Made by a program: the position numbers and the translations under genes | Shown here: piece after piece, positions 1 through 64,000 of the stretch | Layout of the letters: the number at the start of each line of letters is the position of its first letter | Position numbering within the stretch: the stretch's first letter is position 1 | The notes under the pieces: model-generated | Told to the model about the DNA's origin: nothing | Seen by the model: only the letters and a program-made list of their open reading frames with translations | The model's database searches: none | Assembly: GCA_020523885.1 (NCBI GenBank) | Contig: JAJAPY010000003.1 | Coordinates: 124,001-188,000, forward strand | From: Candidatus Liberimonas magnetica | GTDB lineage: Bacteria > Elusimicrobiota > Endomicrobiia > Endomicrobiales > JAFGIL01 | Direction of reading: 5' to 3' | Length of the DNA: 64,000 bases

Positions 1-25
1 TGTAAATTTAAGAACTTATATAAAA

Positions 26-1939
26 TTGCTTCTGGTATTACTTACAACTTACACCTTATCACTTACCCCTGCCTTTTGTGAAGTAAAGATCCATCCGAAC
101 GCCGGTACGACTTCAGCTACATTTTTAAAGCTGGGGCTTGGAAGCAGGGCGATTGGAATGGGTGAAGCTTTCTCTGCTTTGAGCGATGACATTACTGCCT
201 TATACTGGAACCCTGCAGGGCTTGTTCAGCTTGATGGAAACCAGATGCACATAACTCATAACGAGTCGTTTGAAGGCATAAAACATGAGTTCTTCGGTTA
301 TGCGGCGCCTCTTAAAAAAGGAACTCTGGCGCTCGGAGTTTACGGGATAACGATCCCCAAAGACCTTGAAAGGCGCTCTGGCCTTTTTGAAGGCAATCCG
401 TTTGAACCTCTCACGGTCTCCGAAGGAACCTTTGGAGCCTATGATGCGGCTGTTCACGTTTCATACGCTAAAGAGCTCAAAGACAACCTGTCCGGAGGAG
501 CAAGTTTTAAAATTATCCAGCAGAATATCGATAACTTCTCAGCTTACGGACTTGCTGCCGACTTCGGCACACTTTATAAATTCCCTGAACAGCCGCTTTC
601 TCTTGCTTTTGTCCTTGAAAATATCGGTACTAAAATTAAATTCCTGAACGAAGGCTATTACCCGCCTTTTACAGTGAGAGCCGGGAGCGCATATAGATGG
701 AACAAGAGCCTGGTTTCAACACTTGATCTGGCAAAACCTATAGATAATTTTGTTTTTGTATCTGCCGGAGCCGAATATACTCCGGTTGATTTTCTTGCTA
801 TAAGGACAGGCTACAAATACCGTTGGTACGGCGAGGAACTTGACGACCTTTCAGGGCTTTCCGCCGGCCTGGGAATTAACTTCATGATCTCAAGCGTGAA
901 TTTCAGGTTTGATTATGCATTTACGCCTTACGGCGTACTCGGCAATTCACAGAGGTTCTCCCTTACTTCATTTTTTGGAAACTCCAAAAAGAAAGAGAAA
1001 AAAACAGAAATAGCCGTAAATGAAACTCCAAAACCTGACCTTAATAAAGAACCCAAGATTTACTCTTCTCCGGCCGACAGCTCCAAGGTCGAAGGGTTTG
1101 TTTTTTTTCCTGCTCAGGTTTCCGTAGTACTTAAGACAACCGTAGGCCCCATGTCTATATATAAAATAGATATAGAATCAAAGGAATGCGATGTTTACCT
1201 GGTCAGGGGCATATTAAGAGGGTTTGGAACAAATAAACTTAAGTTTGAAATAGGGGAAAAACCCGGAAAAGATGATATTTACAAACACTATTACTTTAAC
1301 GGCAGTTTAAATATCCCAGTTCAAAAAGTTGACTGTGAGATCCGCCTACCTGTTAAACTTGGAAACGTTGTGCTTAAAACGTACGGAGATGCCGTAATAG
1401 AACTTAAGAAAATATCCGAAGACCAGGCATATATAAAATACGCTTTTGCCCTGGACACCCTTGAACCGTTCTATATAGAAAAAAACCTTGTGACTCCAAA
1501 TGCCGACAAAGTAGAGATCGACACAAATTCACTTAATATCGCTATTCTTGACTTTCAGGCAATGCCTCCGGTTTCTTTAGCTGTATCAACCTCTGTTACA
1601 GAAAGCTTTCGTTATTTGCTTTCAGAAACAAAATTATACACCCTGGTTGACAGAAATAGTATGGAGAAAATATTGACCGAGCAGGGGTTCCAGCAAACAG
1701 GCAGTACAACAACAGAGCGCGCAGTACAGATAGGCAAGCTCCTTAATGTAAGTAAAATAATTTCGGGCAGTTTCGGAAAATTGGGGCAGGATTATTTACT
1801 TGCTCTTAATATTATAAACGTACAAACCGGCGAAATAATATATTCAGAACAGGTAGCATGCAAGGAACTAACACCAGACGAACTAAAAAAGTTGACTGAA
1901 ACTCTTGTACAAAACGTTAATGCACATATAAAACAATAA
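26..1939 (+). CDS. PorV/PorQ-like outer-membrane barrel protein fused to a C-terminal CsgG-like domain
   Basis: Residues about 20-315 look like the PorV/PorQ (UPF0164) barrel family: an early AGTTSATFLKLGLGSRA segment, then ALYWNPAGL, then alternating beta strands. A Lys/Pro-rich linker (about 318-345) follows, then an unassigned beta-rich section. The last ~135 residues (from LNIAILDFQAM) resemble the CsgG/FlgO-type lipoprotein domain, with a LVDRNSMEKILTEQGFQQ helix and a KIISGSFGKLG strand. A hydrophobic signal-like stretch sits at the N terminus. The TTG at 26 is the first start codon in frame, but no stop lies between it and the window edge, so the real start may be upstream. Expected location is the outer membrane or periplasm. 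The stop codon overlaps the next ATG by one base, implying coupling. Function of the fusion is unknown. Confidence 0.8.
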   Translation: MLLVLLTTYTLSLTPAFCEVKIHPNAGTTSATFLKLGLGSRAIGMGEAFSALSDDITALYWNPAGLVQLDGNQMHITHNESFEGIKHEFFGYAAPLKKGTLALGVYGITIPKDLERRSGLFEGNPFEPLTVSEGTFGAYDAAVHVSYAKELKDNLSGGASFKIIQQNIDNFSAYGLAADFGTLYKFPEQPLSLAFVLENIGTKIKFLNEGYYPPFTVRAGSAYRWNKSLVSTLDLAKPIDNFVFVSAGAEYTPVDFLAIRTGYKYRWYGEELDDLSGLSAGLGINFMISSVNFRFDYAFTPYGVLGNSQRFSLTSFFGNSKKKEKKTEIAVNETPKPDLNKEPKIYSSPADSSKVEGFVFFPAQVSVVLKTTVGPMSIYKIDIESKECDVYLVRGILRGFGTNKLKFEIGEKPGKDDIYKHYYFNGSLNIPVQKVDCEIRLPVKLGNVVLKTYGDAVIELKKISEDQAYIKYAFALDTLEPFYIEKNLVTPNADKVEIDTNSLNIAILDFQAMPPVSLAVSTSVTESFRYLLSETKLYTLVDRNSMEKILTEQGFQQTGSTTTERAVQIGKLLNVSKIISGSFGKLGQDYLLALNIINVQTGEIIYSEQVACKELTPDELKKLTETLVQNVNAHIKQ

Positions 1940-2814
1940 TGAATTTAGCTAAACCGTTAAACAAAGCAATTCTTACCCGAAACCTGTTGATCCTTCATCA
2001 GCTAAAAGAGCTTGCCTGGGTCCTTGAAAATGAAGGGGTTCCTGTGATACTTCTTAAAGGAGCAGCTCTTATCAATACTGTCGAGGATTATGCTTCTGAA
2101 CGCATAATGGACGATATTGATCTGCTTTTAAAACCAGGTGACATGATAAAAACAAGGAATACCCTTAATTCGCTCGGCTATTCCGCTTTTAACAGCGACT
2201 CTGGAAGTTTCTGCAGCAATTCAAAACCCGCCTATATTGACATCACTGATAACTTGTGGTATTTAAGCAAAAAAGAAATTGAACAGTTATGGCAAAACAG
2301 CAAAAACCATGAAATCTCGCCCATGGTATACCACCTTCCTCCTGATGAGTTTTATATCCATGTACTTGCGCATGCAGCCTTGCATCATGGAATTAAGGAG
2401 ACAGCGTGGCTTAGAGACCTTGAGGTAATTAAAATAAAATGGGGGAAAGAGATTAATCCGCAGATTTTGGATAATAAATTAATAAAATACGGTTTGAGTT
2501 CTGTCTCTGATGTATTCTTGGGCCAACCGGCCGGTGAAGGTTTCAGTCCGCTCGTTTACTCCTGGTTCCTGAAACGGAGCATTCCGTTAAAAGGCCATAT
2601 TTTAAGGTTCCTGTTTTTGCCTCTCAATAAAAAATTTTCTTACCTTACCCGTACACTTTTTCCATCAACTGATTTTCTTACCTATAGATATAACCTAAAA
2701 AATGCTTTTCAAATTTTGATTTTCAGGATTATCAGGCCGGTTCTTCTTTTCTTCAAACTGCTTCAAATGCCGTTTAATTACTGCCTACATATGTACAGAG
2801 AAAATGCAAAATGA
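1939..2814 (+). CDS. Uncharacterised nucleotidyltransferase-fold protein (NTP_transf_5-like)
   Basis: The N-terminal part has the signature of the uncharacterised nucleotidyltransferase family often found near polysaccharide genes: VILLKGAALI followed by RIMDDIDLLLKPGD, where the two spaced Asp residues would bind metal. His-rich segments in the middle (HVLAHAALHHG) also fit the family. Length 291 aa is somewhat short of the usual 350-400 residues. The substrate is unknown. Translation is probably coupled to the barrel gene upstream (TAATG overlap). The final codons and the TGA stop lie inside an intergenic inverted repeat (2803-2921), so the last residues RENAK are repeat-encoded. Confidence 0.7.
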   Translation: MNLAKPLNKAILTRNLLILHQLKELAWVLENEGVPVILLKGAALINTVEDYASERIMDDIDLLLKPGDMIKTRNTLNSLGYSAFNSDSGSFCSNSKPAYIDITDNLWYLSKKEIEQLWQNSKNHEISPMVYHLPPDEFYIHVLAHAALHHGIKETAWLRDLEVIKIKWGKEINPQILDNKLIKYGLSSVSDVFLGQPAGEGFSPLVYSWFLKRSIPLKGHILRFLFLPLNKKFSYLTRTLFPSTDFLTYRYNLKNAFQILIFRIIRPVLLFFKLLQMPFNYCLHMYRENAK

Positions 2815-2921
2815 AGATTGTAAAATGCAAAATTATTGTATCCCGCTTTGCGGGATTATTTTAAATAAGTCGCCAAAGGCAGTACCTTGATTTTTCATTT
2901 TGCATTTTACATTTTGCATTA
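2803..2921. repeat. Degenerate-word inverted repeat, TGCAAAATG/TGTAAAATGC type
   Basis: The left arm (2803-2833) repeats words like AAAATGCAAAATG and TGTAAAATGCAAAAT. The right arm (2895-2921) carries the reverse complement ATTTTGCATTTTACA (2897-2911), followed by ATTTTGCATT. A 15-bp perfect match pairs 2819-2833 with 2897-2911. A separate GC-rich hairpin sits between the arms. The left arm includes the stop codon of the upstream gene. Confidence 0.8.
2840..2863 (+). terminator. Rho-independent-like terminator
   Basis: A perfect 7-bp stem ATCCCGC (2840-2846), TTT loop and GCGGGAT (2850-2856) is followed by TATTTTA. It lies between the ends of convergent genes and so could stop forward transcription from the barrel/nucleotidyltransferase pair. 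Confidence 0.7.
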
Positions 2922-2925
2922 AAGC

Positions 2926-3729
2926 TTAGTAGCTTCCCAGATTTCCTTCTTCTCTTGCTTTGTTAAATGCTTTCCTGAAACAGAAAATACCGGCCAAAAA
3001 CAGCGGGACAGACCAGGCAGTTAAAACAAGCAGTTTTGAGACAGGAGGGGCAGCGTTATTCAACAGCGCATCCCTGAAGATCTGCAGAGATAGGGTTGTA
3101 GGAAGCATGTATGATAAACCTTGAATTTCAGAAGGAAGCAAATTTACCGGGAAATATACGCCGCATAATATATCGGAAGCGAGCAGAACGATCCAGTTAA
3201 CAGGATCGCCTCTTTTATAATACATTATAAAAGAAGCTGAAATAAGCCCTAGACCTAAAAACATAACTGTATTTAAAACAACGAGAGGCAAAACGCCCCC
3301 GGGGTTAAAAAATACTTCAGCATTAAACATTAAACTGCCCAAAAAAATAAAAATTACTATTTCAAAAATCAATATTATTAATTTAGCACTTATCGTGCCC
3401 AGCAGTACCTTGAACGGGCTGTGCGGAGAAAGAAATATTAATTCAGCTGTACCCCAATGCTGTTCCTGTCTTATGTTGTTCGAGAAAACATCAAGCCAGA
3501 ACTGGAAATGCCTGCTGAATATCAATCCTATAAGGACAAAAGAAAAATACTTAATATCAGGGACCAGCTTGCTTAAGAAATAAAAAAGAACCAGCTGAAA
3601 AAAAATGTTCAGCACTTTAACTACAAAGTGGAATTTATAAGTTTTTTCAATCGCAAGATCCCTTAATAAAAAAGCCAATATTAGATTCATGTTTTTAAAC
3701 CAGCTAATGACTGACAAAACAAATCTCAA
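2926..3729 (-). CDS. ABC-2 type transporter permease
   Basis: A 267-aa integral membrane protein with about six hydrophobic segments, spaced like ABC-2 permeases of the polysaccharide/drug exporter type. A conserved amphipathic region with RQEQHWGTAELIFLSP (about 87-102) precedes the central helices, the usual place for the coupling element in this family. It probably forms an exporter with the ATP-binding protein at 3931-4590 on the same strand. The two genes are separated by a 200-bp gap containing a dispersed repeat whose edge lies only about 15 bp upstream of this start. I see no clear Shine-Dalgarno before the ATG at 3729; Met14 is an alternative start. The exported substrate is unknown, though the neighbourhood suggests a glycan or lipid-linked glycan. 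Confidence 0.8.
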   Translation of the reverse strand: MRFVLSVISWFKNMNLILAFLLRDLAIEKTYKFHFVVKVLNIFFQLVLFYFLSKLVPDIKYFSFVLIGLIFSRHFQFWLDVFSNNIRQEQHWGTAELIFLSPHSPFKVLLGTISAKLIILIFEIVIFIFLGSLMFNAEVFFNPGGVLPLVVLNTVMFLGLGLISASFIMYYKRGDPVNWIVLLASDILCGVYFPVNLLPSEIQGLSYMLPTTLSLQIFRDALLNNAAPPVSKLLVLTAWSVPLFLAGIFCFRKAFNKAREEGNLGSY

Positions 3730-3743
3730 TTACAAACAAAATC

Positions 3744-3856
3744 AGTGACGCTCCTCCGTCTGAAGCCGGAGGCTTCTTTGATAACGCGGCCTACTGCGAC
3801 ATCATTATGCATTCATCCCCCGACAGAAGTCGGGGTTTTCATGTCGCATGTAATAA
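3744..3856. repeat. Dispersed hairpin-rich repeat element, copy 1
   Basis: This 113-bp element matches 59330-59524 at both ends: an AGTGACGCTCCTCCG start, a GAAGCCGGAGGCTTCTTTG segment, GATAACGCGGCCTA, a CCCCGAC-AGAA-GTCGGGG hairpin (3818-3835) followed by TTTT, and an ATGTCGCATGTAATAA end. Inside, GCGACAT (3796-3802) pairs with ATGTCGC (3841-3847) and encloses the hairpin. It sits between the two ABC transporter genes. No ORF is encoded. Confidence 0.8.
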
Positions 3857-3930
3857 TTTTCTCGTTTTGATTTGTAATTTTGAAATTTTGCTATTTTTTC
3901 ATTCTTTTTTGGGATTTATCCTTTTGGAAT
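3857..3930. repeat. AT-rich degenerate word array between ABC genes
   Basis: Read on the reverse strand, this stretch repeats CAAAATTTCAAAATTACAAA-like words and GGATAAATCC. It resembles one arm of the TGCAAAATG family seen elsewhere, but I see no matching second arm. Weak call. Confidence 0.4.
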
Positions 3931-4590
3931 TTATTCTGTTATCTTCCCGTTCTCTAAATACCCTATCCTGTCGGCAAATCTCTTTGCTTCATCCAGAGCA
4001 TGAGTTACCATGATACAGGTTTTGTTTTTTTCTTTAACAACAGACCTGATAAATTCCAGGATTTTAAGTTTGGACCCTTCGTCAAGGCTGCGTGCGGGTT
4101 CGTCTATCAATAGCACTTCAGGCTCATGCAAAAATGCACGGATTACCGCAAGTTTCTGTTTTATGCCTGACGGACATTGGCTTAATTTAACGTCAAAAAA
4201 CTCTTTTAATCCGAATATTTCGCAAAATTCATCAATTCTTTTGTCAAGGATATCTTTTTCGACATCTAGCAGCCTTCCATAAAACTTTATATTTTCCCTT
4301 AAACTTAATATCTGGTAAAAACTGGTATCTGGATCAGCCGACAAGCCAATGCTCTGGCGTGTTTTAGCCGGATGGTCTTCGATATTAAAACCACAAATCT
4401 CTACATTCCCGTTCGTGGGCAGGATCAAGGTAGAAAGTATTTTAAGAAGAGTCGTTTTACCCGACCCGTTTTGGCCCATTAGGCCAAATATCTGTCCGGC
4501 CCTTATTTCAAGGTTTACTCCAGTCAATACATTTTTACATTCATTTTTTAGATAATATGTTTTAATCAGGTTTCTTATATATATAGTCAT
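3931..4590 (-). CDS. ABC transporter ATP-binding protein
   Basis: A 219-aa ABC ATPase. Walker A is GQNGSGKT (39-46), Walker B is VLLIDEPA (159-166), and the H-loop His lies in MVTHALDEA (His197). The signature motif is degenerate, CPSGIKQKL (139-147) instead of LSGGQ-like. The Q-loop region reads GLSADPDTSFYQ, similar to ABC-2 exporters that carry a SDERSFYWR-type segment. It should power export through the permease at 2926-3729. The start at 4590 faces the divergent promoter region 4591-4699. The substrate is unknown. It is slightly shorter than typical 230-310 aa family members. Confidence 0.87.
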   Translation of the reverse strand: MTIYIRNLIKTYYLKNECKNVLTGVNLEIRAGQIFGLMGQNGSGKTTLLKILSTLILPTNGNVEICGFNIEDHPAKTRQSIGLSADPDTSFYQILSLRENIKFYGRLLDVEKDILDKRIDEFCEIFGLKEFFDVKLSQCPSGIKQKLAVIRAFLHEPEVLLIDEPARSLDEGSKLKILEFIRSVVKEKNKTCIMVTHALDEAKRFADRIGYLENGKITE

Positions 4591-4632
4591 AAATTTGTAA
4601 CCTTTACCTATTCACATTTTAGCAATTTTTCC

Positions 4633-4661
4633 TTGACTTATCAATTTTATTTTTATAAAAT
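4633..4661 (+). promoter_or_regulatory. Sigma70-type promoter at the head of the polysaccharide cluster
   Basis: TTGACT (4633-4638), a 17-bp spacer, then TAAAAT (4656-4661). Expected transcription start is near 4668, about 30 nt before the ATG at 4700, which has a GAGG ribosome site at 4691-4694. It is the best promoter I see before the long forward gene run. Confidence 0.7.
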
Positions 4662-4699
4662 CGTTGATAATAAAACCAATTTAAGAGTAAGAGGAAATT

Positions 4700-5197
4700 A
4701 TGGCTCCGTGCTTTCAAGACCCAATAATTCTTGTCTCCTGCCTTATTATATTAGCAGCTATCGTAATACTTGTCTGGGCAATTAAGAACTTACAAGTGAT
4801 AAGATTACCGGAAGAAGAAAAACTGCCTTTTGATGAGGATATCCAGGCCGAACCTCAACCAAATGATAATTCAGGGCTTTTTGAAGCAAAGATAAATGAA
4901 ATTGCCAGCCAGGTGAATGAAATTGCAAGACTGATCGGAGTGATGGAAAAAAACAGCCATGATAAAAAATCGTTTGACGATACTATTTCAACCCTTCAGC
5001 CTTCTCCCGAAATTGAAAAACTCTCGGCAAAACTCGATTCTCTTAATTCAAAGATTGATTCCATAGCTTCAAATACAGGGAGCGGTGGAGGCGGGGGTGG
5101 CCCCGGCAAAGAAGATATGGACAGGATCGAATCTAAACTGGATTCAGTAAGAAAATTATTAGTGCTTCTTTCTGAAAGCAATAAACCGAGTGAATAA
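4700..5197 (+). CDS. Membrane-anchored helical protein of unknown function
   Basis: A 165-aa protein with one N-terminal membrane segment (about residues 8-30). A charged region with predicted helix follows (KINEIASQVNEIARLIGVME), then a Gly-rich hinge (SGGGGGGPG, about 131-139) and a second short amphipathic helix. No enzymatic motif is visible. It could act as a small scaffold at the inner membrane. The promoter at 4633-4661 and the GAGG site support the start. The stop overlaps the next ATG by one base, so the two small membrane proteins are probably made together. I do not recognise the family. Confidence 0.7.
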   Translation: MAPCFQDPIILVSCLIILAAIVILVWAIKNLQVIRLPEEEKLPFDEDIQAEPQPNDNSGLFEAKINEIASQVNEIARLIGVMEKNSHDKKSFDDTISTLQPSPEIEKLSAKLDSLNSKIDSIASNTGSGGGGGGPGKEDMDRIESKLDSVRKLLVLLSESNKPSE

Positions 5198-5787
5198 TGA
5201 TGAACCGTAAAAACCTGATCTCTTTGATAATACTTGATGTAGTTGTGATGCTGTTTGCTTCAGCTTTATTATTTTATAGGTATAGTACTCTATCCTGCCT
5301 TCCGGAGCTAATGAACGAAAAAACACTGAAAAACTTTGACAATAACGCTGGAAATATAAAAAAATCATTAGCTGTCCGAGCAACGGAAAAAATAAAAGAA
5401 AAACCGCTGGCCGAAAAACAAGTCGAAAAACAATCTGTACCCGCAAAACAGGCCCCAGCCATAGAACCTTCTACAATAGCTTCAAATCCTGAAACAGCGC
5501 CTGCAAAACCTGCATCAAGCGTTTCAACAAGGAATATACGGTTTACTTTAAGACATTCAAAAGCAAAAAAAGCTGAAATAATCGGCGAGTTCAACAGCTG
5601 GGTGCCACAGCCAATGAAAAAATCTGATGCAAATACCTGGCTGATAGATATTGCTATACAGCCTGGTGAATATGCCTATAACTTCGTTATTGACGGCCGG
5701 CCTATGAGGGATCCGAATAATCCTAAAACAAGCAATGTCGGGAGAGGTTTCATCAATTCTTTACTGAGGGTTAAGCCTTTAAAATGA
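5197..5787 (+). CDS. Membrane-anchored protein with a glycogen-binding-like E-set (CBM48/AMPK-type) domain
   Basis: One N-terminal membrane helix (about 7-27) and a long Lys/Pro/Ala-rich linker (about 60-110) lead to a C-terminal domain (113-193) of the AMPK glycogen-binding/isoamylase N-terminal type. Visible motifs are GEFNSWVPQPM, a Trp in TWLIDI, and GEYAYNFVIDG followed by DPNNP. In this family the domain binds alpha-glucan or acts as a protein module. Here the topology would place it in the periplasm at the head of an exopolysaccharide operon, so binding of nascent polysaccharide is a plausible but unproven role. Met2 is an alternative start. Confidence 0.78.
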   Translation: MMNRKNLISLIILDVVVMLFASALLFYRYSTLSCLPELMNEKTLKNFDNNAGNIKKSLAVRATEKIKEKPLAEKQVEKQSVPAKQAPAIEPSTIASNPETAPAKPASSVSTRNIRFTLRHSKAKKAEIIGEFNSWVPQPMKKSDANTWLIDIAIQPGEYAYNFVIDGRPMRDPNNPKTSNVGRGFINSLLRVKPLK

Positions 5788-5802
5788 AAGAGAGAAGAAA
5801 TA

Positions 5803-7419
5803 GTGTTTAAAAATTGCCTTTTCTCATCAGTAGCTTTACCAAAATGGAGAATCCTATGCTACTGGGTAATGGTTTTAATAATATTTTTATCCTTAGGCCC
5901 TCTCTATGGTGAACAACTAAACAGTAATACTCTTCAAAACGACCTGAAGTACTACCAGAAAATCTCTAACCAGAACAAACTGAATGACAATGACCGCTAT
6001 TATATACTGCTGCGCCTGCAGAAAAAATATGAGGGCTCAAAGATAGATTTAACTCCTCTTAATAATGAAATAAAAAAAACACAAACTCCTCAATCTTCCA
6101 AACCAAAAGAACAGGCAGGGAGAACAGGTTCGGTAAACAATATCACGGTAAATGAAACACCTAAAACGTCTGAAATATTGATTTCTGTTGATAATGTCAC
6201 TCGCTCTAATTATTTCCTGCTGCGGGACCCTGACCCCAAAAAACGGCCCAAATTGATCTTCGATCTTTATGCTGCCGATGATAATATCCCTGAAGGATCA
6301 AAGGATATAGAAATCAAATCAGGGGTTTTCTCTCGTATATTGTCCGGGCAATTTGAAGAAAAACCTGATAAAATAGTGCGGGTAATAGCAGATTTCAGGA
6401 ATGAAAGGCCCTACAATATTAAATATGAAAATAATACTTGGCTTATAATAGCACAAAAAGATAAAAGCGAACAAACCGAAACCCTGCCCGCGGTACAAGT
6501 TCCAGCCGTTTCAGCTCTTGTAACACCAGGACAAAAAACATCCACGCAAAAAAATCAAACCATCCCTAATTACAGGATAGAAACAGGGGATGTGCTCGGA
6601 GTGACTATTTTCCCTGCAGAAGAACTTACCAGGGAGGTTGTAGTCCAGCCTGACGGCCAGATAAACCTGCCTCTTGTGGGGACGTTAAAAGCAAAGGGTT
6701 TAACTACAGAACAATTGCAGACATTGCTTACAAAGTCTTTTTCCAAATACCTTTCAAACCCGAAGGTTACTATCTCTGTAAGAAAGTTCTCAAGAAGGCA
6801 GATATTCGTTACAGGAGAGGTCCATTCGCTGGGCACGTTCGACTACAAAGAAAACATGCGCCTTATGGAATTCATTTCTTCCCTGGGAGGTTTTAATACC
6901 GATGCAAACCGTTCAGAAATCAAGGTTTACCGCGGCCCTTCAAATAAAAAACAAACTTTCGTGGTCAACATTGAAGAGGTACTCAAAAGCGGGGATTTTT
7001 CAAAAGATTTTCTTCTTGAGCCGGGCGACATAATAGAAGTACCCAGAGGAAGCGAAAAAGTGTCGCTGCTCGGAGATGTTTCCTCTCCCGGGTATTACGA
7101 ATACAAAAACAACATGACCCTCACTGAGCTTATCTCTACGGCGCACGGCTTCGGCGAAACCGCAGGGATAGCTGATATCAGGATAATACGCAATGAATCA
7201 ATTACGGATGAATCAGGAAAACCTGTACAAATTAAAAATGTTATTAAAGTTAATTTAAAAAAAATACTATCCGGAAAGGCGGACGACGTTGTGCTTAAAA
7301 CCGGAGATACGGTCTATATACCGAGATTAAACATAGTAAAAGCAAACTGGTTTATAAATAACATATTGCCCTGGATGACTTTGATCGCACTGGTTATAGC
7401 TCTCGGCGGGAAAGTGTAA
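5803..7419 (+). CDS. Polysaccharide export outer-membrane protein (Wza-like) with AMIN and SLBB domains
   Basis: Domain order: signal-like hydrophobic segment (about 22-36), AMIN-like domain (about 125-218), Poly_export domain (about 255-335, from YRIETGDVLGVTIFP), two SLBB domains (about 333-410 and 425-510, the first opening with RQIFVTGEV), and a C-terminal hydrophobic helix (515-535) as in Wza-type channels. It should form the outer-membrane exit channel for polysaccharide and work with the co-polymerase encoded next. The AMIN domain, known from AmiC and secretins for peptidoglycan binding, is an uncommon addition. The GTG at 5803 follows an AGAGAAG-like site; ATG at 5869 is an alternative that keeps the signal helix. 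Confidence 0.9.
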   Translation: MFKNCLFSSVALPKWRILCYWVMVLIIFLSLGPLYGEQLNSNTLQNDLKYYQKISNQNKLNDNDRYYILLRLQKKYEGSKIDLTPLNNEIKKTQTPQSSKPKEQAGRTGSVNNITVNETPKTSEILISVDNVTRSNYFLLRDPDPKKRPKLIFDLYAADDNIPEGSKDIEIKSGVFSRILSGQFEEKPDKIVRVIADFRNERPYNIKYENNTWLIIAQKDKSEQTETLPAVQVPAVSALVTPGQKTSTQKNQTIPNYRIETGDVLGVTIFPAEELTREVVVQPDGQINLPLVGTLKAKGLTTEQLQTLLTKSFSKYLSNPKVTISVRKFSRRQIFVTGEVHSLGTFDYKENMRLMEFISSLGGFNTDANRSEIKVYRGPSNKKQTFVVNIEEVLKSGDFSKDFLLEPGDIIEVPRGSEKVSLLGDVSSPGYYEYKNNMTLTELISTAHGFGETAGIADIRIIRNESITDESGKPVQIKNVIKVNLKKILSGKADDVVLKTGDTVYIPRLNIVKANWFINNILPWMTLIALVIALGGKV

Positions 7420-7429
7420 CCAACTAATA

Positions 7430-7512
7430 ATTGCAAAGTTCAAATTTAGCAATTAACATTGCAAAATTATAAAAACTTTACATTGATAGATGCTAACTGT
7501 TAATTTTGCATT
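7430..7512. repeat. Degenerate-word inverted repeat, TTGCAAAATTA type
   Basis: The left part repeats ATTGCAAAGTT, TTTAGCAATTAACATTGC and AAAATTAT; the right part is GATGCTAACTGTTAATTTTGCATT, an imperfect reverse complement. Same word class as 2803-2921. It ends just before the AGAGG ribosome site (7515-7519) of the next gene. Confidence 0.6.
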
Positions 7513-7524
7513 AAAGAGGTTCTT

Positions 7525-9456
7525 ATGGCTCAGTATGAATTAAATTTTACTGATTATTTGCGCATCTTAAAGAAACGCAAATTGATAATAATATTTACTG
7601 CCCTGGCAGTTTTAGGTTCTGTGATCGTATTTACAAATTTGCAGATTCCGATCTACCAGGCTTCAACCACTGTGAAAGTAGAACCGCCGTCAACTCGCGG
7701 AGTAGGCGACCAATCCGGTTGGGATATGTATACTGCGTTGACCACAGAAGTAAAAATAATTAAAAGTTCCATAATGTCAGAAAGAACAGCACGTAAACTC
7801 GGGCTAATAAACGATAATACCCCTGAAAATACCAGGCAGGCAATAATCGGGAGCATACAGGCAAAAGTTAATGCCGATAAAATAGGAGACACCAACCTGA
7901 TAATCATCAATGTAACTTCCTCAAACCCTCAGGAAACTGTAAAAATCGCAAATGCTACCGCAGAAGTTTATATAGAAAAAGGCATAGAAGATAAAAGCAG
8001 GCGTGCCAAAGAATTAAGAGAGTTCATTGAAGTTCAAATGAAGGAAGCGCAGGAAAAACTGAAAAATTCTGAAGATACCCTTAAAGTTTATACCGAAAAA
8101 TCGAAAACAAAAGGGCTTGGCAGCTACTTGTCTTCGAGGCTTATCAGTCTTGAAACAAGAAAAAGCGAACTGTCCGAAAAGTATACCGAAGAACACCCTG
8201 AAATTAAGCTTATAACCCAGCAGCTAGAGGAAACAAAAGAACAGATGAAATCACTGCCTGCAAATGAGCTTGAATATGCAAGGTTATCCAGGGAACTTGC
8301 TATCAATGAACAGCTTTATACGCTGCTTGCAAAACGATACAAAGAAGCACAGATATCGGAAGCGGACAGGGTCCAGAACGCCTTTGTGGTAACACCTGCT
8401 GTTGAACCGACCTCTCCTATCAGCCCGAATAAACGTCTGAACATAACAGTCGGCGCCTTCCTCGGCATTTTTCTTGGGTTTATCTTTGCATTAATAATTG
8501 AAAACCTCGACACTTCTATCGGCACTATAGAAGACGTTGAAAAATTCCTGGATCTTCCGGTACTTGGGATCATACCTCATGTAGAAGTTGATTCCAGTAT
8601 AAAATCGTTGTTCATTAAGGAAAGAGGTCGCCACGAAAGGACCGACTACCTGCGGGGAAAGCTCATTGCCTATCATTCCTCAAAATCGCCGTTCGTAGAA
8701 TCTTATCATACTCTGCGGACAAACCTTAAACTGACCTTTCTAAAGGAAAACGGAAAGATCCTTGCCTTTACCAGCGCCGGTATCAGCGAAGGAAAGACCT
8801 TAACTGCCGTGAACTTTGCTATTGCAGCAGCTCAATCCGGTATAAAGACCCTCGTGATGGAAACTGACTTAAGAAGGCCTTCCATACACTGGGTTTTTGG
8901 TTTGCCCCGTACCCCGGGATTTTCAGACTGTATAGTCGGCAACAAAAACTGGCCTGAGGTCGTAAAAACTACCACGGATTTTCTTCTTGGAGACCTGGGT
9001 ATGGAAAAAATATTGAAAATACCGGGAATTGAAAATCTTTCGCTGATAACATCAGGGCCTATGGTTTCAAACCCTATAGACCTTTTAAACTCGCCGAAAA
9101 CTAAATCTATGATCAAAGAACTTGCCCAAACCTATGACCTGGTCATCCTGGACTGCCCGCCTGTGCTCCTTTTTGCGGATGCTTTGATAATAGGCACTCA
9201 TACCGATGGTAATATCCTGGTCTATCAGGTCGGCAGAATGGCAAGGAGAGCCTTAAAACGGGCAAAGGACCAGCTTGCCAATGTAAAAGCACCGATAATT
9301 GGTGTGGTTTTAAACAATGTCAAGACATCAGAAATGGGCTCTTATTACGGTTACGGATATTATTATTCGTATAAATATTACGCAAAAGGCGAAATTGACG
9401 ATAAAAATATTCAAAATATAAATGGGAACATTAAAAAACCAAACAATCCCGCATAA
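7525..9456 (+). CDS. Wzz-type polysaccharide co-polymerase fused to a BY-kinase
   Basis: An N-terminal Wzz domain with membrane helices at about 20-38 and 305-327 flanks a large periplasmic coiled-coil region, with PISPNKR just before the second helix. The cytoplasmic tyrosine autokinase has Walker A SAGISEGKT (417-425), Walker A' LVMETDLRR (443-451) and Walker B LVILDCPP (539-546). The C-terminal tail has nine Tyr within 13 residues (607-619), the expected autophosphorylation cluster. Wzc-type proteins control chain length and work with the Wza channel, here encoded immediately upstream. The ATG has an AGAGG site 5 nt before it. An active kinase is likely because all motifs are intact. Confidence 0.93.
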   Translation: MAQYELNFTDYLRILKKRKLIIIFTALAVLGSVIVFTNLQIPIYQASTTVKVEPPSTRGVGDQSGWDMYTALTTEVKIIKSSIMSERTARKLGLINDNTPENTRQAIIGSIQAKVNADKIGDTNLIIINVTSSNPQETVKIANATAEVYIEKGIEDKSRRAKELREFIEVQMKEAQEKLKNSEDTLKVYTEKSKTKGLGSYLSSRLISLETRKSELSEKYTEEHPEIKLITQQLEETKEQMKSLPANELEYARLSRELAINEQLYTLLAKRYKEAQISEADRVQNAFVVTPAVEPTSPISPNKRLNITVGAFLGIFLGFIFALIIENLDTSIGTIEDVEKFLDLPVLGIIPHVEVDSSIKSLFIKERGRHERTDYLRGKLIAYHSSKSPFVESYHTLRTNLKLTFLKENGKILAFTSAGISEGKTLTAVNFAIAAAQSGIKTLVMETDLRRPSIHWVFGLPRTPGFSDCIVGNKNWPEVVKTTTDFLLGDLGMEKILKIPGIENLSLITSGPMVSNPIDLLNSPKTKSMIKELAQTYDLVILDCPPVLLFADALIIGTHTDGNILVYQVGRMARRALKRAKDQLANVKAPIIGVVLNNVKTSEMGSYYGYGYYYSYKYYAKGEIDDKNIQNINGNIKKPNNPA

Positions 9457-9490
9457 AACGTATAAATATTATATTACCGGAGATTAAATA

Positions 9491-10480
9491 ATGAAAGTAT
9501 TGGTTACTGGAGGAGCCGGATTTATGGGTTCCCATGTAGTTGACGAAGCTCTTAAATTAGGGTTTGAGGTTGTAACGCTTGACGACCTGAGCGGCGGTTT
9601 CAGGGAAAACCTCAACCCAAAAGCAAAGTTCATAAAAGGCTCGGTTAATAATGTTGGACTTATAAACAAACTTTTTAAAAAATACAGGTTTTCCTATGTG
9701 TACCATCTGGCCGCTTATGCAGCTGAAGGTTTAAGCCATTTCATCAAAAAATTCAATTATGAAAATAACCTGATAGGAAGCATAAACCTCATCAATGCAT
9801 CTGTGAATCACGGGGTTAAATGTTTCGTATTTACTTCATCTATCGCCGTTTACGGTAAAAATCAGCTCCCGATGAGAGAAGCTATGCAGCCCTTGCCGGA
9901 AGACTCCTACGGCATATCAAAATATGCCGTTGAACTGGAATTAAAAACCTCGCATGAGATTTTCGGGCTTGATTACATAATTTTCCGTCCGCATAATGTT
10001 TACGGGGAAAAACAGAATATCGGCGACAAATACCGGAACGTTATAGGGATATTCATGAACCAGCTGATGCAAAACAAGCCCCTTTCAGTTTTCGGCAACG
10101 GAAAACAGACCAGGGCTTTTTCATATATCGGCGATGTAGCTCCTGTCATTGCTAAGTCGCCTTTAGTAAAAAAAGCCTACAATCAGGTCTTTAACATAGG
10201 GGCTGACAAACCTTACACTATAAACCAGTTGACAAAAGCTGTAAGCAGGGAAATGGGAATAAAACCTGAAATAACATATTTTCCTGCAAGAAATGAAGTA
10301 ATTCATGCCTATTCTGACCACAGGAAGGTTTCAAAATATTTCTCTTTGAGAAACAGGGTCAGCCTTTCCGAGGGGATAAGAAGGATGGCCGGCTGGGCAA
10401 AAAAAGCCGGGGCAAAACAAAGCAAAAAGTTTAAAAATATAGAAATAGAAAAGAACTTGCCGTCCGCCTGGCTGAAATAA
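9491..10480 (+). CDS. NAD-dependent sugar-nucleotide epimerase/dehydratase (extended SDR)
   Basis: The Rossmann motif is TGGAGFMGS (7-15). The catalytic Ser/Thr segment is FTSSIAVYG and the YxxxK motif is in SYGISKYA. RPHNVYGEKQN and a QTRAFSYIGDV segment are typical of UDP-glucose 4-epimerase-like enzymes. It acts on nucleotide-sugars in the cytoplasm to supply precursors. The exact reaction (4-epimerase, dehydratase or reductase) cannot be read from sequence. It has an unusually basic C-terminal tail (KKAGAKQSKKFKN). A GGAG site precedes the ATG by about 10 nt, and the RmlC-like gene follows after 15 bp. Confidence 0.87.
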   Translation: MKVLVTGGAGFMGSHVVDEALKLGFEVVTLDDLSGGFRENLNPKAKFIKGSVNNVGLINKLFKKYRFSYVYHLAAYAAEGLSHFIKKFNYENNLIGSINLINASVNHGVKCFVFTSSIAVYGKNQLPMREAMQPLPEDSYGISKYAVELELKTSHEIFGLDYIIFRPHNVYGEKQNIGDKYRNVIGIFMNQLMQNKPLSVFGNGKQTRAFSYIGDVAPVIAKSPLVKKAYNQVFNIGADKPYTINQLTKAVSREMGIKPEITYFPARNEVIHAYSDHRKVSKYFSLRNRVSLSEGIRRMAGWAKKAGAKQSKKFKNIEIEKNLPSAWLK

Positions 10481-10495
10481 ACTGAGGCATTTAAA

Positions 10496-11140
10496 ATGAA
10501 AATCATCAGCGTAGAAGAACTTAAACTGCCCGAAGTAAAGGTTATCACGTTCGGAAGGTATCTTGACGAGCGTGGGTATTTCAGTGAGGTATTCCGTAAA
10601 AGCGACTTCAATAAAAGACAGGAACTGTCTTTCCTTAAAGAAATGGAGTTTTTCCAATGCAATGAAAGTTTTTCAAGACCGGGTACTGTCAGAGGGCTGC
10701 ATTTCCAATGGGACCCTTGCATGGGGAAACTGATCCGGACAATTACAGGAAGAATGGTAGATATTATCCTTGATATAAGGAAAGGCTCTCCGACCTTCGG
10801 AAAGATCATCATGTATGATATGCCTGCAAAAGACGCCCTTGATTTTAACCGGTTTATCTGGGTCCCGGAAGGTTTTGCACATGGAAACTTTTTTACTGAA
10901 AATACAATAATCGAGTATTTTTGTACAAGTGAATACAGCCCAGGCAATGAAGCCGGTATATCGCCGCTTTCAAAACATCTGGATTGGTCTTTGTGCGATC
11001 CGGGATTAAAAAAAGAATTCGAGTCTTTAATAAACGGGAAGTTGTTAGTAACCGACAAGGATAAAAACAGTTATTCCTTAAGAACCTGGCAGAAAGACCC
11101 GAAATCTGACAATTTTATTTACATAAAATGTAAACGATAG
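10496..11140 (+). CDS. RmlC-like sugar epimerase (dTDP-4-dehydrorhamnose 3,5-epimerase family)
   Basis: A cupin-fold epimerase of 214 aa. VRGLHFQWDPCMGKLIR contains the conserved RGLHxQ stretch with the catalytic His region. LDIRKGSPTFGK and FIWVPEGFAHGNFF match the family core. RmlC enzymes epimerise C3 and C5 of dTDP-4-keto-6-deoxyglucose; related members act on other keto sugars, and no RmlA, RmlB or RmlD is nearby, so the substrate is open. It lies between two SDR genes and likely forms a sugar-modifying set with them. The ATG is preceded by a GAGG-like site. Confidence 0.85.
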   Translation: MKIISVEELKLPEVKVITFGRYLDERGYFSEVFRKSDFNKRQELSFLKEMEFFQCNESFSRPGTVRGLHFQWDPCMGKLIRTITGRMVDIILDIRKGSPTFGKIIMYDMPAKDALDFNRFIWVPEGFAHGNFFTENTIIEYFCTSEYSPGNEAGISPLSKHLDWSLCDPGLKKEFESLINGKLLVTDKDKNSYSLRTWQKDPKSDNFIYIKCKR

Positions 11141-11256
11141 GATTATTGATAATTTTTGGAAATAAGAGTTGCCAAATACGTAGAATCAATAATTGTGATC
11201 AGATTATTGCCGTATCACCGTAATCATCCTTTAAAATCACTGTAAGCGGGGTTCTT
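11141..11256. repeat. Intergenic repeat of the GATTACGGTGATTA family
   Basis: Contains GATTATTGATAATT, GTGATCAGATTATTG, CACCGTAATCA and AATCACTGTAAG, all variants of the word GATTACnGTGATTA or its complement. Imperfect pairing is possible between the left and right parts. It occupies the gap up to the next start codon. Confidence 0.55.
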
Positions 11257-12216
11257 ATGAAAATTTTAGTCGCAGGCGGCGGCGGGTATATCGGCTCAGC
11301 TTTAGTTCCCGTTTTAATAGAACACGGGTATGAAGTTACAGTCATCGACCTTTTATGGTTCGGCAAACACCTGCCCAAAAACATTCAATTAATACAAAAG
11401 GATATCCTTGAATGCACGTCAAAAGACTTAAAAGGTTATGACCAGATAATCTTTTTGGCAGGCCTTTCAAATGATCCCATGGCAGAGTACAGCCCGGTAA
11501 AAAATTTCATATATAACGCAGCATTGCCGTCATTCCTGGCTTATGAAGCAAGAAAGGCAAAAGTCAAAAGGTTTATATACGGTTCCACCTGTTCAGTTTA
11601 CGGTTATACGATTGACCAGTTTTATGATGAAAATTCATCGCCTATATGCAGTTATCCTTACGGCATATCGAAACTTCAGGGTGAACAAGGTATCCTTCAA
11701 TTAAACTGCCCTGATTTTTCCGTTATCTCGCTCCGCCAGGGCACGATCTGCGGGTACAGCCCCAGGATGAGGCTTGATCTCATAGTAAATACTATGTTCA
11801 AAACCGCCATGGCCGAGCAAAAAATATTCATCAACAACCCTTCTATCTGGAGGCCTATTTACGACATGAGGGATGCTGTTACAGGTATTATACGGGCGAT
11901 TCAGGCTAATCAGGCCGTAAACGGAATCTTTAATATGACCTCTGGGAACTTCACAGTAGGCCAGGTCGGAGATTATGTAAAAAATGAAATAGAGGAATTG
12001 ACCGGTAAAGGCATTTCCATAAGAATAAACAACCTGCCCGATGTGCGGAATTACAAAGTCGCTATAGAAAAAGCGAAAACCCTCTTAAGTTTCCAGCCTG
12101 AGTATTCCATAAAAGATACCATTATAGATCTCTACGAACATAAGGACCTGTTTGACGATTATGATAATGATAATTATTACAACATAAAAGTATTCAAGAA
12201 ACTAAAATTGGTATAG
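11257..12216 (+). CDS. NAD-dependent epimerase/dehydratase (extended SDR)
   Basis: The Rossmann motif AGGGGYIGSALV (6-17) is followed by an acidic adenine-ribose contact (VIDLLWFG). YGSTCSVYG carries the catalytic Ser/Thr and YPYGISK gives YxxxK. Near the C terminus the family-typical FNMTSGNFTVGQVGDYV appears. Only about half the residues seem conserved with the SDR at 9491, so it is a different subgroup. Likely to make or modify a nucleotide-linked sugar for the polymer; the substrate is unknown. It is slightly short at the C terminus (319 aa) but complete. Confidence 0.85.
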   Translation: MKILVAGGGGYIGSALVPVLIEHGYEVTVIDLLWFGKHLPKNIQLIQKDILECTSKDLKGYDQIIFLAGLSNDPMAEYSPVKNFIYNAALPSFLAYEARKAKVKRFIYGSTCSVYGYTIDQFYDENSSPICSYPYGISKLQGEQGILQLNCPDFSVISLRQGTICGYSPRMRLDLIVNTMFKTAMAEQKIFINNPSIWRPIYDMRDAVTGIIRAIQANQAVNGIFNMTSGNFTVGQVGDYVKNEIEELTGKGISIRINNLPDVRNYKVAIEKAKTLLSFQPEYSIKDTIIDLYEHKDLFDDYDNDNYYNIKVFKKLKLV

Positions 12217-12222
12217 CCAGTT

Positions 12223-12392
12223 TTGATTACAGTGATTACCAACAAGATTACAGGGCTACGTCAAAAATTATCAAAATCATTATTTACGTTTTATCAATGT
12301 AATCAGATGTTGGTTTATCATTATAAACTGAGGCTGTTGCCGGACTAGGCAAAAGCCTCTAATCAGTATTTTGCTTGTATTACCGTAATCAA
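12223..12392. repeat. Intergenic inverted repeat, TTGATTACAGTGATTAC family
   Basis: TTGATTACAGTGATTAC (12223-12239) pairs with GTATTACCGTAATCAA (12377-12392). Between them are further words: AAGATTACAGGG, CAATGTAATCAGATG and GTTGGTTTATCATTAT (opposing ACCAAC near 12238). The 194-bp gap (12217-12410) holds nothing else I can identify. Confidence 0.75.
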
Positions 12393-12410
12393 GTTTAGGG
12401 ACTAAACTTT

Positions 12411-13793
12411 ATGAAGCCAAACTTTGAATACATCATTATCATCATCTTAGTTATTCTTTCCATATTTATCGGCAAATATTTTACTGCACACCCGACCCTT
12501 ATCGGCGGCATTGTGGGAGCCATGGCAATTGCCATGATAACCTTCAGAAAACCCGCAGATGGGCTTATTATCCTCGTTTTTTCCATGCTCCTTTCACCTG
12601 AGATAAAATTAGTTTCAATGCCTGGACGAAATGTTGTTTTACGGGTAGATGATTTACTTTTAATAACAGTGTTTTTGGCATGGCTTGCTCATATTTCATT
12701 TGATAAAGACTGGAAAGGCTTTGTTAAAACACCTCTTGATTTTCCATTATTATTACTATTTTCAATATATTTTTTCAGCACAATTCTTGGAGTATTTAGA
12801 GGTGAAATAAACCTTTTTAGAGCTATATTTTATGTATTAAAATATTTTGAGTATTTTGTTTTATACTGGATTACTGCAAATATCATTACTTCAACTAAGG
12901 ATATTCCTCGTTATTTGATAGCTGCCCTTATTACATGCATAATTGTAGCATTATATGCATATAGTTTGATGTCACTTTCAGAAAGGGTGTATGCTCCGTT
13001 TGATGCACCAACAGATTTGAGCAACCCCAGCGGAGAACCTGCAAGCCTGGGTGGATATCTTCTTATAGTAATGGCTGTAATAATAAGCATGTTTATCACC
13101 ATGCAAAGAAAAACATACTTTTACCTGGCATTATTTATATTTTTAATACCGCCGCTTATGCTTACGCTTTCACGCGCTAGCATTTTCGGTTTTGCCTTAA
13201 TGTTAATCACTATATTAGTTCTATCGCCCCAAAAGAAGCTTAAGCTATTGATTATTTTCAGTCTCGGTATAATGCTCTTTCCTATAATAATGCCCGAAGT
13301 TTATCAACCTTTGAAAGAACGGTTAGCTTATACATTTAAAGGCGAAGATAGTTTTGCTGGAACTTATCAAGTCGGAGGCCGTAAGATAAAACTTGAAGGA
13401 TCAGCAAACGCAAGGGTATTAAATTGGGAACGTTGCTTTGAAGAATGGCTGCCAAGAAGGCCGTTCTTCGGACATGGAGTTACCGGTGTAGGTCTTGTAG
13501 ATACACAATTCCCTTTGTTCCTTGGAGAAATAGGCTTAGTTGGATTCTTCACCTTTGTATATGTATTGTTCACCATATATACAACTTCATGGCACATTCT
13601 CAAAAATTCAATTTCAAAGATCGATCAAGGTTTAGCACTCGGCCTTATGGGCGCCTTAACGGCATTATTAATGCAATCTGTGGCAGTTAACACTTTTATT
13701 ATAGTGCGCATAATGGAACCATTTTGGTTTTTAACAGGGTTGGTGGTTGGTGTAATCTATGCAAACAAAGCTGACAATTTAATACCTAATTAA
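12411..13793 (+). CDS. O-antigen polymerase/ligase family membrane protein (Wzy/WaaL-like)
   Basis: A 460-aa protein with roughly eleven membrane helices and a large loop between about residues 300 and 365 containing an RVLNWERCFEEWLPRRPFFGHG segment. That Trp/Arg-rich loop and a following GxGVxxV pattern are typical of the O-antigen ligase (Wzy_C) family. In this cluster it is the natural candidate for the Wzy polymerase joining flipped repeat units at the periplasmic face. Polymerase and ligase cannot be told apart by sequence alone. The gene is noticeably more AT-rich than its neighbours. Weak ribosome site; the ATG was chosen because the first helix begins soon after it. Confidence 0.83.
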   Translation: MKPNFEYIIIIILVILSIFIGKYFTAHPTLIGGIVGAMAIAMITFRKPADGLIILVFSMLLSPEIKLVSMPGRNVVLRVDDLLLITVFLAWLAHISFDKDWKGFVKTPLDFPLLLLFSIYFFSTILGVFRGEINLFRAIFYVLKYFEYFVLYWITANIITSTKDIPRYLIAALITCIIVALYAYSLMSLSERVYAPFDAPTDLSNPSGEPASLGGYLLIVMAVIISMFITMQRKTYFYLALFIFLIPPLMLTLSRASIFGFALMLITILVLSPQKKLKLLIIFSLGIMLFPIIMPEVYQPLKERLAYTFKGEDSFAGTYQVGGRKIKLEGSANARVLNWERCFEEWLPRRPFFGHGVTGVGLVDTQFPLFLGEIGLVGFFTFVYVLFTIYTTSWHILKNSISKIDQGLALGLMGALTALLMQSVAVNTFIIVRIMEPFWFLTGLVVGVIYANKADNLIPN

Positions 13794-13812
13794 TCTGTAC
13801 TTGGTTTTAATA

Positions 13813-14640
13813 ATGGATATAATAAATAAAAAGATGTCGAATAGCTGGGGGACAAGTGAAGCAAGCCTAGATCAAATCGTCACATGGATAAACGGTATTT
13901 CTAAAAGTATACTTTGGAAAAGATTTTTGTTTTGGAAAAGCCGCCTTGATTTTTCAAAGCCTGCCAGAACCATTGAGTTAGGCTGCGGATACGGAAAGTT
14001 CAGCATGCTTTTAGGCTTAACCGGCAATGATGTGGCAATATTCGACTATAATGAATCTACCATTAAAAATGCAGAAAAAGCCTTTAATTTGATTGGATTA
14101 AAGCCTAATTCTATAGTCGGGGATTTGCTGCAGATCGATCCAAGTCTAAATGAAAAATATGATTTAGTCTGTTCTTTTGGGACACTGGAGCACTTTTCAG
14201 GCGAAAACAGGAAATCAGCCTTTGAAGCCAATGTAAAGCTTTTACGCAAAGGGGGTATCCTTTTTTTTAGTGTCCCTAATTATTTGGGCATTTTCTATCA
14301 GATACCATTTTCCATAAGAAAACTCTTAAACCTGTTTCCAGAATTTTTCTATGAAGAAGCTTTTTTACATTCCGAGCTGGCCAATTACGCAAAAAAATGT
14401 AATATCGAAATACTTGAGCTTGATTGCGTAGATACTCTGTCAAAAGATTTTAATTATTGGATTTTGGGAAATATCAAAGGATTTTTCAACAAACTATTTA
14501 AAATAAACCATAAAGGATCTAATCCTTCAACTCTTTTAAAATTAGAAAAATTGGATTTTTCAGGCGATATTGAAGATAACCGCAACTACTTAGATAAACA
14601 TTTTACTTATAACCTTCTTTTTGTAGGAAGAAAATTGTAG
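13813..14640 (+). CDS. Class I SAM-dependent methyltransferase
   Basis: SAM-binding motif I is IELGCGYGKFSMLL, followed by the acidic loop IFDYNES, then VCSFGTLEHFS and LLRKGGILFFSVPN, the usual order for the Methyltransf_11/23 fold. I chose ATG 13813 over the upstream TTG at 13801 because it is the first ATG and lies 20 bp after the polymerase gene. The C-terminal ~100 residues lack a recognisable domain. It probably methylates a sugar or lipid-linked intermediate in the polysaccharide pathway; the acceptor is unknown. One of five methyltransferase domains in the cluster. Confidence 0.8.
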   Translation: MDIINKKMSNSWGTSEASLDQIVTWINGISKSILWKRFLFWKSRLDFSKPARTIELGCGYGKFSMLLGLTGNDVAIFDYNESTIKNAEKAFNLIGLKPNSIVGDLLQIDPSLNEKYDLVCSFGTLEHFSGENRKSAFEANVKLLRKGGILFFSVPNYLGIFYQIPFSIRKLLNLFPEFFYEEAFLHSELANYAKKCNIEILELDCVDTLSKDFNYWILGNIKGFFNKLFKINHKGSNPSTLLKLEKLDFSGDIEDNRNYLDKHFTYNLLFVGRKL

Positions 14641-14724
14641 TTTTTATGCAGTACCGATAATTCCGGGCCAAAAGCGTACGGTAAGTTGCTTACAGGAACT
14701 ATTTTAAGATGGAAGACCTGCAAA

Positions 14725-15705
14725 ATGAGCTTAGTTAAAAGACTGATAAATAGGATAATTACTTCCAATGCCGCTATATTAATTATGAGCCCGCTGGTTG
14801 CGCTTGCAAGCCTTTTTTTCTTTTTTGTGCGCAAGTATTGCATTGAGAGGCACCCGGTCAACCGCTGGATATTCAATACCATAGGCATTTATCCTATAAG
14901 GGATCACTATTACGACCCTCTCTTCAATGACAACCGCATCAACAAAGCTCTGCTGGTTAAGGACCGTGAACTCTCTGGGATAGATTTCAATATCGCGGAA
15001 CAGCTGGATTTGCTTTCAAAATTCCATTTCAATAATGAACTTGCCTCATTTCCCTTGGAAAAACGTTCTATGGACGAATTTAATTATCACAACGGAACTT
15101 TTCTTGCAGGTGATGCAGAATACCTATACAACCTGATCAGGTTCCTTAAACCGTCCCGCATCATAGAGATCGGCTGTGGCAATACTACTTTACTTATCCT
15201 CCACGCATTGAGGAAAAACAGGGACGAAAACACGAACTATAAGTGCCGGCATACTTGCATCGAGCCTTACGAACAGCCATGGCTTGAAAAGCTCAATATA
15301 GACCTCATAAGAAACAAAGTAGAAAATGTTCCGAAAAATATATTTGAAGAGCTTGGGAAAAACGATATCCTTTTTATTGACTCTTCTCATATAATACGGC
15401 CCCAGGGAGACGTGCTGTTCGAATATCAGGAAGTGATACCAAAATTAAAGTACGGTGTTTATGTGCATATACACGATATTTTTACACCAAGGGATTACTT
15501 GCCGGACTGGGGCCTGGGTAGATTCTTTTTCTGGAACGAACAATACTTGCTTGAGGCTTTCCTTTCCTTTAACACAGATTTTAAGCTAATAGGGTCGCTA
15601 AACTATCTACGGCATCATTACTTCGACAAACTTGCTGAAAAATGCCCTATATTGAAATTAGAAAGCACCAGTGAACCCACTTCTTTTTGGATAACAAGAA
15701 AGTAG
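14725..15705 (+). CDS. Membrane-anchored class I methyltransferase-like protein
   Basis: An N-terminal hydrophobic helix (about residues 15-36 from ATG 14725) is followed by a region with HYYDPLFNDNRI and then a methyltransferase fold with IIEIGCGNTTLLIL as motif I and DILFIDSSHIIRP, YVHIHDIFTPRDY later. The pattern resembles the Methyltransf_24 group found in glycan clusters. The TTG at 14686 would add 13 residues but has no ribosome site; ATG 14725 has a GGAAGA upstream. The DSSH and HIHD pair could bind a metal, as in related O-methyltransferases. The acceptor is unknown. Not a paralog of the methyltransferase encoded just upstream. Confidence 0.78.
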   Translation: MSLVKRLINRIITSNAAILIMSPLVALASLFFFFVRKYCIERHPVNRWIFNTIGIYPIRDHYYDPLFNDNRINKALLVKDRELSGIDFNIAEQLDLLSKFHFNNELASFPLEKRSMDEFNYHNGTFLAGDAEYLYNLIRFLKPSRIIEIGCGNTTLLILHALRKNRDENTNYKCRHTCIEPYEQPWLEKLNIDLIRNKVENVPKNIFEELGKNDILFIDSSHIIRPQGDVLFEYQEVIPKLKYGVYVHIHDIFTPRDYLPDWGLGRFFFWNEQYLLEAFLSFNTDFKLIGSLNYLRHHYFDKLAEKCPILKLESTSEPTSFWITRK

Positions 15706-15725
15706 GAAACATTTAATAAGCATAT

Positions 15726-17258
15726 ATGAATATTCCAATAATAAACTGGATTAACGACAAGGAAGAACAATTACTGAGCGGAGATACATCCAATGCCCGG
15801 TTTATGCGCGGGACATTCTGGCTGACTACAAGCACGATTGTCTCCCTTCTACTAGGAATGATATCATCCATACTTATAGCACGTATGCTCGATAAAACCT
15901 TGTTCGGACAATTCGGCATGGTCGTAAACACTATCTCTATGCTTGGTACATTTACCGGGCTTGGGCTTGGGCTTACAACCTTGAAATATGTCGCTGAATT
16001 TAAGTCCACTGACCCCTCCAGGGCATCAAGAATTATGGATATTACCAATAAAATAACTATTTTTTCCGGGGGTGCCATTTCGTTAGCGCTTTTTATTTTC
16101 GCTGAGCCGCTTTCCTCGCGGGTTCTAAATGCTCCGGAGCTCGCCACTATGCTGCGCCTGGGAACATTTTTACTATTTTTTAACACTCTTAACGGTACCC
16201 AAACCGGAGCTCTTTCAGGGCTGGAATCATTTAAGGTAATAGCAAAAATAAACGCTCTAAAAGGGATCCTCTATTGCCCGATCGTTATTATCGGCACATA
16301 TTTTTTTGGTCTTTCCGGTGCAGTGGCCAGTGTAGTTGTCTGGGGTTTCGTAGGATGGTTCCTAAACCATATAGCTCTCAAATCAGAATGCAAAAAAGCT
16401 AATTTACCTATTGACACAGGAAACATTTTCGATGAACTTCCAATACTCTGGAAATTTACCTTACCTGCATTCATAGGCGGTGCACTGGTGGGTCCTGTCC
16501 TCTGGATAGCCAACACAATACTTGCCAACCAACCAGGAGGCTACGGAGAGCTGGGACTCGTCAATGCTTCTAACCAGTGGAGAAACTTTATAGTTATGCT
16601 TCCATCAATATTTTGCAGCGCTGCGTTGCCGATTCTCTCTTCCGAACAGAATTCAAAACCTGGGAACTGCGGAACACTGGATATTACCCAAAAAGTCACG
16701 ATTTCTATAATATTGCCGTTCTTCACAATTACACTATTCCTGGGAGATTTTATTATGGGCCTGTACGGCAAGTCATTTTCTGCCGGTTATCCGGTACTTG
16801 TTGGAATTACCTTTGCCATTTGCCTGATGGCAATAGCAAATGTGGGAGGAACCAGCTTAACTGCATCAGGAAGGATGTGGACAGGGCTTTTCTATAATCT
16901 GGCTTGGGGGCTAATATTCGTAGGCTTTGTATATAAATATGCGGCCATCGGAGGTGCAAAGGCTTATGCTCTTGGCTATGCCGTAGCTTATGCAGCACTT
17001 TTCGGGCTAATGTTCTTGTACCTTAAAAGCATATTCAGTAAACATACTCTACTCTTAATGATTTCTTCTATAGTTTATCTCAGTTTACTTACTATGTTTA
17101 GCCTTAATCTTTCAATCAAAAACAGGTTTATTTTTTTTGCGCCGTTCATGCTGTTCAGTATGATAGTTTCATATATAGTGTTAGGAAAAACCTATTCGCT
17201 TAAAATAATCAATAGGATTCTTGCAGTTATTCCTAAGAAAAATGCAATACAACTCTAA
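15726..17258 (+). CDS. Polysaccharide flippase (Wzx/RfbX-like, MOP superfamily)
   Basis: A 510-aa protein with 12-14 membrane helices. The beginning matches the PST/Wzx family: a helix with STIVSLLLGMISSILIAR followed by LFGQFGMVV, and a second helix with LGLGLTTLKYVAEF. It would move the undecaprenyl-linked repeat unit across the inner membrane before polymerisation by the Wzy-like protein at 12411. It sits between methyltransferase genes in the same direction. There are only 20 bp between this start and the previous stop. No truncation is seen. The substrate cannot be deduced. Confidence 0.9.
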   Translation: MNIPIINWINDKEEQLLSGDTSNARFMRGTFWLTTSTIVSLLLGMISSILIARMLDKTLFGQFGMVVNTISMLGTFTGLGLGLTTLKYVAEFKSTDPSRASRIMDITNKITIFSGGAISLALFIFAEPLSSRVLNAPELATMLRLGTFLLFFNTLNGTQTGALSGLESFKVIAKINALKGILYCPIVIIGTYFFGLSGAVASVVVWGFVGWFLNHIALKSECKKANLPIDTGNIFDELPILWKFTLPAFIGGALVGPVLWIANTILANQPGGYGELGLVNASNQWRNFIVMLPSIFCSAALPILSSEQNSKPGNCGTLDITQKVTISIILPFFTITLFLGDFIMGLYGKSFSAGYPVLVGITFAICLMAIANVGGTSLTASGRMWTGLFYNLAWGLIFVGFVYKYAAIGGAKAYALGYAVAYAALFGLMFLYLKSIFSKHTLLLMISSIVYLSLLTMFSLNLSIKNRFIFFAPFMLFSMIVSYIVLGKTYSLKIINRILAVIPKKNAIQL

Positions 17259-17274
17259 CCCGGAGATAACAAAA

Positions 17275-18015
17275 ATGCCGAACGAACAGCTTGACAGTAA
17301 ACACTGGCACAAAGCGATCATTGGCAATGTCTCCTGCAATGAAATTTCAGATCAAATAATGCATAGGGACACTCCGGAATGGGTCAAACCTATACTTGAA
17401 CTTACAAAAACCGGTGATTCTGTTATTGAGTTAGGTTGTGGAACCGGTACTTTATCCGGAGTGTTGGCTAAAAAAGGCAGGTCCGTAACACTTATTGATT
17501 ACAGCCCGGATACTATCGATTTTTGTAAAAATGTATTCGGGTGTGCCGGGCTGGAAGCTTCATTTTTAGTGGCTGATGTTCTTAAAACATTGTCCTTGAA
17601 AGAGAATTCCTTTGACTGTGTGTGGAGCTGCGGTTTGCTTGAGCATTTCTCTGATGAAAATATTGTCAATATATTGAAGGAATCAAAAAGAATTTCGCGG
17701 AAATATGTGGTCTCACTTGTACCAAACGCATATTCATGCACCTACAGGATAGGAAAGTGGTATCAGGAAAAACATGGAATATGGCCGTGGGGATACGAAG
17801 ATCCAAAAAAATCCCTAAGCCGGCTGTTCGAGGTGTCCGGCCTGAAAAAAATAAATGAATTTACTGTAGATATAAAAAAATCAAACAGCTTCCTTTACCC
17901 GATAAAACCATTTATTTTTTCAAGCATAGCAGTAAAACTCTTGAATATGATACCGTCTATTCTTTTAAAACCATTCAGACAGGGGTATTTATTGGTTACA
18001 GTAGGAAAAAAATAA
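17275..18015 (+). CDS. Class I SAM-dependent methyltransferase
   Basis: Motif I is VIELGCGTGTLSGVL, then TLIDYSPDTI, VWSCGLLEHFSDE and KYVVSLVPNAYS. The ATG at 17275 has a CGGAGA site 8 nt upstream and begins after the flippase stop; an upstream in-frame TTG at 17221 would overlap the flippase gene by 38 bp and is less likely. The C-terminal half contains WPWGYEDPKKSLSRLFE, a common element of Methyltransf_11 proteins in polysaccharide loci. The acceptor is probably a glycan or its lipid carrier, not established. 246 aa from the chosen start. Confidence 0.82.
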   Translation: MPNEQLDSKHWHKAIIGNVSCNEISDQIMHRDTPEWVKPILELTKTGDSVIELGCGTGTLSGVLAKKGRSVTLIDYSPDTIDFCKNVFGCAGLEASFLVADVLKTLSLKENSFDCVWSCGLLEHFSDENIVNILKESKRISRKYVVSLVPNAYSCTYRIGKWYQEKHGIWPWGYEDPKKSLSRLFEVSGLKKINEFTVDIKKSNSFLYPIKPFIFSSIAVKLLNMIPSILLKPFRQGYLLVTVGKK

Positions 18016-18029
18016 TAGAGTTGGAATAA

Positions 18030-19319
18030 ATGAACAATATTTCTATCCGTCCCAGAATTCTGATGTTTGCACCCAGGTTCAGGCCTTTGGCTAAGGAGAT
18101 ATCGGCCGAGGCCTTGGTAAACCGCAAGCTTGCGCTTGTAATGCTTAATGCAGGGTGGGATATTGATATAATAACATGGAATGTACAGAACATCGGGAAA
18201 CCGGTAGTTGAATCAAGCTGGGATGAACCTTGGATCCCGTTAAAAAACCATACCCACGAATTACCTTACAAAAACGGGATGTCAAGAACGCTGAATGGCA
18301 TTGCAAAAATCGCGTTTAACTCTGTACGTTACGGTTTTATACTTAAAGGAATAGGCATTCTTGACAAAGAAATTGCCCTTGCTTTAAAACTTCACAATAA
18401 AGAACCTTATGATTTTGTCATTTCACGCGCAAATCCGGAATCTGCACATTTGCCGGCTCTATTTTTCTCACGGAAGACAGGGGCACCATGGATAGCTAAC
18501 TGGAATGACCCGGCTCCGTCTTATTTCCCTGAACCCTATATAAAAGAAAAGCAAAGTTTTTTTCATAAGTTATTTCTTAAAAGAGTTTCTTTAGCTGCAG
18601 ATTATCACACATTCCCTTCGGATAGATTGGGAAAATATATAGCTGCATATATCGATGAAGACATATCTGATAAAAGTTTGACAGTTCCTCATGTTGCAAT
18701 GAAGTTTGATATTAAGTCTGGCCAAACAAGAGATAAACGAAGTTTTATTATAAGTTATGCAGGTTATCTTGATCATAAGATAAGGAAAATAGATACATTT
18801 TTAAAGGCTTTTAGTATTTTTATCAAAAAATACAATCTGTCTGATTGTGCAAAACTCCGTATTATTTGTGATAATGATGCAAAATTGTTAGAACTTGCCC
18901 AAAACAGCGGAATCGCAGGAAATATTGAATTTACAGGGCAACTTTCTTATATAGATTCATTAAAAGCTATGTCAGGCTCGGATATATTATTAATTATAGA
19001 AGCTCAGCTTAAGGAAGGGATATTTCTTCCATCAAAGTTGTCAGATTATGTTCAGACAGGCCATCATATCCTTGCTCTTTCTCCAAAAACAGGAGCAGTA
19101 AACGATGTCCTTTCAAATGGAGGAGGCACGGTTGTTGACCCTGGCGCTTCAGCTGATGAAATCGCTTCGCTATTAGGAGAGCTTTACGAGGGCTCTAAAG
19201 CAGGCAGGCTAAGCTCATCAGAGCGCCTTTTTGAATATTTTTGTCCTGATAAGATAATCTCGTTATATGAATCTATTTTTGTAAAGTTGCAGAAAAAAAG
19301 AGGCTTGAATGTTATTTAA
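18030..19319 (+). CDS. GT4-like (GT-B fold) glycosyltransferase
   Basis: The N-terminal acceptor domain begins ILMFAPRFRPLAKEISAEA and the middle has a typical APWIANWNDPAP stretch. The C-terminal donor domain has IEFTGQLSYIDSLKAMSGSDILLII and SDYVQTGHHILALSPKTGAV, where GT4 enzymes bind the nucleotide. The usual E-x7-E element is replaced by LPSKLSDYVQTG, as in some GT4 subgroups that act late in glycan assembly. It likely transfers a sugar in the cytoplasm to a lipid-linked intermediate. Its end overlaps the next gene by 11 bp, so translation is coupled. Confidence 0.85.
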   Translation: MNNISIRPRILMFAPRFRPLAKEISAEALVNRKLALVMLNAGWDIDIITWNVQNIGKPVVESSWDEPWIPLKNHTHELPYKNGMSRTLNGIAKIAFNSVRYGFILKGIGILDKEIALALKLHNKEPYDFVISRANPESAHLPALFFSRKTGAPWIANWNDPAPSYFPEPYIKEKQSFFHKLFLKRVSLAADYHTFPSDRLGKYIAAYIDEDISDKSLTVPHVAMKFDIKSGQTRDKRSFIISYAGYLDHKIRKIDTFLKAFSIFIKKYNLSDCAKLRIICDNDAKLLELAQNSGIAGNIEFTGQLSYIDSLKAMSGSDILLIIEAQLKEGIFLPSKLSDYVQTGHHILALSPKTGAVNDVLSNGGGTVVDPGASADEIASLLGELYEGSKAGRLSSSERLFEYFCPDKIISLYESIFVKLQKKRGLNVI

Positions 19320-20736
19320 CACAGTAGAATTCTTAATATTTTTTACTGTCGTTTATTCGTTATACCTGATTTTAAATCACAAGTGGCAAAACCACATGCT
19401 GCTTGTTGCAAGCTGTATATTTTATATGGCTTTCATTCCTGCCTACATACTCATATTGTTCTTACTCATATTTATAGATTATTTTGCCGGAATGTGGATA
19501 GAAGATGACAAGGGTGGTAAAAAAAAGTTATTTCTTATAATCAGTATAGTTTCCACCTGCCTGGTCTTATTCGTATTTAAATATTTTAATTTCTTTAACG
19601 GGAATTTTGCGTTGATAGCAAAGTTTTTCGGATGGAATTACCCGATTGGTATTTTAAACATTATATTACCAATAGGCTTATCGTTCCATACATTTCAAAG
19701 CCTGAGCTATGTTGTTGAAGTGTACAGGGGCAGACAGAAAGCAGAAAGGCATTTTTTAACTTATGCCCTTTATGTAATGTTCTTTCCTCAATTGGTAGCA
19801 GGGCCCATCGAGCGGGCCTGGCACCTTTTACCCCAATTAGTTAATCCAAGGAAAGTAACTCTAGATAAGTTTTACGAAGGTATATACCTTATTTTCTGGG
19901 GCCTGTTCCAAAAAGTATTCGTTGCGGATAACCTCGCTCTTTTGGTTGACCCGGTATTTGCCTCAAAACCTCCATACAACGGCGTAATGGTGGTCTTAGG
20001 ACTTTATGCTTTTGCTTTCCAGATTTATTGCGATTTTGCCGGGTATTCAAACATGGCCAGGGGTCTTGCCAAGTGTCTGGGTTTTGAGCTTATGGTTAAT
20101 TTTAATTTGCCGTATTTTGCCACAAACCCTTCTGATTTCTGGAAGAGGTGGCATATAAGCCTGTCCTCTTGGCTGAAAGATTACCTTTATATATCTCTTG
20201 GGGGAAATAGAAAAGGTAATTTCGCTACATACAAGAACCTGTTTATTACCATGCTTCTGGGCGGTTTATGGCACGGGGCCGCATGGACATTCGTAATTTG
20301 GGGAATTTACCAGGGAATCCTTTTGATTATCTACCGCTTATTCGATAACGTGGTAAAATTTACATTTTCGTTCAAAAATTACTTTATTGATAAATTATTG
20401 TTCTTAGTAAAAGTAACCGTGTTCTTCCAATTTGTGTGCCTAGGCTGGTTGATGTTCAGGGCACAATCAGCCGGGCAGATATACGATATGCTCACAAGCA
20501 TATTTTTCAACTTTCATTTTTTAAGAGGTATCGGCTTGTGGCAAACGTTTTCTTCTTTGTTATTTTTCACTTCCGTATTGCTTATAATAGAAACTATCCA
20601 GTTCTGGAAAAATGATTTAATGGTTATCTATAAAAGCAACTTCGTAATTACGGGTACAGCCTGTTATATTCTGTTTTATTTAATTCTGATTTTCGGAGTA
20701 ACCCATGGAAGGGAATTTATCTATTTTCAGTTTTAA
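19309..20736 (+). CDS. MBOAT family O-acyltransferase (AlgI-like)
   Basis: A 475-aa multi-spanning protein with family hallmarks in order: FFPQLVAGPIERAWHLLPQL (158-177), DFWKRWHISLSSWLKDYLY (276-294) and LLGGLWHGAAW with the catalytic-type His322. AlgI-class proteins move an acyl (usually acetyl) group across the inner membrane for polysaccharide O-acetylation, handing it to a periplasmic SGNH partner. Such a partner, encoded next, overlaps this gene by 32 bp. The polymer made by this cluster is therefore probably acetylated. Starts 11 bp inside the preceding glycosyltransferase gene. Confidence 0.92.
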   Translation: MLFNTVEFLIFFTVVYSLYLILNHKWQNHMLLVASCIFYMAFIPAYILILFLLIFIDYFAGMWIEDDKGGKKKLFLIISIVSTCLVLFVFKYFNFFNGNFALIAKFFGWNYPIGILNIILPIGLSFHTFQSLSYVVEVYRGRQKAERHFLTYALYVMFFPQLVAGPIERAWHLLPQLVNPRKVTLDKFYEGIYLIFWGLFQKVFVADNLALLVDPVFASKPPYNGVMVVLGLYAFAFQIYCDFAGYSNMARGLAKCLGFELMVNFNLPYFATNPSDFWKRWHISLSSWLKDYLYISLGGNRKGNFATYKNLFITMLLGGLWHGAAWTFVIWGIYQGILLIIYRLFDNVVKFTFSFKNYFIDKLLFLVKVTVFFQFVCLGWLMFRAQSAGQIYDMLTSIFFNFHFLRGIGLWQTFSSLLFFTSVLLIIETIQFWKNDLMVIYKSNFVITGTACYILFYLILIFGVTHGREFIYFQF

Positions 20737-21817
20737 TGCATTAAAAACAATTCCTAAAACTCTTTTGTTTTTTATATTCCTTTGTGTTATTACAGAGTTG
20801 TTATTGGATAGAGTTTTAGTTAGATTTATAACAAATCCAACTACCGCTAAAGTCCAAGCTAAACTTAATTTAGTAAAAAAAGGAAAGATAAATAATGACG
20901 TATTGGTCTTTGGAGATTCCTGTGCGGCTGCAATAAATGCTGCATTGCTAGAGAAAAATACAGGGTTAACAGCATTTAATCTCTCATTGCCCGCTTCTGC
21001 AACCATGGCAGGCGAATATTTCCTGCTCAAAGAATCGCTTAGAGTTAACAAAAGCCTTAAATACATAATAATGATGAATACTTATGATATGTGGTACAGA
21101 GACTTCAACTACGTCGATGTTGTATACGTACTATTTACTAACTTTCCTTTAGGTGCCATCAGCACATTTTTTAATCCATATTTCTGGAACAAGGCGCATA
21201 TAAATATAAGTAATTTTAAGAAAGTTATCAATCACTTGCTTCCTTCCCAGCGTTATAAATATGAAATAAGGAAATTGGTTGCTAAAATCATAACGGAAAG
21301 AAAAGGCTTAGGGGGTTTACGCACTTTTTACGATAATAATCAAGAAGAATTGTATGCACAGCTGTTAAGAGACAAAGGAAGTTCAATTTACGACGAAACT
21401 GATGAAAACCTTATTAAGGAGGATAAAGAAGGGCACCTGCAGCTTATGGCAGGTAATAATTTCTCCATCTCCGGTTTTAACAAGTTCTATCTTCAATTAT
21501 TCTTTAACGATACGGCCAAAAACAATATTAAGGTTTTCATCTGCTGTCCTCCGCTGTTAAGGGAGCTTTATGACAGGATTTCTGCAAATCCTTATGTTGT
21601 AGAGTACGAGAGTTTTGTAAAAAATTTACCAAAAACTAATAAAAATGTTTTTCTTTTAACATCGGATTTCTATTTAGTACCGGCGGGCAAGCTTTCAAAA
21701 ACCGTAGATCATTTTAACGGCGAAACCGCATTAGTTTTTACTGAATATATCGCAAAGGGTTTTTGGAATACCATTAAGGCTGCCGGCAATCCATCTGCAA
21801 AAGAGGAAAACAATTAA
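20705..21817 (+). CDS. SGNH-hydrolase-like acyltransferase partner of the MBOAT protein
   Basis: A 370-aa protein with one N-terminal membrane helix (about 18-38). The block I motif is VFGDSCAAAI (Ser72 as likely nucleophile) and a VDHFN near the end (Asp335-His336) could complete the triad. It resembles DltD/AlgJ/AlgX-type proteins paired with MBOAT acyltransferases. The membrane anchor would place the catalytic domain in the periplasm to transfer acyl groups to the glycan. The start lies 32 bp inside the MBOAT gene, strong evidence that the pair is co-translated. A family-level match outside the catalytic blocks is not obvious. Confidence 0.75.
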   Translation: MEGNLSIFSFNALKTIPKTLLFFIFLCVITELLLDRVLVRFITNPTTAKVQAKLNLVKKGKINNDVLVFGDSCAAAINAALLEKNTGLTAFNLSLPASATMAGEYFLLKESLRVNKSLKYIIMMNTYDMWYRDFNYVDVVYVLFTNFPLGAISTFFNPYFWNKAHINISNFKKVINHLLPSQRYKYEIRKLVAKIITERKGLGGLRTFYDNNQEELYAQLLRDKGSSIYDETDENLIKEDKEGHLQLMAGNNFSISGFNKFYLQLFFNDTAKNNIKVFICCPPLLRELYDRISANPYVVEYESFVKNLPKTNKNVFLLTSDFYLVPAGKLSKTVDHFNGETALVFTEYIAKGFWNTIKAAGNPSAKEENN

Positions 21818-21818
21818 G

Positions 21819-22703
21819 ATGGGCATTACAGTAGGCGCTGTTATTGTTGCATATAACAATTGCAAAGGGCTCAAGGCTCTTTTGAATTCTTTATACTTAC
21901 AGAAATATCAGCTTGAAGAAATCATTGTTGTAGACAATTCAACTAATGATGATACCAAGATTATGATAAAAGAGAGTTTTGACAAAGTAATTTATCTTAA
22001 GATGCCGGAAAATATAGGAAGTGCCGGAGGCTATTACGAAGGGATTAAATACGCTTCTGCAAAAAATGATTATGTTTGGACTTTGGATGATGACCTTATT
22101 ATTTTTCCTGAAACTCTCCTGCGCTTAGTAGAAGGGATAGAACATCTAATAACTATAGATAAAATCGGTGCTGTTCGCTGCACATTCGAAGCCGGTATCA
22201 GAAACTATTTTAAAATGGATGGTTTTGCATGGCGAGGAACACTTATTAACAGCGCTGTTATAAAGGAAATCGGATTTCCAAACAAAGATTATTTCATGTA
22301 TAATGAGGACGTAGAATATTCCTTAAGAATCAAAAGGGCTGGGTATAAAATGTATTACATATCCGACAGCAGGATGGAAATTTCCAGGCCGAACCAGACT
22401 GTTTACAGCGTGCTTGGTTTGAAAATAAGTTTTTATGATGACCCTGCCAGGTTATTCTACGGCATTCGAAATTCAACAGTAACCTTTATTAAATATTTCC
22501 TTTTCTTAGAACTTTTTAAACTAATCGGTTACATTGCAAAAATCCTTATCTGTCTAATAATGCTGCCTATAAAAGATAAAAATAGATACTTAAGTGCAAT
22601 TATACAAGGTTTTTGTAATGGTATATCCCGAAAACTCGGGAAAGACCCAAGGTTTTTGCCCAGATCTGGAATTACCAAATTGGCCCCTGAAGCGACTAAC
22701 TGA
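21819..22703 (+). CDS. GT2 (GT-A fold) glycosyltransferase
   Basis: The N terminus VGAVIVAYNN and IIVVDNST are GT2 signatures. ENIGSAGGYYEG fits the rhamnosyl/galactofuranosyl (GlfT2-like) subgroup, WTLDDD (Asp90-92) is the metal-binding DxD equivalent, and YNEDVEYSLRIKRAGYK gives the catalytic-base ED motif. Membrane-proximal hydrophobic segments near residues 224-250 suggest peripheral membrane association. It probably adds one residue to the lipid-linked repeat unit. It starts one base after the SGNH gene stop (TAAG ATG), so it belongs to the same operon. Confidence 0.87.
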   Translation: MGITVGAVIVAYNNCKGLKALLNSLYLQKYQLEEIIVVDNSTNDDTKIMIKESFDKVIYLKMPENIGSAGGYYEGIKYASAKNDYVWTLDDDLIIFPETLLRLVEGIEHLITIDKIGAVRCTFEAGIRNYFKMDGFAWRGTLINSAVIKEIGFPNKDYFMYNEDVEYSLRIKRAGYKMYYISDSRMEISRPNQTVYSVLGLKISFYDDPARLFYGIRNSTVTFIKYFLFLELFKLIGYIAKILICLIMLPIKDKNRYLSAIIQGFCNGISRKLGKDPRFLPRSGITKLAPEATN

Positions 22704-22742
22704 TTGAACTGTGATTTAATGAGGCAGGGGCAGGAACATATT

Positions 22743-23390
22743 ATGATTGAAGAAATAAAACCATCTGATTATCTTTATACAGAAAGTATAAGAAAAGATA
22801 TACTACCGCTTATAAGGGAAAAAGTGGATACAGCACTTGAAGTCGGGTGCAGCTATGGCAACACTCTGTCCTGGCTGAAGCAGGAAGGATACTGTAAAAA
22901 GGCATTTGGCATAGAGATTAATGAGAATGCGGCAAAGATCGCAAGTCAGCGACTGGACGGCGCATATCACGGGAACATTGAGAAAATGGATGTGCCTATA
23001 GCAGCCGGGAGCATAGACCTGCTTTTGTGCCTTGATGTGCTGGAACATCTTTTCGACCCCTGGGCTGCATTAAAAAAACTAAAGGACCTTATGTCTCCTA
23101 ACGGCACCTTAATAGTAAGCATACCTAATGTACAGCATTTTTCGATCGTATTGCCTTTATTTTTTAAAGGGCAATGGGATTATTCAGGGTCCGGGACTCT
23201 GGACAAGACACACCTGCGATTTTTTACTGGCCGGACTCTGCGTGAAATGATTACTAATTCCGGATTCCAAATTGAAATTATTCACACCCCATCAATTAGA
23301 GGATCTAGGAAATTGTTAAACACACTCACATTTAAAGTTTTTCAGCCTTTACTTGTATTTCAATATCTTTTAAGGGCAAAAAATAAATAA
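22743..23390 (+). CDS. Class I SAM-dependent methyltransferase
   Basis: Motif I ALEVGCSYGNTLSWL, then AFGIEIN, LLLCLDVLEHLFDP and GTLIVSIPNVQHFS match the Methyltransf_23 fold. LDKTHLRFFTGRTLREMI near the C terminus is a common feature of methyltransferases in glycan clusters. ATG 22743 is preceded by a GGGGCAGGA site; the TTG at 22704 and ATG at 22719 lack one. From this start the protein is 215 aa. The next gene begins two bases after its stop. The acceptor is unknown. Confidence 0.83.
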   Translation: MIEEIKPSDYLYTESIRKDILPLIREKVDTALEVGCSYGNTLSWLKQEGYCKKAFGIEINENAAKIASQRLDGAYHGNIEKMDVPIAAGSIDLLLCLDVLEHLFDPWAALKKLKDLMSPNGTLIVSIPNVQHFSIVLPLFFKGQWDYSGSGTLDKTHLRFFTGRTLREMITNSGFQIEIIHTPSIRGSRKLLNTLTFKVFQPLLVFQYLLRAKNK

Positions 23391-23391
23391 A

Positions 23392-24501
23392 ATGATAAAT
23401 ATTCTATACTGGTCAAATTATGCAGCACTAACTCGCGGGGGGCAAAAGAGCTTAAGTTACATACTCAGGGATATAGACAGAAGCAAATATCAGCCGGTTT
23501 TAGTTTCACAGGAAACTGGCGGGCTGACTGACTTTGCCAATAAACTGAATATACCAACGGAAGTATTAAAACTTCCGCGATTAAGGCCGCAGAATATTAT
23601 AGATATTATTAAGTGCATATACAATTTTTGGAAACTCCTAAAAAAATACGATGTTAAAATAGTTCATTCGGAAGAACTATTAACGGTCTTATATACTGCT
23701 ATTTTCAGGCTTATGCTCAATATAAGGACTATATGGCATGTTAGAGTCTTTTGGGATACACCTCTTCAGAAATTCGTATCTTTATTTATCAGTGACAGGA
23801 TTATCTGTGTTTCAAATAAAATTGCGAAAAGTTTTCCAAATTCGCAAAAAGTTTTTATTGTACAAAACGGCATCGATGTGACTGAATATGACCCTAATTC
23901 TCCCAGGCTGCTTTCAGATAAACTAAAGGAGGGAACAACGCTTATTGGATATTTAAACAATTTAGTGCAAACCAAGGGCACTCATATTTTAGTTCAATCC
24001 ATACCCTATGTAGTTAAGTTATACCCTGATGTAAAATATCTGATAGCAGGCAGCGGTGAAAAAGGTTTTATAAATTATCTGGTTGATTTGTCTAAAAAAT
24101 CAAAAGTCTATGAGAATATTATATTCTGGGGTGAAGAATTAAATAACTCAAAAGAGCTTCTTAACCGCTTTGCTATCTATATAATGCCGTCTTTCTCCGA
24201 AGGAATGGCAAGAGGTTTGTTAGAAGCTATGGCACTTGAAAAACCCATCGTTGCTTCCGACACAGAAGAAAATTCAGAATTATTAACTCATAATAAAACA
24301 GCTCTCTTATACAGAAGAAATGACCCTGCAGATCTCGCAGAAAAAACAATAACCTTATTAAAGGACACTAAATTTGCCGAAGGGCTTGGCAAAAACGCCC
24401 GCCTTCATGTTTCAGTAAATTACACCCATAAACTTACTATGGATAAGATTTATTCTGTTTATAAAGATTTTAAAAGGAGTAGCTATAATGACTACAACTA
24501 A
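23392..24501 (+). CDS. GT4-like glycosyltransferase
   Basis: A GT-B fold enzyme. The N-terminal domain has TRGGQKSLSYILRDI, the typical GG loop. The C-terminal domain has LIAGSGEKG and MPSFSEGMARGLLEAM, which contains the E-x7-E catalytic element, followed by PIVASDTEENSELL. It is cytoplasmic and expected to use a nucleotide-sugar donor. It is more AT-rich than most cluster genes, as is the next gene, which could reflect acquisition as a pair. The 3' end overlaps the next gene by 14 bp. Confidence 0.87.
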   Translation: MINILYWSNYAALTRGGQKSLSYILRDIDRSKYQPVLVSQETGGLTDFANKLNIPTEVLKLPRLRPQNIIDIIKCIYNFWKLLKKYDVKIVHSEELLTVLYTAIFRLMLNIRTIWHVRVFWDTPLQKFVSLFISDRIICVSNKIAKSFPNSQKVFIVQNGIDVTEYDPNSPRLLSDKLKEGTTLIGYLNNLVQTKGTHILVQSIPYVVKLYPDVKYLIAGSGEKGFINYLVDLSKKSKVYENIIFWGEELNNSKELLNRFAIYIMPSFSEGMARGLLEAMALEKPIVASDTEENSELLTHNKTALLYRRNDPADLAEKTITLLKDTKFAEGLGKNARLHVSVNYTHKLTMDKIYSVYKDFKRSSYNDYN

Positions 24502-26293
24502 TCCCTTTAATTGGTATTTATTACTTGTGATTGCATTATTTCTCTTCCTGTCAAGCACGTTAAAGCGGGCCAGCCAAACACCCGGTCAGGATGAGCTTCC
24601 TTTGCTTGTAGCAGCTGATAATTTATACACGAAAGGTGCTCCTATATCATATATCAACCCAAACCTTTTAGAAATAGCCAATCCTCATTTTAATTTAAGA
24701 AGTATTTATTATTCCTTTAAATTATTTGGCAAAAACATTGTCTCTGCAAGGCTCAGCAGTATTGTATTTGCATTTGTTGGCGTAATCCTTATATTTTTTG
24801 TTGTGCTCTCTTATTCTAAAAATGAATTGCACAATTACTTCTTGCAGTGGGCATCCATTGTAACCCTTATTTACGCTTCAACGCCTGCCGTACTCCAAGG
24901 TGCTTTGCTTTTACAAATGGATACAACAACTCTAATTCCTTCGGTAATACTCTACTTATTCGCGATTTCAAAAAATATGAATAATAAATCTTTTATGTGG
25001 AGTGTTTTATTAATTATTTTTACTGCCATAGCTCTCTGGGCTAAATTAATAACATCTGTTGTTGTTATTGCATTTTCTTTATCCTTTATTTTATTCTACA
25101 TGTTATCTGCCGGTCAGGGCCAGGGTAACGATATAGAAGAAAATAAGATTCAAGATAAAAGCAAGGCGTTTAGTTTTTTGTTCAGCTCTAACCTGCTTAC
25201 TGCTGTCCGAATCCTGCTGGCAATATCGTTAGGAGTATTATTATTTCTTATTTCATGGTATATTTACTGCAAGAGCACCAATGTAACATTTTCCGGGCCT
25301 TTTAAATATTTTTTCCTGTCATTTTCTTCCAACTCCAAGCAAATGTCTTCCTGGGATATTTTCCAGAATGTTTCTCAATTATTTATGTGGATCGGAGTAT
25401 TTCCTTTGATATTATTTTCTGCAGTTTTAATCAATAAATTATCTGATAGCTTAAAAACAAAATCCTTAAATAAGGAAGATATTTTTATCTTCTGCGGTAC
25501 TGCGCTTTTTATCGGTTACAGTTTTATAGGCGGATCAAATTTTGGATACCCTAAATACCTGATACCTGCGATCTCTTTAATATACATTCATATTGGCATT
25601 GAATTATCTAAAAACAGTTGTGATATAACGAAATTCGGAATTAAGAATTATTTAACCATTGCTGTGTTTTCATTTTTAATTACATTCTTCATTGTCGGAG
25701 ACCCTTTATATACAGCAAGGTATTTATTAAAAGAGTCTATTGTTTTTGGAGTCCCAGAAAAGTTCTCTCTGTTAAAAAATATTGCAGTCAGATTAACTTT
25801 ATTTTGCGCGGCATGCTTTATGTTTTATTTATTTTATCTTAAAAATATTATCCTGAGGTCAAATTTAATCATAATTTTACTAATATTATCCCTGGGTTCA
25901 AATCTGGCAATGTCCTTAAAACAAACAATTGCAAAATATCACACGGGTTTTAATTACGGCTGTATCGGCACCGCTGAGGCATCCGAATATATTCGCGCGA
26001 ATACTTCGGACAATAAAATAGTTATTGTTCCAAATGAAATAGGCTATTATTTACAATCAAACCATCCCGGTTATTCCAACAATGATGTCTGGAGTAATAA
26101 AAATAATTTAGTGACTTTGCTTTCTGATGCAGCTACCCAGGGGATAGCTTACAGTATACCCACAAATACTGTTTATCAGATTAAAACCATTCTATTTGAC
26201 CCTGACATACAGAAAATTATTAAAAACAATTATTCAGTAAAGAAAATCGGAACATATTACATCTGGCTCCGCACAAATAAAGGTTCAACATGA
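24488..26293 (+). CDS. GT39-like membrane glycosyltransferase (ArnT/PMT type)
   Basis: A 601-aa protein with about eleven membrane helices. The first periplasmic loop carries GQDELP, the acidic pair expected for the metal/donor site in GT-C enzymes of the ArnT/PMT group. The C-terminal ~100 residues form a soluble periplasmic tail starting near YHTGFNYG. GT39 enzymes use undecaprenyl- or dolichyl-phosphate sugars to modify glycans or lipids after they have crossed the inner membrane. The ATG overlaps the upstream glycosyltransferase gene by 14 bp and the next gene overlaps by 4 bp. Confidence 0.8.
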   Translation: MTTTNPFNWYLLLVIALFLFLSSTLKRASQTPGQDELPLLVAADNLYTKGAPISYINPNLLEIANPHFNLRSIYYSFKLFGKNIVSARLSSIVFAFVGVILIFFVVLSYSKNELHNYFLQWASIVTLIYASTPAVLQGALLLQMDTTTLIPSVILYLFAISKNMNNKSFMWSVLLIIFTAIALWAKLITSVVVIAFSLSFILFYMLSAGQGQGNDIEENKIQDKSKAFSFLFSSNLLTAVRILLAISLGVLLFLISWYIYCKSTNVTFSGPFKYFFLSFSSNSKQMSSWDIFQNVSQLFMWIGVFPLILFSAVLINKLSDSLKTKSLNKEDIFIFCGTALFIGYSFIGGSNFGYPKYLIPAISLIYIHIGIELSKNSCDITKFGIKNYLTIAVFSFLITFFIVGDPLYTARYLLKESIVFGVPEKFSLLKNIAVRLTLFCAACFMFYLFYLKNIILRSNLIIILLILSLGSNLAMSLKQTIAKYHTGFNYGCIGTAEASEYIRANTSDNKIVIVPNEIGYYLQSNHPGYSNNDVWSNKNNLVTLLSDAATQGIAYSIPTNTVYQIKTILFDPDIQKIIKNNYSVKKIGTYYIWLRTNKGST

Positions 26294-28146
26294 AAACACT
26301 GTTGGCGGTTAAAGAATCAGAAAAGGAAATATTTAATAATTTTGCAGCTAACTCCGGATGCTGTCATATTTTCCAATCTTACGAGTGGGGAGAAGTTAAG
26401 AGAGGCGACGGCTGGATGCCTCACCGCTATGTTGTAACAGAAGACGGGAAAATAAAAGCATCTATTTTGCTGCTTGAATTTAAAATATTATTTTATTCTA
26501 TTTTATATGCACCCAGGGGGCCAATTCTTGATTACAATGATGCTGAGACATTCAATTTTCTCATTTCTGAATTAATAAAACTTCCTATTTTTAAGAATTC
26601 TATTTTCTTGCAGATAGACCCCTACGTAATCCGCAATGATAAGTTGCATAACCTTTTGGCAAATAACGGATTTTTTATGCGAAAATGCGGTTATTTTTAT
26701 ATTGAACAGCCAAAATACGTAGCAGTATTGGACATAAGCCCTGCTTTTGATGAAATTTATAGTAAATTCCATCATCATCACAAACGGAACATTAAAATTG
26801 CGCAAAAAAACAATATTACTGTAGAAACCAGAGATGATTACGAGGCGCTGGAAATATTTTACAAAATGCTCAAAGCAACAGGCACAAGAAAACGTTTCCT
26901 AGTGCGCCCGTTCAGTTATCAAAAAAGAGTATTTAACAATATTATAGCTAACGGAAAAGGGAAAATAATTTTTGCAAAATATAATAACGAAATAATTTAT
27001 GGGCAAATGATCTTTTATTTCGGCAGCAAGAGCTGGTATATGTATGCAGCGTCAACCCTGGAACATACTGAATCAAAACCTAATTACATCCTCGTAACTG
27101 AGGTTATAAAATGGGCAAAATCATTAGGTATTACCAGCCTCGATTTCAGAGGTGCAGGAGCCTGGGATTTACCGAACCATCCCAACAGGGGGATCTATGA
27201 TTTTAAAATGCGGTTCGGTTCGTCACTCTGCGAAATACAAGGAGAATACTTTATGGTTTTCAATAAAAAGCTGTTTTCTTTATACGTTATGGCAGGAGAG
27301 CTCTTAGGTAAGCTATTAAAACTGCCGGGGATTATTTCAGGTTTAATTAAAAAGCTGTTAAATATTTTTTCATCGGCTTCTTATGCGGATAAAATGACCA
27401 AGCTCACTTTTGACAAATACGGAGAAAAAGAAGAACTGGAGGAATACACCAGGCGCTTAATTGAAGACGGCCTTGGATTTGAAGAGAAATTTATTGATAA
27501 ATATATAAAAAGCCCTGCCAACATACTTGTGGAAGGGTGCGGTGCGGGAAGAGAATCAATTCATCTGGCAAAAAAAGGGTTTTCTGTGACAGGCACAGAT
27601 TTTCAGCCTAAAATGGTTGAATCGTCTAAAATAAATGCTCAAAAATCAGGCTTAAAAATAGATTTTAAAACAATGAATGCCTGTAGTTTGGGATTTACTG
27701 ATGATAAATTTGACGCCATAGTTATATTTGGATCTACTATTGCCCATATACCAGGCAGGCAAAACAGGATAAAAGCTTTAACTGAAGCAAAAAGAGTATT
27801 AAAAAAAGGGGGAAGTATACTTATTTCAGTACCTTCCAAGCATTGTAACTACAAATATACAATTTATTTTATCGTTATGGACAATCTGCGCAGAGTTCTT
27901 AATATGTTTTTCATTAGAACCATGGAAACCGGAGACAGGTTGGCTAAGAAAGTAAGCGGGAACGTTATTTCAAAAGGCAAAAGCTTTCTCCATATGTATT
28001 CAGTAAATGAAATGATAGATGATATACATTCAGCAGGTTTAGAGTTTGTTGAAGCAAAATCAAGAAAAGAGATCATGAATGATTTAACTGCTCCAGCACA
28101 AACAGAAAAGGATTATTTTATTTACTTTTCTGCTAAGAAAATATGA
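26290..28146 (+). CDS. FemAB-like acyl/aminoacyl transferase fused to a class I methyltransferase
   Basis: The first ~330 residues match the FemAB/GNAT peptidoglycan-bridge family, including HIFQSYEWGEVKRG, then HHKRNIKIAQKN and SLDFRGAGAWD. After a spacer helix, residues about 365-618 form a SAM methyltransferase with motif I LVEGCGAGRES (EGCGAG at 415-420), VTGTDFQPKM and RVLKKGGSILISVPS. FemAB proteins in polysaccharide clusters are thought to add amino acids or acyl groups. The fusion suggests two sequential modifications of one molecule, but no substrate can be named. No stop or frameshift lies between the domains. Confidence 0.87.
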   Translation: MKTLLAVKESEKEIFNNFAANSGCCHIFQSYEWGEVKRGDGWMPHRYVVTEDGKIKASILLLEFKILFYSILYAPRGPILDYNDAETFNFLISELIKLPIFKNSIFLQIDPYVIRNDKLHNLLANNGFFMRKCGYFYIEQPKYVAVLDISPAFDEIYSKFHHHHKRNIKIAQKNNITVETRDDYEALEIFYKMLKATGTRKRFLVRPFSYQKRVFNNIIANGKGKIIFAKYNNEIIYGQMIFYFGSKSWYMYAASTLEHTESKPNYILVTEVIKWAKSLGITSLDFRGAGAWDLPNHPNRGIYDFKMRFGSSLCEIQGEYFMVFNKKLFSLYVMAGELLGKLLKLPGIISGLIKKLLNIFSSASYADKMTKLTFDKYGEKEELEEYTRRLIEDGLGFEEKFIDKYIKSPANILVEGCGAGRESIHLAKKGFSVTGTDFQPKMVESSKINAQKSGLKIDFKTMNACSLGFTDDKFDAIVIFGSTIAHIPGRQNRIKALTEAKRVLKKGGSILISVPSKHCNYKYTIYFIVMDNLRRVLNMFFIRTMETGDRLAKKVSGNVISKGKSFLHMYSVNEMIDDIHSAGLEFVEAKSRKEIMNDLTAPAQTEKDYFIYFSAKKI

Positions 28147-28199
28147 TTCCGGTGCTTAAATGACAGGATTACCGTGATACTTCAGTTTAAGGGATAATA
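28147..28199. repeat. Short intergenic copy of the GGATTACCGTGATAC word
   Basis: GGATTACCGTGATAC (28166-28180), next to CTTAAATGACA and CAGTTTAAGG, fits the GATTACGGTGATTA family seen at 11141, 12223, 35846, 39361 and 62073. A TTAAA/TTTAA pair flanks it and could form a weak stem. Confidence 0.5.
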
Positions 28200-29282
28200 A
28201 TGAAAATAATAATCGACGGCAGGGAATTCATAAGGGGGAAGTTGACCGGGATAGGACGTTTTTTACTAACCTTGATGGACGAAGCTATTCCTTTAAAAAC
28301 CGATTGGGATTTCACTCTTATCCTAAACCAGCACTGCGAGTATAAAGGCCGGCTTTACTCTAACCTCAAAATTATAACAATTAACGAAAAAATAACTTTA
28401 TTTACCGACCAAATTCAGATCCCACTGCTAATCAATGAACTTAATCCTGATATTTTTTTTTCGCCGTATTACAAATGCCCGCTATTGACAAAAACTCCAA
28501 AGATAATAACAATACACGACTTGACTTTTTTCGCGCTAAAAAGTCATTCGGAACATGCTAAATTTATATCAAAATTGTGGTATAGAATGCATACAGGCAG
28601 TGCTTCAAAAATCATTACAGTATCAAATTCATCTGCTTCAGATATAAACAATATTTTATCCACACCAAAGGACAAAATTAAGGTAATATACAATACAATT
28701 TCTTCTATTTTTGAGCATAAAAACGAAGAAGAGGTAAACAAAATTAAATCAAAATATGGAATAAATAAAAAATACCTGCTTTATGTGGGAAATTCAAACC
28801 CGCATAAGAATTTACGTAACCTTATGGATGCATGCAACGAATTACCTGAACATACTTTAAATGAACATACCCTCGTCTTAGCTGGAATCGGAAAAGACTT
28901 TACCCTGAACAACAATAAAATTAAATGCCTGCCAATTTATTTTGTAGATGAAAGTGACCTGCCAGCCCTCTACAGCGGCGCTGAACTTTTCGTATTCCCT
29001 TCTCTATATGAGGGTTTTGGATTTCCACCGCTTGAAGCTATGGCCTGCGGGTGCCCTGTAGTAAGTTCAAACACTTCATCTTTGCCTGAAGTACTCGGCG
29101 ATGCATGTATTTATTTTGACCCATACAATAGATCTGAAATAACTAATGTTATTTATTCAGTCTTAACGGATACAAGTCAACTAAAAACGCTTAAGGATAA
29201 AGGTAGGCGGCAGGCAAAGCTATTTCTAAATAATCAGAAGAGGGCATTGGATTTTATTTCTATCATTGCAGAGAGCGCATGA
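28200..29282 (+). CDS. GT4 glycosyltransferase, paralog of the gene at 32273
   Basis: Starts [10 protein letters not shown]. The donor domain has [22 protein letters not shown] and [19 protein letters not shown], containing the E-x7-E element. It is close to the protein at 32273-33367 along its whole length: both have SPYxxCP, KIITIH, SASKI, LYVGNS, SLYEGF and CGCPV blocks. This is the GT4 group of mannosyl- or rhamnosyl-transferases. The last four bases overlap the GT9-ATP-grasp gene. Confidence 0.9.
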
Positions 29283-31579
29283 ACTCACAAACTGATTTAA
29301 AGCATAATTACAGTAATATCTTATTAATAATAGTCGCAGGCATCGGCGACTTTCTTGAATCTATCAACGCCATAAAAACTATCAGAGACTCAAATCCTCA
29401 AACCTCTATCTCTCTTCTTGTCTCATCAAAAGTCTACGATTATGCCAAAGAATGCCCTTTTGTAAATAATGTCTACTCATTCCCTGTTTCCAAGGGTAAA
29501 GGGTATAATTTTTATAATTTAGGTACTATCATACGTATTTTTAGGGGACTGAGAAGCAAATCCTTTCAGGTTGCATTGAATTTGTTTGAAGTATCTACCT
29601 GGGGTGGAGCTGTAAGGATGGCCTTGCTTCTTAAAATAATAGGAGCCAAATATTCCATAGGCAGGAATTCGGATGGGAAAGGATTTATTTTTTCAAAAAG
29701 CATTGAGGATAATACCGATGACATATTTAACCAGGCGCATTATTTTGACCGCCTCGCAAAGCTTCTAAGCGGCGATAAAAACATCTCCAAAACGACTATG
29801 CCCTGGATATCCGATGGAGATAAAGCATCCGTCGATTCCTTGCTTCTAAGCTGGGGGTTTAAAGCAACAGATAATATATTATTGATAAATCCGGCTTCTG
29901 ACAGATTAACCAGGCGCTGGCCAAAAGAATATTTTGTAAAGGTGATAGAACATTTTGCAATAAAATATTCATTTAAACCGGTCATCGTAGGGAGTTTTGA
30001 CGAACAATCTATTGCTGATGAAATCCGCAGGCTTTCATCAGTCTCAGTTTATTCTGCAGCGGGAAAAGTAAAAATAGGCGGGTTGATAAGCCTGATAAGG
30101 CGTTCTAAGATAGCCTTTACGACAAACAGTGCTTCAATGCATATCGCGGGTATCTGCGGTGTCCCTTTTGTTGCACCTGCAGGGTCGGGTAACCCCTGGA
30201 GGGACAAACCAAGCGGCGAAGAAAATAAAATGATACTTCTTTGGAAAAAAATCGATTGTAACCCATGCAGTTATTGGAAATGCCCGAAAAGTAATTACAT
30301 GGAATGCATGAACATCATTTCACCGGAAGAGGCGATCAGGGCCGGAGAACATCTTTTAAAAGCTCCTTTGCAATACTATAAAATAAGAACGAATAAAAGC
30401 AGAGTATTAGTAACAGGGGCAAGGCAAAGGACCGCCTTATACGTTATCCGGTCCCTTGGGATAAGAGGGTTCGAAATAACTGCGGTAGAAGCACACCTAA
30501 GTAAGTGGCTAAACTTAGGTTTTGCGTCAAAGTATGTAAAAAACAGGATTATAATGCCTAATGTGATATCTGAACCTGAAGCTCACCGCAAAAAACTGCT
30601 TGAGCTTTGCAAAGAACACGACGTTCTTTTACCTATCACCATGTATTCGCTTAAGCTGGTATCAGAGCACCTTGATGAATTCAAAAAAGTAATAAAAGTG
30701 GCCGTAGCTGATGTTGATACACTTAATAGGGCAAACAATACTGAAACAGCGCTTAGACTTGCAAATGAATGCGATATTCCGACCCCAAAAACATATTTTA
30801 TTGAAAACCTTGACCAGGTAAAAGAACTTAAAGGTATTCTAAATTACCCTGTCTTTATAAAAGTTAAAGAAGAACTGGCATTGGCCCCTTTTCAAAGACA
30901 TATTAAGGTATCCAATGCAGGCGAACTTTTAGATAAATACAGGCAAATCCATAATATGCAGCCGTTCCCTATGATACAGGAATTTATTGAAGGCCGCGGG
31001 ATGGGGTATTTTGCTCTCTTTGATAAGAATTCACACCCAAAAGCTGTATTCGGGCATAGAAGAATACGGGAATATCCGGTAGATAACGGGCCAAGCACCT
31101 GTTGTGAAAGCTACCGTGACCCGAAAGTTATGGAATACGGCGAAAAACTTCTTAAGAAACTGAACTGGTACGGGCTTGCAATGGTTGAGTTTAAAATGGA
31201 TATTAAAGATAATATGCCGAAACTGATGGAAATTAACCCCCGGGTCTGGGGCTCTATGCCTCTTGCTATAGAAAGCGGGATTGATTTCCCGTATTTATGG
31301 TATAAACTGGCTATGGAGGAAGAAATACCCCAAACTACTTCATTTAAAGAAGGGGTAAAATTACGATTTTTTCTTAATGATATGCAGGCTGCATTAAGTT
31401 CTTTAACAAAAATTAATAAAACCAGAGAATACTTTTTAGGTTTTATAAAAGACATTTTTGATTTTAAAATAAAAGACGGGATAATTAAGCTATATGATAT
31501 TAAACCCGGGATAATTTATTTCGGAAAGGCGATATCATTTTTATTCAGGCTTCAAGGGAAACACGAACATGATGTTTGA
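29279..31579 (+). CDS. GT9 heptosyltransferase-like domain fused to an ATP-grasp ligase
   Basis: Residues 1-365 form a GT9 enzyme: LLIIVAGIGDFLESI at the start, LINPASDRLTRRWPKEYF in the donor domain, and a Cys cluster KKIDCNPCSYWKCPKS typical of GT9 proteins. From about residue 375 (VLVTGARQ) a complete ATP-grasp protein follows, with VFIKVKEEL, MIQEFIEGRGMGYFA and the metal/ATP site in LMEINPRVWGSMP (about 649-661). The two halves are continuous. ATP-grasp ligases join a carboxylate to an amine or other nucleophile through an acyl phosphate. The fused unit could both build and amidate a glycan. Overlaps a PHP gene by 11 bp. Confidence 0.88.
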   Translation: MNSQTDLKHNYSNILLIIVAGIGDFLESINAIKTIRDSNPQTSISLLVSSKVYDYAKECPFVNNVYSFPVSKGKGYNFYNLGTIIRIFRGLRSKSFQVALNLFEVSTWGGAVRMALLLKIIGAKYSIGRNSDGKGFIFSKSIEDNTDDIFNQAHYFDRLAKLLSGDKNISKTTMPWISDGDKASVDSLLLSWGFKATDNILLINPASDRLTRRWPKEYFVKVIEHFAIKYSFKPVIVGSFDEQSIADEIRRLSSVSVYSAAGKVKIGGLISLIRRSKIAFTTNSASMHIAGICGVPFVAPAGSGNPWRDKPSGEENKMILLWKKIDCNPCSYWKCPKSNYMECMNIISPEEAIRAGEHLLKAPLQYYKIRTNKSRVLVTGARQRTALYVIRSLGIRGFEITAVEAHLSKWLNLGFASKYVKNRIIMPNVISEPEAHRKKLLELCKEHDVLLPITMYSLKLVSEHLDEFKKVIKVAVADVDTLNRANNTETALRLANECDIPTPKTYFIENLDQVKELKGILNYPVFIKVKEELALAPFQRHIKVSNAGELLDKYRQIHNMQPFPMIQEFIEGRGMGYFALFDKNSHPKAVFGHRRIREYPVDNGPSTCCESYRDPKVMEYGEKLLKKLNWYGLAMVEFKMDIKDNMPKLMEINPRVWGSMPLAIESGIDFPYLWYKLAMEEEIPQTTSFKEGVKLRFFLNDMQAALSSLTKINKTREYFLGFIKDIFDFKIKDGIIKLYDIKPGIIYFGKAISFLFRLQGKHEHDV

Positions 31580-32273
31580 TCTTCATATCCATTCAAAATA
31601 TTCCTATGACTCGTTTTCCGAACCGGAAGCTATAGTTAAAACCGCCAGAAAAATCGGGTTAAACGGCATAGCTATTGTGGACCATGACTCTATTAAGGGA
31701 GCCCTTGAAGCGCAAAAGTATGCAGGCAGTGATTTTTTCGTAATAAACGGTGAAGAAATATATACAAAAGAATGTGAAATAATAGGGCTTTTCCTGAAAG
31801 AAGAGGTTCATGCAAATAACGTTATGGAAGCCATAAATGAGATAAAAAAACAAGGCGGAATAGCCGTACTTCCTCATCCTTATAAAAGAGCAGCAACGAT
31901 CAGTGAAAATATCCTTGAAAATATTGACGCCATAGAAGCATTCAATTCAAGAGGCGAAAATTCAAGGGCAAGCAAAAACAATGAAAGGGCCTTTGAGCTT
32001 GCAAAAAAATATAGCCTGCCTGTAATCTGCGGCAGTGATGCTCACTTTTTATTCGAGATAGGTAGGTCAGTCTGTACAATAGATACTGCTTCAGATATGA
32101 CAGAGTTAAAGAATTCTATCTTAACCGGAAAAACTAAAATCGGCGGAAGAACATCATCTCTTTTAAATGAGTTCATGAGCCAGATAGTCAAAATGATAAA
32201 ATTAAGAAAACCTTCCATGCTTTTAAGAGCTCCCAGGAAGATTATAAAAATGTTTTTTTGCAGGGATAAATAA
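31569..32273 (+). CDS. PHP-domain phosphoesterase
   Basis: A compact 234-aa PHP protein. Metal motifs DLHIHSKYSYDS, IAIVDHDS, PHPYKR and CGSDAHFLFEIG occur in the expected order. It lacks the extra domains of DNA polymerase X or histidinol phosphatases. It starts 11 bp inside the GT9-ATP-grasp gene, and ATP-grasp/PHP pairs are often adjacent in glycan-related clusters. Likely a metal-dependent phosphoesterase acting on a sugar or lipid phosphate; the substrate is not known. The last residues (KIIKMFFCRDK) look like an amphipathic anchor. Confidence 0.82.
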   Translation: MMFDLHIHSKYSYDSFSEPEAIVKTARKIGLNGIAIVDHDSIKGALEAQKYAGSDFFVINGEEIYTKECEIIGLFLKEEVHANNVMEAINEIKKQGGIAVLPHPYKRAATISENILENIDAIEAFNSRGENSRASKNNERAFELAKKYSLPVICGSDAHFLFEIGRSVCTIDTASDMTELKNSILTGKTKIGGRTSSLLNEFMSQIVKMIKLRKPSMLLRAPRKIIKMFFCRDK

Positions 32274-33367
32274 TGAGGATAGCAATAGACGGCAGGGCGC
32301 TAAATAAATATAAACCCGACAGTATCGGCAGTGAACTCTCTGAGGCTGTTAATTCTATAGCCGGTATCAGAAAAGATTGGGAGTTGCTTGTAATCCTGAA
32401 CCAGTTCGGTGAGTTTAAACCTGTTTTACCGAACGTAAATACCTTATCCATAAAAGAATTCCTATCTTTAGCGGCAGACCAGATCGCGATACCCCGGCTT
32501 TTAAAACGCCACAATATCGATGTGTTTTATTCTCCGTATTTCAGGTGCCCCGTTCTTTCAAAGGCACGCAAAATCATAACTATCCATAACTTCACTTATT
32601 TAGTCCTGAAAGTCCTTTATGCGGAAAAAGATGTCAGCCAAAGCATAAAATTAAATATTGCCTGGAAAAAAATACTGGCTGACAGTGCCTCTAAGATAGT
32701 TGCCCAATCCCAGAATTCCGCAAATGATATTGTAAATATTTTGAAAATACGGGAAGATAAAATATCCGTTGTTTCTCCAAGTATAAGCAATAACTTTATG
32801 CCTCAAAACGAAGAAAACATTACGGCGGTAATGAAGAAATATGCCGTAACGAAACCATATATTTTATACGTCGGAAATTCAAGGCCTTATAAGAACGTCG
32901 ATAACTTAGTCAAAGCTTTTGAAAAATTGCCTAAAACCTTCCGGGACGAATATAACCTGGTGCTGGCTGGTGTAGGGGAATTTAAAACAGGCTTGAAAAA
33001 CTGCATTACTATAGATTTTATCCGGCACAACAACGATGACCTCCCTTCTTTATACAGCGGTGCGAAATTATTCGTATTTCCGTCATTATACGAGGGTTTT
33101 TGCTTTGCGCCTCTTGAAGCCATAGCCTGCGGCTGCCCGGTACTAAGCTCCAATACATCCTCAATGCCTGAAATATTAAATGATGCCTGCTCATATTTCA
33201 ACCCTAACAACATAGAAGAGCTGTCAAAGAAAATCCATACAATCCTTAACACTACTTCGCTTTTAGAGGAATTAAGGGAAAAAGGCCTTAAGCGTGCATC
33301 CCATTTTTCAATTACGAATAGCTCAAATGAATTTATAAAACTAATAGAAACACTTATCAGCGGATAG
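32273..33367 (+). CDS. GT4 glycosyltransferase, paralog of the gene at 28200
   Basis: Starts MRIAIDGRAL; the donor domain has YILYVGNSRPYKNV, LVLAGVGEF and [19 protein letters not shown] with E-x7-E. It is aligned over nearly its full length with the product of 28200-29282, from which it is separated by the GT9-ATP-grasp and PHP genes, so one of the two genes likely arose by local duplication. Both probably transfer related sugars. The ATG overlaps the PHP stop by one base. Its TAG stop is inside the intergenic repeat at 33364-33420. Confidence 0.9.
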   Translation: MRIAIDGRALNKYKPDSIGSELSEAVNSIAGIRKDWELLVILNQFGEFKPVLPNVNTLSIKEFLSLAADQIAIPRLLKRHNIDVFYSPYFRCPVLSKARKIITIHNFTYLVLKVLYAEKDVSQSIKLNIAWKKILADSASKIVAQSQNSANDIVNILKIREDKISVVSPSISNNFMPQNEENITAVMKKYAVTKPYILYVGNSRPYKNVDNLVKAFEKLPKTFRDEYNLVLAGVGEFKTGLKNCITIDFIRHNNDDLPSLYSGAKLFVFPSLYEGFCFAPLEAIACGCPVLSSNTSSMPEILNDACSYFNPNNIEELSKKIHTILNTTSLLEELREKGLKRASHFSITNSSNEFIKLIETLISG

Positions 33368-33420
33368 CGTTTAGCGTAGAGCGAATAGAAAAAGCTTTTT
33401 GTCTTGTATACGCTGAATGC
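33364..33420. repeat. Degenerate-word inverted repeat, AGCGTTTAGCGTAGAGCG family
   Basis: Left arm GCGTTTAGCGTAGAGCGAATAG (positions 33367-33388, key core GCGTAGAGCG) and right arm GTATACGCTGAATGC (33406-33420) with AAAAAGC/GCTTTTT in the loop. The left arm covers the end of the upstream gene and the right arm reaches the ATG of the next one at 33417. Confidence 0.7.
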
Positions 33421-34628
33421 ATAAAAATATGAATAATAAAATAAAAATAATACATATTATTACGCGCATTGATGTCGGAGGGACTGCTGATGATATTACA
33501 ACTATTTTCAATAAGCTTGATAAGAACAAATACGAGCAGATACTTATCTACGGGCCGGGACAGGTTGATTTAGGCGACACAGTACGAAATTACAGGATAC
33601 CCGAATTAAAAAGAGAACTATCGTTAATGGACGATTTTGTTTCGTTTTGGAAAATATACAACATAATAAATGATGAAAAACCTGCGATACTACATACCCA
33701 CTCATCCAAATCCGGTTTTTTAGGAAGGTGGGCTGCCTGGCTTTTTAATCTACTAGCTACATTCCGCATTCAGCATTCCAAAATTAAGATCGTTCATACG
33801 CCCCACGGACATGTTTTTTACGGTTATGAATTTGGCAGGCTAAAAACCAGGCTTTTCATTTTATTGGAATGTCTTACTTCACCTATCACGGATAGGTTTA
33901 TAGCGTTAACTGAAGGGGAGAAAAATGAGTCCGTTAAGTTCTGCCGGGTTAACCCAAAAAAATGGGAAGTGATAAACAGCGGTGTCGGGCTTGATGACGC
34001 TTTGATAGAGCAAAGCTGCATGAAAATTCAGGAAAAAAGGAAAGAGTTAGGCATTGGGTCCAATATCTTGGTTATAGGGACAGTTGCAAGGCTTGTACCG
34101 GTAAAAGGCATTATGTATTTGATCGAAGCTGTCCCTTTGATACTAAAATCATATAAAAACAGCCTTAAATTCCTTATAGTGGGAGACGGATTGCAAAAAG
34201 ATGCCATAGAAAAAAGAATAAAGGAGTTGAACCTAGAAGAAAATATAATCCTTACCGGCATGAGAAATGACATATACGAGTTAATGTCCGCAATGGATAT
34301 CTATGTCCAGCCTTCTCTCAATGAAGGAATGGGAATAACCCTTATCCAGGCACAAGCCGTAGGGCTTCCTATAGTTGCGTCAAGAGTACAGGGTATCCCT
34401 AATGCAATAAAAGAAAATGAAACAGGCATGCTTATCCCTCCAAAAGACCCGGCAGCTTTATCTAAAGCTGTTTTAAAACTGATTGAAAACGTGGATTTAA
34501 GAAAAAACATGAGCGCTCGGGCAAAGATCTGGGTTTGTGAAACCATAGACGGCTGCAGGCGTTTTAGCCCTGAAAGAATGATAAAGATGCATGAGAAGTT
34601 GTATGAAGAAATGATACAGGAAGTTTAA
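33417..34628 (+). CDS. GT4 glycosyltransferase
   Basis: A 403-aa GT-B enzyme. The acceptor domain has IIHIITRIDVGGTADD and HTHSSKSGFLGRWAAWL; the donor domain has IGTVARLVPVKG, LIVGDGLQK and VQPSLNEGMGITLIQAQAVGLP, where an E-x7-Q form replaces E-x7-E. It resembles the EpsD/EpsF-like group. The start codon lies in a repeat (33364-33420) and has no ribosome site; ATG 33429 is an alternative. It is cytoplasmic, using a nucleotide sugar. Sugar specificity is unknown. Confidence 0.88.
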   Translation: MHKNMNNKIKIIHIITRIDVGGTADDITTIFNKLDKNKYEQILIYGPGQVDLGDTVRNYRIPELKRELSLMDDFVSFWKIYNIINDEKPAILHTHSSKSGFLGRWAAWLFNLLATFRIQHSKIKIVHTPHGHVFYGYEFGRLKTRLFILLECLTSPITDRFIALTEGEKNESVKFCRVNPKKWEVINSGVGLDDALIEQSCMKIQEKRKELGIGSNILVIGTVARLVPVKGIMYLIEAVPLILKSYKNSLKFLIVGDGLQKDAIEKRIKELNLEENIILTGMRNDIYELMSAMDIYVQPSLNEGMGITLIQAQAVGLPIVASRVQGIPNAIKENETGMLIPPKDPAALSKAVLKLIENVDLRKNMSARAKIWVCETIDGCRRFSPERMIKMHEKLYEEMIQEV

Positions 34629-34640
34629 ACTTACAAAAGC

Positions 34641-35819
34641 ATGAACATCCTTATATACGATGAAAACTTTCATAACATTTACGGTACCGTTAAATACATA
34701 CTGCCGGTTGTTGAGCTTTTATCCAAAAAACATGATATTACCCTATTAGGAGATAGTTATTTCGATCCTAATGATTTCAAGATGCATTATGGCATAGCTT
34801 TAAAAGATGTAAACCCGCAATACCTGGATTATAGACATTCCGGCATAAACCTTATCTCGCACTGGCAGCATATCAAAAAATGTGGCCAAATATCTGAAAT
34901 AACAGAAAATTATGATGTATTTATAAATAACAAGTACGAAAACCATTGGGAAATAAAACCCAGGGCAAAACAAAATATCGGCCTTATTTACTTCCCTCTC
35001 AACCCTTACCACAGGTACCTGCAGGAGGAGCCGCATAAATTCATAAAAAATACCTTAAGAAAATTACTCTTAAGCTCGCCTAAAAAATACGACTTTGCAG
35101 ACCAATACCAACAGACCGTTACAGTAAGCGATTTTAGCAAAAAGTTAGTCCAGAAGTTCTGGAATTTCAAAGAAGTCTCTGTGATATACCCCTGGATAGA
35201 CATTATGGCGGAAAACAAGAAAACAGAAAAAAAGAATGTTATATGTTCAGTTTTAAGGTTCCGCTCGCATTACTCACAGCACCTGGATAGAATGATAGAT
35301 AGTTTTAAAATTCTGCACAAGAGCGAAGCAAAAGGCTGGTCTTTTCATATTGCGCTCGGAATTAGGCATAGCGGTAATGAAAAAATAATACGTTATATAG
35401 AGCATTTAAGGTCTTTGGCACAGGGGTATCCTGTTTATTTTCATATAAATCTATCCAATGAAAGACTTTCGGACCTGTACGGAATGTCAAAAATATTCTG
35501 GCAAATTACAGGGTACGGAAGCCATGTTGATAAAAATCCGGAACATTTCGAACCCTTTGGCATGCCTACGGTTGAAGCTATGAATAATCAGTGCGTCCCT
35601 GTTGCTCTAAATGAGGGAGGGCAAAAAGAAATAGTGGAAAACAATATATCCGGATTTCTTATAAGCAACCTGGACGAGTTCAGGCAGGCGACTCTTTTAT
35701 TGATAAATAAGCCGGAAGTTTTAAATGCTTTTTCTAAAAATGCTTATATTAGGAGTATGATGTTCTCTAAGGAGAGATTTATTTTACAGTTTAGCAAAAT
35801 TCTGGATAAATTAGTATAA
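34641..35819 (+). CDS. GT4-like glycosyltransferase (divergent, ALG11-like)
   Basis: A 392-aa protein starting MNILIYDENFHNIYGTVKYI with a GT-B layout. Features include VTVSDFSKKLVQKFW, SVIYPWID, ICSVLRFRSHYSQHLDRMI, and a donor-site segment HFEPFGMPTVEAMNNQCVP in which the catalytic Glu pair is FEP...VEAM. It resembles eukaryotic ALG11-type and related bacterial GT4 proteins more than the neighbouring GT4 enzymes. Sugar specificity is unknown. The stop is followed directly by a perfect 10-bp hairpin. Confidence 0.78.
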   Translation: MNILIYDENFHNIYGTVKYILPVVELLSKKHDITLLGDSYFDPNDFKMHYGIALKDVNPQYLDYRHSGINLISHWQHIKKCGQISEITENYDVFINNKYENHWEIKPRAKQNIGLIYFPLNPYHRYLQEEPHKFIKNTLRKLLLSSPKKYDFADQYQQTVTVSDFSKKLVQKFWNFKEVSVIYPWIDIMAENKKTEKKNVICSVLRFRSHYSQHLDRMIDSFKILHKSEAKGWSFHIALGIRHSGNEKIIRYIEHLRSLAQGYPVYFHINLSNERLSDLYGMSKIFWQITGYGSHVDKNPEHFEPFGMPTVEAMNNQCVPVALNEGGQKEIVENNISGFLISNLDEFRQATLLLINKPEVLNAFSKNAYIRSMMFSKERFILQFSKILDKLV

Positions 35820-35821
35820 TA

Positions 35822-35850
35822 AGATTATTGGGAAACCAATAATCTTTGAT
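35822..35850 (+). terminator. Hairpin after the GT4 gene, terminator-like
   Basis: AGATTATTGG (35822-35831), a GAAA loop and CCAATAATCT (35836-35845) form a perfect 10-bp stem with a stable tetraloop. The following TTGATT is only weakly T-rich, so termination efficiency is doubtful. The hairpin adjoins a GATTACAGTGATTA repeat. Confidence 0.5.
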
Positions 35851-35950
35851 TACAGTGATTAGTAACTGCGTTTACAGTGACACTTCGACGGTGATTAATC
35901 ATTGTGATCTTGAAGTTAATCACCGTAATCAGAAGTAAGAAATCACTGTA
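35846..35950. repeat. Intergenic inverted repeat, TTGATTACAGTGATTA family
   Basis: TTGATTACAGTGATTA (35846-35861) faces TTAATCACCGTAATCA (35916-35931), 13 of 14 paired in the core. The middle holds more variants: GTTTACAGTGACACTTCGA, CGGTGATTAATCATTGTGA and AATCACTGTA (35941-35950). No protein-coding potential. Confidence 0.78.
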
Positions 35951-35956
35951 CTCAAT

Positions 35957-37009
35957 ATGAATGAAATGAATATTATTCCTCATTCAAAACCATTTATCGG
36001 CAGTTCGGAGATTGAACAAGTATGCAAAATACTTGCTTCCGGGAAAATTGCTGCCGGCACCCAAGTATCTTTGTTTGAAAAATATTTCTCAAAATTTATG
36101 GGGCTAAAAAATGCCGCAGCTGTTTCATCCGGAACGGCAGCTCTCTACCTGGCGCTCCTTGCGCTTAAAATAAAAAATAATGACGAAGTAATAATACCGA
36201 GTTACGTATGCACTGCGGTATTAAATGCCGTTACCCTCTCAAATGCTAAACCTGTGTTTGCTGATTGCAACAGTGATGATTATAACATATCGGCAGAAGA
36301 CACTAAAAAAAAGATCACAACAAGGACAAAAGCTATTATAGTTCCGCACTTGTTCGGCTTGCCTGCTGATATTAAAACAATATGTTCTTTTGGCATACCG
36401 GTAATTGAAGACTGCGCTCAAACTCTTTCGGCGGATTGTTACGGCAAAAAAGCTGGCCAGTGGGGAGAAATATCGATATATTCATTTTATGCAACAAAAC
36501 CTTTTACGACAGGTGAAGGCGGGATGGCCCTGTCAAACAATAAGAAATATACTGAATTTATTATCGATTACATCAATTATGATGAAAAAACGGATTTAGA
36601 ACCAAGGTTTAACTTTAAAATGACTGACTTCCAGGCCGGGCTGGGCATAATCCAGCTTAAACGGTTACCTGATTTTCTTAAAATGCGTAAAATCATAGCA
36701 AACAAATACAACAAAGCATTCTCAGAAAAGGGATTACTGCTACCTGTCTCTTATCCGGAAAAAGAACATACTTTTTTCAGGTACGTTATCGGCAATGTAG
36801 CTAAGATAGATAAAAAGCTTTCAGCTTTTCAAAAAAAGGGTGTTACGGTGCGAAGACCTATTTTCATGCCTTTACACCTATACTTGAAAAAGAAAGGTTT
36901 TATCAATTCCGAAAAAGCCTGGAATACTTCTATATCACTTCCAATCTACCCGCAAATGACAAATAAAGAGATAGATAAAGTAATAGAGATTGCAGACGAT
37001 ATTTTATAG
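35957..37009 (+). CDS. DegT/DnrJ/EryC1 aminotransferase (PLP)
   Basis: A 350-aa sugar aminotransferase. NAAAVSSGTAALYLAL is the cofactor phosphate region, IPVIEDCAQTL holds the PLP-binding Asp, and SFYATKPFTTGEGG carries the internal-aldimine Lys (Lys181). Members transfer an amino group from glutamate to a keto-sugar nucleotide. With the SDR and RmlC-like enzymes this implies an amino-sugar in the polymer. Its TAG stop lies in the repeat at 37005-37126. Two Met codons (35957, 35966) are possible starts. Confidence 0.88.
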   Translation: MNEMNIIPHSKPFIGSSEIEQVCKILASGKIAAGTQVSLFEKYFSKFMGLKNAAAVSSGTAALYLALLALKIKNNDEVIIPSYVCTAVLNAVTLSNAKPVFADCNSDDYNISAEDTKKKITTRTKAIIVPHLFGLPADIKTICSFGIPVIEDCAQTLSADCYGKKAGQWGEISIYSFYATKPFTTGEGGMALSNNKKYTEFIIDYINYDEKTDLEPRFNFKMTDFQAGLGIIQLKRLPDFLKMRKIIANKYNKAFSEKGLLLPVSYPEKEHTFFRYVIGNVAKIDKKLSAFQKKGVTVRRPIFMPLHLYLKKKGFINSEKAWNTSISLPIYPQMTNKEIDKVIEIADDIL

Positions 37010-37126
37010 CGTATAGAATCCCCATGTTTAAGGTGTAAGGGATAAGGTCTAAGGTCTAAGATTTAAAACTTACCCCTTACACCTTGTTCCTTATCCATGT
37101 TTTTATACGCTTTCCGCTGCACGCTA
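37005..37126. repeat. Nested degenerate-word hairpin: AGCGTATAG outer arms, TAAGGTGTAAGGG inner arms
   Basis: Outer: TATAGCGTATAG (37006-37015) against TATACGCTTTCC...GCACGCTA (37104-37126). Inner: TAAGGTGTAAGGGATAAGG (37029-37047), followed by TCTAAGGTCTAAG, against CTTACCCCTTACACC and TTCCTTATCC (37069-37096). Two word families are combined in one structure. The stop codon of the aminotransferase gene is inside the outer left arm. Confidence 0.8.
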
Positions 37127-37140
37127 ATAAAGGATTCTTA

Positions 37141-37815
37141 ATGATAGTAGGTATTCATCAGCCGCAGTTTATGCCCTGGTTGGGTTATCTGGACAAAATA
37201 CTTAAGTCCGATATTTTTGTATTCCTTGATGATGTGCAATTTAAGAAAAATGAATGGCAAAACAGGAACCGTATAAAAACCGCTCAAGGGCCTCAATGGC
37301 TGACCGTCCCCGTTTCATTCCACTTTCCTGAAAAAATAACAGAAGTAAAGATCAATAACGAAACAAACTGGAAAAAAAATCACAACAATGCTTTTATTAC
37401 AAATTATACAAAGGCAAAGTATTCTAACGATATTGTAATGCTTTTTTCTGATGTTTATGGAAAAGACTGGGAATATTTATCAGAACTTAACATTCAAGTT
37501 ACCCTTAAGCTAATGGGATACCTGGGAATAAAAACTAAAACATTACGCTCCTCAGAAATGGAAACCACGGGCACTTCAACAGAAAGGCTGGTGAGCATCT
37601 GCCGGCAATTAGAAGCTGACATATATCTATCTGGAGCGGGCGGGAAAGATTACCTTGAGGAAAACAAGTTTTCCGAAGCTAATATCAAGGTTATTTTCCA
37701 GGAGTTCAAACATCCTGTTTATCCACAGTGTTTCGGAGAATTCATTTCAAACCTATCGGCCATTGACCTGTTATTCAATTGCGGCCCGGACAGCAGGGAT
37801 ATACTTATTAGATAA
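37141..37815 (+). CDS. WbqC-like family protein
   Basis: VGIHQPQFMPWLGYLDKI and FVFLDDVQFKKNEWQNRNRI are the hallmark N-terminal motifs of the WbqC family. LTVPVSF and IYLSGAGGKDYLEENKF follow in the usual order. Members are found in O-antigen and capsule clusters near aminotransferases and are suspected to act on amino-sugars, but no biochemical activity is settled. I chose ATG 37141 because it is preceded by AAAGGA and the family motif begins immediately after; the upstream TTG at 37084 falls in a repeat. The stop lies in another repeat. Confidence 0.87.
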   Translation: MIVGIHQPQFMPWLGYLDKILKSDIFVFLDDVQFKKNEWQNRNRIKTAQGPQWLTVPVSFHFPEKITEVKINNETNWKKNHNNAFITNYTKAKYSNDIVMLFSDVYGKDWEYLSELNIQVTLKLMGYLGIKTKTLRSSEMETTGTSTERLVSICRQLEADIYLSGAGGKDYLEENKFSEANIKVIFQEFKHPVYPQCFGEFISNLSAIDLLFNCGPDSRDILIR

Positions 37816-37893
37816 GGGTTAAGATATAGATTATGGAAAAATAAGAATTTTTACAGTTAGTTTAATCTCTTTACCTTTATTTTAATCTGTACC
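37811..37893. repeat. Degenerate-word inverted repeat, GATAAGGGTTAAGATATAG family
   Basis: The left arm GATAAGGGTTAAGATATAG (37811-37829) and GATTATGG faces a right arm with TTTAATCTCTTTACC and TTTTAATCTGTACC (37859-37893). Same type as 50356-50418. The WbqC-like stop codon (37813-37815) is inside the left arm. Confidence 0.65.
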
Positions 37894-37922
37894 ATGAACG
37901 CTAAATAATATATGGATAACTG

Positions 37923-39314
37923 ATGAAACGTGTGTTGGCACTCCTATTTATACTGCTACTTTTGGCCGAGGTTTTAAATGCCGGGATGCAGAGAGTATCA
38001 TGTATTATTCATCTACATTCTTCTTTCAGCTACGACAAATTCCTGTCTTTAGCGGAAATAGCAGGTGAACTGCACAATAAAAACATCGACGTATTAATGC
38101 TGACCGACCATGCGTCCGTACACCTTGAATACGGGCTATGGCCATTTGAAAATTTGTTAAAAAGAACGTATTCTGATAATTCCGTTATAAAAGCGGGCCC
38201 GGAAAAATACTTTTTAGAAATAAAGAAAGCTGAAATTGATAATCCAGGCCTGATGATAATTCCGGGGGTTGAAGCAAATGTATTCTACTACTGGACAGGA
38301 AACCCGTTCCGCGGAAAGCTTACCTTAAATGATTGGAATAAGCACATGCTTATAATCGGGCTGGAGAAACCTTCCGATTATTATAGTTTACCCATTCTTG
38401 CCAACCCTCATTACAAAAAATTCAATGCTATCCTTTTATGGCCTGTTATCCTGATTTTTGTAGGGTTTGTATTAGGATATAAAAATATATTTTCCTTATT
38501 TATTATAGTCACCGGAATGCTGTTTCTATTAATAAACTACCCTTTTACCAGCGCCGAATTTAACCAGTATTACGGGCACAAAGGTGAAAAACCGTATCAA
38601 AACCTGATAAACTATGCCAACCAGAAAGGAGCTTTAACCTATTGGGCTCATCCTGAAGCTCCGAATTACGACAATCCTCAAAATCTTGGCCCTGTGAATG
38701 CTATTACAAAAAAATACCCGGAAAGCATTTTAAATACCTTGGATTATACCGGCTTTGCCATTTATGCGGAAGGCTATAGGGCTGTCGGCCAGCCTGGAGG
38801 CTTCTGGGACCAGGCTTTATTAGAGTATTGCAGTGGAAAAAGGGCAAAGCCTGTCTGGGCTATCGGCGAACGTGATTATAGCACGGATAAAACAATATTA
38901 GCTGCGTTATTTAATGAGCTCTGGGTAAAAGACAAAACCAAAGAATCGGTCATGGAGAGCCTTAAAAACGGGAATTGTTATACCGTCTGGAAAACACCCG
39001 ACTGGGGTTTAACTCTTGATGATTTTTATGTTTCAAACGGGAAAGATACCGCAGTCTGCGGGCAGGAAATACAATATCTCGGCCCGCCAAGGATAAGTTT
39101 ATCCGTAGGCTCGACAGACAACAAAGAACATAAACTCAGCATTAAGCTGATAAAAAACGGAGAAATACTGAGGGTGTTCGAAGGCGCCACACCCCTGAAA
39201 ATAATCTACGATGATACGTCAAATTTTGATGCGGGAAAAAGTTATTACCGGCTTGTCGTTGAAGGCCAGACAAATTGCCATATAGCGCTCAACCCCGTTT
39301 TCGTTAAAAAGTGA
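37923..39314 (+). CDS. PHP-domain protein with signal and internal membrane segments
   Basis: An N-terminal signal-like helix (about 1-20) precedes the PHP core: IIHLHSSFSYD (His30, His32), MLTDHAS (61-65) and WAHPEAPN (His243). Between the second and third metal motifs two strong hydrophobic helices (about 168-185 and 187-206) are inserted. The C-terminal 100 residues are a beta-rich domain. The catalytic part therefore appears to sit at a membrane, probably periplasmic if the signal is used. No named family with this layout comes to mind. It is the second of three PHP genes in the cluster. Confidence 0.7.
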   Translation: MKRVLALLFILLLLAEVLNAGMQRVSCIIHLHSSFSYDKFLSLAEIAGELHNKNIDVLMLTDHASVHLEYGLWPFENLLKRTYSDNSVIKAGPEKYFLEIKKAEIDNPGLMIIPGVEANVFYYWTGNPFRGKLTLNDWNKHMLIIGLEKPSDYYSLPILANPHYKKFNAILLWPVILIFVGFVLGYKNIFSLFIIVTGMLFLLINYPFTSAEFNQYYGHKGEKPYQNLINYANQKGALTYWAHPEAPNYDNPQNLGPVNAITKKYPESILNTLDYTGFAIYAEGYRAVGQPGGFWDQALLEYCSGKRAKPVWAIGERDYSTDKTILAALFNELWVKDKTKESVMESLKNGNCYTVWKTPDWGLTLDDFYVSNGKDTAVCGQEIQYLGPPRISLSVGSTDNKEHKLSIKLIKNGEILRVFEGATPLKIIYDDTSNFDAGKSYYRLVVEGQTNCHIALNPVFVKK

Positions 39315-39339
39315 ATTTATTTGATTTTTATGATATAAT
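39311..39339 (+). promoter_or_regulatory. Possible promoter before the ExeA-like gene
   Basis: TATAAT (39334-39339) with GTGAAT 17 bp upstream (39311-39316). The -10 box is consensus, the -35 weak. It would start transcription near 39346, just ahead of the GATTACGG repeat and gene 39457. Confidence 0.4.
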
Positions 39340-39360
39340 AGGGACGATAAATATTGTTCC

Positions 39361-39446
39361 TTGATTACGGTGATTAAACGGCAAGATTATAGTGATAAAT
39401 CTTTGACGTAGCACCGTAATCAGTTTTTAAAAATCGCTGTAATCAA
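39361..39446. repeat. Intergenic inverted repeat, TTGATTACGGTGATTA family
   Basis: TTGATTACGGTGATTA (39361-39376) and AAGATTATAGTGATAAA (39383-39399) on the left; GCACCGTAATCAG (39411-39423) and GCTGTAATCAA (39436-39446) on the right. These give two consecutive imperfect stems. Confidence 0.78.
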
Positions 39447-39456
39447 CCAGGATGCT

Positions 39457-40257
39457 ATGTACGAAAAATATTGGAACTTAAATGAAAACCCTTTTGAGAA
39501 CACTCCTGATACTAAATTCCTTTACAACTCCCTCCAACATGAAGAGGGGCTCAACCGTATGCTTTATGTAGTAAAAGAAGGAAAAGGAGCAGGCCTTTTG
39601 ACCGGTGTTTACGGCTGCGGGAAAACGCTGCTTGCACGGGCACTTATGAAAGAGCTTGAGAGCTCGATTTATAAAGTGGCGATACTTACAAACCCGAGGC
39701 TTGACGACATCGAGATGCTGAGGATGATAGCTTACCACTTGGGCACGACCCAACCCCCGACCCATAAAGCGGATGTACTTATAACTCTTGAAAAGATATT
39801 TCGGAATAATTTAAGCGATGGCAAAAAAACAGTTGTAGTTATTGATGAGGCGCATGCTATAGAAGACAAGAATATCTTTGAAGAAATACGGCTTCTCTTG
39901 AATTATCAGCTGGAAGATAAATTCCTTCTTACGCTCCTTATCCTGGGCCAGCCGGAACTCAAAGAAAAAATCGAAGCGAACAAGCAGTTGAACCAGAGGA
40001 TAGCGATGCGTTTTTTTCTGCAGGCCCTGGAAAAAAATGACACTGACAATTACATAAGGTTCAGGCTTAAAAAAGCCGGAGGGAACCAGGACCTATTCAC
40101 AGCCGAGGCCATGGCTTTGATACATGAACGCTCAGGGGGTATACCAAGAAGGATAAACCAGTTATGCGATACGTCTTTGCTTACAGGCTACGGAAAAGAG
40201 GCGAAAACTATCGATAAAGATATAGTTCAGGAAACAATAAGCAGTTTGTCATTGTGA
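39457..40257 (+). CDS. ExeA/GspA-like AAA+ ATPase
   Basis: A 266-aa ATPase: YEKYWNLNENPFENTPD at the start is the ExeA-type hallmark, Walker A GVYGCGKT (50-57), Walker B VVVIDEAH (126-133), and sensor segment LILGQPEL. HERSGGIPRRINQLCD closes the family profile. In exopolysaccharide/exosortase clusters such ATPases are common, but here no exosortase gene or PEP-CTERM protein is visible. It lacks the C-terminal peptidoglycan-binding domain of full ExeA. The likely role is ATP-driven control or remodelling at the membrane. Confidence 0.85.
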   Translation: MYEKYWNLNENPFENTPDTKFLYNSLQHEEGLNRMLYVVKEGKGAGLLTGVYGCGKTLLARALMKELESSIYKVAILTNPRLDDIEMLRMIAYHLGTTQPPTHKADVLITLEKIFRNNLSDGKKTVVVIDEAHAIEDKNIFEEIRLLLNYQLEDKFLLTLLILGQPELKEKIEANKQLNQRIAMRFFLQALEKNDTDNYIRFRLKKAGGNQDLFTAEAMALIHERSGGIPRRINQLCDTSLLTGYGKEAKTIDKDIVQETISSLSL

Positions 40258-40275
40258 CACTGAATAGAATAAAAC

Positions 40276-40353
40276 CAGGGATAGGGGGTAAGGTGTAAGG
40301 GATAAGTGAGACCGAGGTTTTTCTTACACCTTACTCTTTACACCTTATCCCTG
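40276..40353. repeat. Degenerate-word inverted repeat, TAAGGTGTAAGGGATAAG family
   Basis: Left arm CAGGGATAGGGGG plus TAAGGTGTAAGGGATAAG (40276-40306). Right arm CTTACACCTTACTC plus TTTACACCTTATCCCTG (40323-40353). Nearly the whole length pairs, with a short loop. It ends 10 nt before the GGAG ribosome site of the next gene. Confidence 0.82.
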
Positions 40354-40371
40354 AAGTCAATGGAGATGATC

Positions 40372-40986
40372 ATGAAAATTCTTGCCATAGGATCACATCC
40401 GGACGATATTGAGTTTGGCTGCGGGGGTACGTTATGCAAACTTTCAAGAAACGGGCATAAGATAAATATTCTTGTTATGACAAAAGGGCATCACGGCGGG
40501 GATGAAAGAATAAGGGAAAAAGAGCAGGAAAAATCCGCAAAGATGCTAAATGCGAAATTGATCTGGGGAGGGTTCACAGACACTCAGATTCCGATAGTAA
40601 AAAGTACAATAAACCTCATCGAACACCACATCAAAGAAATACAACCGGATATTATTTTTGTGCCGTTCCGGGAAGATACCCACCAGGACCACAGGGCGGT
40701 TTCCCGTGCGACCCTTACGGCTACGAGATATATAAAGAATGTCCTGTTCTACGAAGGGCCAACGACCGTCAATTTCTCGCCGGCAAGCGTTTTTGTAGAT
40801 ATAGGTTCTGTATTCAATAATAAACTTAAGCTCCTTAAAGCGCATAAATCACAGGTTTTTGCTACAAGGATAGCTGACCTCTCAATCCTGGAGAGCGTTC
40901 ATGCTACTGCAGTTTTTCGAGGCCTGCAAAACAGGGTTAAATTTGCCGAAAGCTTCGTACCGTTAAGGATGCAAGTATTTTTGTAG
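40372..40986 (+). CDS. LmbE/PIG-L family deacetylase
   Basis: A 204-aa protein starting MKILAIGSHPDDIEFGCGG, with the HPDD zinc site and catalytic Asp. The second zinc His is in EDTHQDHRAVSRA. PIG-L proteins deacetylate N-acetylglucosaminyl groups on lipids or sugars. The start at 40372 has a GGAG site 6 nt upstream; the longer form (from 40306) would translate a repeat. It likely works in the cytoplasm on a lipid- or nucleotide-linked amino-sugar in this polysaccharide pathway. Confidence 0.88.
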   Translation: MKILAIGSHPDDIEFGCGGTLCKLSRNGHKINILVMTKGHHGGDERIREKEQEKSAKMLNAKLIWGGFTDTQIPIVKSTINLIEHHIKEIQPDIIFVPFREDTHQDHRAVSRATLTATRYIKNVLFYEGPTTVNFSPASVFVDIGSVFNNKLKLLKAHKSQVFATRIADLSILESVHATAVFRGLQNRVKFAESFVPLRMQVFL

Positions 40987-41011
40987 AACCAGCTTACAGC
41001 TGAAGGTATTT

Positions 41012-42166
41012 ATGAAAGATAACGATCACTGGCGGAAAGCGTATTATGTATTATTAGCAATACTTCTTGTCATTTTAATTCAGCCGAGCGGCGGAACCTG
41101 GGCTTTTTTATTGGGTGTGCGGTGGTTATATATCCTAATGCTTTCCTTCGTCTGTGCACAGCTTCTGGTACCTGTTACGATAAAGCTTGCCTTTAAATAC
41201 GGAGTTTTAGACCATCCTGACCAAGAAAGGAAAATACATAAATCCCCTATCCCGAGGATAGGAGGCACCGCGATATTTTTAGCCATCATCCTTACCTGCT
41301 TAAGAAATTTTAAGTTTACCCCGGAGTTCACAAGCCTGATAATAGGAAGTTCCATTATCTACCTGACGGGATTTATTGACGATATCCATCCTCTTTCAGC
41401 AATGACGCGCATAATCGCACAGCTTATCGCATGTTTTATAGTTATAAACAGCGGGATTTGCATGACGATTATTCCCTATGGCGTTCCTTTTAAAAAAACC
41501 ATAGAAGTAGTTCTGACCGTAATCTGGCTTATAGGGATAGCAAATGCCCTGAATTTTTTAGACGGAGTTGACGGCCTGGCCGCCGGAATGACGGCTTTGT
41601 GCGCTTCCCTTTTCTTTGTTATTTCACTTCCCACCCATCAGAAGCACCTTGGTTATTTATCAATAGCAATTACCGGTTCATGCCTTGGTTTTTTGACATA
41701 TAACTGGAAACCTGCTGTGGTATATATGGGCGATGCAGGCGCCACCTTCTTGGGGTTTTTACTTGCAGGACTTTCAATAATGGGCGGCTGGGCCTATAAC
41801 AGCCCGTTGGTATCCTGCGCTACGCCTATATTAATACTAGGTATACCTATTTTTGACATGATATATATTACGATTTCAAGGATAAAGAACGGGCAGGTAA
41901 AAACATTCACCCAATGGCTCGAATATACCGGAAGAGACCATTTCCATCACAGGCTTATGCATCTTGGTTTATCCGAAGTCCAGACGGTTATTTTTATCCT
42001 GGCTGTTAATCTTTGCATCGGCCTTGGAGCTATTGTGGTAAGGGATACCGAAACCAGGTACACATTCATAGTTCTTTTTCAAAGTACTTTAATATTCTTA
42101 ATAATAACGGTTTTAATGATACTTGGAAAAGACAGGACTATAAGAATTATAGAGAATAATAAATGA
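41012..42166 (+). CDS. Undecaprenyl-phosphate sugar-1-phosphate transferase (WecA/MraY family)
   Basis: A 384-aa protein with about ten membrane helices. Conserved elements in order: IHKSPIPRIGGTAIF, FIDDIHPL, NALNFLDGVDGLAAG, MGDAGATFLG and RDHFHHRL. Such enzymes put the first sugar-1-phosphate on undecaprenyl phosphate. No other initiating transferase (WbaP type) is visible, so this is the best candidate for starting the repeat unit. It could alternatively serve O-antigen or teichoic-acid-like glycans. Its 3' end overlaps the beta-barrel gene by 4 bp. Confidence 0.92.
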   Translation: MKDNDHWRKAYYVLLAILLVILIQPSGGTWAFLLGVRWLYILMLSFVCAQLLVPVTIKLAFKYGVLDHPDQERKIHKSPIPRIGGTAIFLAIILTCLRNFKFTPEFTSLIIGSSIIYLTGFIDDIHPLSAMTRIIAQLIACFIVINSGICMTIIPYGVPFKKTIEVVLTVIWLIGIANALNFLDGVDGLAAGMTALCASLFFVISLPTHQKHLGYLSIAITGSCLGFLTYNWKPAVVYMGDAGATFLGFLLAGLSIMGGWAYNSPLVSCATPILILGIPIFDMIYITISRIKNGQVKTFTQWLEYTGRDHFHHRLMHLGLSEVQTVIFILAVNLCIGLGAIVVRDTETRYTFIVLFQSTLIFLIITVLMILGKDRTIRIIENNK

Positions 42167-42921
42167 ATTTTAAAGTTTTATTTTATATATTGCTATCTTT
42201 CATGTTATTCCTGCCAGGCCTTTCTCAGGCAAGAATAAATATTTTTGACCCTTGGCATCCGGGGCAGGATTCCGCAATTGGAGATGTCAATTCGTATCAA
42301 TCTGTATTTACTTTTAAAAGCGGAACAAATTTCTTTGAACTTCCTGTACATTTCACTTACATTGCAACCGACAAAACAGAAGCAGGCGGTGCCTGGGGAA
42401 TAAAATCAGCAGGTGGTAAAACAGGGATTAATGACCTCCAATTAGGCATTAAATACCAATTAATGGACGGGCTAGGAAATAAGCCGGCGGTGCTAGGAGA
42501 AATAGCAGCGTCGCTTCCTACGGCAGACTCTACCCGGGAGCTTGGGCTTGGCTCTGCGGGATTTTATGTGCATTGGGCGTTAGAAAAAAAGTTTGAAAAT
42601 ATCGTAGGTTATTTTGGCCTGGGGCTCGGGATTTTCGGCGAAAACAGCGATAAGGTCAAGCAAGGCAATATATTTATGTACCATATCGGAACAAGCTTCC
42701 CCTATAAGAATAAATACAGGTTACACACCGAACTTAAAGGTTATAACCACAGCAACACCAAAATTAACGGAGTGGAGTTTTTGGATTCATATCAAGAAAT
42801 GTATTTTGCCCCTGGAGTTAACTACTTCTGGAAAAAGAAGCATACATTATCCGCTTCCTTATTAATTGGTTTAACATCCAAATCCAACGATCTAGGCTTA
42901 TTTCTAGCCTGCAATTTCTAA
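42163..42921 (+). CDS. Predicted outer-membrane beta-barrel protein (MetA-like)
   Basis: A signal peptide (about 1-22, ending SQARI) and a chain of amphipathic beta strands ending in LACNF with a C-terminal Phe, as in outer-membrane proteins. SAGGKTGINDLQLGIKYQL resembles the Phenol_MetA_deg barrel family. The function is unknown, possibly a pore. Only 252 aa, so a small barrel of about 10-12 strands. It starts 4 bp inside the WecA-like gene, hence co-translated. Confidence 0.7.
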   Translation: MNFKVLFYILLSFMLFLPGLSQARINIFDPWHPGQDSAIGDVNSYQSVFTFKSGTNFFELPVHFTYIATDKTEAGGAWGIKSAGGKTGINDLQLGIKYQLMDGLGNKPAVLGEIAASLPTADSTRELGLGSAGFYVHWALEKKFENIVGYFGLGLGIFGENSDKVKQGNIFMYHIGTSFPYKNKYRLHTELKGYNHSNTKINGVEFLDSYQEMYFAPGVNYFWKKKHTLSASLLIGLTSKSNDLGLFLACNF

Positions 42922-42927
42922 ATGCAC

Positions 42928-43020
42928 AGCGTTTAGCGTAGAGCGTAGAGCGAATAGGAATATCAAAGTCTGATAGGTTTTAGCTTTTCTAAACCCTAAA
43001 CGCTATCCGCTGTACGCTAG
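42928..43020. repeat. Degenerate-word inverted repeat, GCGTTTAGCGTAGAGCG family
   Basis: Left arm AGCGTTTAGCGTAGAGCG plus TAGAGCGAATAGG (42928-42957). Right arm CTAAACCCTAAACGC plus TATCCGCTGTACGCTAG (42990-43020). The arms share the words of 33364-33420 and the outer arms of 37005-37126. It fills the gap between the barrel gene and the next PHP gene. Confidence 0.8.
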
Positions 43021-43027
43021 AAATAAT

Positions 43028-43909
43028 ATGGAACCTATTCTAAAGAATATCGACCTTCACGTACATACCACTTATTCTGACGGCTCCTTTAAACCCGCTG
43101 AAGCTGTACAATATGCAAAAAAAATGGATCTAGCTGCCATAGGCATAACAGACCACGACATAACCGACGGCATACCGGAGGCTATAGAGGAGGGAAAAAC
43201 TCAAGGTATTGAAATCATTCCAGGAGTTGAACTGTCATCCGGCATAGGAAACAACCAGGAATTGGAGCTGCATATCTTGGGTTACTTCATTAATTTTGAA
43301 GACCAGCCATTTCAGGAAACACTGCTTAATTTCAGAAAAGCCCGTTTAGTAAGGGCACAGAATATCCTAAAAAAACTCAGTAAAGAAGGCGTCTACCTTA
43401 AAGAATCAGATATTTTCAAGGACCATGAAAAAGGGTCTATAGGAAGGCTTCATTTTGCCAAGGTAATGCTCGAACAGGAGTATGTAAAAGATATATCTGA
43501 AGCATTTAAAAAGTACCTTGGCTATAACAAACCCGCCTATGTGCCAAAATACCGTTTAAAAGTTGAAGAAGCCATAAAAATGATATTAAGAGTAGGCGGC
43601 ATTCCTGTCCTTGCTCACCCTGTAATAGGAAGTTACCACGTCAAAAATATTCTAAAGGACCTTGTAAATTTCGGTCTTAAAGGCATAGAAGTCTGGCATA
43701 TAAAACACCCTCCAGTTATTACTGAAGAGTTTACTCAGATAGGCAATAAATTAGGGCTTGTTTTGACAGGCGGTTCTGATTGCCATGGACAAATGGTGGA
43801 TGGATCCGCGATAATGGGAAAGGTCAATGTCCCTTATAGCGTTTTAGATGGCCTTAAAAGAGCCAAGCAGGATATCGATAAAGAAAATATGCTAAAAAAT
43901 GTTGTGTAA
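43028..43909 (+). CDS. PHP-domain phosphoesterase (YciV/RNase AM-like)
   Basis: A 293-aa PHP protein with metal motifs IDLHVHTTYSDGSF (Asp9, His11, His13), IGITDHDITDG, VLAHPVIGSYH and GGSDCHGQM. It matches the 3',5'-nucleoside-bisphosphate phosphatase/RNase AM group in length and motif spacing. That role (nucleotide or RNA 5'-end turnover) is housekeeping and need not relate to the polysaccharide genes. Last gene of the long forward-strand run. No ribosome site is obvious upstream, where the repeat ends. Confidence 0.85.
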   Translation: MEPILKNIDLHVHTTYSDGSFKPAEAVQYAKKMDLAAIGITDHDITDGIPEAIEEGKTQGIEIIPGVELSSGIGNNQELELHILGYFINFEDQPFQETLLNFRKARLVRAQNILKKLSKEGVYLKESDIFKDHEKGSIGRLHFAKVMLEQEYVKDISEAFKKYLGYNKPAYVPKYRLKVEEAIKMILRVGGIPVLAHPVIGSYHVKNILKDLVNFGLKGIEVWHIKHPPVITEEFTQIGNKLGLVLTGGSDCHGQMVDGSAIMGKVNVPYSVLDGLKRAKQDIDKENMLKNVV

Positions 43910-43925
43910 TGATTTAATGTGTTGT

Positions 43926-43948
43926 ATTTTAAATGATTAATTTAAAAT
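43926..43948. terminator. AT-rich hairpin between convergent genes
   Basis: ATTTTAAAT (43926-43934), a 5-nt loop and ATTTAAAAT (43940-43948): a perfect but A/T-only stem. It may weakly terminate either convergent transcript. Confidence 0.35.
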
Positions 43949-43963
43949 ATATAAAGTTATACA

Positions 43964-46156
43964 TTAATTATTATGAGCTATCTTTTTATACTTTAGTACT
44001 GCCAATATAATCCAACCGCAGAGCAAACCTACGAGAGCTCCAAATAAAACATCTATCGGAAAATGAGCTCCTAAATAAATCCTTGAAATTCCAACAAGAA
44101 TTGCTATTAGAAAGAATAGGATCCGGTAGTTTTTGAACCTGGAGCTTAGGAAAACAGCTGCACCGAACGAAGATTGTGTATGGCCGGACGGAAATGAACA
44201 CCTGTAAAGCTTTTCTCCAAGTACATGTACTTGATCGCCCCATAATGTCAATGGTCTTACCCTGGCACACATTTCCTTAAGACTGTGAACAATTATAGCT
44301 CCTGCAAGGACTATCACTAAACCGATGATAAACTCTTGCATAAAATACTGTCGCCTGTAATGCCATAAGATGAACCCGACTATAACTGCCAGAGGAAGCC
44401 CGTTGCCTATAAAAGAGAAAGCCATCATAATATAGTCCAGTATTTTGGATCTTATACCCCTGTTTATTATCCAGAAAAACTTATAGTCCAGGTTAAGAAG
44501 CGCCTGCTTTAATGTCAATTGCGGTGGCAATATGGCAGATGTATATGTCATTTCCATTTTTTCAGGCATAAAACCCTTTCCGTACCACAGCCAAAAAATC
44601 CTTATTTTTCTTCCTTTTCTAAATATCTCTACCGGCTCAAGCTTTTGCCACGATTTAAAAGGGAAGAGTACGGTCGGGTCCTGATAAAAATTGCTGTTAC
44701 AGACAAAAATGCCGTCTTTGTCTTTAAGTTCCGATATATCTCTCTGCCAGAAACCATAGGCATCTATCCTCCCGCTGAAACAATATATCCTGGGGTTTTG
44801 CGGTACATAGAACTTAAGCTGGCTTGCCAGATAATGCCTGTGAGTAAATATGAAAGGGACAGATTTCCTTTCATCCTGAGCTTGTCGAAGGATTTCGTTT
44901 ATTCTTTCCCCGGCAAGATCCCAGCCGTACGTATCATTAGTTATATCCACTTTTTCGGCTTTTGTTATACCGTCTTCTATTTTCATAGCTTCTTTCTTGG
45001 TCAAAAACATCTCAGGTGGAAGTATCTTGTACATCGCCTGCAGCGGGACTAAAGCCGTCAGAAATAAACCAAACCCCCAGGTAAAATAAGTGGTTACCCT
45101 GAGCCATCTCTTATTCCAGTTCGATACTGTAAAATGGGCAACACCTATCACCAAAACAAGGTATCCTGTGGCAGGCCAATGGGGGAGTATTTCATTGAAA
45201 CTTGCAATGCCGTTGAACAGGAAAAGCGTCGGGAAAGAAAAAGAAAAGAGGAACAGGTACTTTTCGTTCAGTTCTTCTGAAGTGACTTCTAAAGAAGGCC
45301 CCTTTTTAAAAAACCTGGCCTTTATTAGCTCAAAAGACCTTGCGGCAATATAAAATAGTACAAACCAATAAATAAGGAAAAGAAAAGGAGATATATATCC
45401 TGCCTGAGCACCGAGGCATTTGCCTAAAAGCATGAATGAAAACTTTGGCGTCTGTTTACCGAAACCATGCTGCAGCTGGTAACCGAAAGAAGCCCAGCTG
45501 TTAGTTAAATTCCAGATCACTACAGGGCTAAAAATAAAAAATGCAATTATTAGGGACAGGTAAAGGTCCGTTCTTTTCAACTGGTTTAGATATTTTTTAG
45601 AACAAATAAGGAAAACAAGAGAAGACGGTATCAAAAGCACCATATTATACTTGCTTAAGAGCCCAAGCCCCAGAACTACACCCATCAAATACCAGTTTAA
45701 AGATGCGGAGGTTTTAATCAGTTTCCAAAACAGATAGATGTAGAGCATCCAGAAAAAGGCAAGCGGTGAATCCGGCACGGTTAAGACTGCACCTAAAAAA
45801 GAAAAGACAGGAGTTATGTTTATCAGAAGTATGCTAAAAAATGCTATTTTATCATCAAACATATCCTTTGCCAGAATAAAAATTATGATGCTCGTTAAAA
45901 AAAACAGGGCTACGGCAGGAAAACGGACTGCAAATTCGTTTATTCCTAATACAGAACCGAATAGCTTTATTATATAAGCGATCATCGGCGGGTGGTCAAA
46001 ATAAGAAAGCTGCAGATTCTGGCTGAATGCAAAATAATGTGCTTCATCGTCGCCAAGGCCGATACGGCCAATTACAAATAAACGCAGCAATGCTGTGGCT
46101 GATATCAAGAGCCAAAATGAAGCGGTGTATTTGATTGATCGATTGAGTATTTTCAT
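43964..46156 (-). CDS. GT39 (ArnT/PMT-like) glycosyltransferase fused to a PAP2 phosphatase
   Basis: A 730-aa membrane protein. Residues 1-510 are GT39-like: IGLGDDEAHYFAF contains the acidic donor-site pair, followed by DHPPMIAYI and many helices. From about 555 a PAP2 domain has all three motifs: KEMCARVRP, SFPSGHTQSS and SRIYLGAHFPID. In PAP2 proteins these remove phosphate from undecaprenyl-pyrophosphate-type lipids. The fusion could transfer a sugar from undecaprenyl phosphate and recycle or process the carrier at the same periplasmic face. ILRQAQDERKS near residue 420 is encoded by a dispersed repeat remnant (44870-44893). Confidence 0.9.
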   Translation of the reverse strand: MKILNRSIKYTASFWLLISATALLRLFVIGRIGLGDDEAHYFAFSQNLQLSYFDHPPMIAYIIKLFGSVLGINEFAVRFPAVALFFLTSIIIFILAKDMFDDKIAFFSILLINITPVFSFLGAVLTVPDSPLAFFWMLYIYLFWKLIKTSASLNWYLMGVVLGLGLLSKYNMVLLIPSSLVFLICSKKYLNQLKRTDLYLSLIIAFFIFSPVVIWNLTNSWASFGYQLQHGFGKQTPKFSFMLLGKCLGAQAGYISPFLFLIYWFVLFYIAARSFELIKARFFKKGPSLEVTSEELNEKYLFLFSFSFPTLFLFNGIASFNEILPHWPATGYLVLVIGVAHFTVSNWNKRWLRVTTYFTWGFGLFLTALVPLQAMYKILPPEMFLTKKEAMKIEDGITKAEKVDITNDTYGWDLAGERINEILRQAQDERKSVPFIFTHRHYLASQLKFYVPQNPRIYCFSGRIDAYGFWQRDISELKDKDGIFVCNSNFYQDPTVLFPFKSWQKLEPVEIFRKGRKIRIFWLWYGKGFMPEKMEMTYTSAILPPQLTLKQALLNLDYKFFWIINRGIRSKILDYIMMAFSFIGNGLPLAVIVGFILWHYRRQYFMQEFIIGLVIVLAGAIIVHSLKEMCARVRPLTLWGDQVHVLGEKLYRCSFPSGHTQSSFGAAVFLSSRFKNYRILFFLIAILVGISRIYLGAHFPIDVLFGALVGLLCGWIILAVLKYKKIAHNN
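44870..44893. repeat. Dispersed TCCTGAGCTTGTCGAAGGA-type repeat remnant in a coding sequence
   Basis: The sequence TCATCCTGAGCTTGTCGAAG followed by GAT is a palindrome-type repeat core. It lies inside the GT39-PAP2 gene, keeps the reading frame and yields RQAQDER on the coding strand. A related copy is at 49082-49122. Confidence 0.7.
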
Positions 46157-46175
46157 ATTCTTTAGCGTCTGCTGT

Positions 46176-46267
46176 AGAAGGTTTCAGGCATCTGGCAGCA
46201 GGAGTCAGTAAAGACAAAAATAGCTATTTTTACTGAAGCCTGAAACCTGATGCCTGATACCTTTTCT
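46176..46267. repeat. Degenerate-word inverted repeat, CAGGCATCAGGTTTCAGG family
   Basis: Left arm AGAAGGTTTCAGGCATCTGGC (46176-46196). Right arm CCTGAAACCTGATGCC plus TGATACCTTTTCT (46239-46267). The inner loop holds AAAAATAGCTATTTTTA, itself palindromic. It fills the gap between two reverse-strand genes and touches the stop of the upstream one. Confidence 0.75.
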
Positions 46268-46961
46268 ATGATAGTAGTTTCAGTTTCCATACCCTGAATA
46301 AGTATTTTAGCAAAGTGGATGTTTTTAACTTTGATTCTCCACTTAGCCGGGGCATGAATTCTATAGGCACTTCAAGCAATCTGAGGTTATATTTCTTTGC
46401 ATAAAAAAGGACCTCGGTTACAATGAAAGGATCCCCTGCTTTTAAATGCGGGAGTATTTTTAACAGTGCTTCTTTTTTAAACATTCTAAATCCAGAAGTA
46501 GGGTCACAAATGTTTATTCCAAGAACCATAGACAGGTAATTCCTTGCGAATGCGCTTATTAACCTTCTTAAAGCGGTCCGTTTTTCATCTTTCCCTTCTT
46601 TTACGTAGCGGGAGCCTATTACTATATCTGCGTCTTTTATTTTTTCTTTAAAACTCCGGATAAATCTGGGGGGGTGTGAAAAGTCAGCGTCCATCTCAAC
46701 TATGAGGTTTGCTCCCATTCCAAGCGCTTTCTTAAACCCGTCAATGCCTGCCCAGCCTCTTCCTCTATTTTCTTTTCTGAGCAGTAAATGAACCCGTTTG
46801 TTTTCATTTGATAAGCTTTCCACTGTCTGGTAAGTTTTGTCCGGAGAAAAATCGTCAACGACAAGTATCTCTATTTCAAGAGGGATATCAAGTATTTCTT
46901 TTATAAGCTGCCCGATGTTCCCTGATTCGTTATAAGTAGGTATGACAACTACTATATCCAT
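46266..46961 (-). CDS. Polyprenol-phosphate-mannose synthase-like GT2
   Basis: A 231-aa soluble GT2: VVIPTYNESGNIGQLI, LVVDDFSPD, EMDADFSHPP (DxD at 91-93) and VIGSRYV. The arrangement is that of DPM1-like enzymes making polyprenyl-phosphate-mannose or -glucose, without the membrane domain of longer forms. It is encoded just upstream (reverse strand) of the GT39-PAP2 gene, and GT39 enzymes use exactly this kind of lipid-phosphate sugar donor. The pair very likely forms one pathway. Donor sugar not determined. Confidence 0.9.
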   Translation of the reverse strand: MDIVVVIPTYNESGNIGQLIKEILDIPLEIEILVVDDFSPDKTYQTVESLSNENKRVHLLLRKENRGRGWAGIDGFKKALGMGANLIVEMDADFSHPPRFIRSFKEKIKDADIVIGSRYVKEGKDEKRTALRRLISAFARNYLSMVLGINICDPTSGFRMFKKEALLKILPHLKAGDPFIVTEVLFYAKKYNLRLLEVPIEFMPRLSGESKLKTSTLLKYLFRVWKLKLLS

Positions 46962-46974
46962 AGAAAATTTATAG

Positions 46975-48111
46975 TTAAACTACTAATATGTTTTGACCGA
47001 AGGAACTTAAAAATGCTTTCCACACCGCAGCAGGTTCAATTAATTCCATACAACTAGGTTTCTTTTTACAGTCAGCTATGTAACAACAGACACAGCCGGC
47101 AGGGGAGACTATTTTCATGCAGCGGCCGTAGGCCTCGATCTCACTTGCAGAGGTCGGGCCGAAGAGCGCCACGACATTCTTTTTTAACCCCAGGGCCGCA
47201 TGCAGGGCCAAGGTATCGCCTGTAATGACTATATCGCAAAGGTTAAGCAGGGCAAAAAAATCATGAATGGAATTAACACCCGTATTTACAGCTTTGTTCG
47301 CAGATCTTTTTATTATTTCAGCTATAAGCTCTTCTTCATTTTTATTTCCAAAAAGAAGTACCTTGCCGCCCGTCGCATTGATACGCTTTATTATCTCAAG
47401 GTATCCGTTCACAGTCCACTTTTTCATGACCCATCTTTTACCTGCCCCAGGATTGATACCTACAACAACCCTGCCTTTAAGGCCGTGCCTCTGGGCAAAC
47501 TTTTCAGCTTTTTCCATAGATTCTTTTTTTAAAATAGTACATATCTCGTAATCGGATTTAGGCAAGCCGGTTATCTTTGACATGTAGTATTGGTAAGTTT
47601 TTTTATTTGCTTTCTTAAGATCATCAAATGCGCTCATTTCAAGCCATTTTTTCGCATAAGCATTTGAATATTTGACATTCCTGCACTTATCCAGGTAAAA
47701 GCCTATTTTTATATTTGCGATCGCCAACGTAGCCAGGCTCAGGCTTGTTGGCGAAAGATCGAGATTGACCGCTATGTCAAATTTTTCGGCAGTAATATGG
47801 GAGAAGATATCCTTATCAAGCGTCCATATCCTGTCAACATAAGGGTTCCCGTCAAGGATATCCACGGATTCAGGAGCAACAAGCCAGGTTATGTATGAGT
47901 TTTTGTATTTATCCTTCAGGCCCGGCAGTAAAAATGTAGTCCTTAAAACATCTCCCATAGCATCGAGTTTTACTATTAATATCCTTGTATGTTTTTTTAA
48001 ATTCGAAGATATCGTAATATAGTTTTTGCAGTCGGAGCAATGAATCCCGCTTTTTTTGTGGAATTTACACGGCCTGTCCAGAGAAAAATGGATGCAATTT
48101 GTTTTTATCAT
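46975..48111 (-). CDS. GT9 (ADP-heptose-type) glycosyltransferase with Cys-rich N terminus
   Basis: The GT9 core has ILIVKLDAMGDVLRTTFLLP, VGINPGAGKRWVMKKW and GDTLALHAALGLKKNVVALF. Ahead of it is a small module with four Cys (6, 15, 25, 28) plus His residues (CKFHKKSGIHCSDC) that may bind zinc. The C terminus has another cluster GCVCCYIADCKKKPSC, common in GT9 enzymes. Likely transfers heptose or a related sugar to a lipopolysaccharide-like core. It is in the same reverse-strand group as the DPM-like and GT39-PAP2 genes, 13 bp apart from the former. Confidence 0.87.
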   Translation of the reverse strand: MIKTNCIHFSLDRPCKFHKKSGIHCSDCKNYITISSNLKKHTRILIVKLDAMGDVLRTTFLLPGLKDKYKNSYITWLVAPESVDILDGNPYVDRIWTLDKDIFSHITAEKFDIAVNLDLSPTSLSLATLAIANIKIGFYLDKCRNVKYSNAYAKKWLEMSAFDDLKKANKKTYQYYMSKITGLPKSDYEICTILKKESMEKAEKFAQRHGLKGRVVVGINPGAGKRWVMKKWTVNGYLEIIKRINATGGKVLLFGNKNEEELIAEIIKRSANKAVNTGVNSIHDFFALLNLCDIVITGDTLALHAALGLKKNVVALFGPTSASEIEAYGRCMKIVSPAGCVCCYIADCKKKPSCMELIEPAAVWKAFLSSFGQNILVV

Positions 48112-48195
48112 TAGAGATGTCTCCTGCCGGATGGATTCTTCTAATAAATATAAGTAAAAATAGCAAATTTTTATTCAACCGTCAAATTTGATATA

Positions 48196-49005
48196 ATGAA
48201 AACACTTATGTTAAAGAATAGGTTAAATATTCTCAAAAATTTACTATTAAAATATAAACGAGTCCTTATCGCATACTCCGGCGGAGTTGATTCATCTTTT
48301 CTTCTCTATTTTGCTGCAAAAACCCTTGGACCAGGCAATGTTCTTGCAGTCACTGCTTTAAGCGAAACATATCCGTCAAACGAATTGAAACTTTCCAGGT
48401 CTTTTTCAAATAAATTAAAAATTAAGCACGTAATTATAAAGACCAGAGAACTTCAAAATGACAGATTTTCCAAAAATCCGTTTAACAGGTGTTTTTATTG
48501 CAAAGATGAACTTTTCCGCAAACTTTCATTTATCGCAAAAAAACAAAAAATGGTGCTGTGTGATGCAACGAATTATTCCGACCTCAAAGACTACAGGCCC
48601 GGACAAAAAGCCGTAAAAAAATGGAATGTAAAGTCGCCCCTAAAGTCATCGGGTTTTTTAAAAAAAGACATAAGAAAATACAGTAAGGAATGCGGCCTCT
48701 CAACGTGGAACTTGCCAGCTCAGGCCTGCCTTGCATCAAGGATTCCCTATCACACAAAGATAACTGCTAAGACCCTTAAAAGAATTGAGGCAGCAGAAAA
48801 TTTCCTAAAAAAACTTGGCTTCATGAATCTACGCGTAAGGCACCATGGAGATATAGCTCGAATAGAGCTTGGCAAGACCGAGATAAGGGATATCTTTAGA
48901 AATAAAAATATCCAGAAAATATCTGCATGTTTAAAAAATTTAGGCTGGCATTACATTGCGGTCGATATAGATGGTTACCGGACTGGAAGTCTGAATATCT
49001 TTTAG
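48196..49005 (+). CDS. larE: LarE: sulfur transferase of the nickel-pincer cofactor pathway
   Basis: A 269-aa PP-loop protein: IAYSGGVDSSFLLY (SGGVDSS 28-34), RCFYCKDELF (Cys99, Cys102) and NLPAQACLASRIPY, where Cys178 matches the sacrificial Cys of LarE. The CxxC pair with Cys178 is the three-Cys pattern reported for iron-sulfur LarE forms. LarE inserts sulfur into the pyridinium carboxylate precursor of the nickel-pincer nucleotide used by lactate racemase and related enzymes. LarB, LarC and LarA are not in this window. A TATAAT overlaps the ATG at 48196, so Met5 (48208) may be the true start. Confidence 0.87.
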   Translation: MKTLMLKNRLNILKNLLLKYKRVLIAYSGGVDSSFLLYFAAKTLGPGNVLAVTALSETYPSNELKLSRSFSNKLKIKHVIIKTRELQNDRFSKNPFNRCFYCKDELFRKLSFIAKKQKMVLCDATNYSDLKDYRPGQKAVKKWNVKSPLKSSGFLKKDIRKYSKECGLSTWNLPAQACLASRIPYHTKITAKTLKRIEAAENFLKKLGFMNLRVRHHGDIARIELGKTEIRDIFRNKNIQKISACLKNLGWHYIAVDIDGYRTGSLNIF

Positions 49006-49025
49006 GGGTGACCAAAAGCACCCCT
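49004..49025 (+). terminator. Hairpin at the end of larE
   Basis: AGGGGTG (49004-49010), an 8-nt loop and CACCCCT (49019-49025) form a 7-bp stem starting inside the TAG stop. There is no T tract after it, so it is a weak terminator or a 3'-end stabiliser. Confidence 0.45.
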
Positions 49026-49173
49026 TGATTACTGTGCTTGACTACATGATGACAGTGATAAGGCCTTTAAGTATCATTGCAATCCTTCGGCTTCGTTCAG
49101 GATGGTGAGCTTGCCGAACTATCGCAGTTTTGAATAACTGTAATCGCGGCTTTCTTCTTAGAAGAAGAAAGCC
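49025..49173. repeat. Composite intergenic repeat region after larE
   Basis: TTGATTACTGTGCTTGA (49025-49041) with AACTGTAATCGCGG opposite (49135-49148) belongs to the GATTACGG family. Between them, 49082-49122 carries a CCTTCGGCTTCGTTCAGGAT and GGTGAGCTTGCCGAAC pair, the same repeat type as inside the GT39-PAP2 gene. The last part is a perfect 12-bp hairpin, GGCTTTCTTCTT (49148-49159), AG, AAGAAGAAAGCC (49162-49173). 49174-49243 shows no further structure and leads to the next start. Confidence 0.7.
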
Positions 49174-49243
49174 TATTTACAAAGATAAAATAATTTAGTA
49201 ATATTTTCTTACAATTAAATTAAAAAAACCCGGTAATCAAATA

Positions 49244-50347
49244 ATGCAGCTCACAACCCCATACTATCTAATCGACGAATCAAAACTTCTAAAAAATTTA
49301 TTAAAAATTAAATATGTCCGCAACACCTCCGGTGCAAAATCCGTCCTTGCACTTAAATGTTTTTCCACCTGGTCGGTATTTAGCCTTATGAACAAATACC
49401 TGGACGGCACCACCGGCAGTTCTCTGTACGAAGCAAAGCTGGGGCATGATAAGTTTGGCAAAGAGGTACATGCCTACTGCGTGGCTTTTTCTAAAAGCGA
49501 CATCAACAGTATAAAACAATACGCCGATAAAATAATATTTAATTCCTTATCTCAATTAAAGTTTTTTTACGACACTGTAAAAGGCATCAAACTGGGATTA
49601 CGCGTCAACCCGGGAACCAGTTATTCTCATTTTGACCTCGCAGACCCGGCAAGAAAATATTCCAGGCTTGGCGTGATTGACAAAAGATCCCTGCAAGAAG
49701 CAATTCCCCTGATAGACGGCTTAATGTTCCACTTTAACTGCGAGAATGATGATTTCAATAATTTTTCTTCTACTCTTGACCATATAGGAAAAAATTATGG
49801 AGAAACCATTGAGAAACTGCGCTGGGTAAGCCTAGGCGGAGGGCTCTATTTTACTAAAGACGGCTATCCTATTGACAACTTCTGTGCTAAATTAAAGGAA
49901 TTCAGCAAGAAATTCGATGTGCAGGTTTATCTTGAGCCAGGAGAAACAGCTATTACTAACTCTGCCGAACTTGTGACGTCAGTCCTTGACATAGTCCATA
50001 ACGAAGTAGATATAGCCATTGTAGACGCTTCGGCCGAAGCCCATATGCTGGATTTACTTATATACCGAATACCCGCAAAAATATTAAATTCAGGCAAAGG
50101 GTATTTTAAATATATTATAGCCGGCCGTTCATGCCTTGCCGGAGATACTTTCGGGACCTTTAATTTCAAGTCAAGATTAAAAGTAGGCAGTATGGTCAGG
50201 CTATCGGATGCAGCAGGATACACTATGGTGAAAAAAAACTGGTTTAACGGTCTTCAAATGCCGTCGATTGTGGTCAAGAAGCTGAATGGTTCTGTGAAAA
50301 TAGTTCGTGCTTTTACATATAAGGATTATTTAGATAGTCTTTCTTAA
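49244..50347 (+). CDS. nspC: Carboxynorspermidine/carboxyspermidine decarboxylase
   Basis: A 367-aa fold-III PLP decarboxylase. SVLALKCFSTW carries the PLP Lys (Lys38), LDGTTGSSLYEAKLG and LRVNPGTSYSHFDLADP are characteristic of NspC, and WVSLGGGLYF and YLEPGETA form the cofactor phosphate and substrate sites. It decarboxylates carboxyspermidine or carboxynorspermidine to give spermidine or norspermidine. The matching dehydrogenase is the next gene. Together they form the AdoMet-independent route from aspartate semialdehyde and a diamine. Confidence 0.92.
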   Translation: MQLTTPYYLIDESKLLKNLLKIKYVRNTSGAKSVLALKCFSTWSVFSLMNKYLDGTTGSSLYEAKLGHDKFGKEVHAYCVAFSKSDINSIKQYADKIIFNSLSQLKFFYDTVKGIKLGLRVNPGTSYSHFDLADPARKYSRLGVIDKRSLQEAIPLIDGLMFHFNCENDDFNNFSSTLDHIGKNYGETIEKLRWVSLGGGLYFTKDGYPIDNFCAKLKEFSKKFDVQVYLEPGETAITNSAELVTSVLDIVHNEVDIAIVDASAEAHMLDLLIYRIPAKILNSGKGYFKYIIAGRSCLAGDTFGTFNFKSRLKVGSMVRLSDAAGYTMVKKNWFNGLQMPSIVVKKLNGSVKIVRAFTYKDYLDSLS

Positions 50348-50355
50348 CAAAAACA

Positions 50356-50418
50356 GATAAAGATAGAGATTAAGAAAAAATATATTTTTGAAGTTCTTTA
50401 TCTTTGTCTTAATCTATC
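50356..50418. repeat. Degenerate-word inverted repeat, GATAAAGATAGAGATTAAG family
   Basis: Left arm GATAAAGATAGAGATTAAG (50356-50374). Right arm TTCTTTATCTTTG followed by TCTTAATCTATC (50395-50418). AAAAAATATATTTTT forms the loop. Same words as 37811-37893. Confidence 0.75.
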
Positions 50419-50561
50419 ACTACTTCGTTAAGTGAGGTTTGTCATTGCGAGCCAGAGGCGAAGCAATCTCGACGTTTTGGAGATTGCCACGTCGCTTCGC
50501 TCCTCGCAAAGACACCGAAGAAGAAAGAGTGTCGTATGATATTCGACTTAACGAAGTAGTG
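50418..50561. repeat. Nested palindrome: 16-bp perfect terminal inverted repeats around a GTCATTGCGAG-type repeat
   Basis: CACTACTTCGTTAAGT (50418-50433) is the exact reverse complement of ACTTAACGAAGTAGTG (50546-50561). Inside is a GTCATTGCGAG...CTCGCAAAGAC inverted repeat (about 50441-50513), whose inner part pairs GAAGCAATCTC with GAGATTGCC and GGCGAAG with CTTCGC. The GTCATTGCGAG motif is a widespread bacterial intergenic repeat. No ORF inside. Confidence 0.88.
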
Positions 50562-50595
50562 CTATAAGTTGTTACTTTTTGGAGGTTTTTCTATT

Positions 50596-51813
50596 ATGAA
50601 GAAAAATGTAATGATCATAGGGGCAGGCGGAGTAGCCCATGTTGCCGCGCACAAATGTGCTCAAAACAATGATATCCTTGGAGATATTTGCATAGCATCA
50701 AGGCATTTAAATAAATGCGATGCAATAATTGAAAGTGTCAAAAGAAAAAACAGTATGAGGGATAAGACTAAAAAAATCTATTCGCGAAAAATAGATGCAT
50801 ACAATATACCTGCGATGGTGGATTTGATCAAAGAGACAAATACAGAGATAGTAATTAACCTTGGAGTTGCCTTCATAAACATGTCTGTCCTTGAAGCCTG
50901 CCTTGGAGCAAGGGTAGTTTATATGGATACAGCTATTCATGAAGAACCCGGCAAAGTATGCGAAAACCCGCCGTGGTATGCTAATTATGAATGGAAACGC
51001 AAAGACCGCTGTAAAAGAAAAGGGGTAACGGCTATTCTTGGAGTTGGTTTTGACCCCGGCGTAGTAAACGCCTGGTGTGCACTTGCCGTCAAACACCATT
51101 TTGACAAAATAGATACCATCGATATAATGGATGTTAATGCCGGCATCCACGGTAAGTATTTTGCAACGAATTTCGACCCTGAAATAAACCTTAGGGAATT
51201 CAAGAAAGTCTGGACCTGGCTAGACAGGAAATGGGTTGAAGAAAAGATACACACTGTAAAGCAGCTATATGATTTCCCCGTCGTAGGGAAAATGCCTATT
51301 TATCTCAACGGGCATGATGAGCTGCATTCATTGTCAAAAAATATTGATGCAAACAGCATACGGTTTTGGATGGGTTTTAGCGAGCATTATATAAATGTTT
51401 TCAGCGTTCTTTCAAACATAGGGCTTACTTCAGAAAAACCGGTAACAGTTGACAGGATGCAGGTCGTACCATTAAAGCTTTTAAAGGCTGTACTCCCGGA
51501 CCCGCTTTCTCTTGCACCGAACTATACAGGAAAAACCTGTATCGGGAACCTGATCAAAGGAGAGAAAAACGGAAAAAACAAGGAAATATTCATATATAAC
51601 ACTTGTGACCACCAGGAGTGCTACAAAGAAGTCGAATCCCAGGCAATCAGCTATACAGCGGGCGTGCCGCCCGTCGCAGCAGCTATACTCGTGGCAAAAG
51701 GCGACTGGGAAACAAAAACGATGGTCAATGTTGAAGAATTGAACCCTGATCCTTTCATAGAATTATTGAATAAAATGGGGCTTCCTACGCAAATAAAGGA
51801 TATTAAACCCTAA
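50596..51813 (+). CDS. Carboxynorspermidine synthase-like dehydrogenase (saccharopine dehydrogenase family)
   Basis: A 405-aa enzyme with Rossmann motif MIIGAGGVAHVAAHKCA and family blocks IASRHLNKC, VINLGVAFINM, GVGFDPGVVNAW and SYTAGVPPVAAA. In this context it fits carboxynorspermidine synthase (CASDH/CANSDH type), which condenses aspartate beta-semialdehyde with a diamine using NADPH. I chose ATG 50596 because GGAGG lies at 50581-50585; an upstream TTG at 50569 has none. It is one of three polyamine genes in a row; a palindromic repeat separates it from nspC. Confidence 0.88.
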   Translation: MKKNVMIIGAGGVAHVAAHKCAQNNDILGDICIASRHLNKCDAIIESVKRKNSMRDKTKKIYSRKIDAYNIPAMVDLIKETNTEIVINLGVAFINMSVLEACLGARVVYMDTAIHEEPGKVCENPPWYANYEWKRKDRCKRKGVTAILGVGFDPGVVNAWCALAVKHHFDKIDTIDIMDVNAGIHGKYFATNFDPEINLREFKKVWTWLDRKWVEEKIHTVKQLYDFPVVGKMPIYLNGHDELHSLSKNIDANSIRFWMGFSEHYINVFSVLSNIGLTSEKPVTVDRMQVVPLKLLKAVLPDPLSLAPNYTGKTCIGNLIKGEKNGKNKEIFIYNTCDHQECYKEVESQAISYTAGVPPVAAAILVAKGDWETKTMVNVEELNPDPFIELLNKMGLPTQIKDIKP

Positions 51814-51944
51814 TATAATAATTTATTTTAGCACCTATACACCTTTTTGACTTTGTCTACCTATCGTAGTTAAGGCTGTTGAACATCCAACCAACGTCCA
51901 TAAATTTATTATTTTTTATCATAAAAATAATTTTATTAATTACT

Positions 51945-51973
51945 TTGCATTTTATTTTTTTATTTTGTAGAAT
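51945..51973 (+). promoter_or_regulatory. Promoter of the PLP decarboxylase gene
   Basis: TTGCAT (51945-51950), 17-bp spacer, TAGAAT (51968-51973). Transcription would begin about 35 nt before the ATG at 52016. The 202-bp gap from 51814 has otherwise only AT-rich sequence. Confidence 0.6.
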
Positions 51974-52015
51974 TTACCATTACATTGAAGCAAGAAAAAG
52001 GAAATTTCTAATTAA

Positions 52016-53473
52016 ATGAAAAAACAGAACAGGGCACCTCTTTTTGAAACCCTTCTTTCACGCTCCAAAAGGCATGTAACATCATTCCATACCCCAGGCC
52101 ATAAAAATGGGCGCAGCATAGATAAACGTTTACGCTCCTTTACGGGCAAGAGCGCCTATTATTTTGATGTAACTGTTTTTCCTGAAGTTGATTCTTTGCA
52201 TGACCCAACAGGAATAATAAAGAAGGCTCAGGAGCTGATGGCCCTCGCTTACGGGGTTTCTCATTCGTTCTTTCTTGTAAACGGATCTTCTGTAGGTAAT
52301 ATGATCATGTTCATGTCTGCCTGCAAACCCGGCGATTCGGTGATAATTTCAAGGAATGCACACAAATCCGTTATGTCCGGAGTGATACAATCCGGGCTTT
52401 GGCCAATTTGGCTACAACCTAAAGTCGACCAAAACCTGGACATAGTATTCGATTCATCGCCTGAACAGATAGAAGCGGCTATAAAGCAATACCCTGAATC
52501 AAAAGCAGTTTTTGTAACAAGCCCTACGTACAACGGAATAACAACTAACCTGGCAAAAATAGCCGAGATCTGCCATGAAAACGGAAAAGTACTATTGGTC
52601 GATGAAGCTCACGGAGCTCATTTAAGGTTCCACTCAAACCTGCCGGTTTCCGCCACAGAAGTAGGCGCTGATCTCTGTGTTCAATCCACGCACAAAATGC
52701 TGTCTGCCTTGTCCCAGGGTTCTGCCCTTCATTTCAATTCTGAATTACTTGATATAAAACGCGTAAAAAAAATAGTATCACTTTACCAGACAACCAGCCC
52801 GAATTATTTGATCCTTGCAAGTTTAGACCTGGCGCGCAGACAAGCTGTACTTCAGGGCGAACAAATGCTTGATAAGGTTATAAAAGCCGCAGAATACGGC
52901 AGAAAAAGAATAAACCAGTTAAAAAGCTATTCCTGTTTCACAAGACAAGAGATAAATAAACACGGCTTTGACCTCGATGTAACAAAATTAACCATAAATG
53001 TGACCCGGACAGGATTTTCCGGTTACTATATTGCGGATATTTTAGCAAAAGAGTATAATATCCAAGTTGATTGTGCAGACATCTTCAATTTAATAGCGAT
53101 TATGGGAATAGGCTCAGACTTAAGCGACGTAAAAACCCTTGTCGATGCCCTTACGGACATAGAACAAAAATACCACGGACATCAGGAAAACTGGATATTA
53201 CAGATACCTTCACTACCTACTGAAATGGTCATGATGCCAAGAGAGGTTTTTTTGTCAAGAAAAACCAAGCGTGTACATATAACTAAGGCTGCAGGCCAGA
53301 TCGCAGCCCAGACACTTACTCCATACCCTCCAGGAATACCCATTTTGATACCCGGTGAAAGAATAACAAAAGAAATATGTGATTATCTTATGGACTTATC
53401 CGCAAAAGATATAAGGATAAGCGGGCAGGAAACAGAAGAACTTCGCACAATTAAAGTAGTCGCATCACATTAG
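52016..53473 (+). CDS. Orn/Lys/Arg decarboxylase family enzyme (PLP)
   Basis: A 485-aa fold-I decarboxylase: SFHTPGHKNG at the start, NAHKSVMSGVIQSG, VDEAHGAHLRFH (Asp196 contacts PLP) and QSTHKMLSALSQG with PLP Lys227. The C-terminal domain has TPYPPGIPILIPGE. It is close in size to small arginine/lysine decarboxylases of the Bacillus SpeA/YaaO type rather than the 700-aa E. coli enzymes. It would supply agmatine, putrescine or cadaverine for the two upstream polyamine enzymes; the substrate is not decidable here. A separate promoter precedes it. Confidence 0.88.
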   Translation: MKKQNRAPLFETLLSRSKRHVTSFHTPGHKNGRSIDKRLRSFTGKSAYYFDVTVFPEVDSLHDPTGIIKKAQELMALAYGVSHSFFLVNGSSVGNMIMFMSACKPGDSVIISRNAHKSVMSGVIQSGLWPIWLQPKVDQNLDIVFDSSPEQIEAAIKQYPESKAVFVTSPTYNGITTNLAKIAEICHENGKVLLVDEAHGAHLRFHSNLPVSATEVGADLCVQSTHKMLSALSQGSALHFNSELLDIKRVKKIVSLYQTTSPNYLILASLDLARRQAVLQGEQMLDKVIKAAEYGRKRINQLKSYSCFTRQEINKHGFDLDVTKLTINVTRTGFSGYYIADILAKEYNIQVDCADIFNLIAIMGIGSDLSDVKTLVDALTDIEQKYHGHQENWILQIPSLPTEMVMMPREVFLSRKTKRVHITKAAGQIAAQTLTPYPPGIPILIPGERITKEICDYLMDLSAKDIRISGQETEELRTIKVVASH

Positions 53474-53522
53474 TGATATATCTTGCCGATGTGGTAATAA
53501 TAAAAAGGGAGATAAAACAACA

Positions 53523-53864
53523 ATGAACCAGACAGAGCTGAAAAAGCTAAGGAAATTATTACTTGAAAAAAGAGATGACCTGACTCAGGTCGTAAAAAGC
53601 AAAAAGGAAAGAGACCTGCAGGACGTAGAAATCGGAGATGAAATAGACAGCGCATCTCAATCCGTGGAGAAAGAAATACTTTTTGAGTTGACAGACAATG
53701 AAAAGGTGATGCTCGACAACATTGAATCAGCCCTAAGCCGTATTGAGAAGGGAACCTTTGGGAAATGCGAGTCCTGTGGGCAGAAAATAGCGATACCGAG
53801 GCTTGAAGCACTTCCGTGGGTCAGATATTGCATAAGCTGTCAGGCAAAAACGGAAAAGGCGTAA
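53523..53864 (+). CDS. DksA/TraR family C4 zinc-finger protein
   Basis: A 113-aa protein with an N-terminal helical hairpin, a DEIDSA match to the DxxDxA tip motif (39-44) and a C4 zinc finger (Cys82, Cys85, Cys103, Cys106) in the family layout CESCGQ...YCISCQ. DksA/TraR proteins bind RNA polymerase through the secondary channel and tune transcription, often with ppGpp. Its size and spacing match TraR/YbiI-type short forms. A GGGAG site precedes the ATG. The spacer after the decarboxylase gene is 49 bp; it may be cotranscribed or independent. Confidence 0.9.
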   Translation: MNQTELKKLRKLLLEKRDDLTQVVKSKKERDLQDVEIGDEIDSASQSVEKEILFELTDNEKVMLDNIESALSRIEKGTFGKCESCGQKIAIPRLEALPWVRYCISCQAKTEKA

Positions 53865-53865
53865 A

Positions 53866-53900
53866 AAGCAGGGGATAGGGGCAAGGGTTCAGGGTGCAGA
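53866..53900. repeat. Single-armed word repeat, CAGGGGATAGGGGCAAGGG type
   Basis: Words CAGGGGATAGGGG, CAAGGGTTCAGGG and TGCAGAACTT follow one another in the short gap between convergent genes. It resembles one arm of the other word families with no visible partner arm. Confidence 0.4.
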
Positions 53901-53902
53901 AC

Positions 53903-54415
53903 TTATTTAAAATATAATTCGAGCCAGTGTATGACCATCCCGATTGAAAGGAAAACCGTATAAGGCAAATATATGGAGTCTTTAGGGTTGAATTCTAAAG
54001 ACTCTTTTGTTTTTATCGATAGAAAAAGCAATATAGCAAAAAACACCTTCTTAACTACGGGTAAAAATCTTTTCTTCGTTATGAGTACAAATATAGCTGC
54101 TGTACCCCCTGCCAAGGCTCCGTACAATCCTCCTATAAGTACAAATTTCATACCTTTAAGCGCACCGACTGCTGCCATGAACTTTACGTCTCCTGCTCCG
54201 ACTCCTTTAAGAAGGTAAAAAACAAATAAAAAACTAAAACCTGCGATAAATCCATAAAATGAAGTTTCTAAACCTTTTATACCGAAAAAATAAAAATTCA
54301 ATCCGAATCCTAGTATAGATGAAGACAATACCGTATAATTAAAGATTTTTCTAAATCTTATGTCAGAATAAATCGAGAAAAATATAAAACCAAATAAAAT
54401 AAAATCAATAATCAT
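53903..54415 (-). CDS. Type IV prepilin peptidase, short TadV/CpaA type (A24)
   Basis: A 170-aa membrane protein with about five helices. The aspartic-protease motifs are YSDIRFRKI (Asp18) and GVGAGDVKFM (Asp76, GxGD). It lacks the N-terminal methylase domain of PilD, as do TadV/CpaA enzymes. It should cleave the leader of the Flp-type pilin (57019) and the TadE-like protein (58848), which lie within 5 kb on the other strand. It is preceded on its own strand by a long inverted repeat (54466-54551) and the FIST gene. Confidence 0.88.
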   Translation of the reverse strand: MIIDFILFGFIFFSIYSDIRFRKIFNYTVLSSSILGFGLNFYFFGIKGLETSFYGFIAGFSFLFVFYLLKGVGAGDVKFMAAVGALKGMKFVLIGGLYGALAGGTAAIFVLITKKRFLPVVKKVFFAILLFLSIKTKESLEFNPKDSIYLPYTVFLSIGMVIHWLELYFK

Positions 54416-54465
54416 TATTATTCCAAGTGCATCAAATTTAACTTGACAATTGTTCGGTTAAAAAA

Positions 54466-54551
54466 ATAAGTAAGATTATTTCGCAGTTTAGTTACAGACA
54501 ATGACTAATAAAAATGTCATGGCTTTCTAAAAGCGAAGCAATCTTACTTAT
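54466..54551. repeat. Long inverted repeat between prepilin peptidase and FIST genes
   Basis: ATAAGTAAGATT (54466-54477) is the exact reverse complement of AATCTTACTTAT (54540-54551); the pairing continues inward as TTCGC with GCGAA after a 2-nt mismatch. The loop is about 50 nt. Two genes on the reverse strand flank it. Confidence 0.7.
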
Positions 54552-54585
54552 ATTAATATTTCTTATACCTAATTCCAGCCTTAAC

Positions 54586-55704
54586 CTATTTAAATATAAG
54601 CATAGTCGAGGTCTGATTTATGTGCCCGACAAACTGTTCGCCGTACGTGCTAAAACCAATTGTCTGAACATCTGTGAATATTTTGCCGTAAGGTTCTGTT
54701 TGTTTTTTGTTCTCAAGTTCCAGAGTTCTTAATATGCAGTGAAAATTTATTATGCCTGAAACCTTGCCCATCTCTTTAAGTTTATTTTCAACCGCTCTCT
54801 TTGTATCAGTAACGATATCTGTAGATTCAAGCAAGGAAAGCTCCATCCCCTGTTTAATATTACAGTAAAATTTGATATTTTTGCCTACCAGCTGCTGGGG
54901 GCTGCGTACATAAGGTTCGTTATTTACCATAAGTCCTACCGGGTTAGTCATAAATTTGGTTGGAGCATCTTCAACTTTAACACCCAATGCTTCAGCATAG
55001 GCTTCGGCAGCAGGTTTATTATTGAATTCCACAACTTCTCTTGAGGACTCTATAACTTTTGTCGCGGTCAATTTATTAGTCTTCTTATCAAAGCTTTGAG
55101 TTTTGATAAAATCAAAGGCCACCTTTGATTTTATCAAGGCCAGCACCGCCGCATTTGAGTAAAGCTGCCCGTTTGAGAAAACAAAGGTCTCTTTGAACTT
55201 CAGGTCGTCTCCGGCGGAAGCGCCGATGAAATTAACATTTGTAAGGTCGCCTATTTTATCCATTAACCTTTCTTCAGCGCCGCTTAAACCATCGACAAGA
55301 ATTATACCGACAAACTTCTTAGTATCTACTGAGTTCATTTTAAAATTGTAATATTCCTCGAAATTATTAAATGCCTTTTCTACATTATTTCCTTCTTTGA
55401 TTTTTTCAACAATTTCAACCTTTACATCTTCAATAGTATCCTTGTCAAAAATCATGGCAACAACAGAGTTTTTTAAGACAAGGCCGCTTACTATTTCTCC
55501 AGAAGTAGTGCAGCCAAAAACATCCGCATCCTTAAATATATTTTTTATTCCTGAACCGACTTTGGGGAGGTCAAGGTTGGAAGTAGTAAAAAACAATACC
55601 ATCCTGGGTTTAAGTGCTTTTTCTATGTTTTTAGCTTTGTCTGCTAAGTCAGCCAACACAGCCTCTGTACCTGCTTTCGTTGAGTAAATTGTTTTAATTG
55701 ACAT
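54586..55704 (-). CDS. FIST domain sensor protein
   Basis: A 372-aa protein with a FIST N domain (roughly 30-225: FFTTSNLDLPKV, DADVFGCTTSGEIVSG, NFIGASAGDD) and a FIST_C domain (roughly 230-350, with PVGLMVNNEPYVRSP and FSTYGEQFVGHINQTST at the end). FIST proteins are predicted small-molecule sensors linked to signalling systems and occur alone or fused to kinases; this one is alone. An AAGGAG ribosome site precedes the start. It lies downstream of a 66-residue gene on the same strand, and the two likely share the promoter at 56025-56053. Confidence 0.88.
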   Translation of the reverse strand: MSIKTIYSTKAGTEAVLADLADKAKNIEKALKPRMVLFFTTSNLDLPKVGSGIKNIFKDADVFGCTTSGEIVSGLVLKNSVVAMIFDKDTIEDVKVEIVEKIKEGNNVEKAFNNFEEYYNFKMNSVDTKKFVGIILVDGLSGAEERLMDKIGDLTNVNFIGASAGDDLKFKETFVFSNGQLYSNAAVLALIKSKVAFDFIKTQSFDKKTNKLTATKVIESSREVVEFNNKPAAEAYAEALGVKVEDAPTKFMTNPVGLMVNNEPYVRSPQQLVGKNIKFYCNIKQGMELSLLESTDIVTDTKRAVENKLKEMGKVSGIINFHCILRTLELENKKQTEPYGKIFTDVQTIGFSTYGEQFVGHINQTSTMLIFK

Positions 55705-55725
55705 ATTTTATTCTCCTTTTTGGAA

Positions 55726-55926
55726 TTATAGTTGCACACCCATTTCTTCCGCAATTTTATGCAGTTTATCAACAACCTCAACATTGTCTTCTGATGTGTC
55801 CGTATACGTATCCACATTTATCCCCTTCATGAACAGCTTGGTTCTTGTGGTCACCATAATAGTTTCAATACCTCTTGCCCGCTTTTTCACAATTTCATCA
55901 ATCAACTTTTTAATTTTACCTGACAT
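55726..55926 (-). CDS. Small conserved-looking helical/beta protein of unknown function
   Basis: A 66-aa protein with no known domain: a basic N-terminal helix (MSGKIKKLIDEIVKKRARG), a beta stretch with ETIMVTTRTKLFMKGINVD and a C-terminal helix. It has a perfect AGGAGG ribosome site 4-5 nt before the ATG, and a good promoter (56025-56053) lies upstream on this strand. It is 21 bp before the FIST gene and therefore probably part of one transcript. It could be a partner of the FIST protein; nothing in the sequence proves this. Confidence 0.7.
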   Translation of the reverse strand: MSGKIKKLIDEIVKKRARGIETIMVTTRTKLFMKGINVDTYTDTSEDNVEVVDKLHKIAEEMGVQL

Positions 55927-56024
55927 AAAACCTCCTCTTTATGCTGGAATGACATCCCTTTTAATTTTCATACTTTTCATTTTACTTTTGACACTATCTA
56001 TAAGGTTTTTTAGAATCTTAATTA

Positions 56025-56053
56025 ATTATAATATTTTTGTTTTTAAAAAGCAA
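56025..56053 (-). promoter_or_regulatory. Sigma70-type promoter of the small protein-FIST operon
   Basis: On the reverse strand TTGCTT (56053-56048), a 17-bp spacer and consensus TATAAT (56030-56025). It drives 55926 and 55704 leftward. The 297-bp gap (55927-56223) also holds the forward promoter at 56161, but no repeat. Confidence 0.68.
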
Positions 56054-56160
56054 CATTTTTATATTTCTATTGTTAATTCTAATTATCCAAAATTATTGAA
56101 TAACTAAGATTTTTTTAGTAGAATATCTTCATTATTTTCAAGTACTTCCAAACTTGATTG

Positions 56161-56189
56161 TTGACTTGCACAAAAAGCCGTTATAAACT
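56161..56189 (+). promoter_or_regulatory. Sigma70-type promoter of the secretin-Flp operon
   Basis: TTGACT (56161-56166), 17-bp spacer, TAAACT (56184-56189). A GGGAGGA ribosome site at 56214-56220 precedes the ATG at 56224. It would start transcription near 56196. Confidence 0.65.
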
Positions 56190-56223
56190 AATTCATACCA
56201 CAATATACCTATAGGGAGGAAAA

Positions 56224-57003
56224 ATGCAAAATCAGAGAATGCTGAACGCATCGGTTTCGTTGCTCATGTTTGTCTTATTTTTGTTTATTTTTGCTGTCCC
56301 CTGTCTCTCATCTGAAATGATAGAAGTAGAGATCGAAATTACAGAAATAAACAATAATAAAGCGAACGAACTCGGCATTCAATGGGCAGATACTCTACAG
56401 GCAGGAGAGATATCCTGGGAGCCATCCTTTGTTGGAACCAAAAGGATACCTGCCGCTCTTCCTGAGGTTCCTTCATTAATAGATGCAGGGGATTGGAAAC
56501 GGTATACCGCATTAACTGCAAGCCTGAAAATATTGAAACAAAAGGGCGCTGCCCAGGTGCTTTCTAAGCCAAAATTGGTAACAAAATCCGGTACGACCGC
56601 AGATTTTCTTGTAGGAGGAGAAGTGCCTATTGTTGCTTCAGGGGTCGGAGGAGGTACTATTAACTGGAAGGAATTCGGTCTTAAGATGATTATATTACCA
56701 AAAATAACTCATGATAACCAGATAGATGTTTCTATGACTACGGAAGTCAGCCGCCTGGACTGGTCAAACGCAGTGGCGGGCAACCCGGCCATTACTTCAA
56801 GAAAGGCTACATCTCAATTAGTCATTAAAAACGGGCAAACGCTTGCTCTAGCCGGAATGATAGAAACAAAAAAAGAGAAACAAAAAACCGGTATCCCTCT
56901 TTTGATGGATATCCCTATATTGGGCTACCTTTTCAGCCGGCAAATAGATGTTGACACCAAAACGAATGTTCTAATTTTTGTTACCCCAAAAATAATTGAA
57001 TAG
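56224..57003 (+). CDS. Secretin-domain-only protein (RcpA/CpaC-type C-terminal domain)
   Basis: A 259-aa protein. After a signal peptide (about 1-31) the secretin domain starts directly: IEVEIEITEINNNKANELGIQW, then QVLSKPKLVTKSG, ADFLVGGEVPI, TLALAGMIE, GIPLLMDIPILGYLF and TNVLIFVTPKII, the full C-terminal secretin signature. The N0, N1 and BON domains of usual secretins are missing, and the length is only half that of CpaC. It would form a minimal outer-membrane channel for the Tad/Flp-type system. It is followed by the Flp pilin gene after 15 bp. Confidence 0.87.
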   Translation: MQNQRMLNASVSLLMFVLFLFIFAVPCLSSEMIEVEIEITEINNNKANELGIQWADTLQAGEISWEPSFVGTKRIPAALPEVPSLIDAGDWKRYTALTASLKILKQKGAAQVLSKPKLVTKSGTTADFLVGGEVPIVASGVGGGTINWKEFGLKMIILPKITHDNQIDVSMTTEVSRLDWSNAVAGNPAITSRKATSQLVIKNGQTLALAGMIETKKEKQKTGIPLLMDIPILGYLFSRQIDVDTKTNVLIFVTPKIIE

Positions 57004-57018
57004 CAGCAGAGAGAAACG

Positions 57019-57213
57019 GTGTATATTATGATTAAATTTGTATCCAGATTTTACAATGATGAGAACGCTCAGGCGATGGTTGAATATGTATTGATATTAT
57101 CTATTCTCACGCTTGCTTCCTACGGGGTTGTTAAGTTGTTCCTTGCAGCCCTTGCTTCAAAATTCAATAAAATTAAATTTTTAAGGAGCGGGCCGGCAGG
57201 AGTTATGCCTTGA
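57019..57213 (+). CDS. Flp-type pilin
   Basis: A 64-aa protein: a short charged leader, NDENAQAMVEYVLILSIL with the Flp/TadE processing region (Glu next to the hydrophobic helix, preceded by a small residue), then one membrane helix. Flp pilins are processed by a TadV-type peptidase, here encoded at 53903. The GTG at 57019 has an AGAGAG site; ATG 57028 is an alternative start. The C-terminal tail KIKFLRSGPAGVMP is atypical. Its stop overlaps the next start codon (TTGA), so translation is coupled. Confidence 0.85.
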   Translation: MYIMIKFVSRFYNDENAQAMVEYVLILSILTLASYGVVKLFLAALASKFNKIKFLRSGPAGVMP

Positions 57214-58355
57214 CCCTGAAACTAAAATTATATTTTTTTACTACCGCTCTTTTACTGACTTTTATTATGGATTTTACCTGTTTTTCAAAAGAATGGGAAA
57301 CCGTATCAGAAGTAAATATATCCAAAGCTCTTGAAGAACAAATAGCCAGATATCAGAAGAAATTCGATGACATAGTTTCAGATGCCAAAAATGAAATATC
57401 CGGTTTTGAAGACGAATTAACAAACCAGGCAACTCACCTAAATGACATTAAAAATGAATATGAAAAAAACATTTCTGAGTACCAGGCCAAAATAGACGAT
57501 ATGCAGGCAGGGATTTATGCTACGGTGGATTCTTACAAAAAAATGGCAGACAGCTTCGCAAACGATGCTGAGGGCAGGATTGAAACAGCCAAAGATGATT
57601 TAAACAATGTAAAAAATAATCTGGAAGATTCAATTGTTGATTATAAAAACAAAGCTGAAGCAAAAATAAACACTGAAGTGGAAAAATACAAAGAAAAAAT
57701 ATATGATACCCAAAAAAGTATAGAAGCTGAAGTAAACCATTACCAGGCTTTAATTCAAAACACTGAAGCCGGACTAAAAGAGACAGTAGATAATTATCAA
57801 ACCAGGATAAATGAAATTCAAGCATCTTTGAACGATTCCATTAAACAATCTGAGTCTCAAATAGAGAGTGTCAGGGAAAATACGGAAAAGACCATAGCCG
57901 GGTTGAACTATAAAATCAGCGAGGCCAGAAACAGGCTTGAAAATTGTACAGATACCGCAATGGTTAACAACATAAATAAAGAAGTTGAAGATTATAAAAG
58001 TGAAATAGAAGAAACCGTTGCTTCGGGAAATGAAGATATACAAAAAATCCAGGACGAAACACAAAATAAACTAAGTGCCTGTGACACAGAGATAAAAATA
58101 TACCAGGGCAAAATCCGGGAAGCTAATCAAACAGCTGAAATTAGTATACAAGAATATAATGATAAAATCGTAAAATCAAAGGACAGTATTAAGGATGAGG
58201 TAGCTGAAAACCAGGCTAAAATAGACGTGTACAATGAAGGCATAAAAAATACTGCCCAAAACTCCTATCAAAACATAGAAGAAAACACGGGTAACGCTTT
58301 ATCTTTGGCAGATGCACAAATAGCAGGTGTCGTTAACAGTTACGGCCTTAAATAA
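57210..58355 (+). CDS. Secreted all-helical protein made of 18-residue repeats
   Basis: A 381-aa protein with a signal peptide (about 1-22). The body is highly helical, with 18-residue repeats in phase: residues 90-107, 108-125, 126-143, 159-176, 177-194, 195-212, 213-230, then 297-314, 315-332 and 333-350. Consensus is roughly xYQxKIxDxQxxIxxxVx (Tyr at position 2, hydrophobics at 6, 13 and 17). An 18-residue period is five helical turns, giving an amphipathic rod. Cys at 246 and 291. TTG start with AGGAG (57198-57202) 7 nt upstream and overlap with the pilin stop. I know no named family; a structural or tip/sheath role is a guess. Confidence 0.8.
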   Translation: MTLKLKLYFFTTALLLTFIMDFTCFSKEWETVSEVNISKALEEQIARYQKKFDDIVSDAKNEISGFEDELTNQATHLNDIKNEYEKNISEYQAKIDDMQAGIYATVDSYKKMADSFANDAEGRIETAKDDLNNVKNNLEDSIVDYKNKAEAKINTEVEKYKEKIYDTQKSIEAEVNHYQALIQNTEAGLKETVDNYQTRINEIQASLNDSIKQSESQIESVRENTEKTIAGLNYKISEARNRLENCTDTAMVNNINKEVEDYKSEIEETVASGNEDIQKIQDETQNKLSACDTEIKIYQGKIREANQTAEISIQEYNDKIVKSKDSIKDEVAENQAKIDVYNEGIKNTAQNSYQNIEENTGNALSLADAQIAGVVNSYGLK

Positions 58356-58356
58356 C

Positions 58357-58851
58357 ATGCTAAAACAATTCATAGCAACATCATTTTTGTTTGTTTTTCT
58401 TTTTAGTTTTCTTTCCTGCAAGAACTTAAAACAATCATCTTCTAAAGATAAAACTGAAAGAAGTAAGGAGTCTTTCCAGATAACTGACCTGAAAATTGGC
58501 TCCGGAAACAATAAAATAGAGATAGAGAAAACCGAGTTTAAAATCGGCGAAATAATCCGGTTAAATTTCAGTGCAAAAAACCTTATCGCTGTAAAAGAGA
58601 AAAATGTAAAATATTACTGGGTTAGAGAAGACCTTACCGTCAGGGATTCAAGGAATGCCATAGTGCTGTTAAAAGCAGGTATCATAGACCAGAAAGACCT
58701 TATCAGCAGGAAACCCCTGGAATTTGTAAATGAAATTTCTTTGAAAAACATTGAAGGCTTAAAGACGGGCAACTACACTATTGCCCTTCTTGTGACTGAT
58801 ATGATCGGATTTAAAACAGATACTCAGGCATTAGAGATAAAGCTAAAATGA
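58357..58851 (+). CDS. Predicted lipoprotein with Ig-like beta domain
   Basis: A 164-aa protein with a lipoprotein signal (MLKQFIATSFLFVFLFSF before LSC; Cys at the end of a LSC lipobox). After a charged linker, residues about 40-164 form one beta-sandwich-like domain with SGNNKIEIEKTEFKIGEII and LKTGNYTIALLVTD strands. I chose ATG 58357 over the upstream GTG at 58327 because it starts the signal peptide exactly. It lies between the repeat protein and the TadE-like gene, so it may be a Tad-system accessory lipoprotein. The stop overlaps the next ATG by 4 bp. Confidence 0.75.
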   Translation: MLKQFIATSFLFVFLFSFLSCKNLKQSSSKDKTERSKESFQITDLKIGSGNNKIEIEKTEFKIGEIIRLNFSAKNLIAVKEKNVKYYWVREDLTVRDSRNAIVLLKAGIIDQKDLISRKPLEFVNEISLKNIEGLKTGNYTIALLVTDMIGFKTDTQALEIKLK

Positions 58852-59330
58852 ATAAATTTAAGAATACTAAGGGGCAGGCTCTAATCGAAACGCTGCTATG
58901 CACCGTATTCCTTATTATTATTTGTTTTGCGACTATCCAGCTATGTATTGTCGTTATCCATGACTTGATATCAAATGAAGCTGCATTTTCAATTGCACGT
59001 GCTGCTTCTGTGACAAAAGATGAAAACACATTGGACAATAGAGTAAAAACAGCTGCTGCAATCCTGTTATTGCCTCATTTTAACCTAAATAGCTTTGTCC
59101 CTGTAAAAGCCCGGACCGAAAGTACGGATATAGCAGGAAGAAAGGTATATAATGTAACTCTGGAATACTTTATCAACACAATGTTTGCTTATTTTATTGA
59201 TCCTCTGGCTAAAGACACATATTCACTTGGAAGTTCAAGATTTCTCAAACGTTTTGCACGGGCAAGAATAGTGAAATCCCCTGATGAAGAGTTTTACAAC
59301 AAAGCTTACCCCCAGGCCAATGAATTTTAG
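58848..59330 (+). CDS. TadE/TadG-like pseudopilin
   Basis: A 160-aa protein: GQALIETLLCTVFLIIICF is the TadE-type leader/helix (GQAxxE) for prepilin processing. The soluble part has IARAASVTKDENTLDNRVK, typical of TadE-like proteins, and a C-terminal charged tail. The Ala-Leu-Ile-Glu at the helix start gives the conserved Glu+5 equivalent. It overlaps the lipoprotein gene by 4 bp. With the pilin, secretin and peptidase it completes a minimal Tad-like set lacking visible TadA/B/C genes. A dispersed repeat starts at the stop codon. Confidence 0.82.
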   Translation: MNKFKNTKGQALIETLLCTVFLIIICFATIQLCIVVIHDLISNEAAFSIARAASVTKDENTLDNRVKTAAAILLLPHFNLNSFVPVKARTESTDIAGRKVYNVTLEYFINTMFAYFIDPLAKDTYSLGSSRFLKRFARARIVKSPDEEFYNKAYPQANEF

Positions 59331-59524
59331 TGATGCTCCTCCGGTTGAAGCCGGAAGCTTCTTTAATAACGCAGCCTAATGTGACTTCATTAATTTGATT
59401 TGACGGAATCCCTTTAGGGACTACATCATTTTGCATTGCCTACTCCGCCGTAGTAGCCTTTATGGCTACGAAGGCCGGGCATCCTCCGACAGAAGTCGGA
59501 GGTTTTCATGTCGCATGTAATAAC
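59330..59524. repeat. Dispersed hairpin-rich repeat element, copy 2
   Basis: The ends match 3744-3856: AGTGATGCTCCTCCGG...GAAGCCGG.AGCTTCTTT..ATAACGC.GCCTA at the left and CATCCTCCGACAGAAGTC, GGAGGTTTTCATGTCGC at the right. The middle carries about 80 bp more, including TCCC-TTTA-GGGA and GTAGCC-TTTAT-GGCTAC hairpins. The last hairpin CCTCCGAC-AGAA-GTCGGAGG (59483-59502) is followed by TTTT. It begins at the TadE-like stop. Confidence 0.82.
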
Positions 59525-59530
59525 TTATTA

Positions 59531-59559
59531 TTGACTTTACTGAATTTTTATTATATACT
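59531..59559 (+). promoter_or_regulatory. Strong sigma70-type promoter of gap
   Basis: TTGACT (59531-59536), 17-bp spacer, TATACT (59554-59559). It begins right after repeat copy 2. A GGGAGGA site (59594-59600) precedes the ATG at 59606. Confidence 0.78.
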
Positions 59560-59605
59560 CTTTTTTCATAAAAAAGGGCTAAAAAAACAATAAGGGAGGA
59601 AGCAA

Positions 59606-60652
59606 ATGGCAATTAAAATCGGCATTAATGGTTTTGGCAGGATCGGACGTTTAGTAGCTCGTTCAATATTGGAGAGAAAGGACAACAACCTGGAGTTGGT
59701 AGCTATAAATGACTTAACGGATTCAAAAACAAATGCGCACCTTTTTAAATATGACTCGGTTCACGGGACATACTCTGGAGAAGTAAAAGCAAGCGGTGAA
59801 GATGAATTAATGGTTGACGGCAATAAAATAAAGGTGTTCAAGAAGACGGACCCGGCAGAGCTTCCCTGGAAGGATGCAGGGGTTGAAATAGTAGTTGAAT
59901 CAACAGGGCTTTTTACGATCAAAAAAGATGGAGTAAACAAAAAGGGGAAAGTAGTCAAAGGGGCAGAGAATCACATCACTAAAGGCGGGGCCAAGAAAGT
60001 TATTATTTCTGCCCCTTCGCAGGGTGAGGACATCACAATAGTCCTGGGCTGTAATGAAGATAAATATGACCCTAAAAACCATCATGTAATTTCTAACGCG
60101 TCATGCACCACAAACTGCCTTGGCCCGGTTGCAAAAGTGATCAATGACAATTGGGGAATAGAAAAAGGTTTAATGACCACTATCCATGCTTACACAAATG
60201 ACCAGAAAGTACAGGATATGGTCCATTCTGACCTAAGAAGAGCGCGGGCAGCCGGGCTTTCGATGATACCCACTTCAACCGGAGCCGCAAAGGCAATCGG
60301 CCTTGTTATACCTGAACTTAAAGGCAAGCTTGATGGATTTGCGATAAGAGTACCGGTCGCCAATGTGTCCGTTGTAGACCTTACAATGAAACTTTCCAAG
60401 AAAGCGTCGGTAGAAGAAATAAATGCAGCTTTCAAGGAAGCCTGTAATGGCAAGATGAAAGGTATTCTCGGCTATTCAGAGGAACCCCTTGTTTCAATAG
60501 ATTTCAATCATTGCGCTTTAAGCTCCATAGTAGATGCCTTAAGCACCAAAATTATCGAAGGCGATTTCTTAAAGGTTCTTTCCTGGTACGACAATGAATG
60601 GGGCTATTCCAATAGAGTAGTTGACCTGATTAAATATATTTCCGCAAAATGA
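59606..60652 (+). CDS. gap: Glyceraldehyde-3-phosphate dehydrogenase, type I
   Basis: A 348-aa enzyme: [14 protein letters not shown] (NAD-binding), [12 protein letters not shown] with the catalytic Cys167, His194 in [10 protein letters not shown], and [11 protein letters not shown] at the C terminus. Asp36 in AINDLTD indicates NAD preference. It carries a slightly longer than usual loop around [14 protein letters not shown]. It converts glyceraldehyde 3-phosphate to 1,3-bisphosphoglycerate, the substrate of pgk downstream. It has its own strong promoter. Probably expressed with pgk, although a 185-bp repeat-containing gap separates them. Confidence 0.98.
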
Positions 60653-60679
60653 TGGGTAAAGTTCAATTATTAAAGCACG

Positions 60680-60810
60680 AATTTCGAAAAAATATTCAAT
60701 AACCAAAACAGAAAAAAGATAAATTCAAGCATGTAAGTTGGTGTTTTTGGATTTAGACAATTTGATATTGCAGTTTTTTTCGGATTTCGAAATTGTAGTT
60801 TCGAAATTAC
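60680..60810. repeat. Degenerate-word inverted repeat, AATTTCGAAA family, between gap and pgk
   Basis: The left part AATTTCGAAAAAATATTC and AATAACCAAAACAG (60680-60711) faces TTGGATTTAGACAATTTG, GGATTTCGAAATTGTAG and TTTCGAAATTAC (up to 60810), an imperfect reverse complement. It fills most of the 185-bp gap; an AGGAGG site for pgk follows at about 60825. Confidence 0.65.
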
Positions 60811-60837
60811 TAAGCGTAGTTTGCAGGAGGAAATTAG

Positions 60838-62052
60838 ATGAAAATAACAATCAAAGACATAAACCTGAAAGGTAAAAAGGTGCTCGTAAGAGTCGACTAC
60901 AATGTTCCTTTGGATGAGAAAGGCCAGATCACGAACGATAAACGTATTGTAGCCACACTTCCTACGATCAAGTATATTCTGGAACAGAATGCATCTATAA
61001 TCCTTATGTCGCATCTTGGAAGGCCGAAAGGAAAAGTAGATCCAAAGATGAGCCTTAAGCCTGCTGCAAAACGCTTGAGTGAACTGCTTGGCAAAGAAGT
61101 CAAAATTGCGCCGGATTGTGTCGGGGAAGAAGTTAAAAAAACGGCAGTACAGCTGAAAAACGGCGAAGTCTTACTCCTTGAAAATTTAAGGTTTCACCCT
61201 GAAGAAGAAAAAAATGATGACAAGTTTTCAAAAGAACTGGCATCACTTGGGGAAGTTTTTGTCCAGGATGCTTTTGGGTCAGTCCACAGGCCCCACGCTT
61301 CCACAGCAGGAATAGCTAAATACATAAAAATAAAAGCTGCGGGTTTCCTTCTGGAGAAGGAAATAAAGTTTTTAGGCGATGAACTAAAAAACCCGAAACA
61401 GCCGTACCTGGCCATTCTTGGCGGAGCAAAAGTATCGGATAAAATAAGCATTATTGAAAACCTGATGAACAAAGTAAATTCCTTGATAATTGGCGGAGGA
61501 ATGGCGTACACATTCTTACTGGCAAAAGGGATTTCTATAGGCAACTCCCTGCTTGAACCTGACAAGATCGAAACAGCAAAAAAAATAATGCAGATCGCTT
61601 TAGATAAGAAGATAAGGCTTTTCCTTCCTCTTGACCACGTAATAGTAGACAAAATAGATTTCGCAAACAAGAAAGTTGACGCCTCTGGAGTAATAAAAAC
61701 AACCGAAGGTGCGGAAATACCGGACGGTTTCATAGGCGTGGACATTGGTCCCATGACCATTGCACGGATAGCACCGGTAATACTTGAGGCTAAGACTATC
61801 GTGTGGAACGGGCCCATGGGCGTATTTGAAATAGATGAATTCTCAAAAGGCACCATTGAGATAGCGAAACTTGTCGCTCAATCAACAGAAAAAGGAGCGG
61901 TTTCGGTTATCGGTGGAGGAGATTCCATATCCGCAGTAAAGAAAGCCGGCGTAGATAAAAAAATAACGCATATATCTACAGGCGGCGGCGCTTCTTTAGA
62001 ATACCTTGAAGGCAAGGAACTCCCGGGCATAGCCGTGCTCCCGGACAAATAA
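60838..62052 (+). CDS. pgk: Phosphoglycerate kinase
   Basis: A 404-aa enzyme with VLVRVDYNVPL near the N terminus (3-PGA site), MSHLGRPKG, LLENLRFHPEEEKND, QDAFGSVHRPHAST, ILGGAKVSDKI and the C-terminal VSVIGGGDSISAVKKAG and STGGGASLEYLEG for nucleotide binding. All positions look intact. It makes ATP and 3-phosphoglycerate in glycolysis, between gap and apgM. The ATG has a full AGGAGG site. A short hairpin follows its stop. Confidence 0.98.
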   Translation: MKITIKDINLKGKKVLVRVDYNVPLDEKGQITNDKRIVATLPTIKYILEQNASIILMSHLGRPKGKVDPKMSLKPAAKRLSELLGKEVKIAPDCVGEEVKKTAVQLKNGEVLLLENLRFHPEEEKNDDKFSKELASLGEVFVQDAFGSVHRPHASTAGIAKYIKIKAAGFLLEKEIKFLGDELKNPKQPYLAILGGAKVSDKISIIENLMNKVNSLIIGGGMAYTFLLAKGISIGNSLLEPDKIETAKKIMQIALDKKIRLFLPLDHVIVDKIDFANKKVDASGVIKTTEGAEIPDGFIGVDIGPMTIARIAPVILEAKTIVWNGPMGVFEIDEFSKGTIEIAKLVAQSTEKGAVSVIGGGDSISAVKKAGVDKKITHISTGGGASLEYLEGKELPGIAVLPDK

Positions 62053-62070
62053 ATTAGCATCGCTAATTTT
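62051..62070 (+). terminator. Short hairpin after pgk
   Basis: AAATTAGC (62051-62058), ATC loop and GCTAATTT (62062-62069), starting in the stop codon, then TAAATT. Weak terminator. Confidence 0.5.
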
Positions 62071-62072
62071 AA

Positions 62073-62106
62073 ATTACAGTGATAACTGTAATGATTACGG
62101 TGATTA
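62073..62106. repeat. Intergenic copy of the ATTACAGTGATA/GATTACGGTGATTA family
   Basis: ATTACAGT-GATA-ACTGTAAT (62073-62092) is a perfect 8-bp hairpin, followed at once by GATTACGGTGATTA (62093-62106), the exact family word. Lies in the 67-bp pgk-apgM gap. Confidence 0.75.
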
Positions 62107-62119
62107 TTAGAGGCAAAAC

Positions 62120-63325
62120 ATGATAACTCAGGAATTCTTAAAGAAACTGGTAACTACTAACGAAAACAAGATTGTTATGCTTGTCTTTGACGGGCTAGGA
62201 GGTTTGCCGAATGAAACCGGAAAGACTGAACTTGAAAGCGCAAAACACCCGAACCTTGATAAGTTTATAGAAAACGGTATATGCGGCTTTTCGGATCCGA
62301 TCGCACCCGGCATAACTCCTGGTTCAGGCCCGGCTCATGTGGCCTTATTCGGCTATAATCCGTTGGAACACGAGATCGGCCGCGGGCTTTTGGATACTTT
62401 AGGGATTGATTTTGATTTTACAAAACAAGACCTGGCAGCCCGCGGCAACTTTGCCACCTGTGATAAGAACGGAATAATTACAGATAGAAGAGCGGGAAGA
62501 ATCGCAAGCGATAAAAGCGCCAGGTTTTGTAATGAAATATTAAAAGACATAGTTATCGAAGGCATAAAGACCTTTGTTTTGCCTGTAAAAGAGCACCGTT
62601 TTTCTGTTATTTTCCGCGGTGAAGGTTTAAGCGATAAATTGGCTGATACAGACCCTCAAAAAGAGGGATTGAAAGCCCTGCCAGTAAAAAACTTAGACAA
62701 AAATGCCGAATTTTCTGCCAAAATAGTCACCAAATTCATTCAAATAGCCAATGACAGATTGAAAAATGAGCAGCCGGCAAATACAGTACTCCTAAGGGGT
62801 TTCTCAAAGATGATAGATATACCGCAATTTACAGATACATATCAGCTTAAATCAGCTGCTATAGCTCTTTATCCAATGTATAGGGGGCTTGCAAGGCTGG
62901 TAGGCATGGAAGTGTTAAAGACCGGGACAACGATAGAAAGTGAGTTTCAAACCTTAAAGGAAAACTTTAATAAATACGATTTTTTCTTTATTCATATAAA
63001 ACAAACTGATTCATCAGGCGAGGATGGGGATTTCTCTAGAAAAGTAAAAGCCATAGAGGAAGCTGATGCTTCTATAAAAACCCTCGTTGAATTGAACCCT
63101 TCAGTAGTTGTTGTTACCGGGGACCATTCAACTCCGGCTGTATGGCACGGGCATTCCTGGCACCCTGTTCCTTTAATGATAAGTGCAAAGTTCTGCCGTA
63201 AAGACAACTCTAAGAGCTTTAATGAAAAAGAATGCATTACAGGCGGGCTCGGGAGAATATCTGCTCAGAGTATTATGGCATTAGCACTGGCCAATGCCGG
63301 AAAACTGAATAAATACGGTGCTTAA
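62120..63325 (+). CDS. apgM: 2,3-bisphosphoglycerate-independent phosphoglycerate mutase, ApgM (archaeal) type
   Basis: A 401-aa alkaline-phosphatase-superfamily enzyme with MLVFDGLGGLPNE (metal Asp), PGITPGSGPAHVALFGYNP carrying the phospho-acceptor Ser, TDRRAGRIASDKSA and VTGDHSTPAVWHGHSWHP (metal His). The distinct layout and ~400-aa length are of the ApgM group, common in archaea and some bacteria, unlike the 510-aa GpmI. It interconverts 3- and 2-phosphoglycerate, continuing the gap-pgk set. The three-gene series likely forms a glycolysis operon broken by repeats. Confidence 0.96.
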   Translation: MITQEFLKKLVTTNENKIVMLVFDGLGGLPNETGKTELESAKHPNLDKFIENGICGFSDPIAPGITPGSGPAHVALFGYNPLEHEIGRGLLDTLGIDFDFTKQDLAARGNFATCDKNGIITDRRAGRIASDKSARFCNEILKDIVIEGIKTFVLPVKEHRFSVIFRGEGLSDKLADTDPQKEGLKALPVKNLDKNAEFSAKIVTKFIQIANDRLKNEQPANTVLLRGFSKMIDIPQFTDTYQLKSAAIALYPMYRGLARLVGMEVLKTGTTIESEFQTLKENFNKYDFFFIHIKQTDSSGEDGDFSRKVKAIEEADASIKTLVELNPSVVVVTGDHSTPAVWHGHSWHPVPLMISAKFCRKDNSKSFNEKECITGGLGRISAQSIMALALANAGKLNKYGA

Positions 63326-63354
63326 TTGATTAAAATATAGTTTTTTGATAGAAT
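63326..63354 (+). promoter_or_regulatory. Promoter of secG
   Basis: TTGATT (63326-63331), 17-bp spacer, TAGAAT (63349-63354). It overlaps the apgM stop and lies 22 bp before the secG ATG at 63376, whose ribosome site is GTGAGG. Confidence 0.6.
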
Positions 63355-63375
63355 AAAACCGTGTGAGGTAATATT

Positions 63376-63678
63376 ATGTATGTAATGGTAGTAGTTCTTC
63401 ATGTAATTGTTTGTATAGGACTTGTATTAATAGTTCTTCTTCAATCAGGAAAAGGTGGAGGAATAGCCGGGTTATTTGGAGGAGGCGGTTCTGACCAGCT
63501 GTTTAGCGCACCTTCAGGAATGATCTTTATTAAAAAAGTTACCGTAGTAATGGCTATTGTGTTCATTTTGACGTCGCTTTTCCTTACTATATCGACTTCT
63601 AGAAGAGAATTCAGTTCTGTTACATCAAGGATCCCGATTCCGGTAGAAGCTCCTCAGCCTCCGGTACCCGGACAATAA
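63376..63678 (+). CDS. secG: Preprotein translocase subunit SecG
   Basis: A 100-aa protein with two membrane helices. The loop between them carries GKGGGIAGLFGGGGSDQLF, the classic SecG motif. SecG assists SecYE in the translocase. The C-terminal tail RIPIPVEAPQPPVPGQ is Pro-rich and short. Directly downstream of a glycolysis gene and ahead of tRNA-Leu, an arrangement seen in many bacteria. It has its own promoter-like sequence. Confidence 0.95.
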   Translation: MYVMVVVLHVIVCIGLVLIVLLQSGKGGGIAGLFGGGGSDQLFSAPSGMIFIKKVTVVMAIVFILTSLFLTISTSRREFSSVTSRIPIPVEAPQPPVPGQ

Positions 63679-63681
63679 CTT

Positions 63682-63792
63682 AACAGAGACCAGTGAGCAG
63701 TAACCAGTGACCAATGAACCTTAAAGACTGGTCAATGGGAACGATTTTGGGTGTTGTCCCTCTGGTCACTGGTAACTGATTACTGTTAACTG
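63682..63792. repeat. Degenerate-word inverted repeat, ACCAGTGACCAGT family
   Basis: Left arm ACAGAGACCAGTGAGC plus AGTAACCAGTGACC (63682-63712). Right arm CTGGTCACTGGTAAC plus TGATTACTGTTAACTG (63762-63792). AAAGACTGGTCAATGGG and TTGTCCCTC lie between. It sits between secG and tRNA-Leu. Confidence 0.82.
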
Positions 63793-63797
63793 TAAAT

Positions 63798-63879
63798 GCT
63801 GGGGTGGCGGAATTGGCATACGCGCACGTTTGAGGGGCGTGTCTCGTAAGAGATGCGGGTTCAAGTCCCGCCCCCAGCA
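63798..63879 (+). tRNA. tRNA-Leu (anticodon GAG)
   Basis: Acceptor stem GCTGGGG (63798-63804) pairs with CCCCAGC (63872-63878), discriminator A at 63879. The anticodon stem is CACGT (63825-63829)/GCGTG (63837-63841) with loop TTGAGGG, anticodon GAG at 63832-63834. A long variable arm (TCTCGTAAGAGA) marks a class II tRNA, and the T arm has GGTTCAAGTCCC. CCA is not encoded. It reads CUC/CUU leucine codons. Confidence 0.96.
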
Positions 63880-63940
63880 CTTAATAAGTTTAGAGTTTAG
63901 AGTGAAACCAAAAGAAACACCTTAATTTCGGAGGGGTAAA

Positions 63941-64000
63941 ATGAGATACCTTTGCATGATTTTAGGTTTTATTACTGGAAAATGGTCTGTAAAGTGCCGG
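63941..64000 (+). CDS. Start of a further gene, cut by the window end
   Basis: ATG at 63941 preceded 4 nt upstream by a strong GGAGGGG site (63930-63936). The visible 20 residues (MRYLCMILGFITGKWSVKCR) have a hydrophobic start but no assignable family. The product is unknown. Confidence 0.5.
   Translation, partial: MRYLCMILGFITGKWSVKCR

Follow-up and report, generated by a model that had tools for sequence, protein, structure and literature searches.

Heptad hairpins in the window

The window analysed here is a 64,000-nt stretch (C3:124001-188000) of the genome of Candidatus Liberimonas magnetica (Elusimicrobiota), a 3.39-Mb draft assembly in 29 contigs. The long imperfect hairpins built from repeated words, which the sequence-only reading had placed in its gaps between genes, were found to be present. 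RNA folding of seven picked hairpins (six heptad hairpins and one of the GATTAC family) gave z from -4.2 to -7.2, and 0 of 200 shuffles of each were as stable. About 16 gaps had been counted in that reading; a strict scan for arms of period 7 found six hairpins in the window, a looser lag-7 test added two more elements, and one lone arm was seen.

In the strict scan, a TAAG-word heptad hairpin at C3:123925-124071, placed in the TAAGY family, straddled the left edge of the window, and its right part occupies 1-71. A TGCAAAA-word hairpin at 2806-2925 (fold z -5.59) contains small inner hairpins and has convergent genes on either side. TAAGG-word hairpins lie at 37023-37098 (z -5.75) and 40273-40352 (z -6.81), the latter overlapping a mechanically called GTG start at 40306. 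The AGCG-word hairpin at 42925-43025 (z -4.18) gave 50 matches in its own genome when used as a query, strands being counted apart. A CAGTGAC-word hairpin at 63680-63797 (z -5.39) is immediately upstream of tRNA-Leu (63798-63880), which was the sole match in the window to Rfam 15 at gathering score.

The two elements added by the lag-7 test (p 0.005 each) were a CAGG-word hairpin at 46178-46263, with 35-nt arms that were 80% complementary (fold z -7.23), and a TTCGAAA-word element with a long loop at 60653-60837. The latter resembled the central member of 17 clustered gaps from its own genome, although such clusters were built by single linkage and may join different elements. Its gap was among several listed in the earlier reading that were not outstanding in folding (60653-60837, z -0.7; 11141-11256, z 0.8; 37816-37922, z 0.2). 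Reading of the sequence revealed a lone AGCG-word arm (TAGCGTTTAGCGTAGAGCGAATAG) at 33365-33389, starting within a stop codon. At 7420-7524 lies a weak candidate, probably a decayed TGCAAAA-word element (fold z of the gap -1.1; p 0.015 at lag 7).

GATTAC and REP-like gaps are outside the heptad class. The TTGATTACGGTGATTA (GATTAC) family is a dispersed element of about 85 nt with no lag-7 signal, and members were located at 35843-35956 (fold z -4.36) and 39362-39446 (C3:163362-163446). The composite gap at 50348-50568 (gap fold z -9.7), as read from its sequence, combines GATAAAGATAGAG words, which were not picked up by the period-7 scan, with a REP-like GTCATTGCGAG..GCAATCTC element. One class with many word families had been proposed, and about 12 families were indeed recognised, but the set listed for it was mixed, with TTGATTACGGTGATTA and the REP-like GTCATTGCGAG being separate. 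The hairpins are not a simple insertion sequence, as had been stated.

Period and folding of the gap hairpins

Arms of periods 5-12 were compared in 1.24 Mb of the same genome, with shuffled DNA as the control. Period 7 yielded 66 hairpins, while periods 5, 6, 8, 9, 10, 11, and 12 yielded 0, 2, 0, 1, 0, 1, and 1, respectively; shuffled DNA yielded 0 at every period tested. The earlier description of arms made of drifting words of 7-16 nt was thus correct as to the repetition and wrong as to the length: in the main class the words recur strictly every 7 nt. Sixty-one of the 66 hairpins were mostly noncoding, and noncoding DNA made up 8.7% of the 1.24 Mb. Extrapolation of this density gave an estimate of at least 180 heptad hairpins in the genome, with about 12 words.

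Autocorrelation over the gaps peaked at lags 7 and 14 (z 17.4 and 11.7), with z 5.0 at lag 21; lags 3 (z 11.2), 9 (7.4), and 5 (6.4) were also elevated. Among 180 gaps drawn from 464 kb, 67 folded with z < -3, compared with 0 of 180 shuffled gaps, a measure that includes terminators and REP-like repeats. This comparison supported the sequence-only reading: hairpins in the gaps greatly exceed chance expectation, although they are of mixed kinds.

Word families and common descent

Families, positions and polarity were analysed in a wider sample of 1.64 Mb, with 20 regions picked for AGCG copies. Families were defined by hand-made motif rules because single-linkage clustering of the words fused everything into one; 9 of the 159 hairpins had no family, and 4 of the 12 families had three hairpins or fewer. 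In this partly AGCG-chosen sample, the largest families were AGCG (42), TGCAAA (39), and CAGAC (26).

The heptad hairpins were mostly 65-135 nt long and, across about 12 families, shared one design. The usual arm consisted of four 7-nt units, each with a constant core of 4-5 nt and a tail from a small lexicon; the opposite arm was the complement of the core, its tails often mismatched, and the loop was short and A/T-rich. Of 159 heptad hairpins, 143 had a purine-rich 5' arm; among 146 inverted repeats of other kinds from intergenic DNA, 72 did.

The ratio of forward to reversed strict arm pairs was 42:0 for AGCG, 20:0 for CAGAC, 5:0 for TAAGY, 4:0 for GGTAAA and for CAGTRA, 2:0 for TAAGG, 1:0 for TGCAAA, 0:0 for GAGTC, and 0:1 for TTCGAA; polarity departed from the rule in a single CAGTRA hairpin and in a TTCGAA pair. 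Within a family, copies of either orientation could be aligned over their whole length, the left arm being unlike the right arm, and the oriented AGCG alignment pointed to an ancestor with two unlike arms that was inserted in both orientations. Nearly fixed polarity, together with end-to-end alignable copies with distinct arms, shows that the copies within the larger families share a common ancestor, and they were inserted in both orientations. The best pairwise identity between copies was 81% for AGCG, 86% for CAGAC, and 88% for TGCAAA. Near-identical copies were not found in these three families, which argues against a recent burst.

The AGCG consensus starts with TAGCG, and its core was retained in heptads not used for finding the copies (second heptad, 311 of 320 positions; outermost heptad, 297 of 320). 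Among 309 AGCG heptads from 40 elements, the bases at the three variable positions depended strongly on one another (chi-square 162.6; 0 of 1000 permutations came as high); the heptads are exchanged as units. Before the AGCG copies were oriented, the local score between arms was 19.3 within copies and 23.3 between copies, and 5.4% of 148 tails were identical compared with about 25%, partly because orientations were mixed. After orienting, opposite tails agreed in 9 of 150 cases (6.0%) compared with 15.8% between copies, and 0 of 2000 permutations were as low, kinship and doubtful orientations being uncorrected in this comparison. The deficit is only a hint that mismatches are kept. In CAGAC, TGCAAA, TAAGG, TAAGY, and GGTAAA, no arm effect tied to the register was evident (one GGTAAA value had p 0.012). 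RNAalifold found 0 compensatory cells in AGCG and CAGAC because their cores are nearly invariant, and in 22 long TGCAAA copies one predicted inner helix covaried (23 compensatory cells compared with a shuffled maximum of 14).

Position between genes

Positions relative to genes rest on mechanically called genes. In co-directional gaps of 40-400 nt (1.64 Mb), 115 of 136 hairpins started within 10 nt of the upstream stop codon, and in 99 of 136 the distance from the hairpin end to the following start codon was -5 to 25 nt, in agreement with the earlier observation that the arms run from stop codon to ribosome site. Hairpins occupied 57 of 747 co-directional, 2 of 64 divergent, and 3 of 61 convergent junctions. 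Per kb of gap, the density was 0.92 in co-directional gaps compared with 0.17 in divergent gaps (Poisson p 0.0013) and 0.41 in convergent gaps. Orientation to the genes was skewed in AGCG (30 to 10) and CAGAC (20 to 2), and no significant bias was found in TAAGG, TAAGY, GGTAAA, GAGTC, or TGCAAA. The AGCG and CAGAC bias, taken with the AGCG tail mismatch, gives a hint of selection on structure.

In the S10-spc-alpha stretch, 20 of 30 gaps contained a hairpin, and 17 of 27 co-directional junctions were occupied (binomial 4e-13). This locus (L157) had been considered as an integron-like array, which was ruled out when it proved to be the S10-spc-alpha operon. At 14 of the 20 hairpin-bearing gaps, the gap of the sister genus (G001) was about 30 nt or less; many were short in both G001 and another relative, G003, and the words at the same gap differed between relatives. 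These lineage differences fit a gain in the source lineage. With short sister gaps in a highly conserved operon, the origin, the spread and the effect on operon mRNA are open to testing.

Targeting by expression was rejected: the CAI of flanking genes was not raised and was weakly the opposite (p 0.029; p 0.11 compared with hairpin-free gaps of at least 40 nt). Spread into neighbouring gaps was rejected as well, with adjacent hairpins sharing no words beyond expectation (18 of 93 compared with 15.4 expected, p 0.25).

Origin and possible function

On balance, the heptad hairpins are probably a population of non-coding, non-autonomous copied elements that spread in trans, are tolerated between genes and have arms diversified in 7-nt steps. 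Copies would spread by trans-acting copying or transposition, in a MITE- or REPIN-like way, and would be tolerated where they are least harmful, after the stop codon of one gene and ahead of the following gene's ribosome site. At these sites they would be transcribed as stem-loops, and slippage with unit exchange in 7-nt steps may diversify the arms. As for a carrier, the RAYT route gave 0 period-7 hairpins at 8 Y1_Tnp loci (25.9 kb), and the reverse transcriptase route gave no RVT_1 match in the draft genome itself. As to an autonomous relative with matching ends, two distant arm pairs, 250-4000 nt apart, were found for nine words in 1.64 Mb, about half of the genome. Target duplication was marginal: in 33 AGCG elements, the best direct repeat averaged 2.45, compared with 1.96 after shuffling (p 0.040). 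In all, the search yielded neither a transposase nor a clear target duplication, and no near-identical copies; should the hairpins prove to be copied elements, it would be worthwhile to look for the enzyme responsible.

The hairpins could instead be functional intercistronic RNA, selected stem-loops that stabilise or punctuate polycistronic mRNA or uncouple the translation of neighbouring genes, which we consider unlikely. Their location, the depletion of divergent gaps, the occupancy of the S10 stretch, the kept AGCG core, the tail mismatch beyond expectation, the orientation bias of two families and the purine-rich 5' arm are all consistent with such a role; transcript stability and translational coupling are named as possible roles of the cyanobacterial STRR in PMC2670836. 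However, both G001 and G003 have short gaps at many of these places, one gap carries differing words in relatives, 11 of 19 relatives' operon stretches had no period-7 hairpin, high-CAI genes were not favoured, and five families lacked a significant orientation bias. A regulatory role would mean that this lineage punctuates its ribosomal operon in a manner for which the open-access literature searched gave no description.

In the sequence-only reading, the pattern looked like short-word copying by template switching. As the main origin, such writing on the spot, by 7-nt replication slippage and quasi-palindrome template switching at each hairpin, is improbable. It would explain the single period across unrelated words, the swapping of words as units, the different words of related genomes at one gap and the period-8 hairpins of some relatives, but the nearly fixed polarity of families and their alignable copies with distinct arms need common descent. 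Moreover, correction from arm to arm predicts the reverse of the AGCG result, in which opposite tails were shared less often than between copies.

A Rho-independent terminator ends the transcript and is expected to be absent inside operons. The hairpins are strong stem-loops 3' of stop codons, but their presence among co-directional genes inside the S10-spc-alpha stretch and the lack of enrichment in convergent gaps make terminators or their relics very improbable. Chance, AT-rich composition or an assembly artefact, which the draft state of the assembly might suggest, has a negligible probability, given the shuffled control, 0 period-7 hairpins in 50 kb of E. coli DNA that covered the S10 operon and in six non-Elusimicrobia loci (92.8 kb; a seventh locus, from Kerfeldbacteria, 7.3 kb, gave one by scan), and the same design in relatives' assemblies and complete cyanobacterial plasmids.

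Comparison with known repeats and distribution

REP and REPIN elements with RAYT transposases are dispersed, intergenic, non-autonomous hairpins; their hallmarks are a RAYT (Y1) gene flanked by hairpins and a 20-40-nt palindrome with a GTAG or CGTC tag at its base. Unlike these, the arms found here are 7-nt periodic, with no Y1_Tnp gene beside them (8 loci). The claim that the hairpins match no named class was wrong in part. According to PMC2670836, the STRR of filamentous cyanobacteria are hairpin-forming 7-bp repeats between genes, for example hupS-hupL, with their function given as unknown. Like STRR, the present elements are intergenic, hairpin-forming and made of tandem 7-nt units, period 7 alone among eight periods; unlike STRR, they occur in another phylum, with about 12 word families in a single genome and one ribosomal operon strongly colonised.

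The G-rich heptamers GGGAATC of Xanthomonas (70 convergent inverted pairs in Xcc and 75 in Xac) and GGGGA(C/T)T of Nostoc, with four units favoured, are each a single G-rich word attributed to G-quadruplexes, whereas the source genome appears to have many words, mostly not G-rich. Geobacter metallireducens contains dispersed tandem heptads (MTYCTGA, five units) or octads (GTTGCTYN, four units) in opposite-strand pairs, predicted as regulator binding sites, some of the octad sites having an IS at a constant spacing (PMC2700814); no IS link was found for the present hairpins. The TAACTGA heptamer of Beggiatoaceae, cyanobacteria, and Bacteroidetes is intergenic, mostly just 5' of start codons, and occurs as direct repeats, apart from a single inverted instance in the genome examined there (PMC4679880), while the heptads described here form inverted arms. 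An excess of heptamer repeats in bacterial genomes has been on record since at least 2007 and has gone unexplained (as cited in PMC4679880 and PMC4692102). The heptad hairpins are an unusually rich variant of a poorly understood kind, known in scattered form from cyanobacteria among other bacteria; their number and variety in this genome are unusual.

Tentatively, hairpins of tandem 7-nt words (8-nt in some lineages) might form one bacteria-wide intercistronic class with a shared design rule and a common mechanism that writes or copies 7- or 8-nt units. Such a mechanism is proposed because unrelated words in unrelated lineages keep one period and mostly one polarity. The rule would be about four units per arm, the purine-rich word first, cores paired, tails mismatched, and placement from stop codon to ribosome site. 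Sister genomes carried the same architecture with other words, as the earlier reading had anticipated, and AGCG matches were patchy, in 13 of 294 genomes of the phylum including the source genome. The AGCG and CAGAC consensus sequences had no match at E 0.01 in 72,556 plasmid records, and the TAAGG consensus had one weak match among plasmid records, in a Nostoc plasmid (76.8%). Cyanobacterial plasmid stretches (253 kb, some heptamer-selected) contained 8 period-7 hairpins, one of which, in a Fischerella plasmid, was built from a CAGTTAT-type word that also occurs in G001.

Period-7 hairpins in the genome

The genome of Candidatus Liberimonas magnetica (G000) consisted of 3.39 Mb in 29 contigs, with the window at G000:C3:124001-188000. 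Among named records, its PGK came nearest to those of Elusimicrobia and Endomicrobiales MAGs (75-72% identity), in line with a place in Elusimicrobiota, probably Endomicrobiales. The gene content of the window was ordinary and included the PorV/PorQ family, polysaccharide synthesis, carboxynorspermidine synthesis and GAPDH-PGK-phosphoglycerate mutase. The sequence-only reading had described hairpins of drifting short words in many gaps. Strong self-complementarity was found in G000 gaps, with folding at z < -3 in 67 of 180 and in 0 of 180 shuffled gaps. This measure takes in any terminator or REP-like repeat; therefore, a narrower scan was applied, which counted a hairpin only when both arms were internally periodic and mutually complementary.

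In a sample of 1.24 Mb, the strict scan yielded 66 hairpins at period 7, and 0, 2, 0, 1, 0, 1, and 1 at periods 5, 6, 8, 9, 10, 11, and 12, respectively; shuffled DNA gave 0 at each period tested. According to mechanical gene calls, 61 of the 66 lay mostly in noncoding DNA, which made up 8.7% of this sample. No period-7 hairpin was found in 50 kb of E. coli including the S10 operon, or in six non-Elusimicrobia loci (92.8 kb). One was called in a seventh such locus, the Kerfeldbacteria (CPR) contig L044:1-7273 (7.3 kb). The named Elusimicrobia/Endomicrobia loci L030 and L032 contained one each. With 20 further regions, most of them picked for holding AGCG copies and all excluded from densities, the sample reached 1.64 Mb and 159 hairpins.

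Two repeats that the earlier reading had counted, or that lay in the same gaps, proved not to be heptad hairpins: the GATTAC family, which is about 85 nt long, was placed by one query at 14 loci in 1.64 Mb and had no lag-7 signal, and the REP-like GTCATTGCGAG repeats, the hub of a 52-gap single-linkage cluster.

Word families and arm design

Hand-made motif rules assigned the 159 hairpins to 12 families named by their 7-nt words (four with three hairpins or fewer), leaving 9 unassigned; the largest were AGCG (42), TGCAAA (39) and CAGAC (26). An AGCG arm consisted of four heptads, each with the core AGCG and a tail out of a small lexicon, followed by a short A-rich/T-rich loop and the opposite arm. 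Seven tails (TAT, GAT, TAG, TTT, TTC, TGG, and TAC) accounted for 294 of 309. The tails were not assembled base by base, their three positions being strongly interdependent (chi-square 162.6; 0 of 1000 permutations). Among heptads unused in finding the copies, the second retained the core at 311 of 320 positions and the outermost at 297 of 320, several of the latter cases being missing heptads rather than point changes. Within one copy, opposite heptads had identical tails in 9 of 150 cases, versus 15.8% between copies (relatedness ignored), as if perfect stems were avoided; AGCG stems are thus core-paired and tail-mismatched.

TGCAAA elements often carried two extra inner small hairpins (window 2806-2925, for example), one of which covaried, with compensatory changes between copies. 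The strict scan assigned just two hairpins to the TTCGAA word. At window 60653-60837, an element of TTCGAAA words with a long loop was similar to the gap at the hub of a cluster of 17.

Polarity

Members of one family shared the word on their 5' arm, regardless of the strand read. Strict arm pairs (forward:reversed) were 42:0 for AGCG, 20:0 for CAGAC, 5:0 for TAAGY, 4:0 for GGTAAA and CAGTRA, 2:0 for TAAGG, 1:0 for TGCAAA, none for GAGTC and 0:1 for TTCGAA. A looser count agreed (TGCAAA 39:0), the exception being one reversed CAGTRA hairpin; one reversed GAGTC call was apparently mis-assigned. By eye, reversed-polarity CAGTGA/TAACTG arms surrounded an apparent tRNA gene at G000:C1:431743-431896, and a window hairpin of the same word lay immediately upstream of tRNA-Leu (63798).

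Of the 159 hairpins, 143 had a purine-rich 5' arm; among 146 intergenic inverted repeats of other kinds, 72 did. The rule covered AGCG (41/42), TGCAAA (39/39), CAGAC (24/26), TAAGY (9/9), TAAGG (7/7), GGTAAA (6/6) and TTCGAA (2/2), and failed in GAGTC (3/9), CAGTRA (2/4), AGTTCG (2/3), CTAAAC (1/2), and CAGG (0/1); the unassigned hairpins gave 7/9. In Endomicrobiales relatives, 25 of 28 period-7 hairpins and 8 of 9 period-8 hairpins had purine-rich 5' arms.

Genomic placement and the S10-spc-alpha operon

On mechanical gene calls in 1.24 Mb, 747 junctions were co-directional, and 57 of these carried a hairpin, giving 0.92 hairpins per kb of gap. For divergent junctions the figures were 2 of 64 and 0.17 per kb (p 0.0013), and for convergent junctions 3 of 61 and 0.41 per kb (p 0.09). 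In 1.64 Mb, 115 of 136 started within 10 nt of the stop, and 99 of 136 ended -5 to 25 nt ahead of the next start.

Contig C21, outside the window, opens with the S10-spc-alpha operon, of which NCBIfam named ten proteins. This stretch (L157, G000:C21:1-20000), chosen, with mild bias, since it held one AGCG copy, contained 21 heptad hairpins of six words in 20 kb. They occupied 20 of 30 gaps, the last few of which lead into downstream genes, and 17 of 27 co-directional junctions, about eight times the sample rate. Codon adaptation of the flanking genes failed to explain this density.

In G001, a relative of the same family (PGK 78% identical), the same gap was about 30 nt or less for 14 of the 20 (starts approximate, by tblastn); five were longer without a called hairpin, at least two of them probably enclosing an uncalled gene, and one had a called hairpin. 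At 10 of the 20 gaps, at least one of eight relatives had a called period-7 hairpin; the operon stretch had none in 11 of 19 relatives. At the S11-S4 gap, comparison by eye showed a CAGAC hairpin in G000 and, in the relatives G004 and G005, TAAG-type and AGTTCG-type hairpins that the scan did not call. In G002 this gap had a word of period 8, while in G001 it was only 19 nt long and in G003 only 15 nt. Period-8 hairpins of otherwise identical design, with AGATGTTG- and GTTCACGA-type words, occurred in the S10 operons of G024 (five, L183) and G002 (two, L167).

Origin of the hairpins

Polarity, end-to-end alignment and insertion in both orientations show that, in the larger families, copies derive from each other. 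Among 294 phylum genomes, own included, matches (some partial) were found in 13 for AGCG, 5 for CAGAC and 10 for TAAGG. Such patchy presence is consistent with gain and loss, as are the short gaps of sister genomes. Given common descent, patchiness and short sister gaps, we favour copied elements: the heptad hairpins would be non-autonomous, tolerated between cistrons, and edited in their arms in 7-nt units.

Orientation relative to genes was biased in AGCG (30:10) and CAGAC (20:2), the other families not being significant; this bias, with the kept cores and mismatched tails, leaves real room for a function of the hairpins in mRNA.

As for the machinery of copied elements, no RAYT link was found, the eight Y1_Tnp loci (L110-L117, 3 kb each) lacking heptad hairpins, and RVT_1 had no match in the draft genome. 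No clear target duplication was seen at 33 AGCG elements, and no near-identical copies among AGCG, CAGAC, and TGCAAA. By eye, some of the eight Y1_Tnp (IS200/RAYT-type) genes were bordered by short inverted repeats of their own.

Relation to known repeats

Published reports describe cyanobacterial STRR, hairpin-forming 7-bp repeats between genes, there without assigned function (PMC2670836); G-rich heptamers of Xanthomonas and Nostoc, with four units preferred, often in convergent pairs in Xanthomonas, and sharing purine-after-stop polarity with the heptad hairpins (PMC4692102); heptads and octads paired on opposite strands in Geobacter metallireducens (PMC2700814); and TAACTGA direct repeats in Beggiatoaceae (PMC4679880). 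In plasmid sequence from Nostoc and Fischerella (253 kb, including some stretches picked for heptamer matches), the strict scan gave 8 period-7 hairpins, at least two of which resembled plain palindromic arrays, and 2 period-8 hairpins; their 5'-arm purine polarity was mixed. Elements of this kind are thus already on record, though piecemeal. Judged by the literature searched, what is new in G000 is its phylum, how many words a single genome contains, a strict period whose polarity is mostly shared, and the presence in the ribosomal operon. Searched against a plasmid collection at E 1, a TAACTGA repeat matched 629 records, 557 of them from Klebsiella, at lower identity (90.9% among the matches listed).

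What the first reader, a model, noticed from the sequence alone, without database searches (positions are those of the whole stretch)
53903..59330. A minimal Tad/Flp-like locus without assembly ATPase or TadB/C, with its own accessory proteins
Secretin-domain-only protein, Flp pilin, secreted 18-residue-repeat protein, lipoprotein, TadE-like pseudopilin and, divergently, a prepilin peptidase, FIST protein and a 66-aa protein lie in 5.4 kb. The core motors are missing here. This could be a distinct surface-fibre or secretion system using motors encoded elsewhere, or a reduced derivative. I do not recognise it as a described system.
Basis: partly seen in the sequence, partly recalled or inferred. 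Interest (0 to 1): 0.72.

Follow-up and report, generated by a model that had tools for sequence, protein, structure and literature searches.

The report
Half of a split Tad pilus operon
These genes are the outer-membrane half of an ordinary-looking bacterial gripping-fibre (Tad pilus) machine whose motor half lies on another contig; the machine is known, but its split genes and its stripped-down exit pore are an unusual variant found across one bacterial phylum.

Summary
It is one half of a Tad (type IVc) pilus operon broken in two. The motor half is on contig C1 of the same genome: TadG, TadE, a canonical Flp pilin, CpaB, TadZ-TadA fusion, TadB and TadC, with no secretin and no prepilin peptidase. 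The sister genus has both halves in one operon at the window's own site. A dispersed ~200-bp repeat begins at the stop codon where this operon ends. The organism is an Endomicrobiales bacterium (Elusimicrobiota). Elsewhere in the phylum the orthologous secretin lies between cpaB and tadZA. Two features are unusual. Tad systems are described as almost always single-locus, yet most Endomicrobiales with both halves have them apart, with at least three break points. The Tad secretin is only a signal peptide plus the core in every orthologue examined, and CpaB lacks the C-terminal hairpin that docks on the missing N-domain in Pseudomonas. The only published Tad I found with both a split locus and a short secretin is the Myxococcus Kil apparatus. 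FIST and the 66-aa gene are passengers. New variant of a known kind.

The parts
53903..54415 (-). Short A24 prepilin peptidase (TadV/CpaA type, 170 aa), probable leader peptidase for this system
   Evidence: Pfam Peptidase_A24 E 3.9e-13. One of only two A24 peptidases in the genome; the other lies on C2 near type IV pilus genes. Same place beside the secretin in the sister genus.
56224..57003 (+). Tad secretin (RcpA/CpaC orthologue) reduced to signal peptide plus secretin core; no N-domain, no C-terminal S-domain
   Evidence: Pfam Secretin over 104-259; orthologues lie between cpaB and tadZA elsewhere in the phylum; best PDB sequence matches 8jvb and 8odn RcpA; AF2 model is core only.
57019..57213 (+). 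Flp-like pilin 1 (minor or secretin-linked; possible ATG start at 57028)
   Evidence: Flp_Fap E 0.022, sub-threshold; NDENAQAMVEY motif and a similar RSGxxGxxP end in relatives of families f1, f4 and f5, beside the secretin.
57210..58355 (+). Rep18: secreted protein of 18-residue helical repeats, length-variable (381 to 1284 aa); accessory
   Evidence: Period 18; followed by Lipo and TadE1 in four families of the order.
58327..58851 (+). Predicted lipoprotein (ATG alternative at 58360), accessory
   Evidence: Homologues in only three of the other related genomes, always between Rep18 and TadE1.
58848..59330 (+). TadE-like minor pilin 1
   Evidence: TadE E 3.2e-4, just under cut-off; overlaps tadG in the intact operon of the sister genus.
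59326..59523 (+). Dispersed ~200-bp hairpin-rich repeat at the operon break point; overlaps the tadE stop
   Evidence: 31 matches in the genome including this one, near-full copies at 99% and 90%; boundary 59326-59523.
54586..55704 (-). FIST protein, NosP-like; passenger, not part of the Tad unit
   Evidence: FIST_N/FIST_C; NosP below cut-off; absent at this site in relatives, PPIC protein there in the sister genus.
55726..55926 (-). 66-aa orphan ORF; passenger
   Evidence: No match in 59 related genomes.

Best explanation
The window holds the outer-membrane and minor-pilin half (prepilin peptidase, secretin, Flp-like pilin, TadE, plus accessory Rep18 and lipoprotein) of one Tad/type IVc pilus system; the other half (TadG, TadE2, major Flp pilin, TPR protein, CpaB, TadZ-TadA fusion ATPase, TadB, TadC) is on contig C1:296858-306213. 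Working model: the peptidase trims Flp and TadE prepilins; TadZA with TadB/TadC polymerises Flp from the inner membrane; CpaB forms the periplasmic ring; the pilus leaves through the core-only secretin. Shown by sequence: the components, their complementarity, the single operon in the sister genus, cpaB-secretin-tadZA adjacency in most other genomes of the phylum, and absence of the secretin N-domain and of the CpaB hairpin. Inferred: that the products assemble into one working machine, that CpaB meets the secretin core directly or through another protein, that the dispersed repeat caused the break, and that the pilus serves adhesion or contact.
For: C1 locus complementary and lacking secretin and peptidase. 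Of four secretins in the genome, C10's lies in a PilB-PilT-PilC-PilM cluster, while C2's and C6's are long and lie on contigs that carry their own platform and ATPase genes, leaving the window's as the Tad one. Sister genus: single operon at the same speA-dksA-peptidase site. Other classes: CpaB-Secretin-TadZA, start-to-start under 4 kb in 73 of 81 genomes. Co-occurrence in 60 relatives: both 42, neither 13, one only 5; Fisher p 1e-8. Both halves decayed in G012. Repeat at the break. Structure: secretin core and RcpC matches.
Against: No expression or functional data. G000 is a draft assembly, so a misjoin cannot be excluded for this genome, although the split is real in a one-contig relative (G014, 184 kb apart). 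The sister contig ends after TadZA, so its tadB/tadC are unseen. Co-occurrence is not corrected for relatedness. Flp1, TadE1 and the TadZ part are weak against Pfam. In drafts, genes on different contigs could in part reflect fragmentation.
Confidence: 0.87

Rival explanations
1. Distinct motor-less surface-fibre or secretion system that borrows motors from the type IV pilus or type II secretion systems.
For: The genome also encodes type IV pilus-type clusters with PilB/PilT/PilC; Rep18 and Lipo are unusual accessories.
Against: Dedicated TadZA/TadB/TadC present and co-distributed; the single operon in the sister genus links the same genes.
Confidence: 0.04
2. Degenerating remnant: the split marks loss of function, as in the pseudogenised copies of reduced Endomicrobium-type genomes.
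For: G012 has both loci as pseudogenes and ten reduced genomes lack both.
Against: All window and C1 genes are full-length and open; split loci are open in most of the order.
Confidence: 0.05
3. Assembly chimera: in reality one operon in this organism too. (This would change the split in this genome, not the Tad identity.)
For: A dispersed repeat lies exactly at the break, the classic place for misjoins; the sister genus is joined.
Against: Splits occur in relatives at other break points, including one in a single-contig genome; the C1 locus keeps the HK-DUF192 neighbours seen in other split genomes.
Confidence: 0.1

Closest known systems
Tad / type IVc pilus (Caulobacter Cpa, Pseudomonas Rcp/Tad; PMC6668835, PMC12307814, PMC13170226)
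   Same: Flp, TadE/TadG-like minor pilins, CpaB/RcpC, TadA, TadB, TadC, secretin and A24 peptidase all present; cpaB-secretin-tadA-tadB-tadC order in loci of other classes of the phylum.
   Different: Genes split over two loci; secretin without N-domain or S-domain; CpaB without the C-terminal hairpin; TadZ-like region fused to TadA; two Flp-like pilins.
Myxococcus xanthus Kil apparatus (PMC8460266)
   Same: Tad-like genes in two complementary clusters, which its authors call a unique situation; secretin 'uniquely short' and lacking N0.
   Different: Kil ATPase carries an FHA domain and Kil lacks TadG; here no FHA was found, a TadG-like protein is present, and the ATPase has a TadZ-like part. 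No predation evidence here.
Tad-like regions of Endomicrobium agilae TA21/TA26, E. proavitum, Elusimicrobium minutum (PMC8809381)
   Same: Same phylum and system; called 'near-complete' there; pseudogenes in Rs-D17.

Membership tests
Tad / type IVc pilus | TadA-family assembly ATPase | tested here: met
   C1 709-aa protein: T2SSE E 5.1e-64; TadA family TIGR03819 E 1.5e-96 though below its cut-off.
Tad / type IVc pilus | Paired short platform proteins TadB and TadC | tested here: met
   Two T2SSF proteins of 293 and 297 aa side by side on C1.
Tad / type IVc pilus | TadZ (ParA/MinD-like) | tested here: inconclusive
   N-terminal part of TadZA: AAA_31 E 0.0045, below cut-off.
Tad / type IVc pilus | Flp pilin and TadE/TadG-like minor pilins | tested here: met
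   Canonical Flp2 on C1; TadE2 and TadG over cut-off; window Flp1 and TadE1 sub-threshold.
Tad / type IVc pilus | CpaB/RcpC alignment protein | tested here: met
   RcpC Pfam E 2.3e-17; model of the sister-genus protein matches 9gzr RcpC E 1.5e-12.
Tad / type IVc pilus | RcpC C-terminal beta-hairpin that docks on the secretin | tested here: not met
   CpaB ends after D2 in the other classes; helical or disordered tail in Endomicrobiia.
Tad / type IVc pilus | Secretin with VirB9-like N-domain | tested here: not met
   Core only; 51 named-record orthologues of 232-270 aa.
Tad / type IVc pilus | Dedicated prepilin peptidase | tested here: met
   A24 protein beside the secretin in G000 and G001.
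Tad / type IVc pilus | Single-locus organisation | tested here: not met
   C3 and C1 loci; joined in only 3 of 42 order genomes with both.
Tad / type IVc pilus | TadD pilotin (TPR lipoprotein) | tested here: inconclusive
   TPR protein on C1 with a membrane anchor but no obvious lipobox; the window lipoprotein has no TPR match.
Tad / type IVc pilus | Makes a pilus | not testable with these tools
   Needs microscopy.
Kil apparatus | Two complementary clusters and short secretin lacking N0 | tested here: met
   published description read.
Kil apparatus | FHA-fused ATPase, no TadG | tested here: not met
   No FHA match in TadZA; TadG-like protein present.

The most novel reading that the evidence does not exclude
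Elusimicrobiota Tad machines span the envelope without the published secretin N-domain/RcpC-hairpin dock: both halves of that interface are missing together across the phylum, so the inner and outer parts must couple another way, perhaps only on contact as suggested for Kil. Separate loci could then allow the two halves to be expressed apart, with the variable-length Rep18 rods as surface or periplasmic linkers in some lineages.
Probability: 0.25. Interest if true: 0.65.

Novelty: new variant of a known kind. Interest (0 to 1): 0.47.

Why it matters
Tad loci are described as almost exclusively single-locus, and a split locus plus an N0-less secretin was called unique to Myxococcus Kil. Both occur here in an unrelated phylum, the short secretin in all its sampled classes. 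That tests the published view that the secretin N-domain and RcpC hairpin are what join the parts in the two membranes, and gives genomes in which intact and split operons can be compared in close relatives.

Tried and rejected
1) That the 426-aa secretin on C10 is the real Tad secretin: rejected, it sits in a PilB-PilT-PilC-PilM cluster. 2) That CpaB and secretin are fused in genus g50 (long open frames): rejected, they are separate genes and the long frames are out-of-frame openness. 3) FIST and the 66-aa ORF as parts: rejected. 4) RNA element in the region: no Rfam match. 6) A copy of the break-point repeat upstream of tadG on C1: none found. 7) Paper searches for minimal secretins and for Tad secretins in Elusimicrobiota gave no report of the core-only form in that phylum; subscription papers are not covered.

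Full report
Observation. The secretin match covers residues 104-259 of a 259-aa protein; across 17 and then 43 orthologues the signal peptide is followed directly by the start of the secretin core. An AlphaFold model (mean pLDDT 79) shows one signal helix and the core strands, with no N-domain, and matches secretins in the PDB. Rep18 has a true 18-residue period.

The missing motors. The window is part of contig C3 of a 3.39-Mb, 97.8% complete genome. On contig C1 (locus L016) lie tadG-like, tadE, a canonical 53-aa Flp pilin (MLKRFWNDESAQGMVEYILIVALVA..., missed by the 55-aa ORF cut-off), a TPR protein, cpaB, a radical-SAM-like gene, a 709-aa TadZ-TadA fusion, tadB and tadC. No secretin or A24 peptidase is there: the genome's four secretins are on C2, C6, C10 and C3 and its two A24 peptidases on C2 and C3. 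The C10 secretin belongs to a type IV pilus-type cluster.

One operon, broken. In the sister genus (G001, L087/L127, an Endomicrobiales MAG) the order is speA-dksA-(trehalose phosphatase)-peptidase(-)-PPIC-secretin-(response regulator/GGDEF)-Flp1-TadE1-TadG-TadE2-Flp2-CpaB-CsgG-like-TadZA, then the contig ends. In the window genome the same site runs speA-dksA-peptidase-FIST-66aa-secretin-Flp1-Rep18-Lipo-TadE1 and stops; TadG onwards is on C1. A dispersed repeat (59326-59523; 31 matches in the genome including this one) begins at the stop codon of TadE1. Whether it caused the break is inference. Other break points occur in the order: Flp2|CpaB in G005, TadG|TadE2 in family f6; G001, G004 and G034 are joined. 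Of 42 order genomes with both genes, 3 are joined, 3 have them on one contig 68-184 kb apart (in G014 that contig is the whole assembly), and 36 on different contigs. The 42 counts include the window genome.

Rest of the phylum. Named records place the organism in Endomicrobiales, Elusimicrobiota. In other classes the core-only secretin lies between cpaB and tadZA, with tadB-tadC next where the stretch read reaches that far; 73 of 81 listed genomes have secretin and tadZA starts within 4 kb. This supports orthology with the RcpA/CpaC secretin. Secretin and TadZA co-occur in the 60 nearest genomes (42 both, 13 neither, 5 one only; Fisher p 1e-8, not corrected for kinship). G012 has both as pseudogenes.

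Docking interface. In Pseudomonas, RcpC docks on the RcpA N-domain; its C-terminal hairpin is modelled at that interface and is needed for function (PMC12307814). CpaC has an N3 and a VirB9-like domain (PMC13170226). Here the secretin N-domain is absent, and CpaB either ends after D2 or has a disordered or helical tail; its fold still matches RcpC. How the ring meets the pore is therefore unknown; this is the open mechanistic point.

Known and new. Tad systems in Elusimicrobia are known (PMC6668835; PMC8809381). Tad is 'almost exclusively' single-locus, and the Kil paper calls both the split and the short N0-less secretin unique (PMC8460266). Both are found here in an unrelated phylum. By composition the system is Tad, not Kil.

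Limits. No functional data; draft assemblies; no survey of other phyla; the TadZ identity of the fusion's N-terminus is weak.

Noticed in passing
L088:10504-11562, L089:4518-5567, L190:14394-15611, L192:8455-9522: A second TadA-like ATPase of about 350-405 aa without the TadZ-like part lies directly downstream of the Tad secretin in several Elusimicrobiota genomes; Tad is usually said to have one ATPase, so this could be a dedicated retraction motor. No such copy was found in the window genome.
   Followed up: partly
window 57210-58355; L088:11738-15592; L208:1-1767; L209:1-1488: Rep18 varies from 381 to 1284 aa with period 18 (7+11), fitting a long straight helical rod; always followed by the lipoprotein and TadE1.
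   Followed up: partly
window 59326-59523 and 3746-3856: Dispersed hairpin-rich repeat of about 200 bp, 31 full or partial matches genome-wide; a second partial copy lies at window 3746-3856.
   Followed up: partly
window 54586-55926: FIST protein close to the nitric-oxide sensor NosP family (below cut-off) beside an orphan 66-aa ORF with no relative in 59 related genomes.
   Followed up: partly
L016:7242-8702 and L087:14424-15296: Different genes sit between cpaB and tadZA: a radical-SAM-like protein (judged from its sequence only) in the window genome, a CsgG-like protein in the sister genus.
   Followed up: no
L094:6518-9001, L090:2682-5395, L016:14445-18252: In G002 and much of family f6 the secretin follows lpd-gcvT-like genes; in the window genome trpB-lpd-gcvT-like genes lie downstream of the C1 tad genes, a possible trace of a shared ancestral neighbourhood.
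   Followed up: partly
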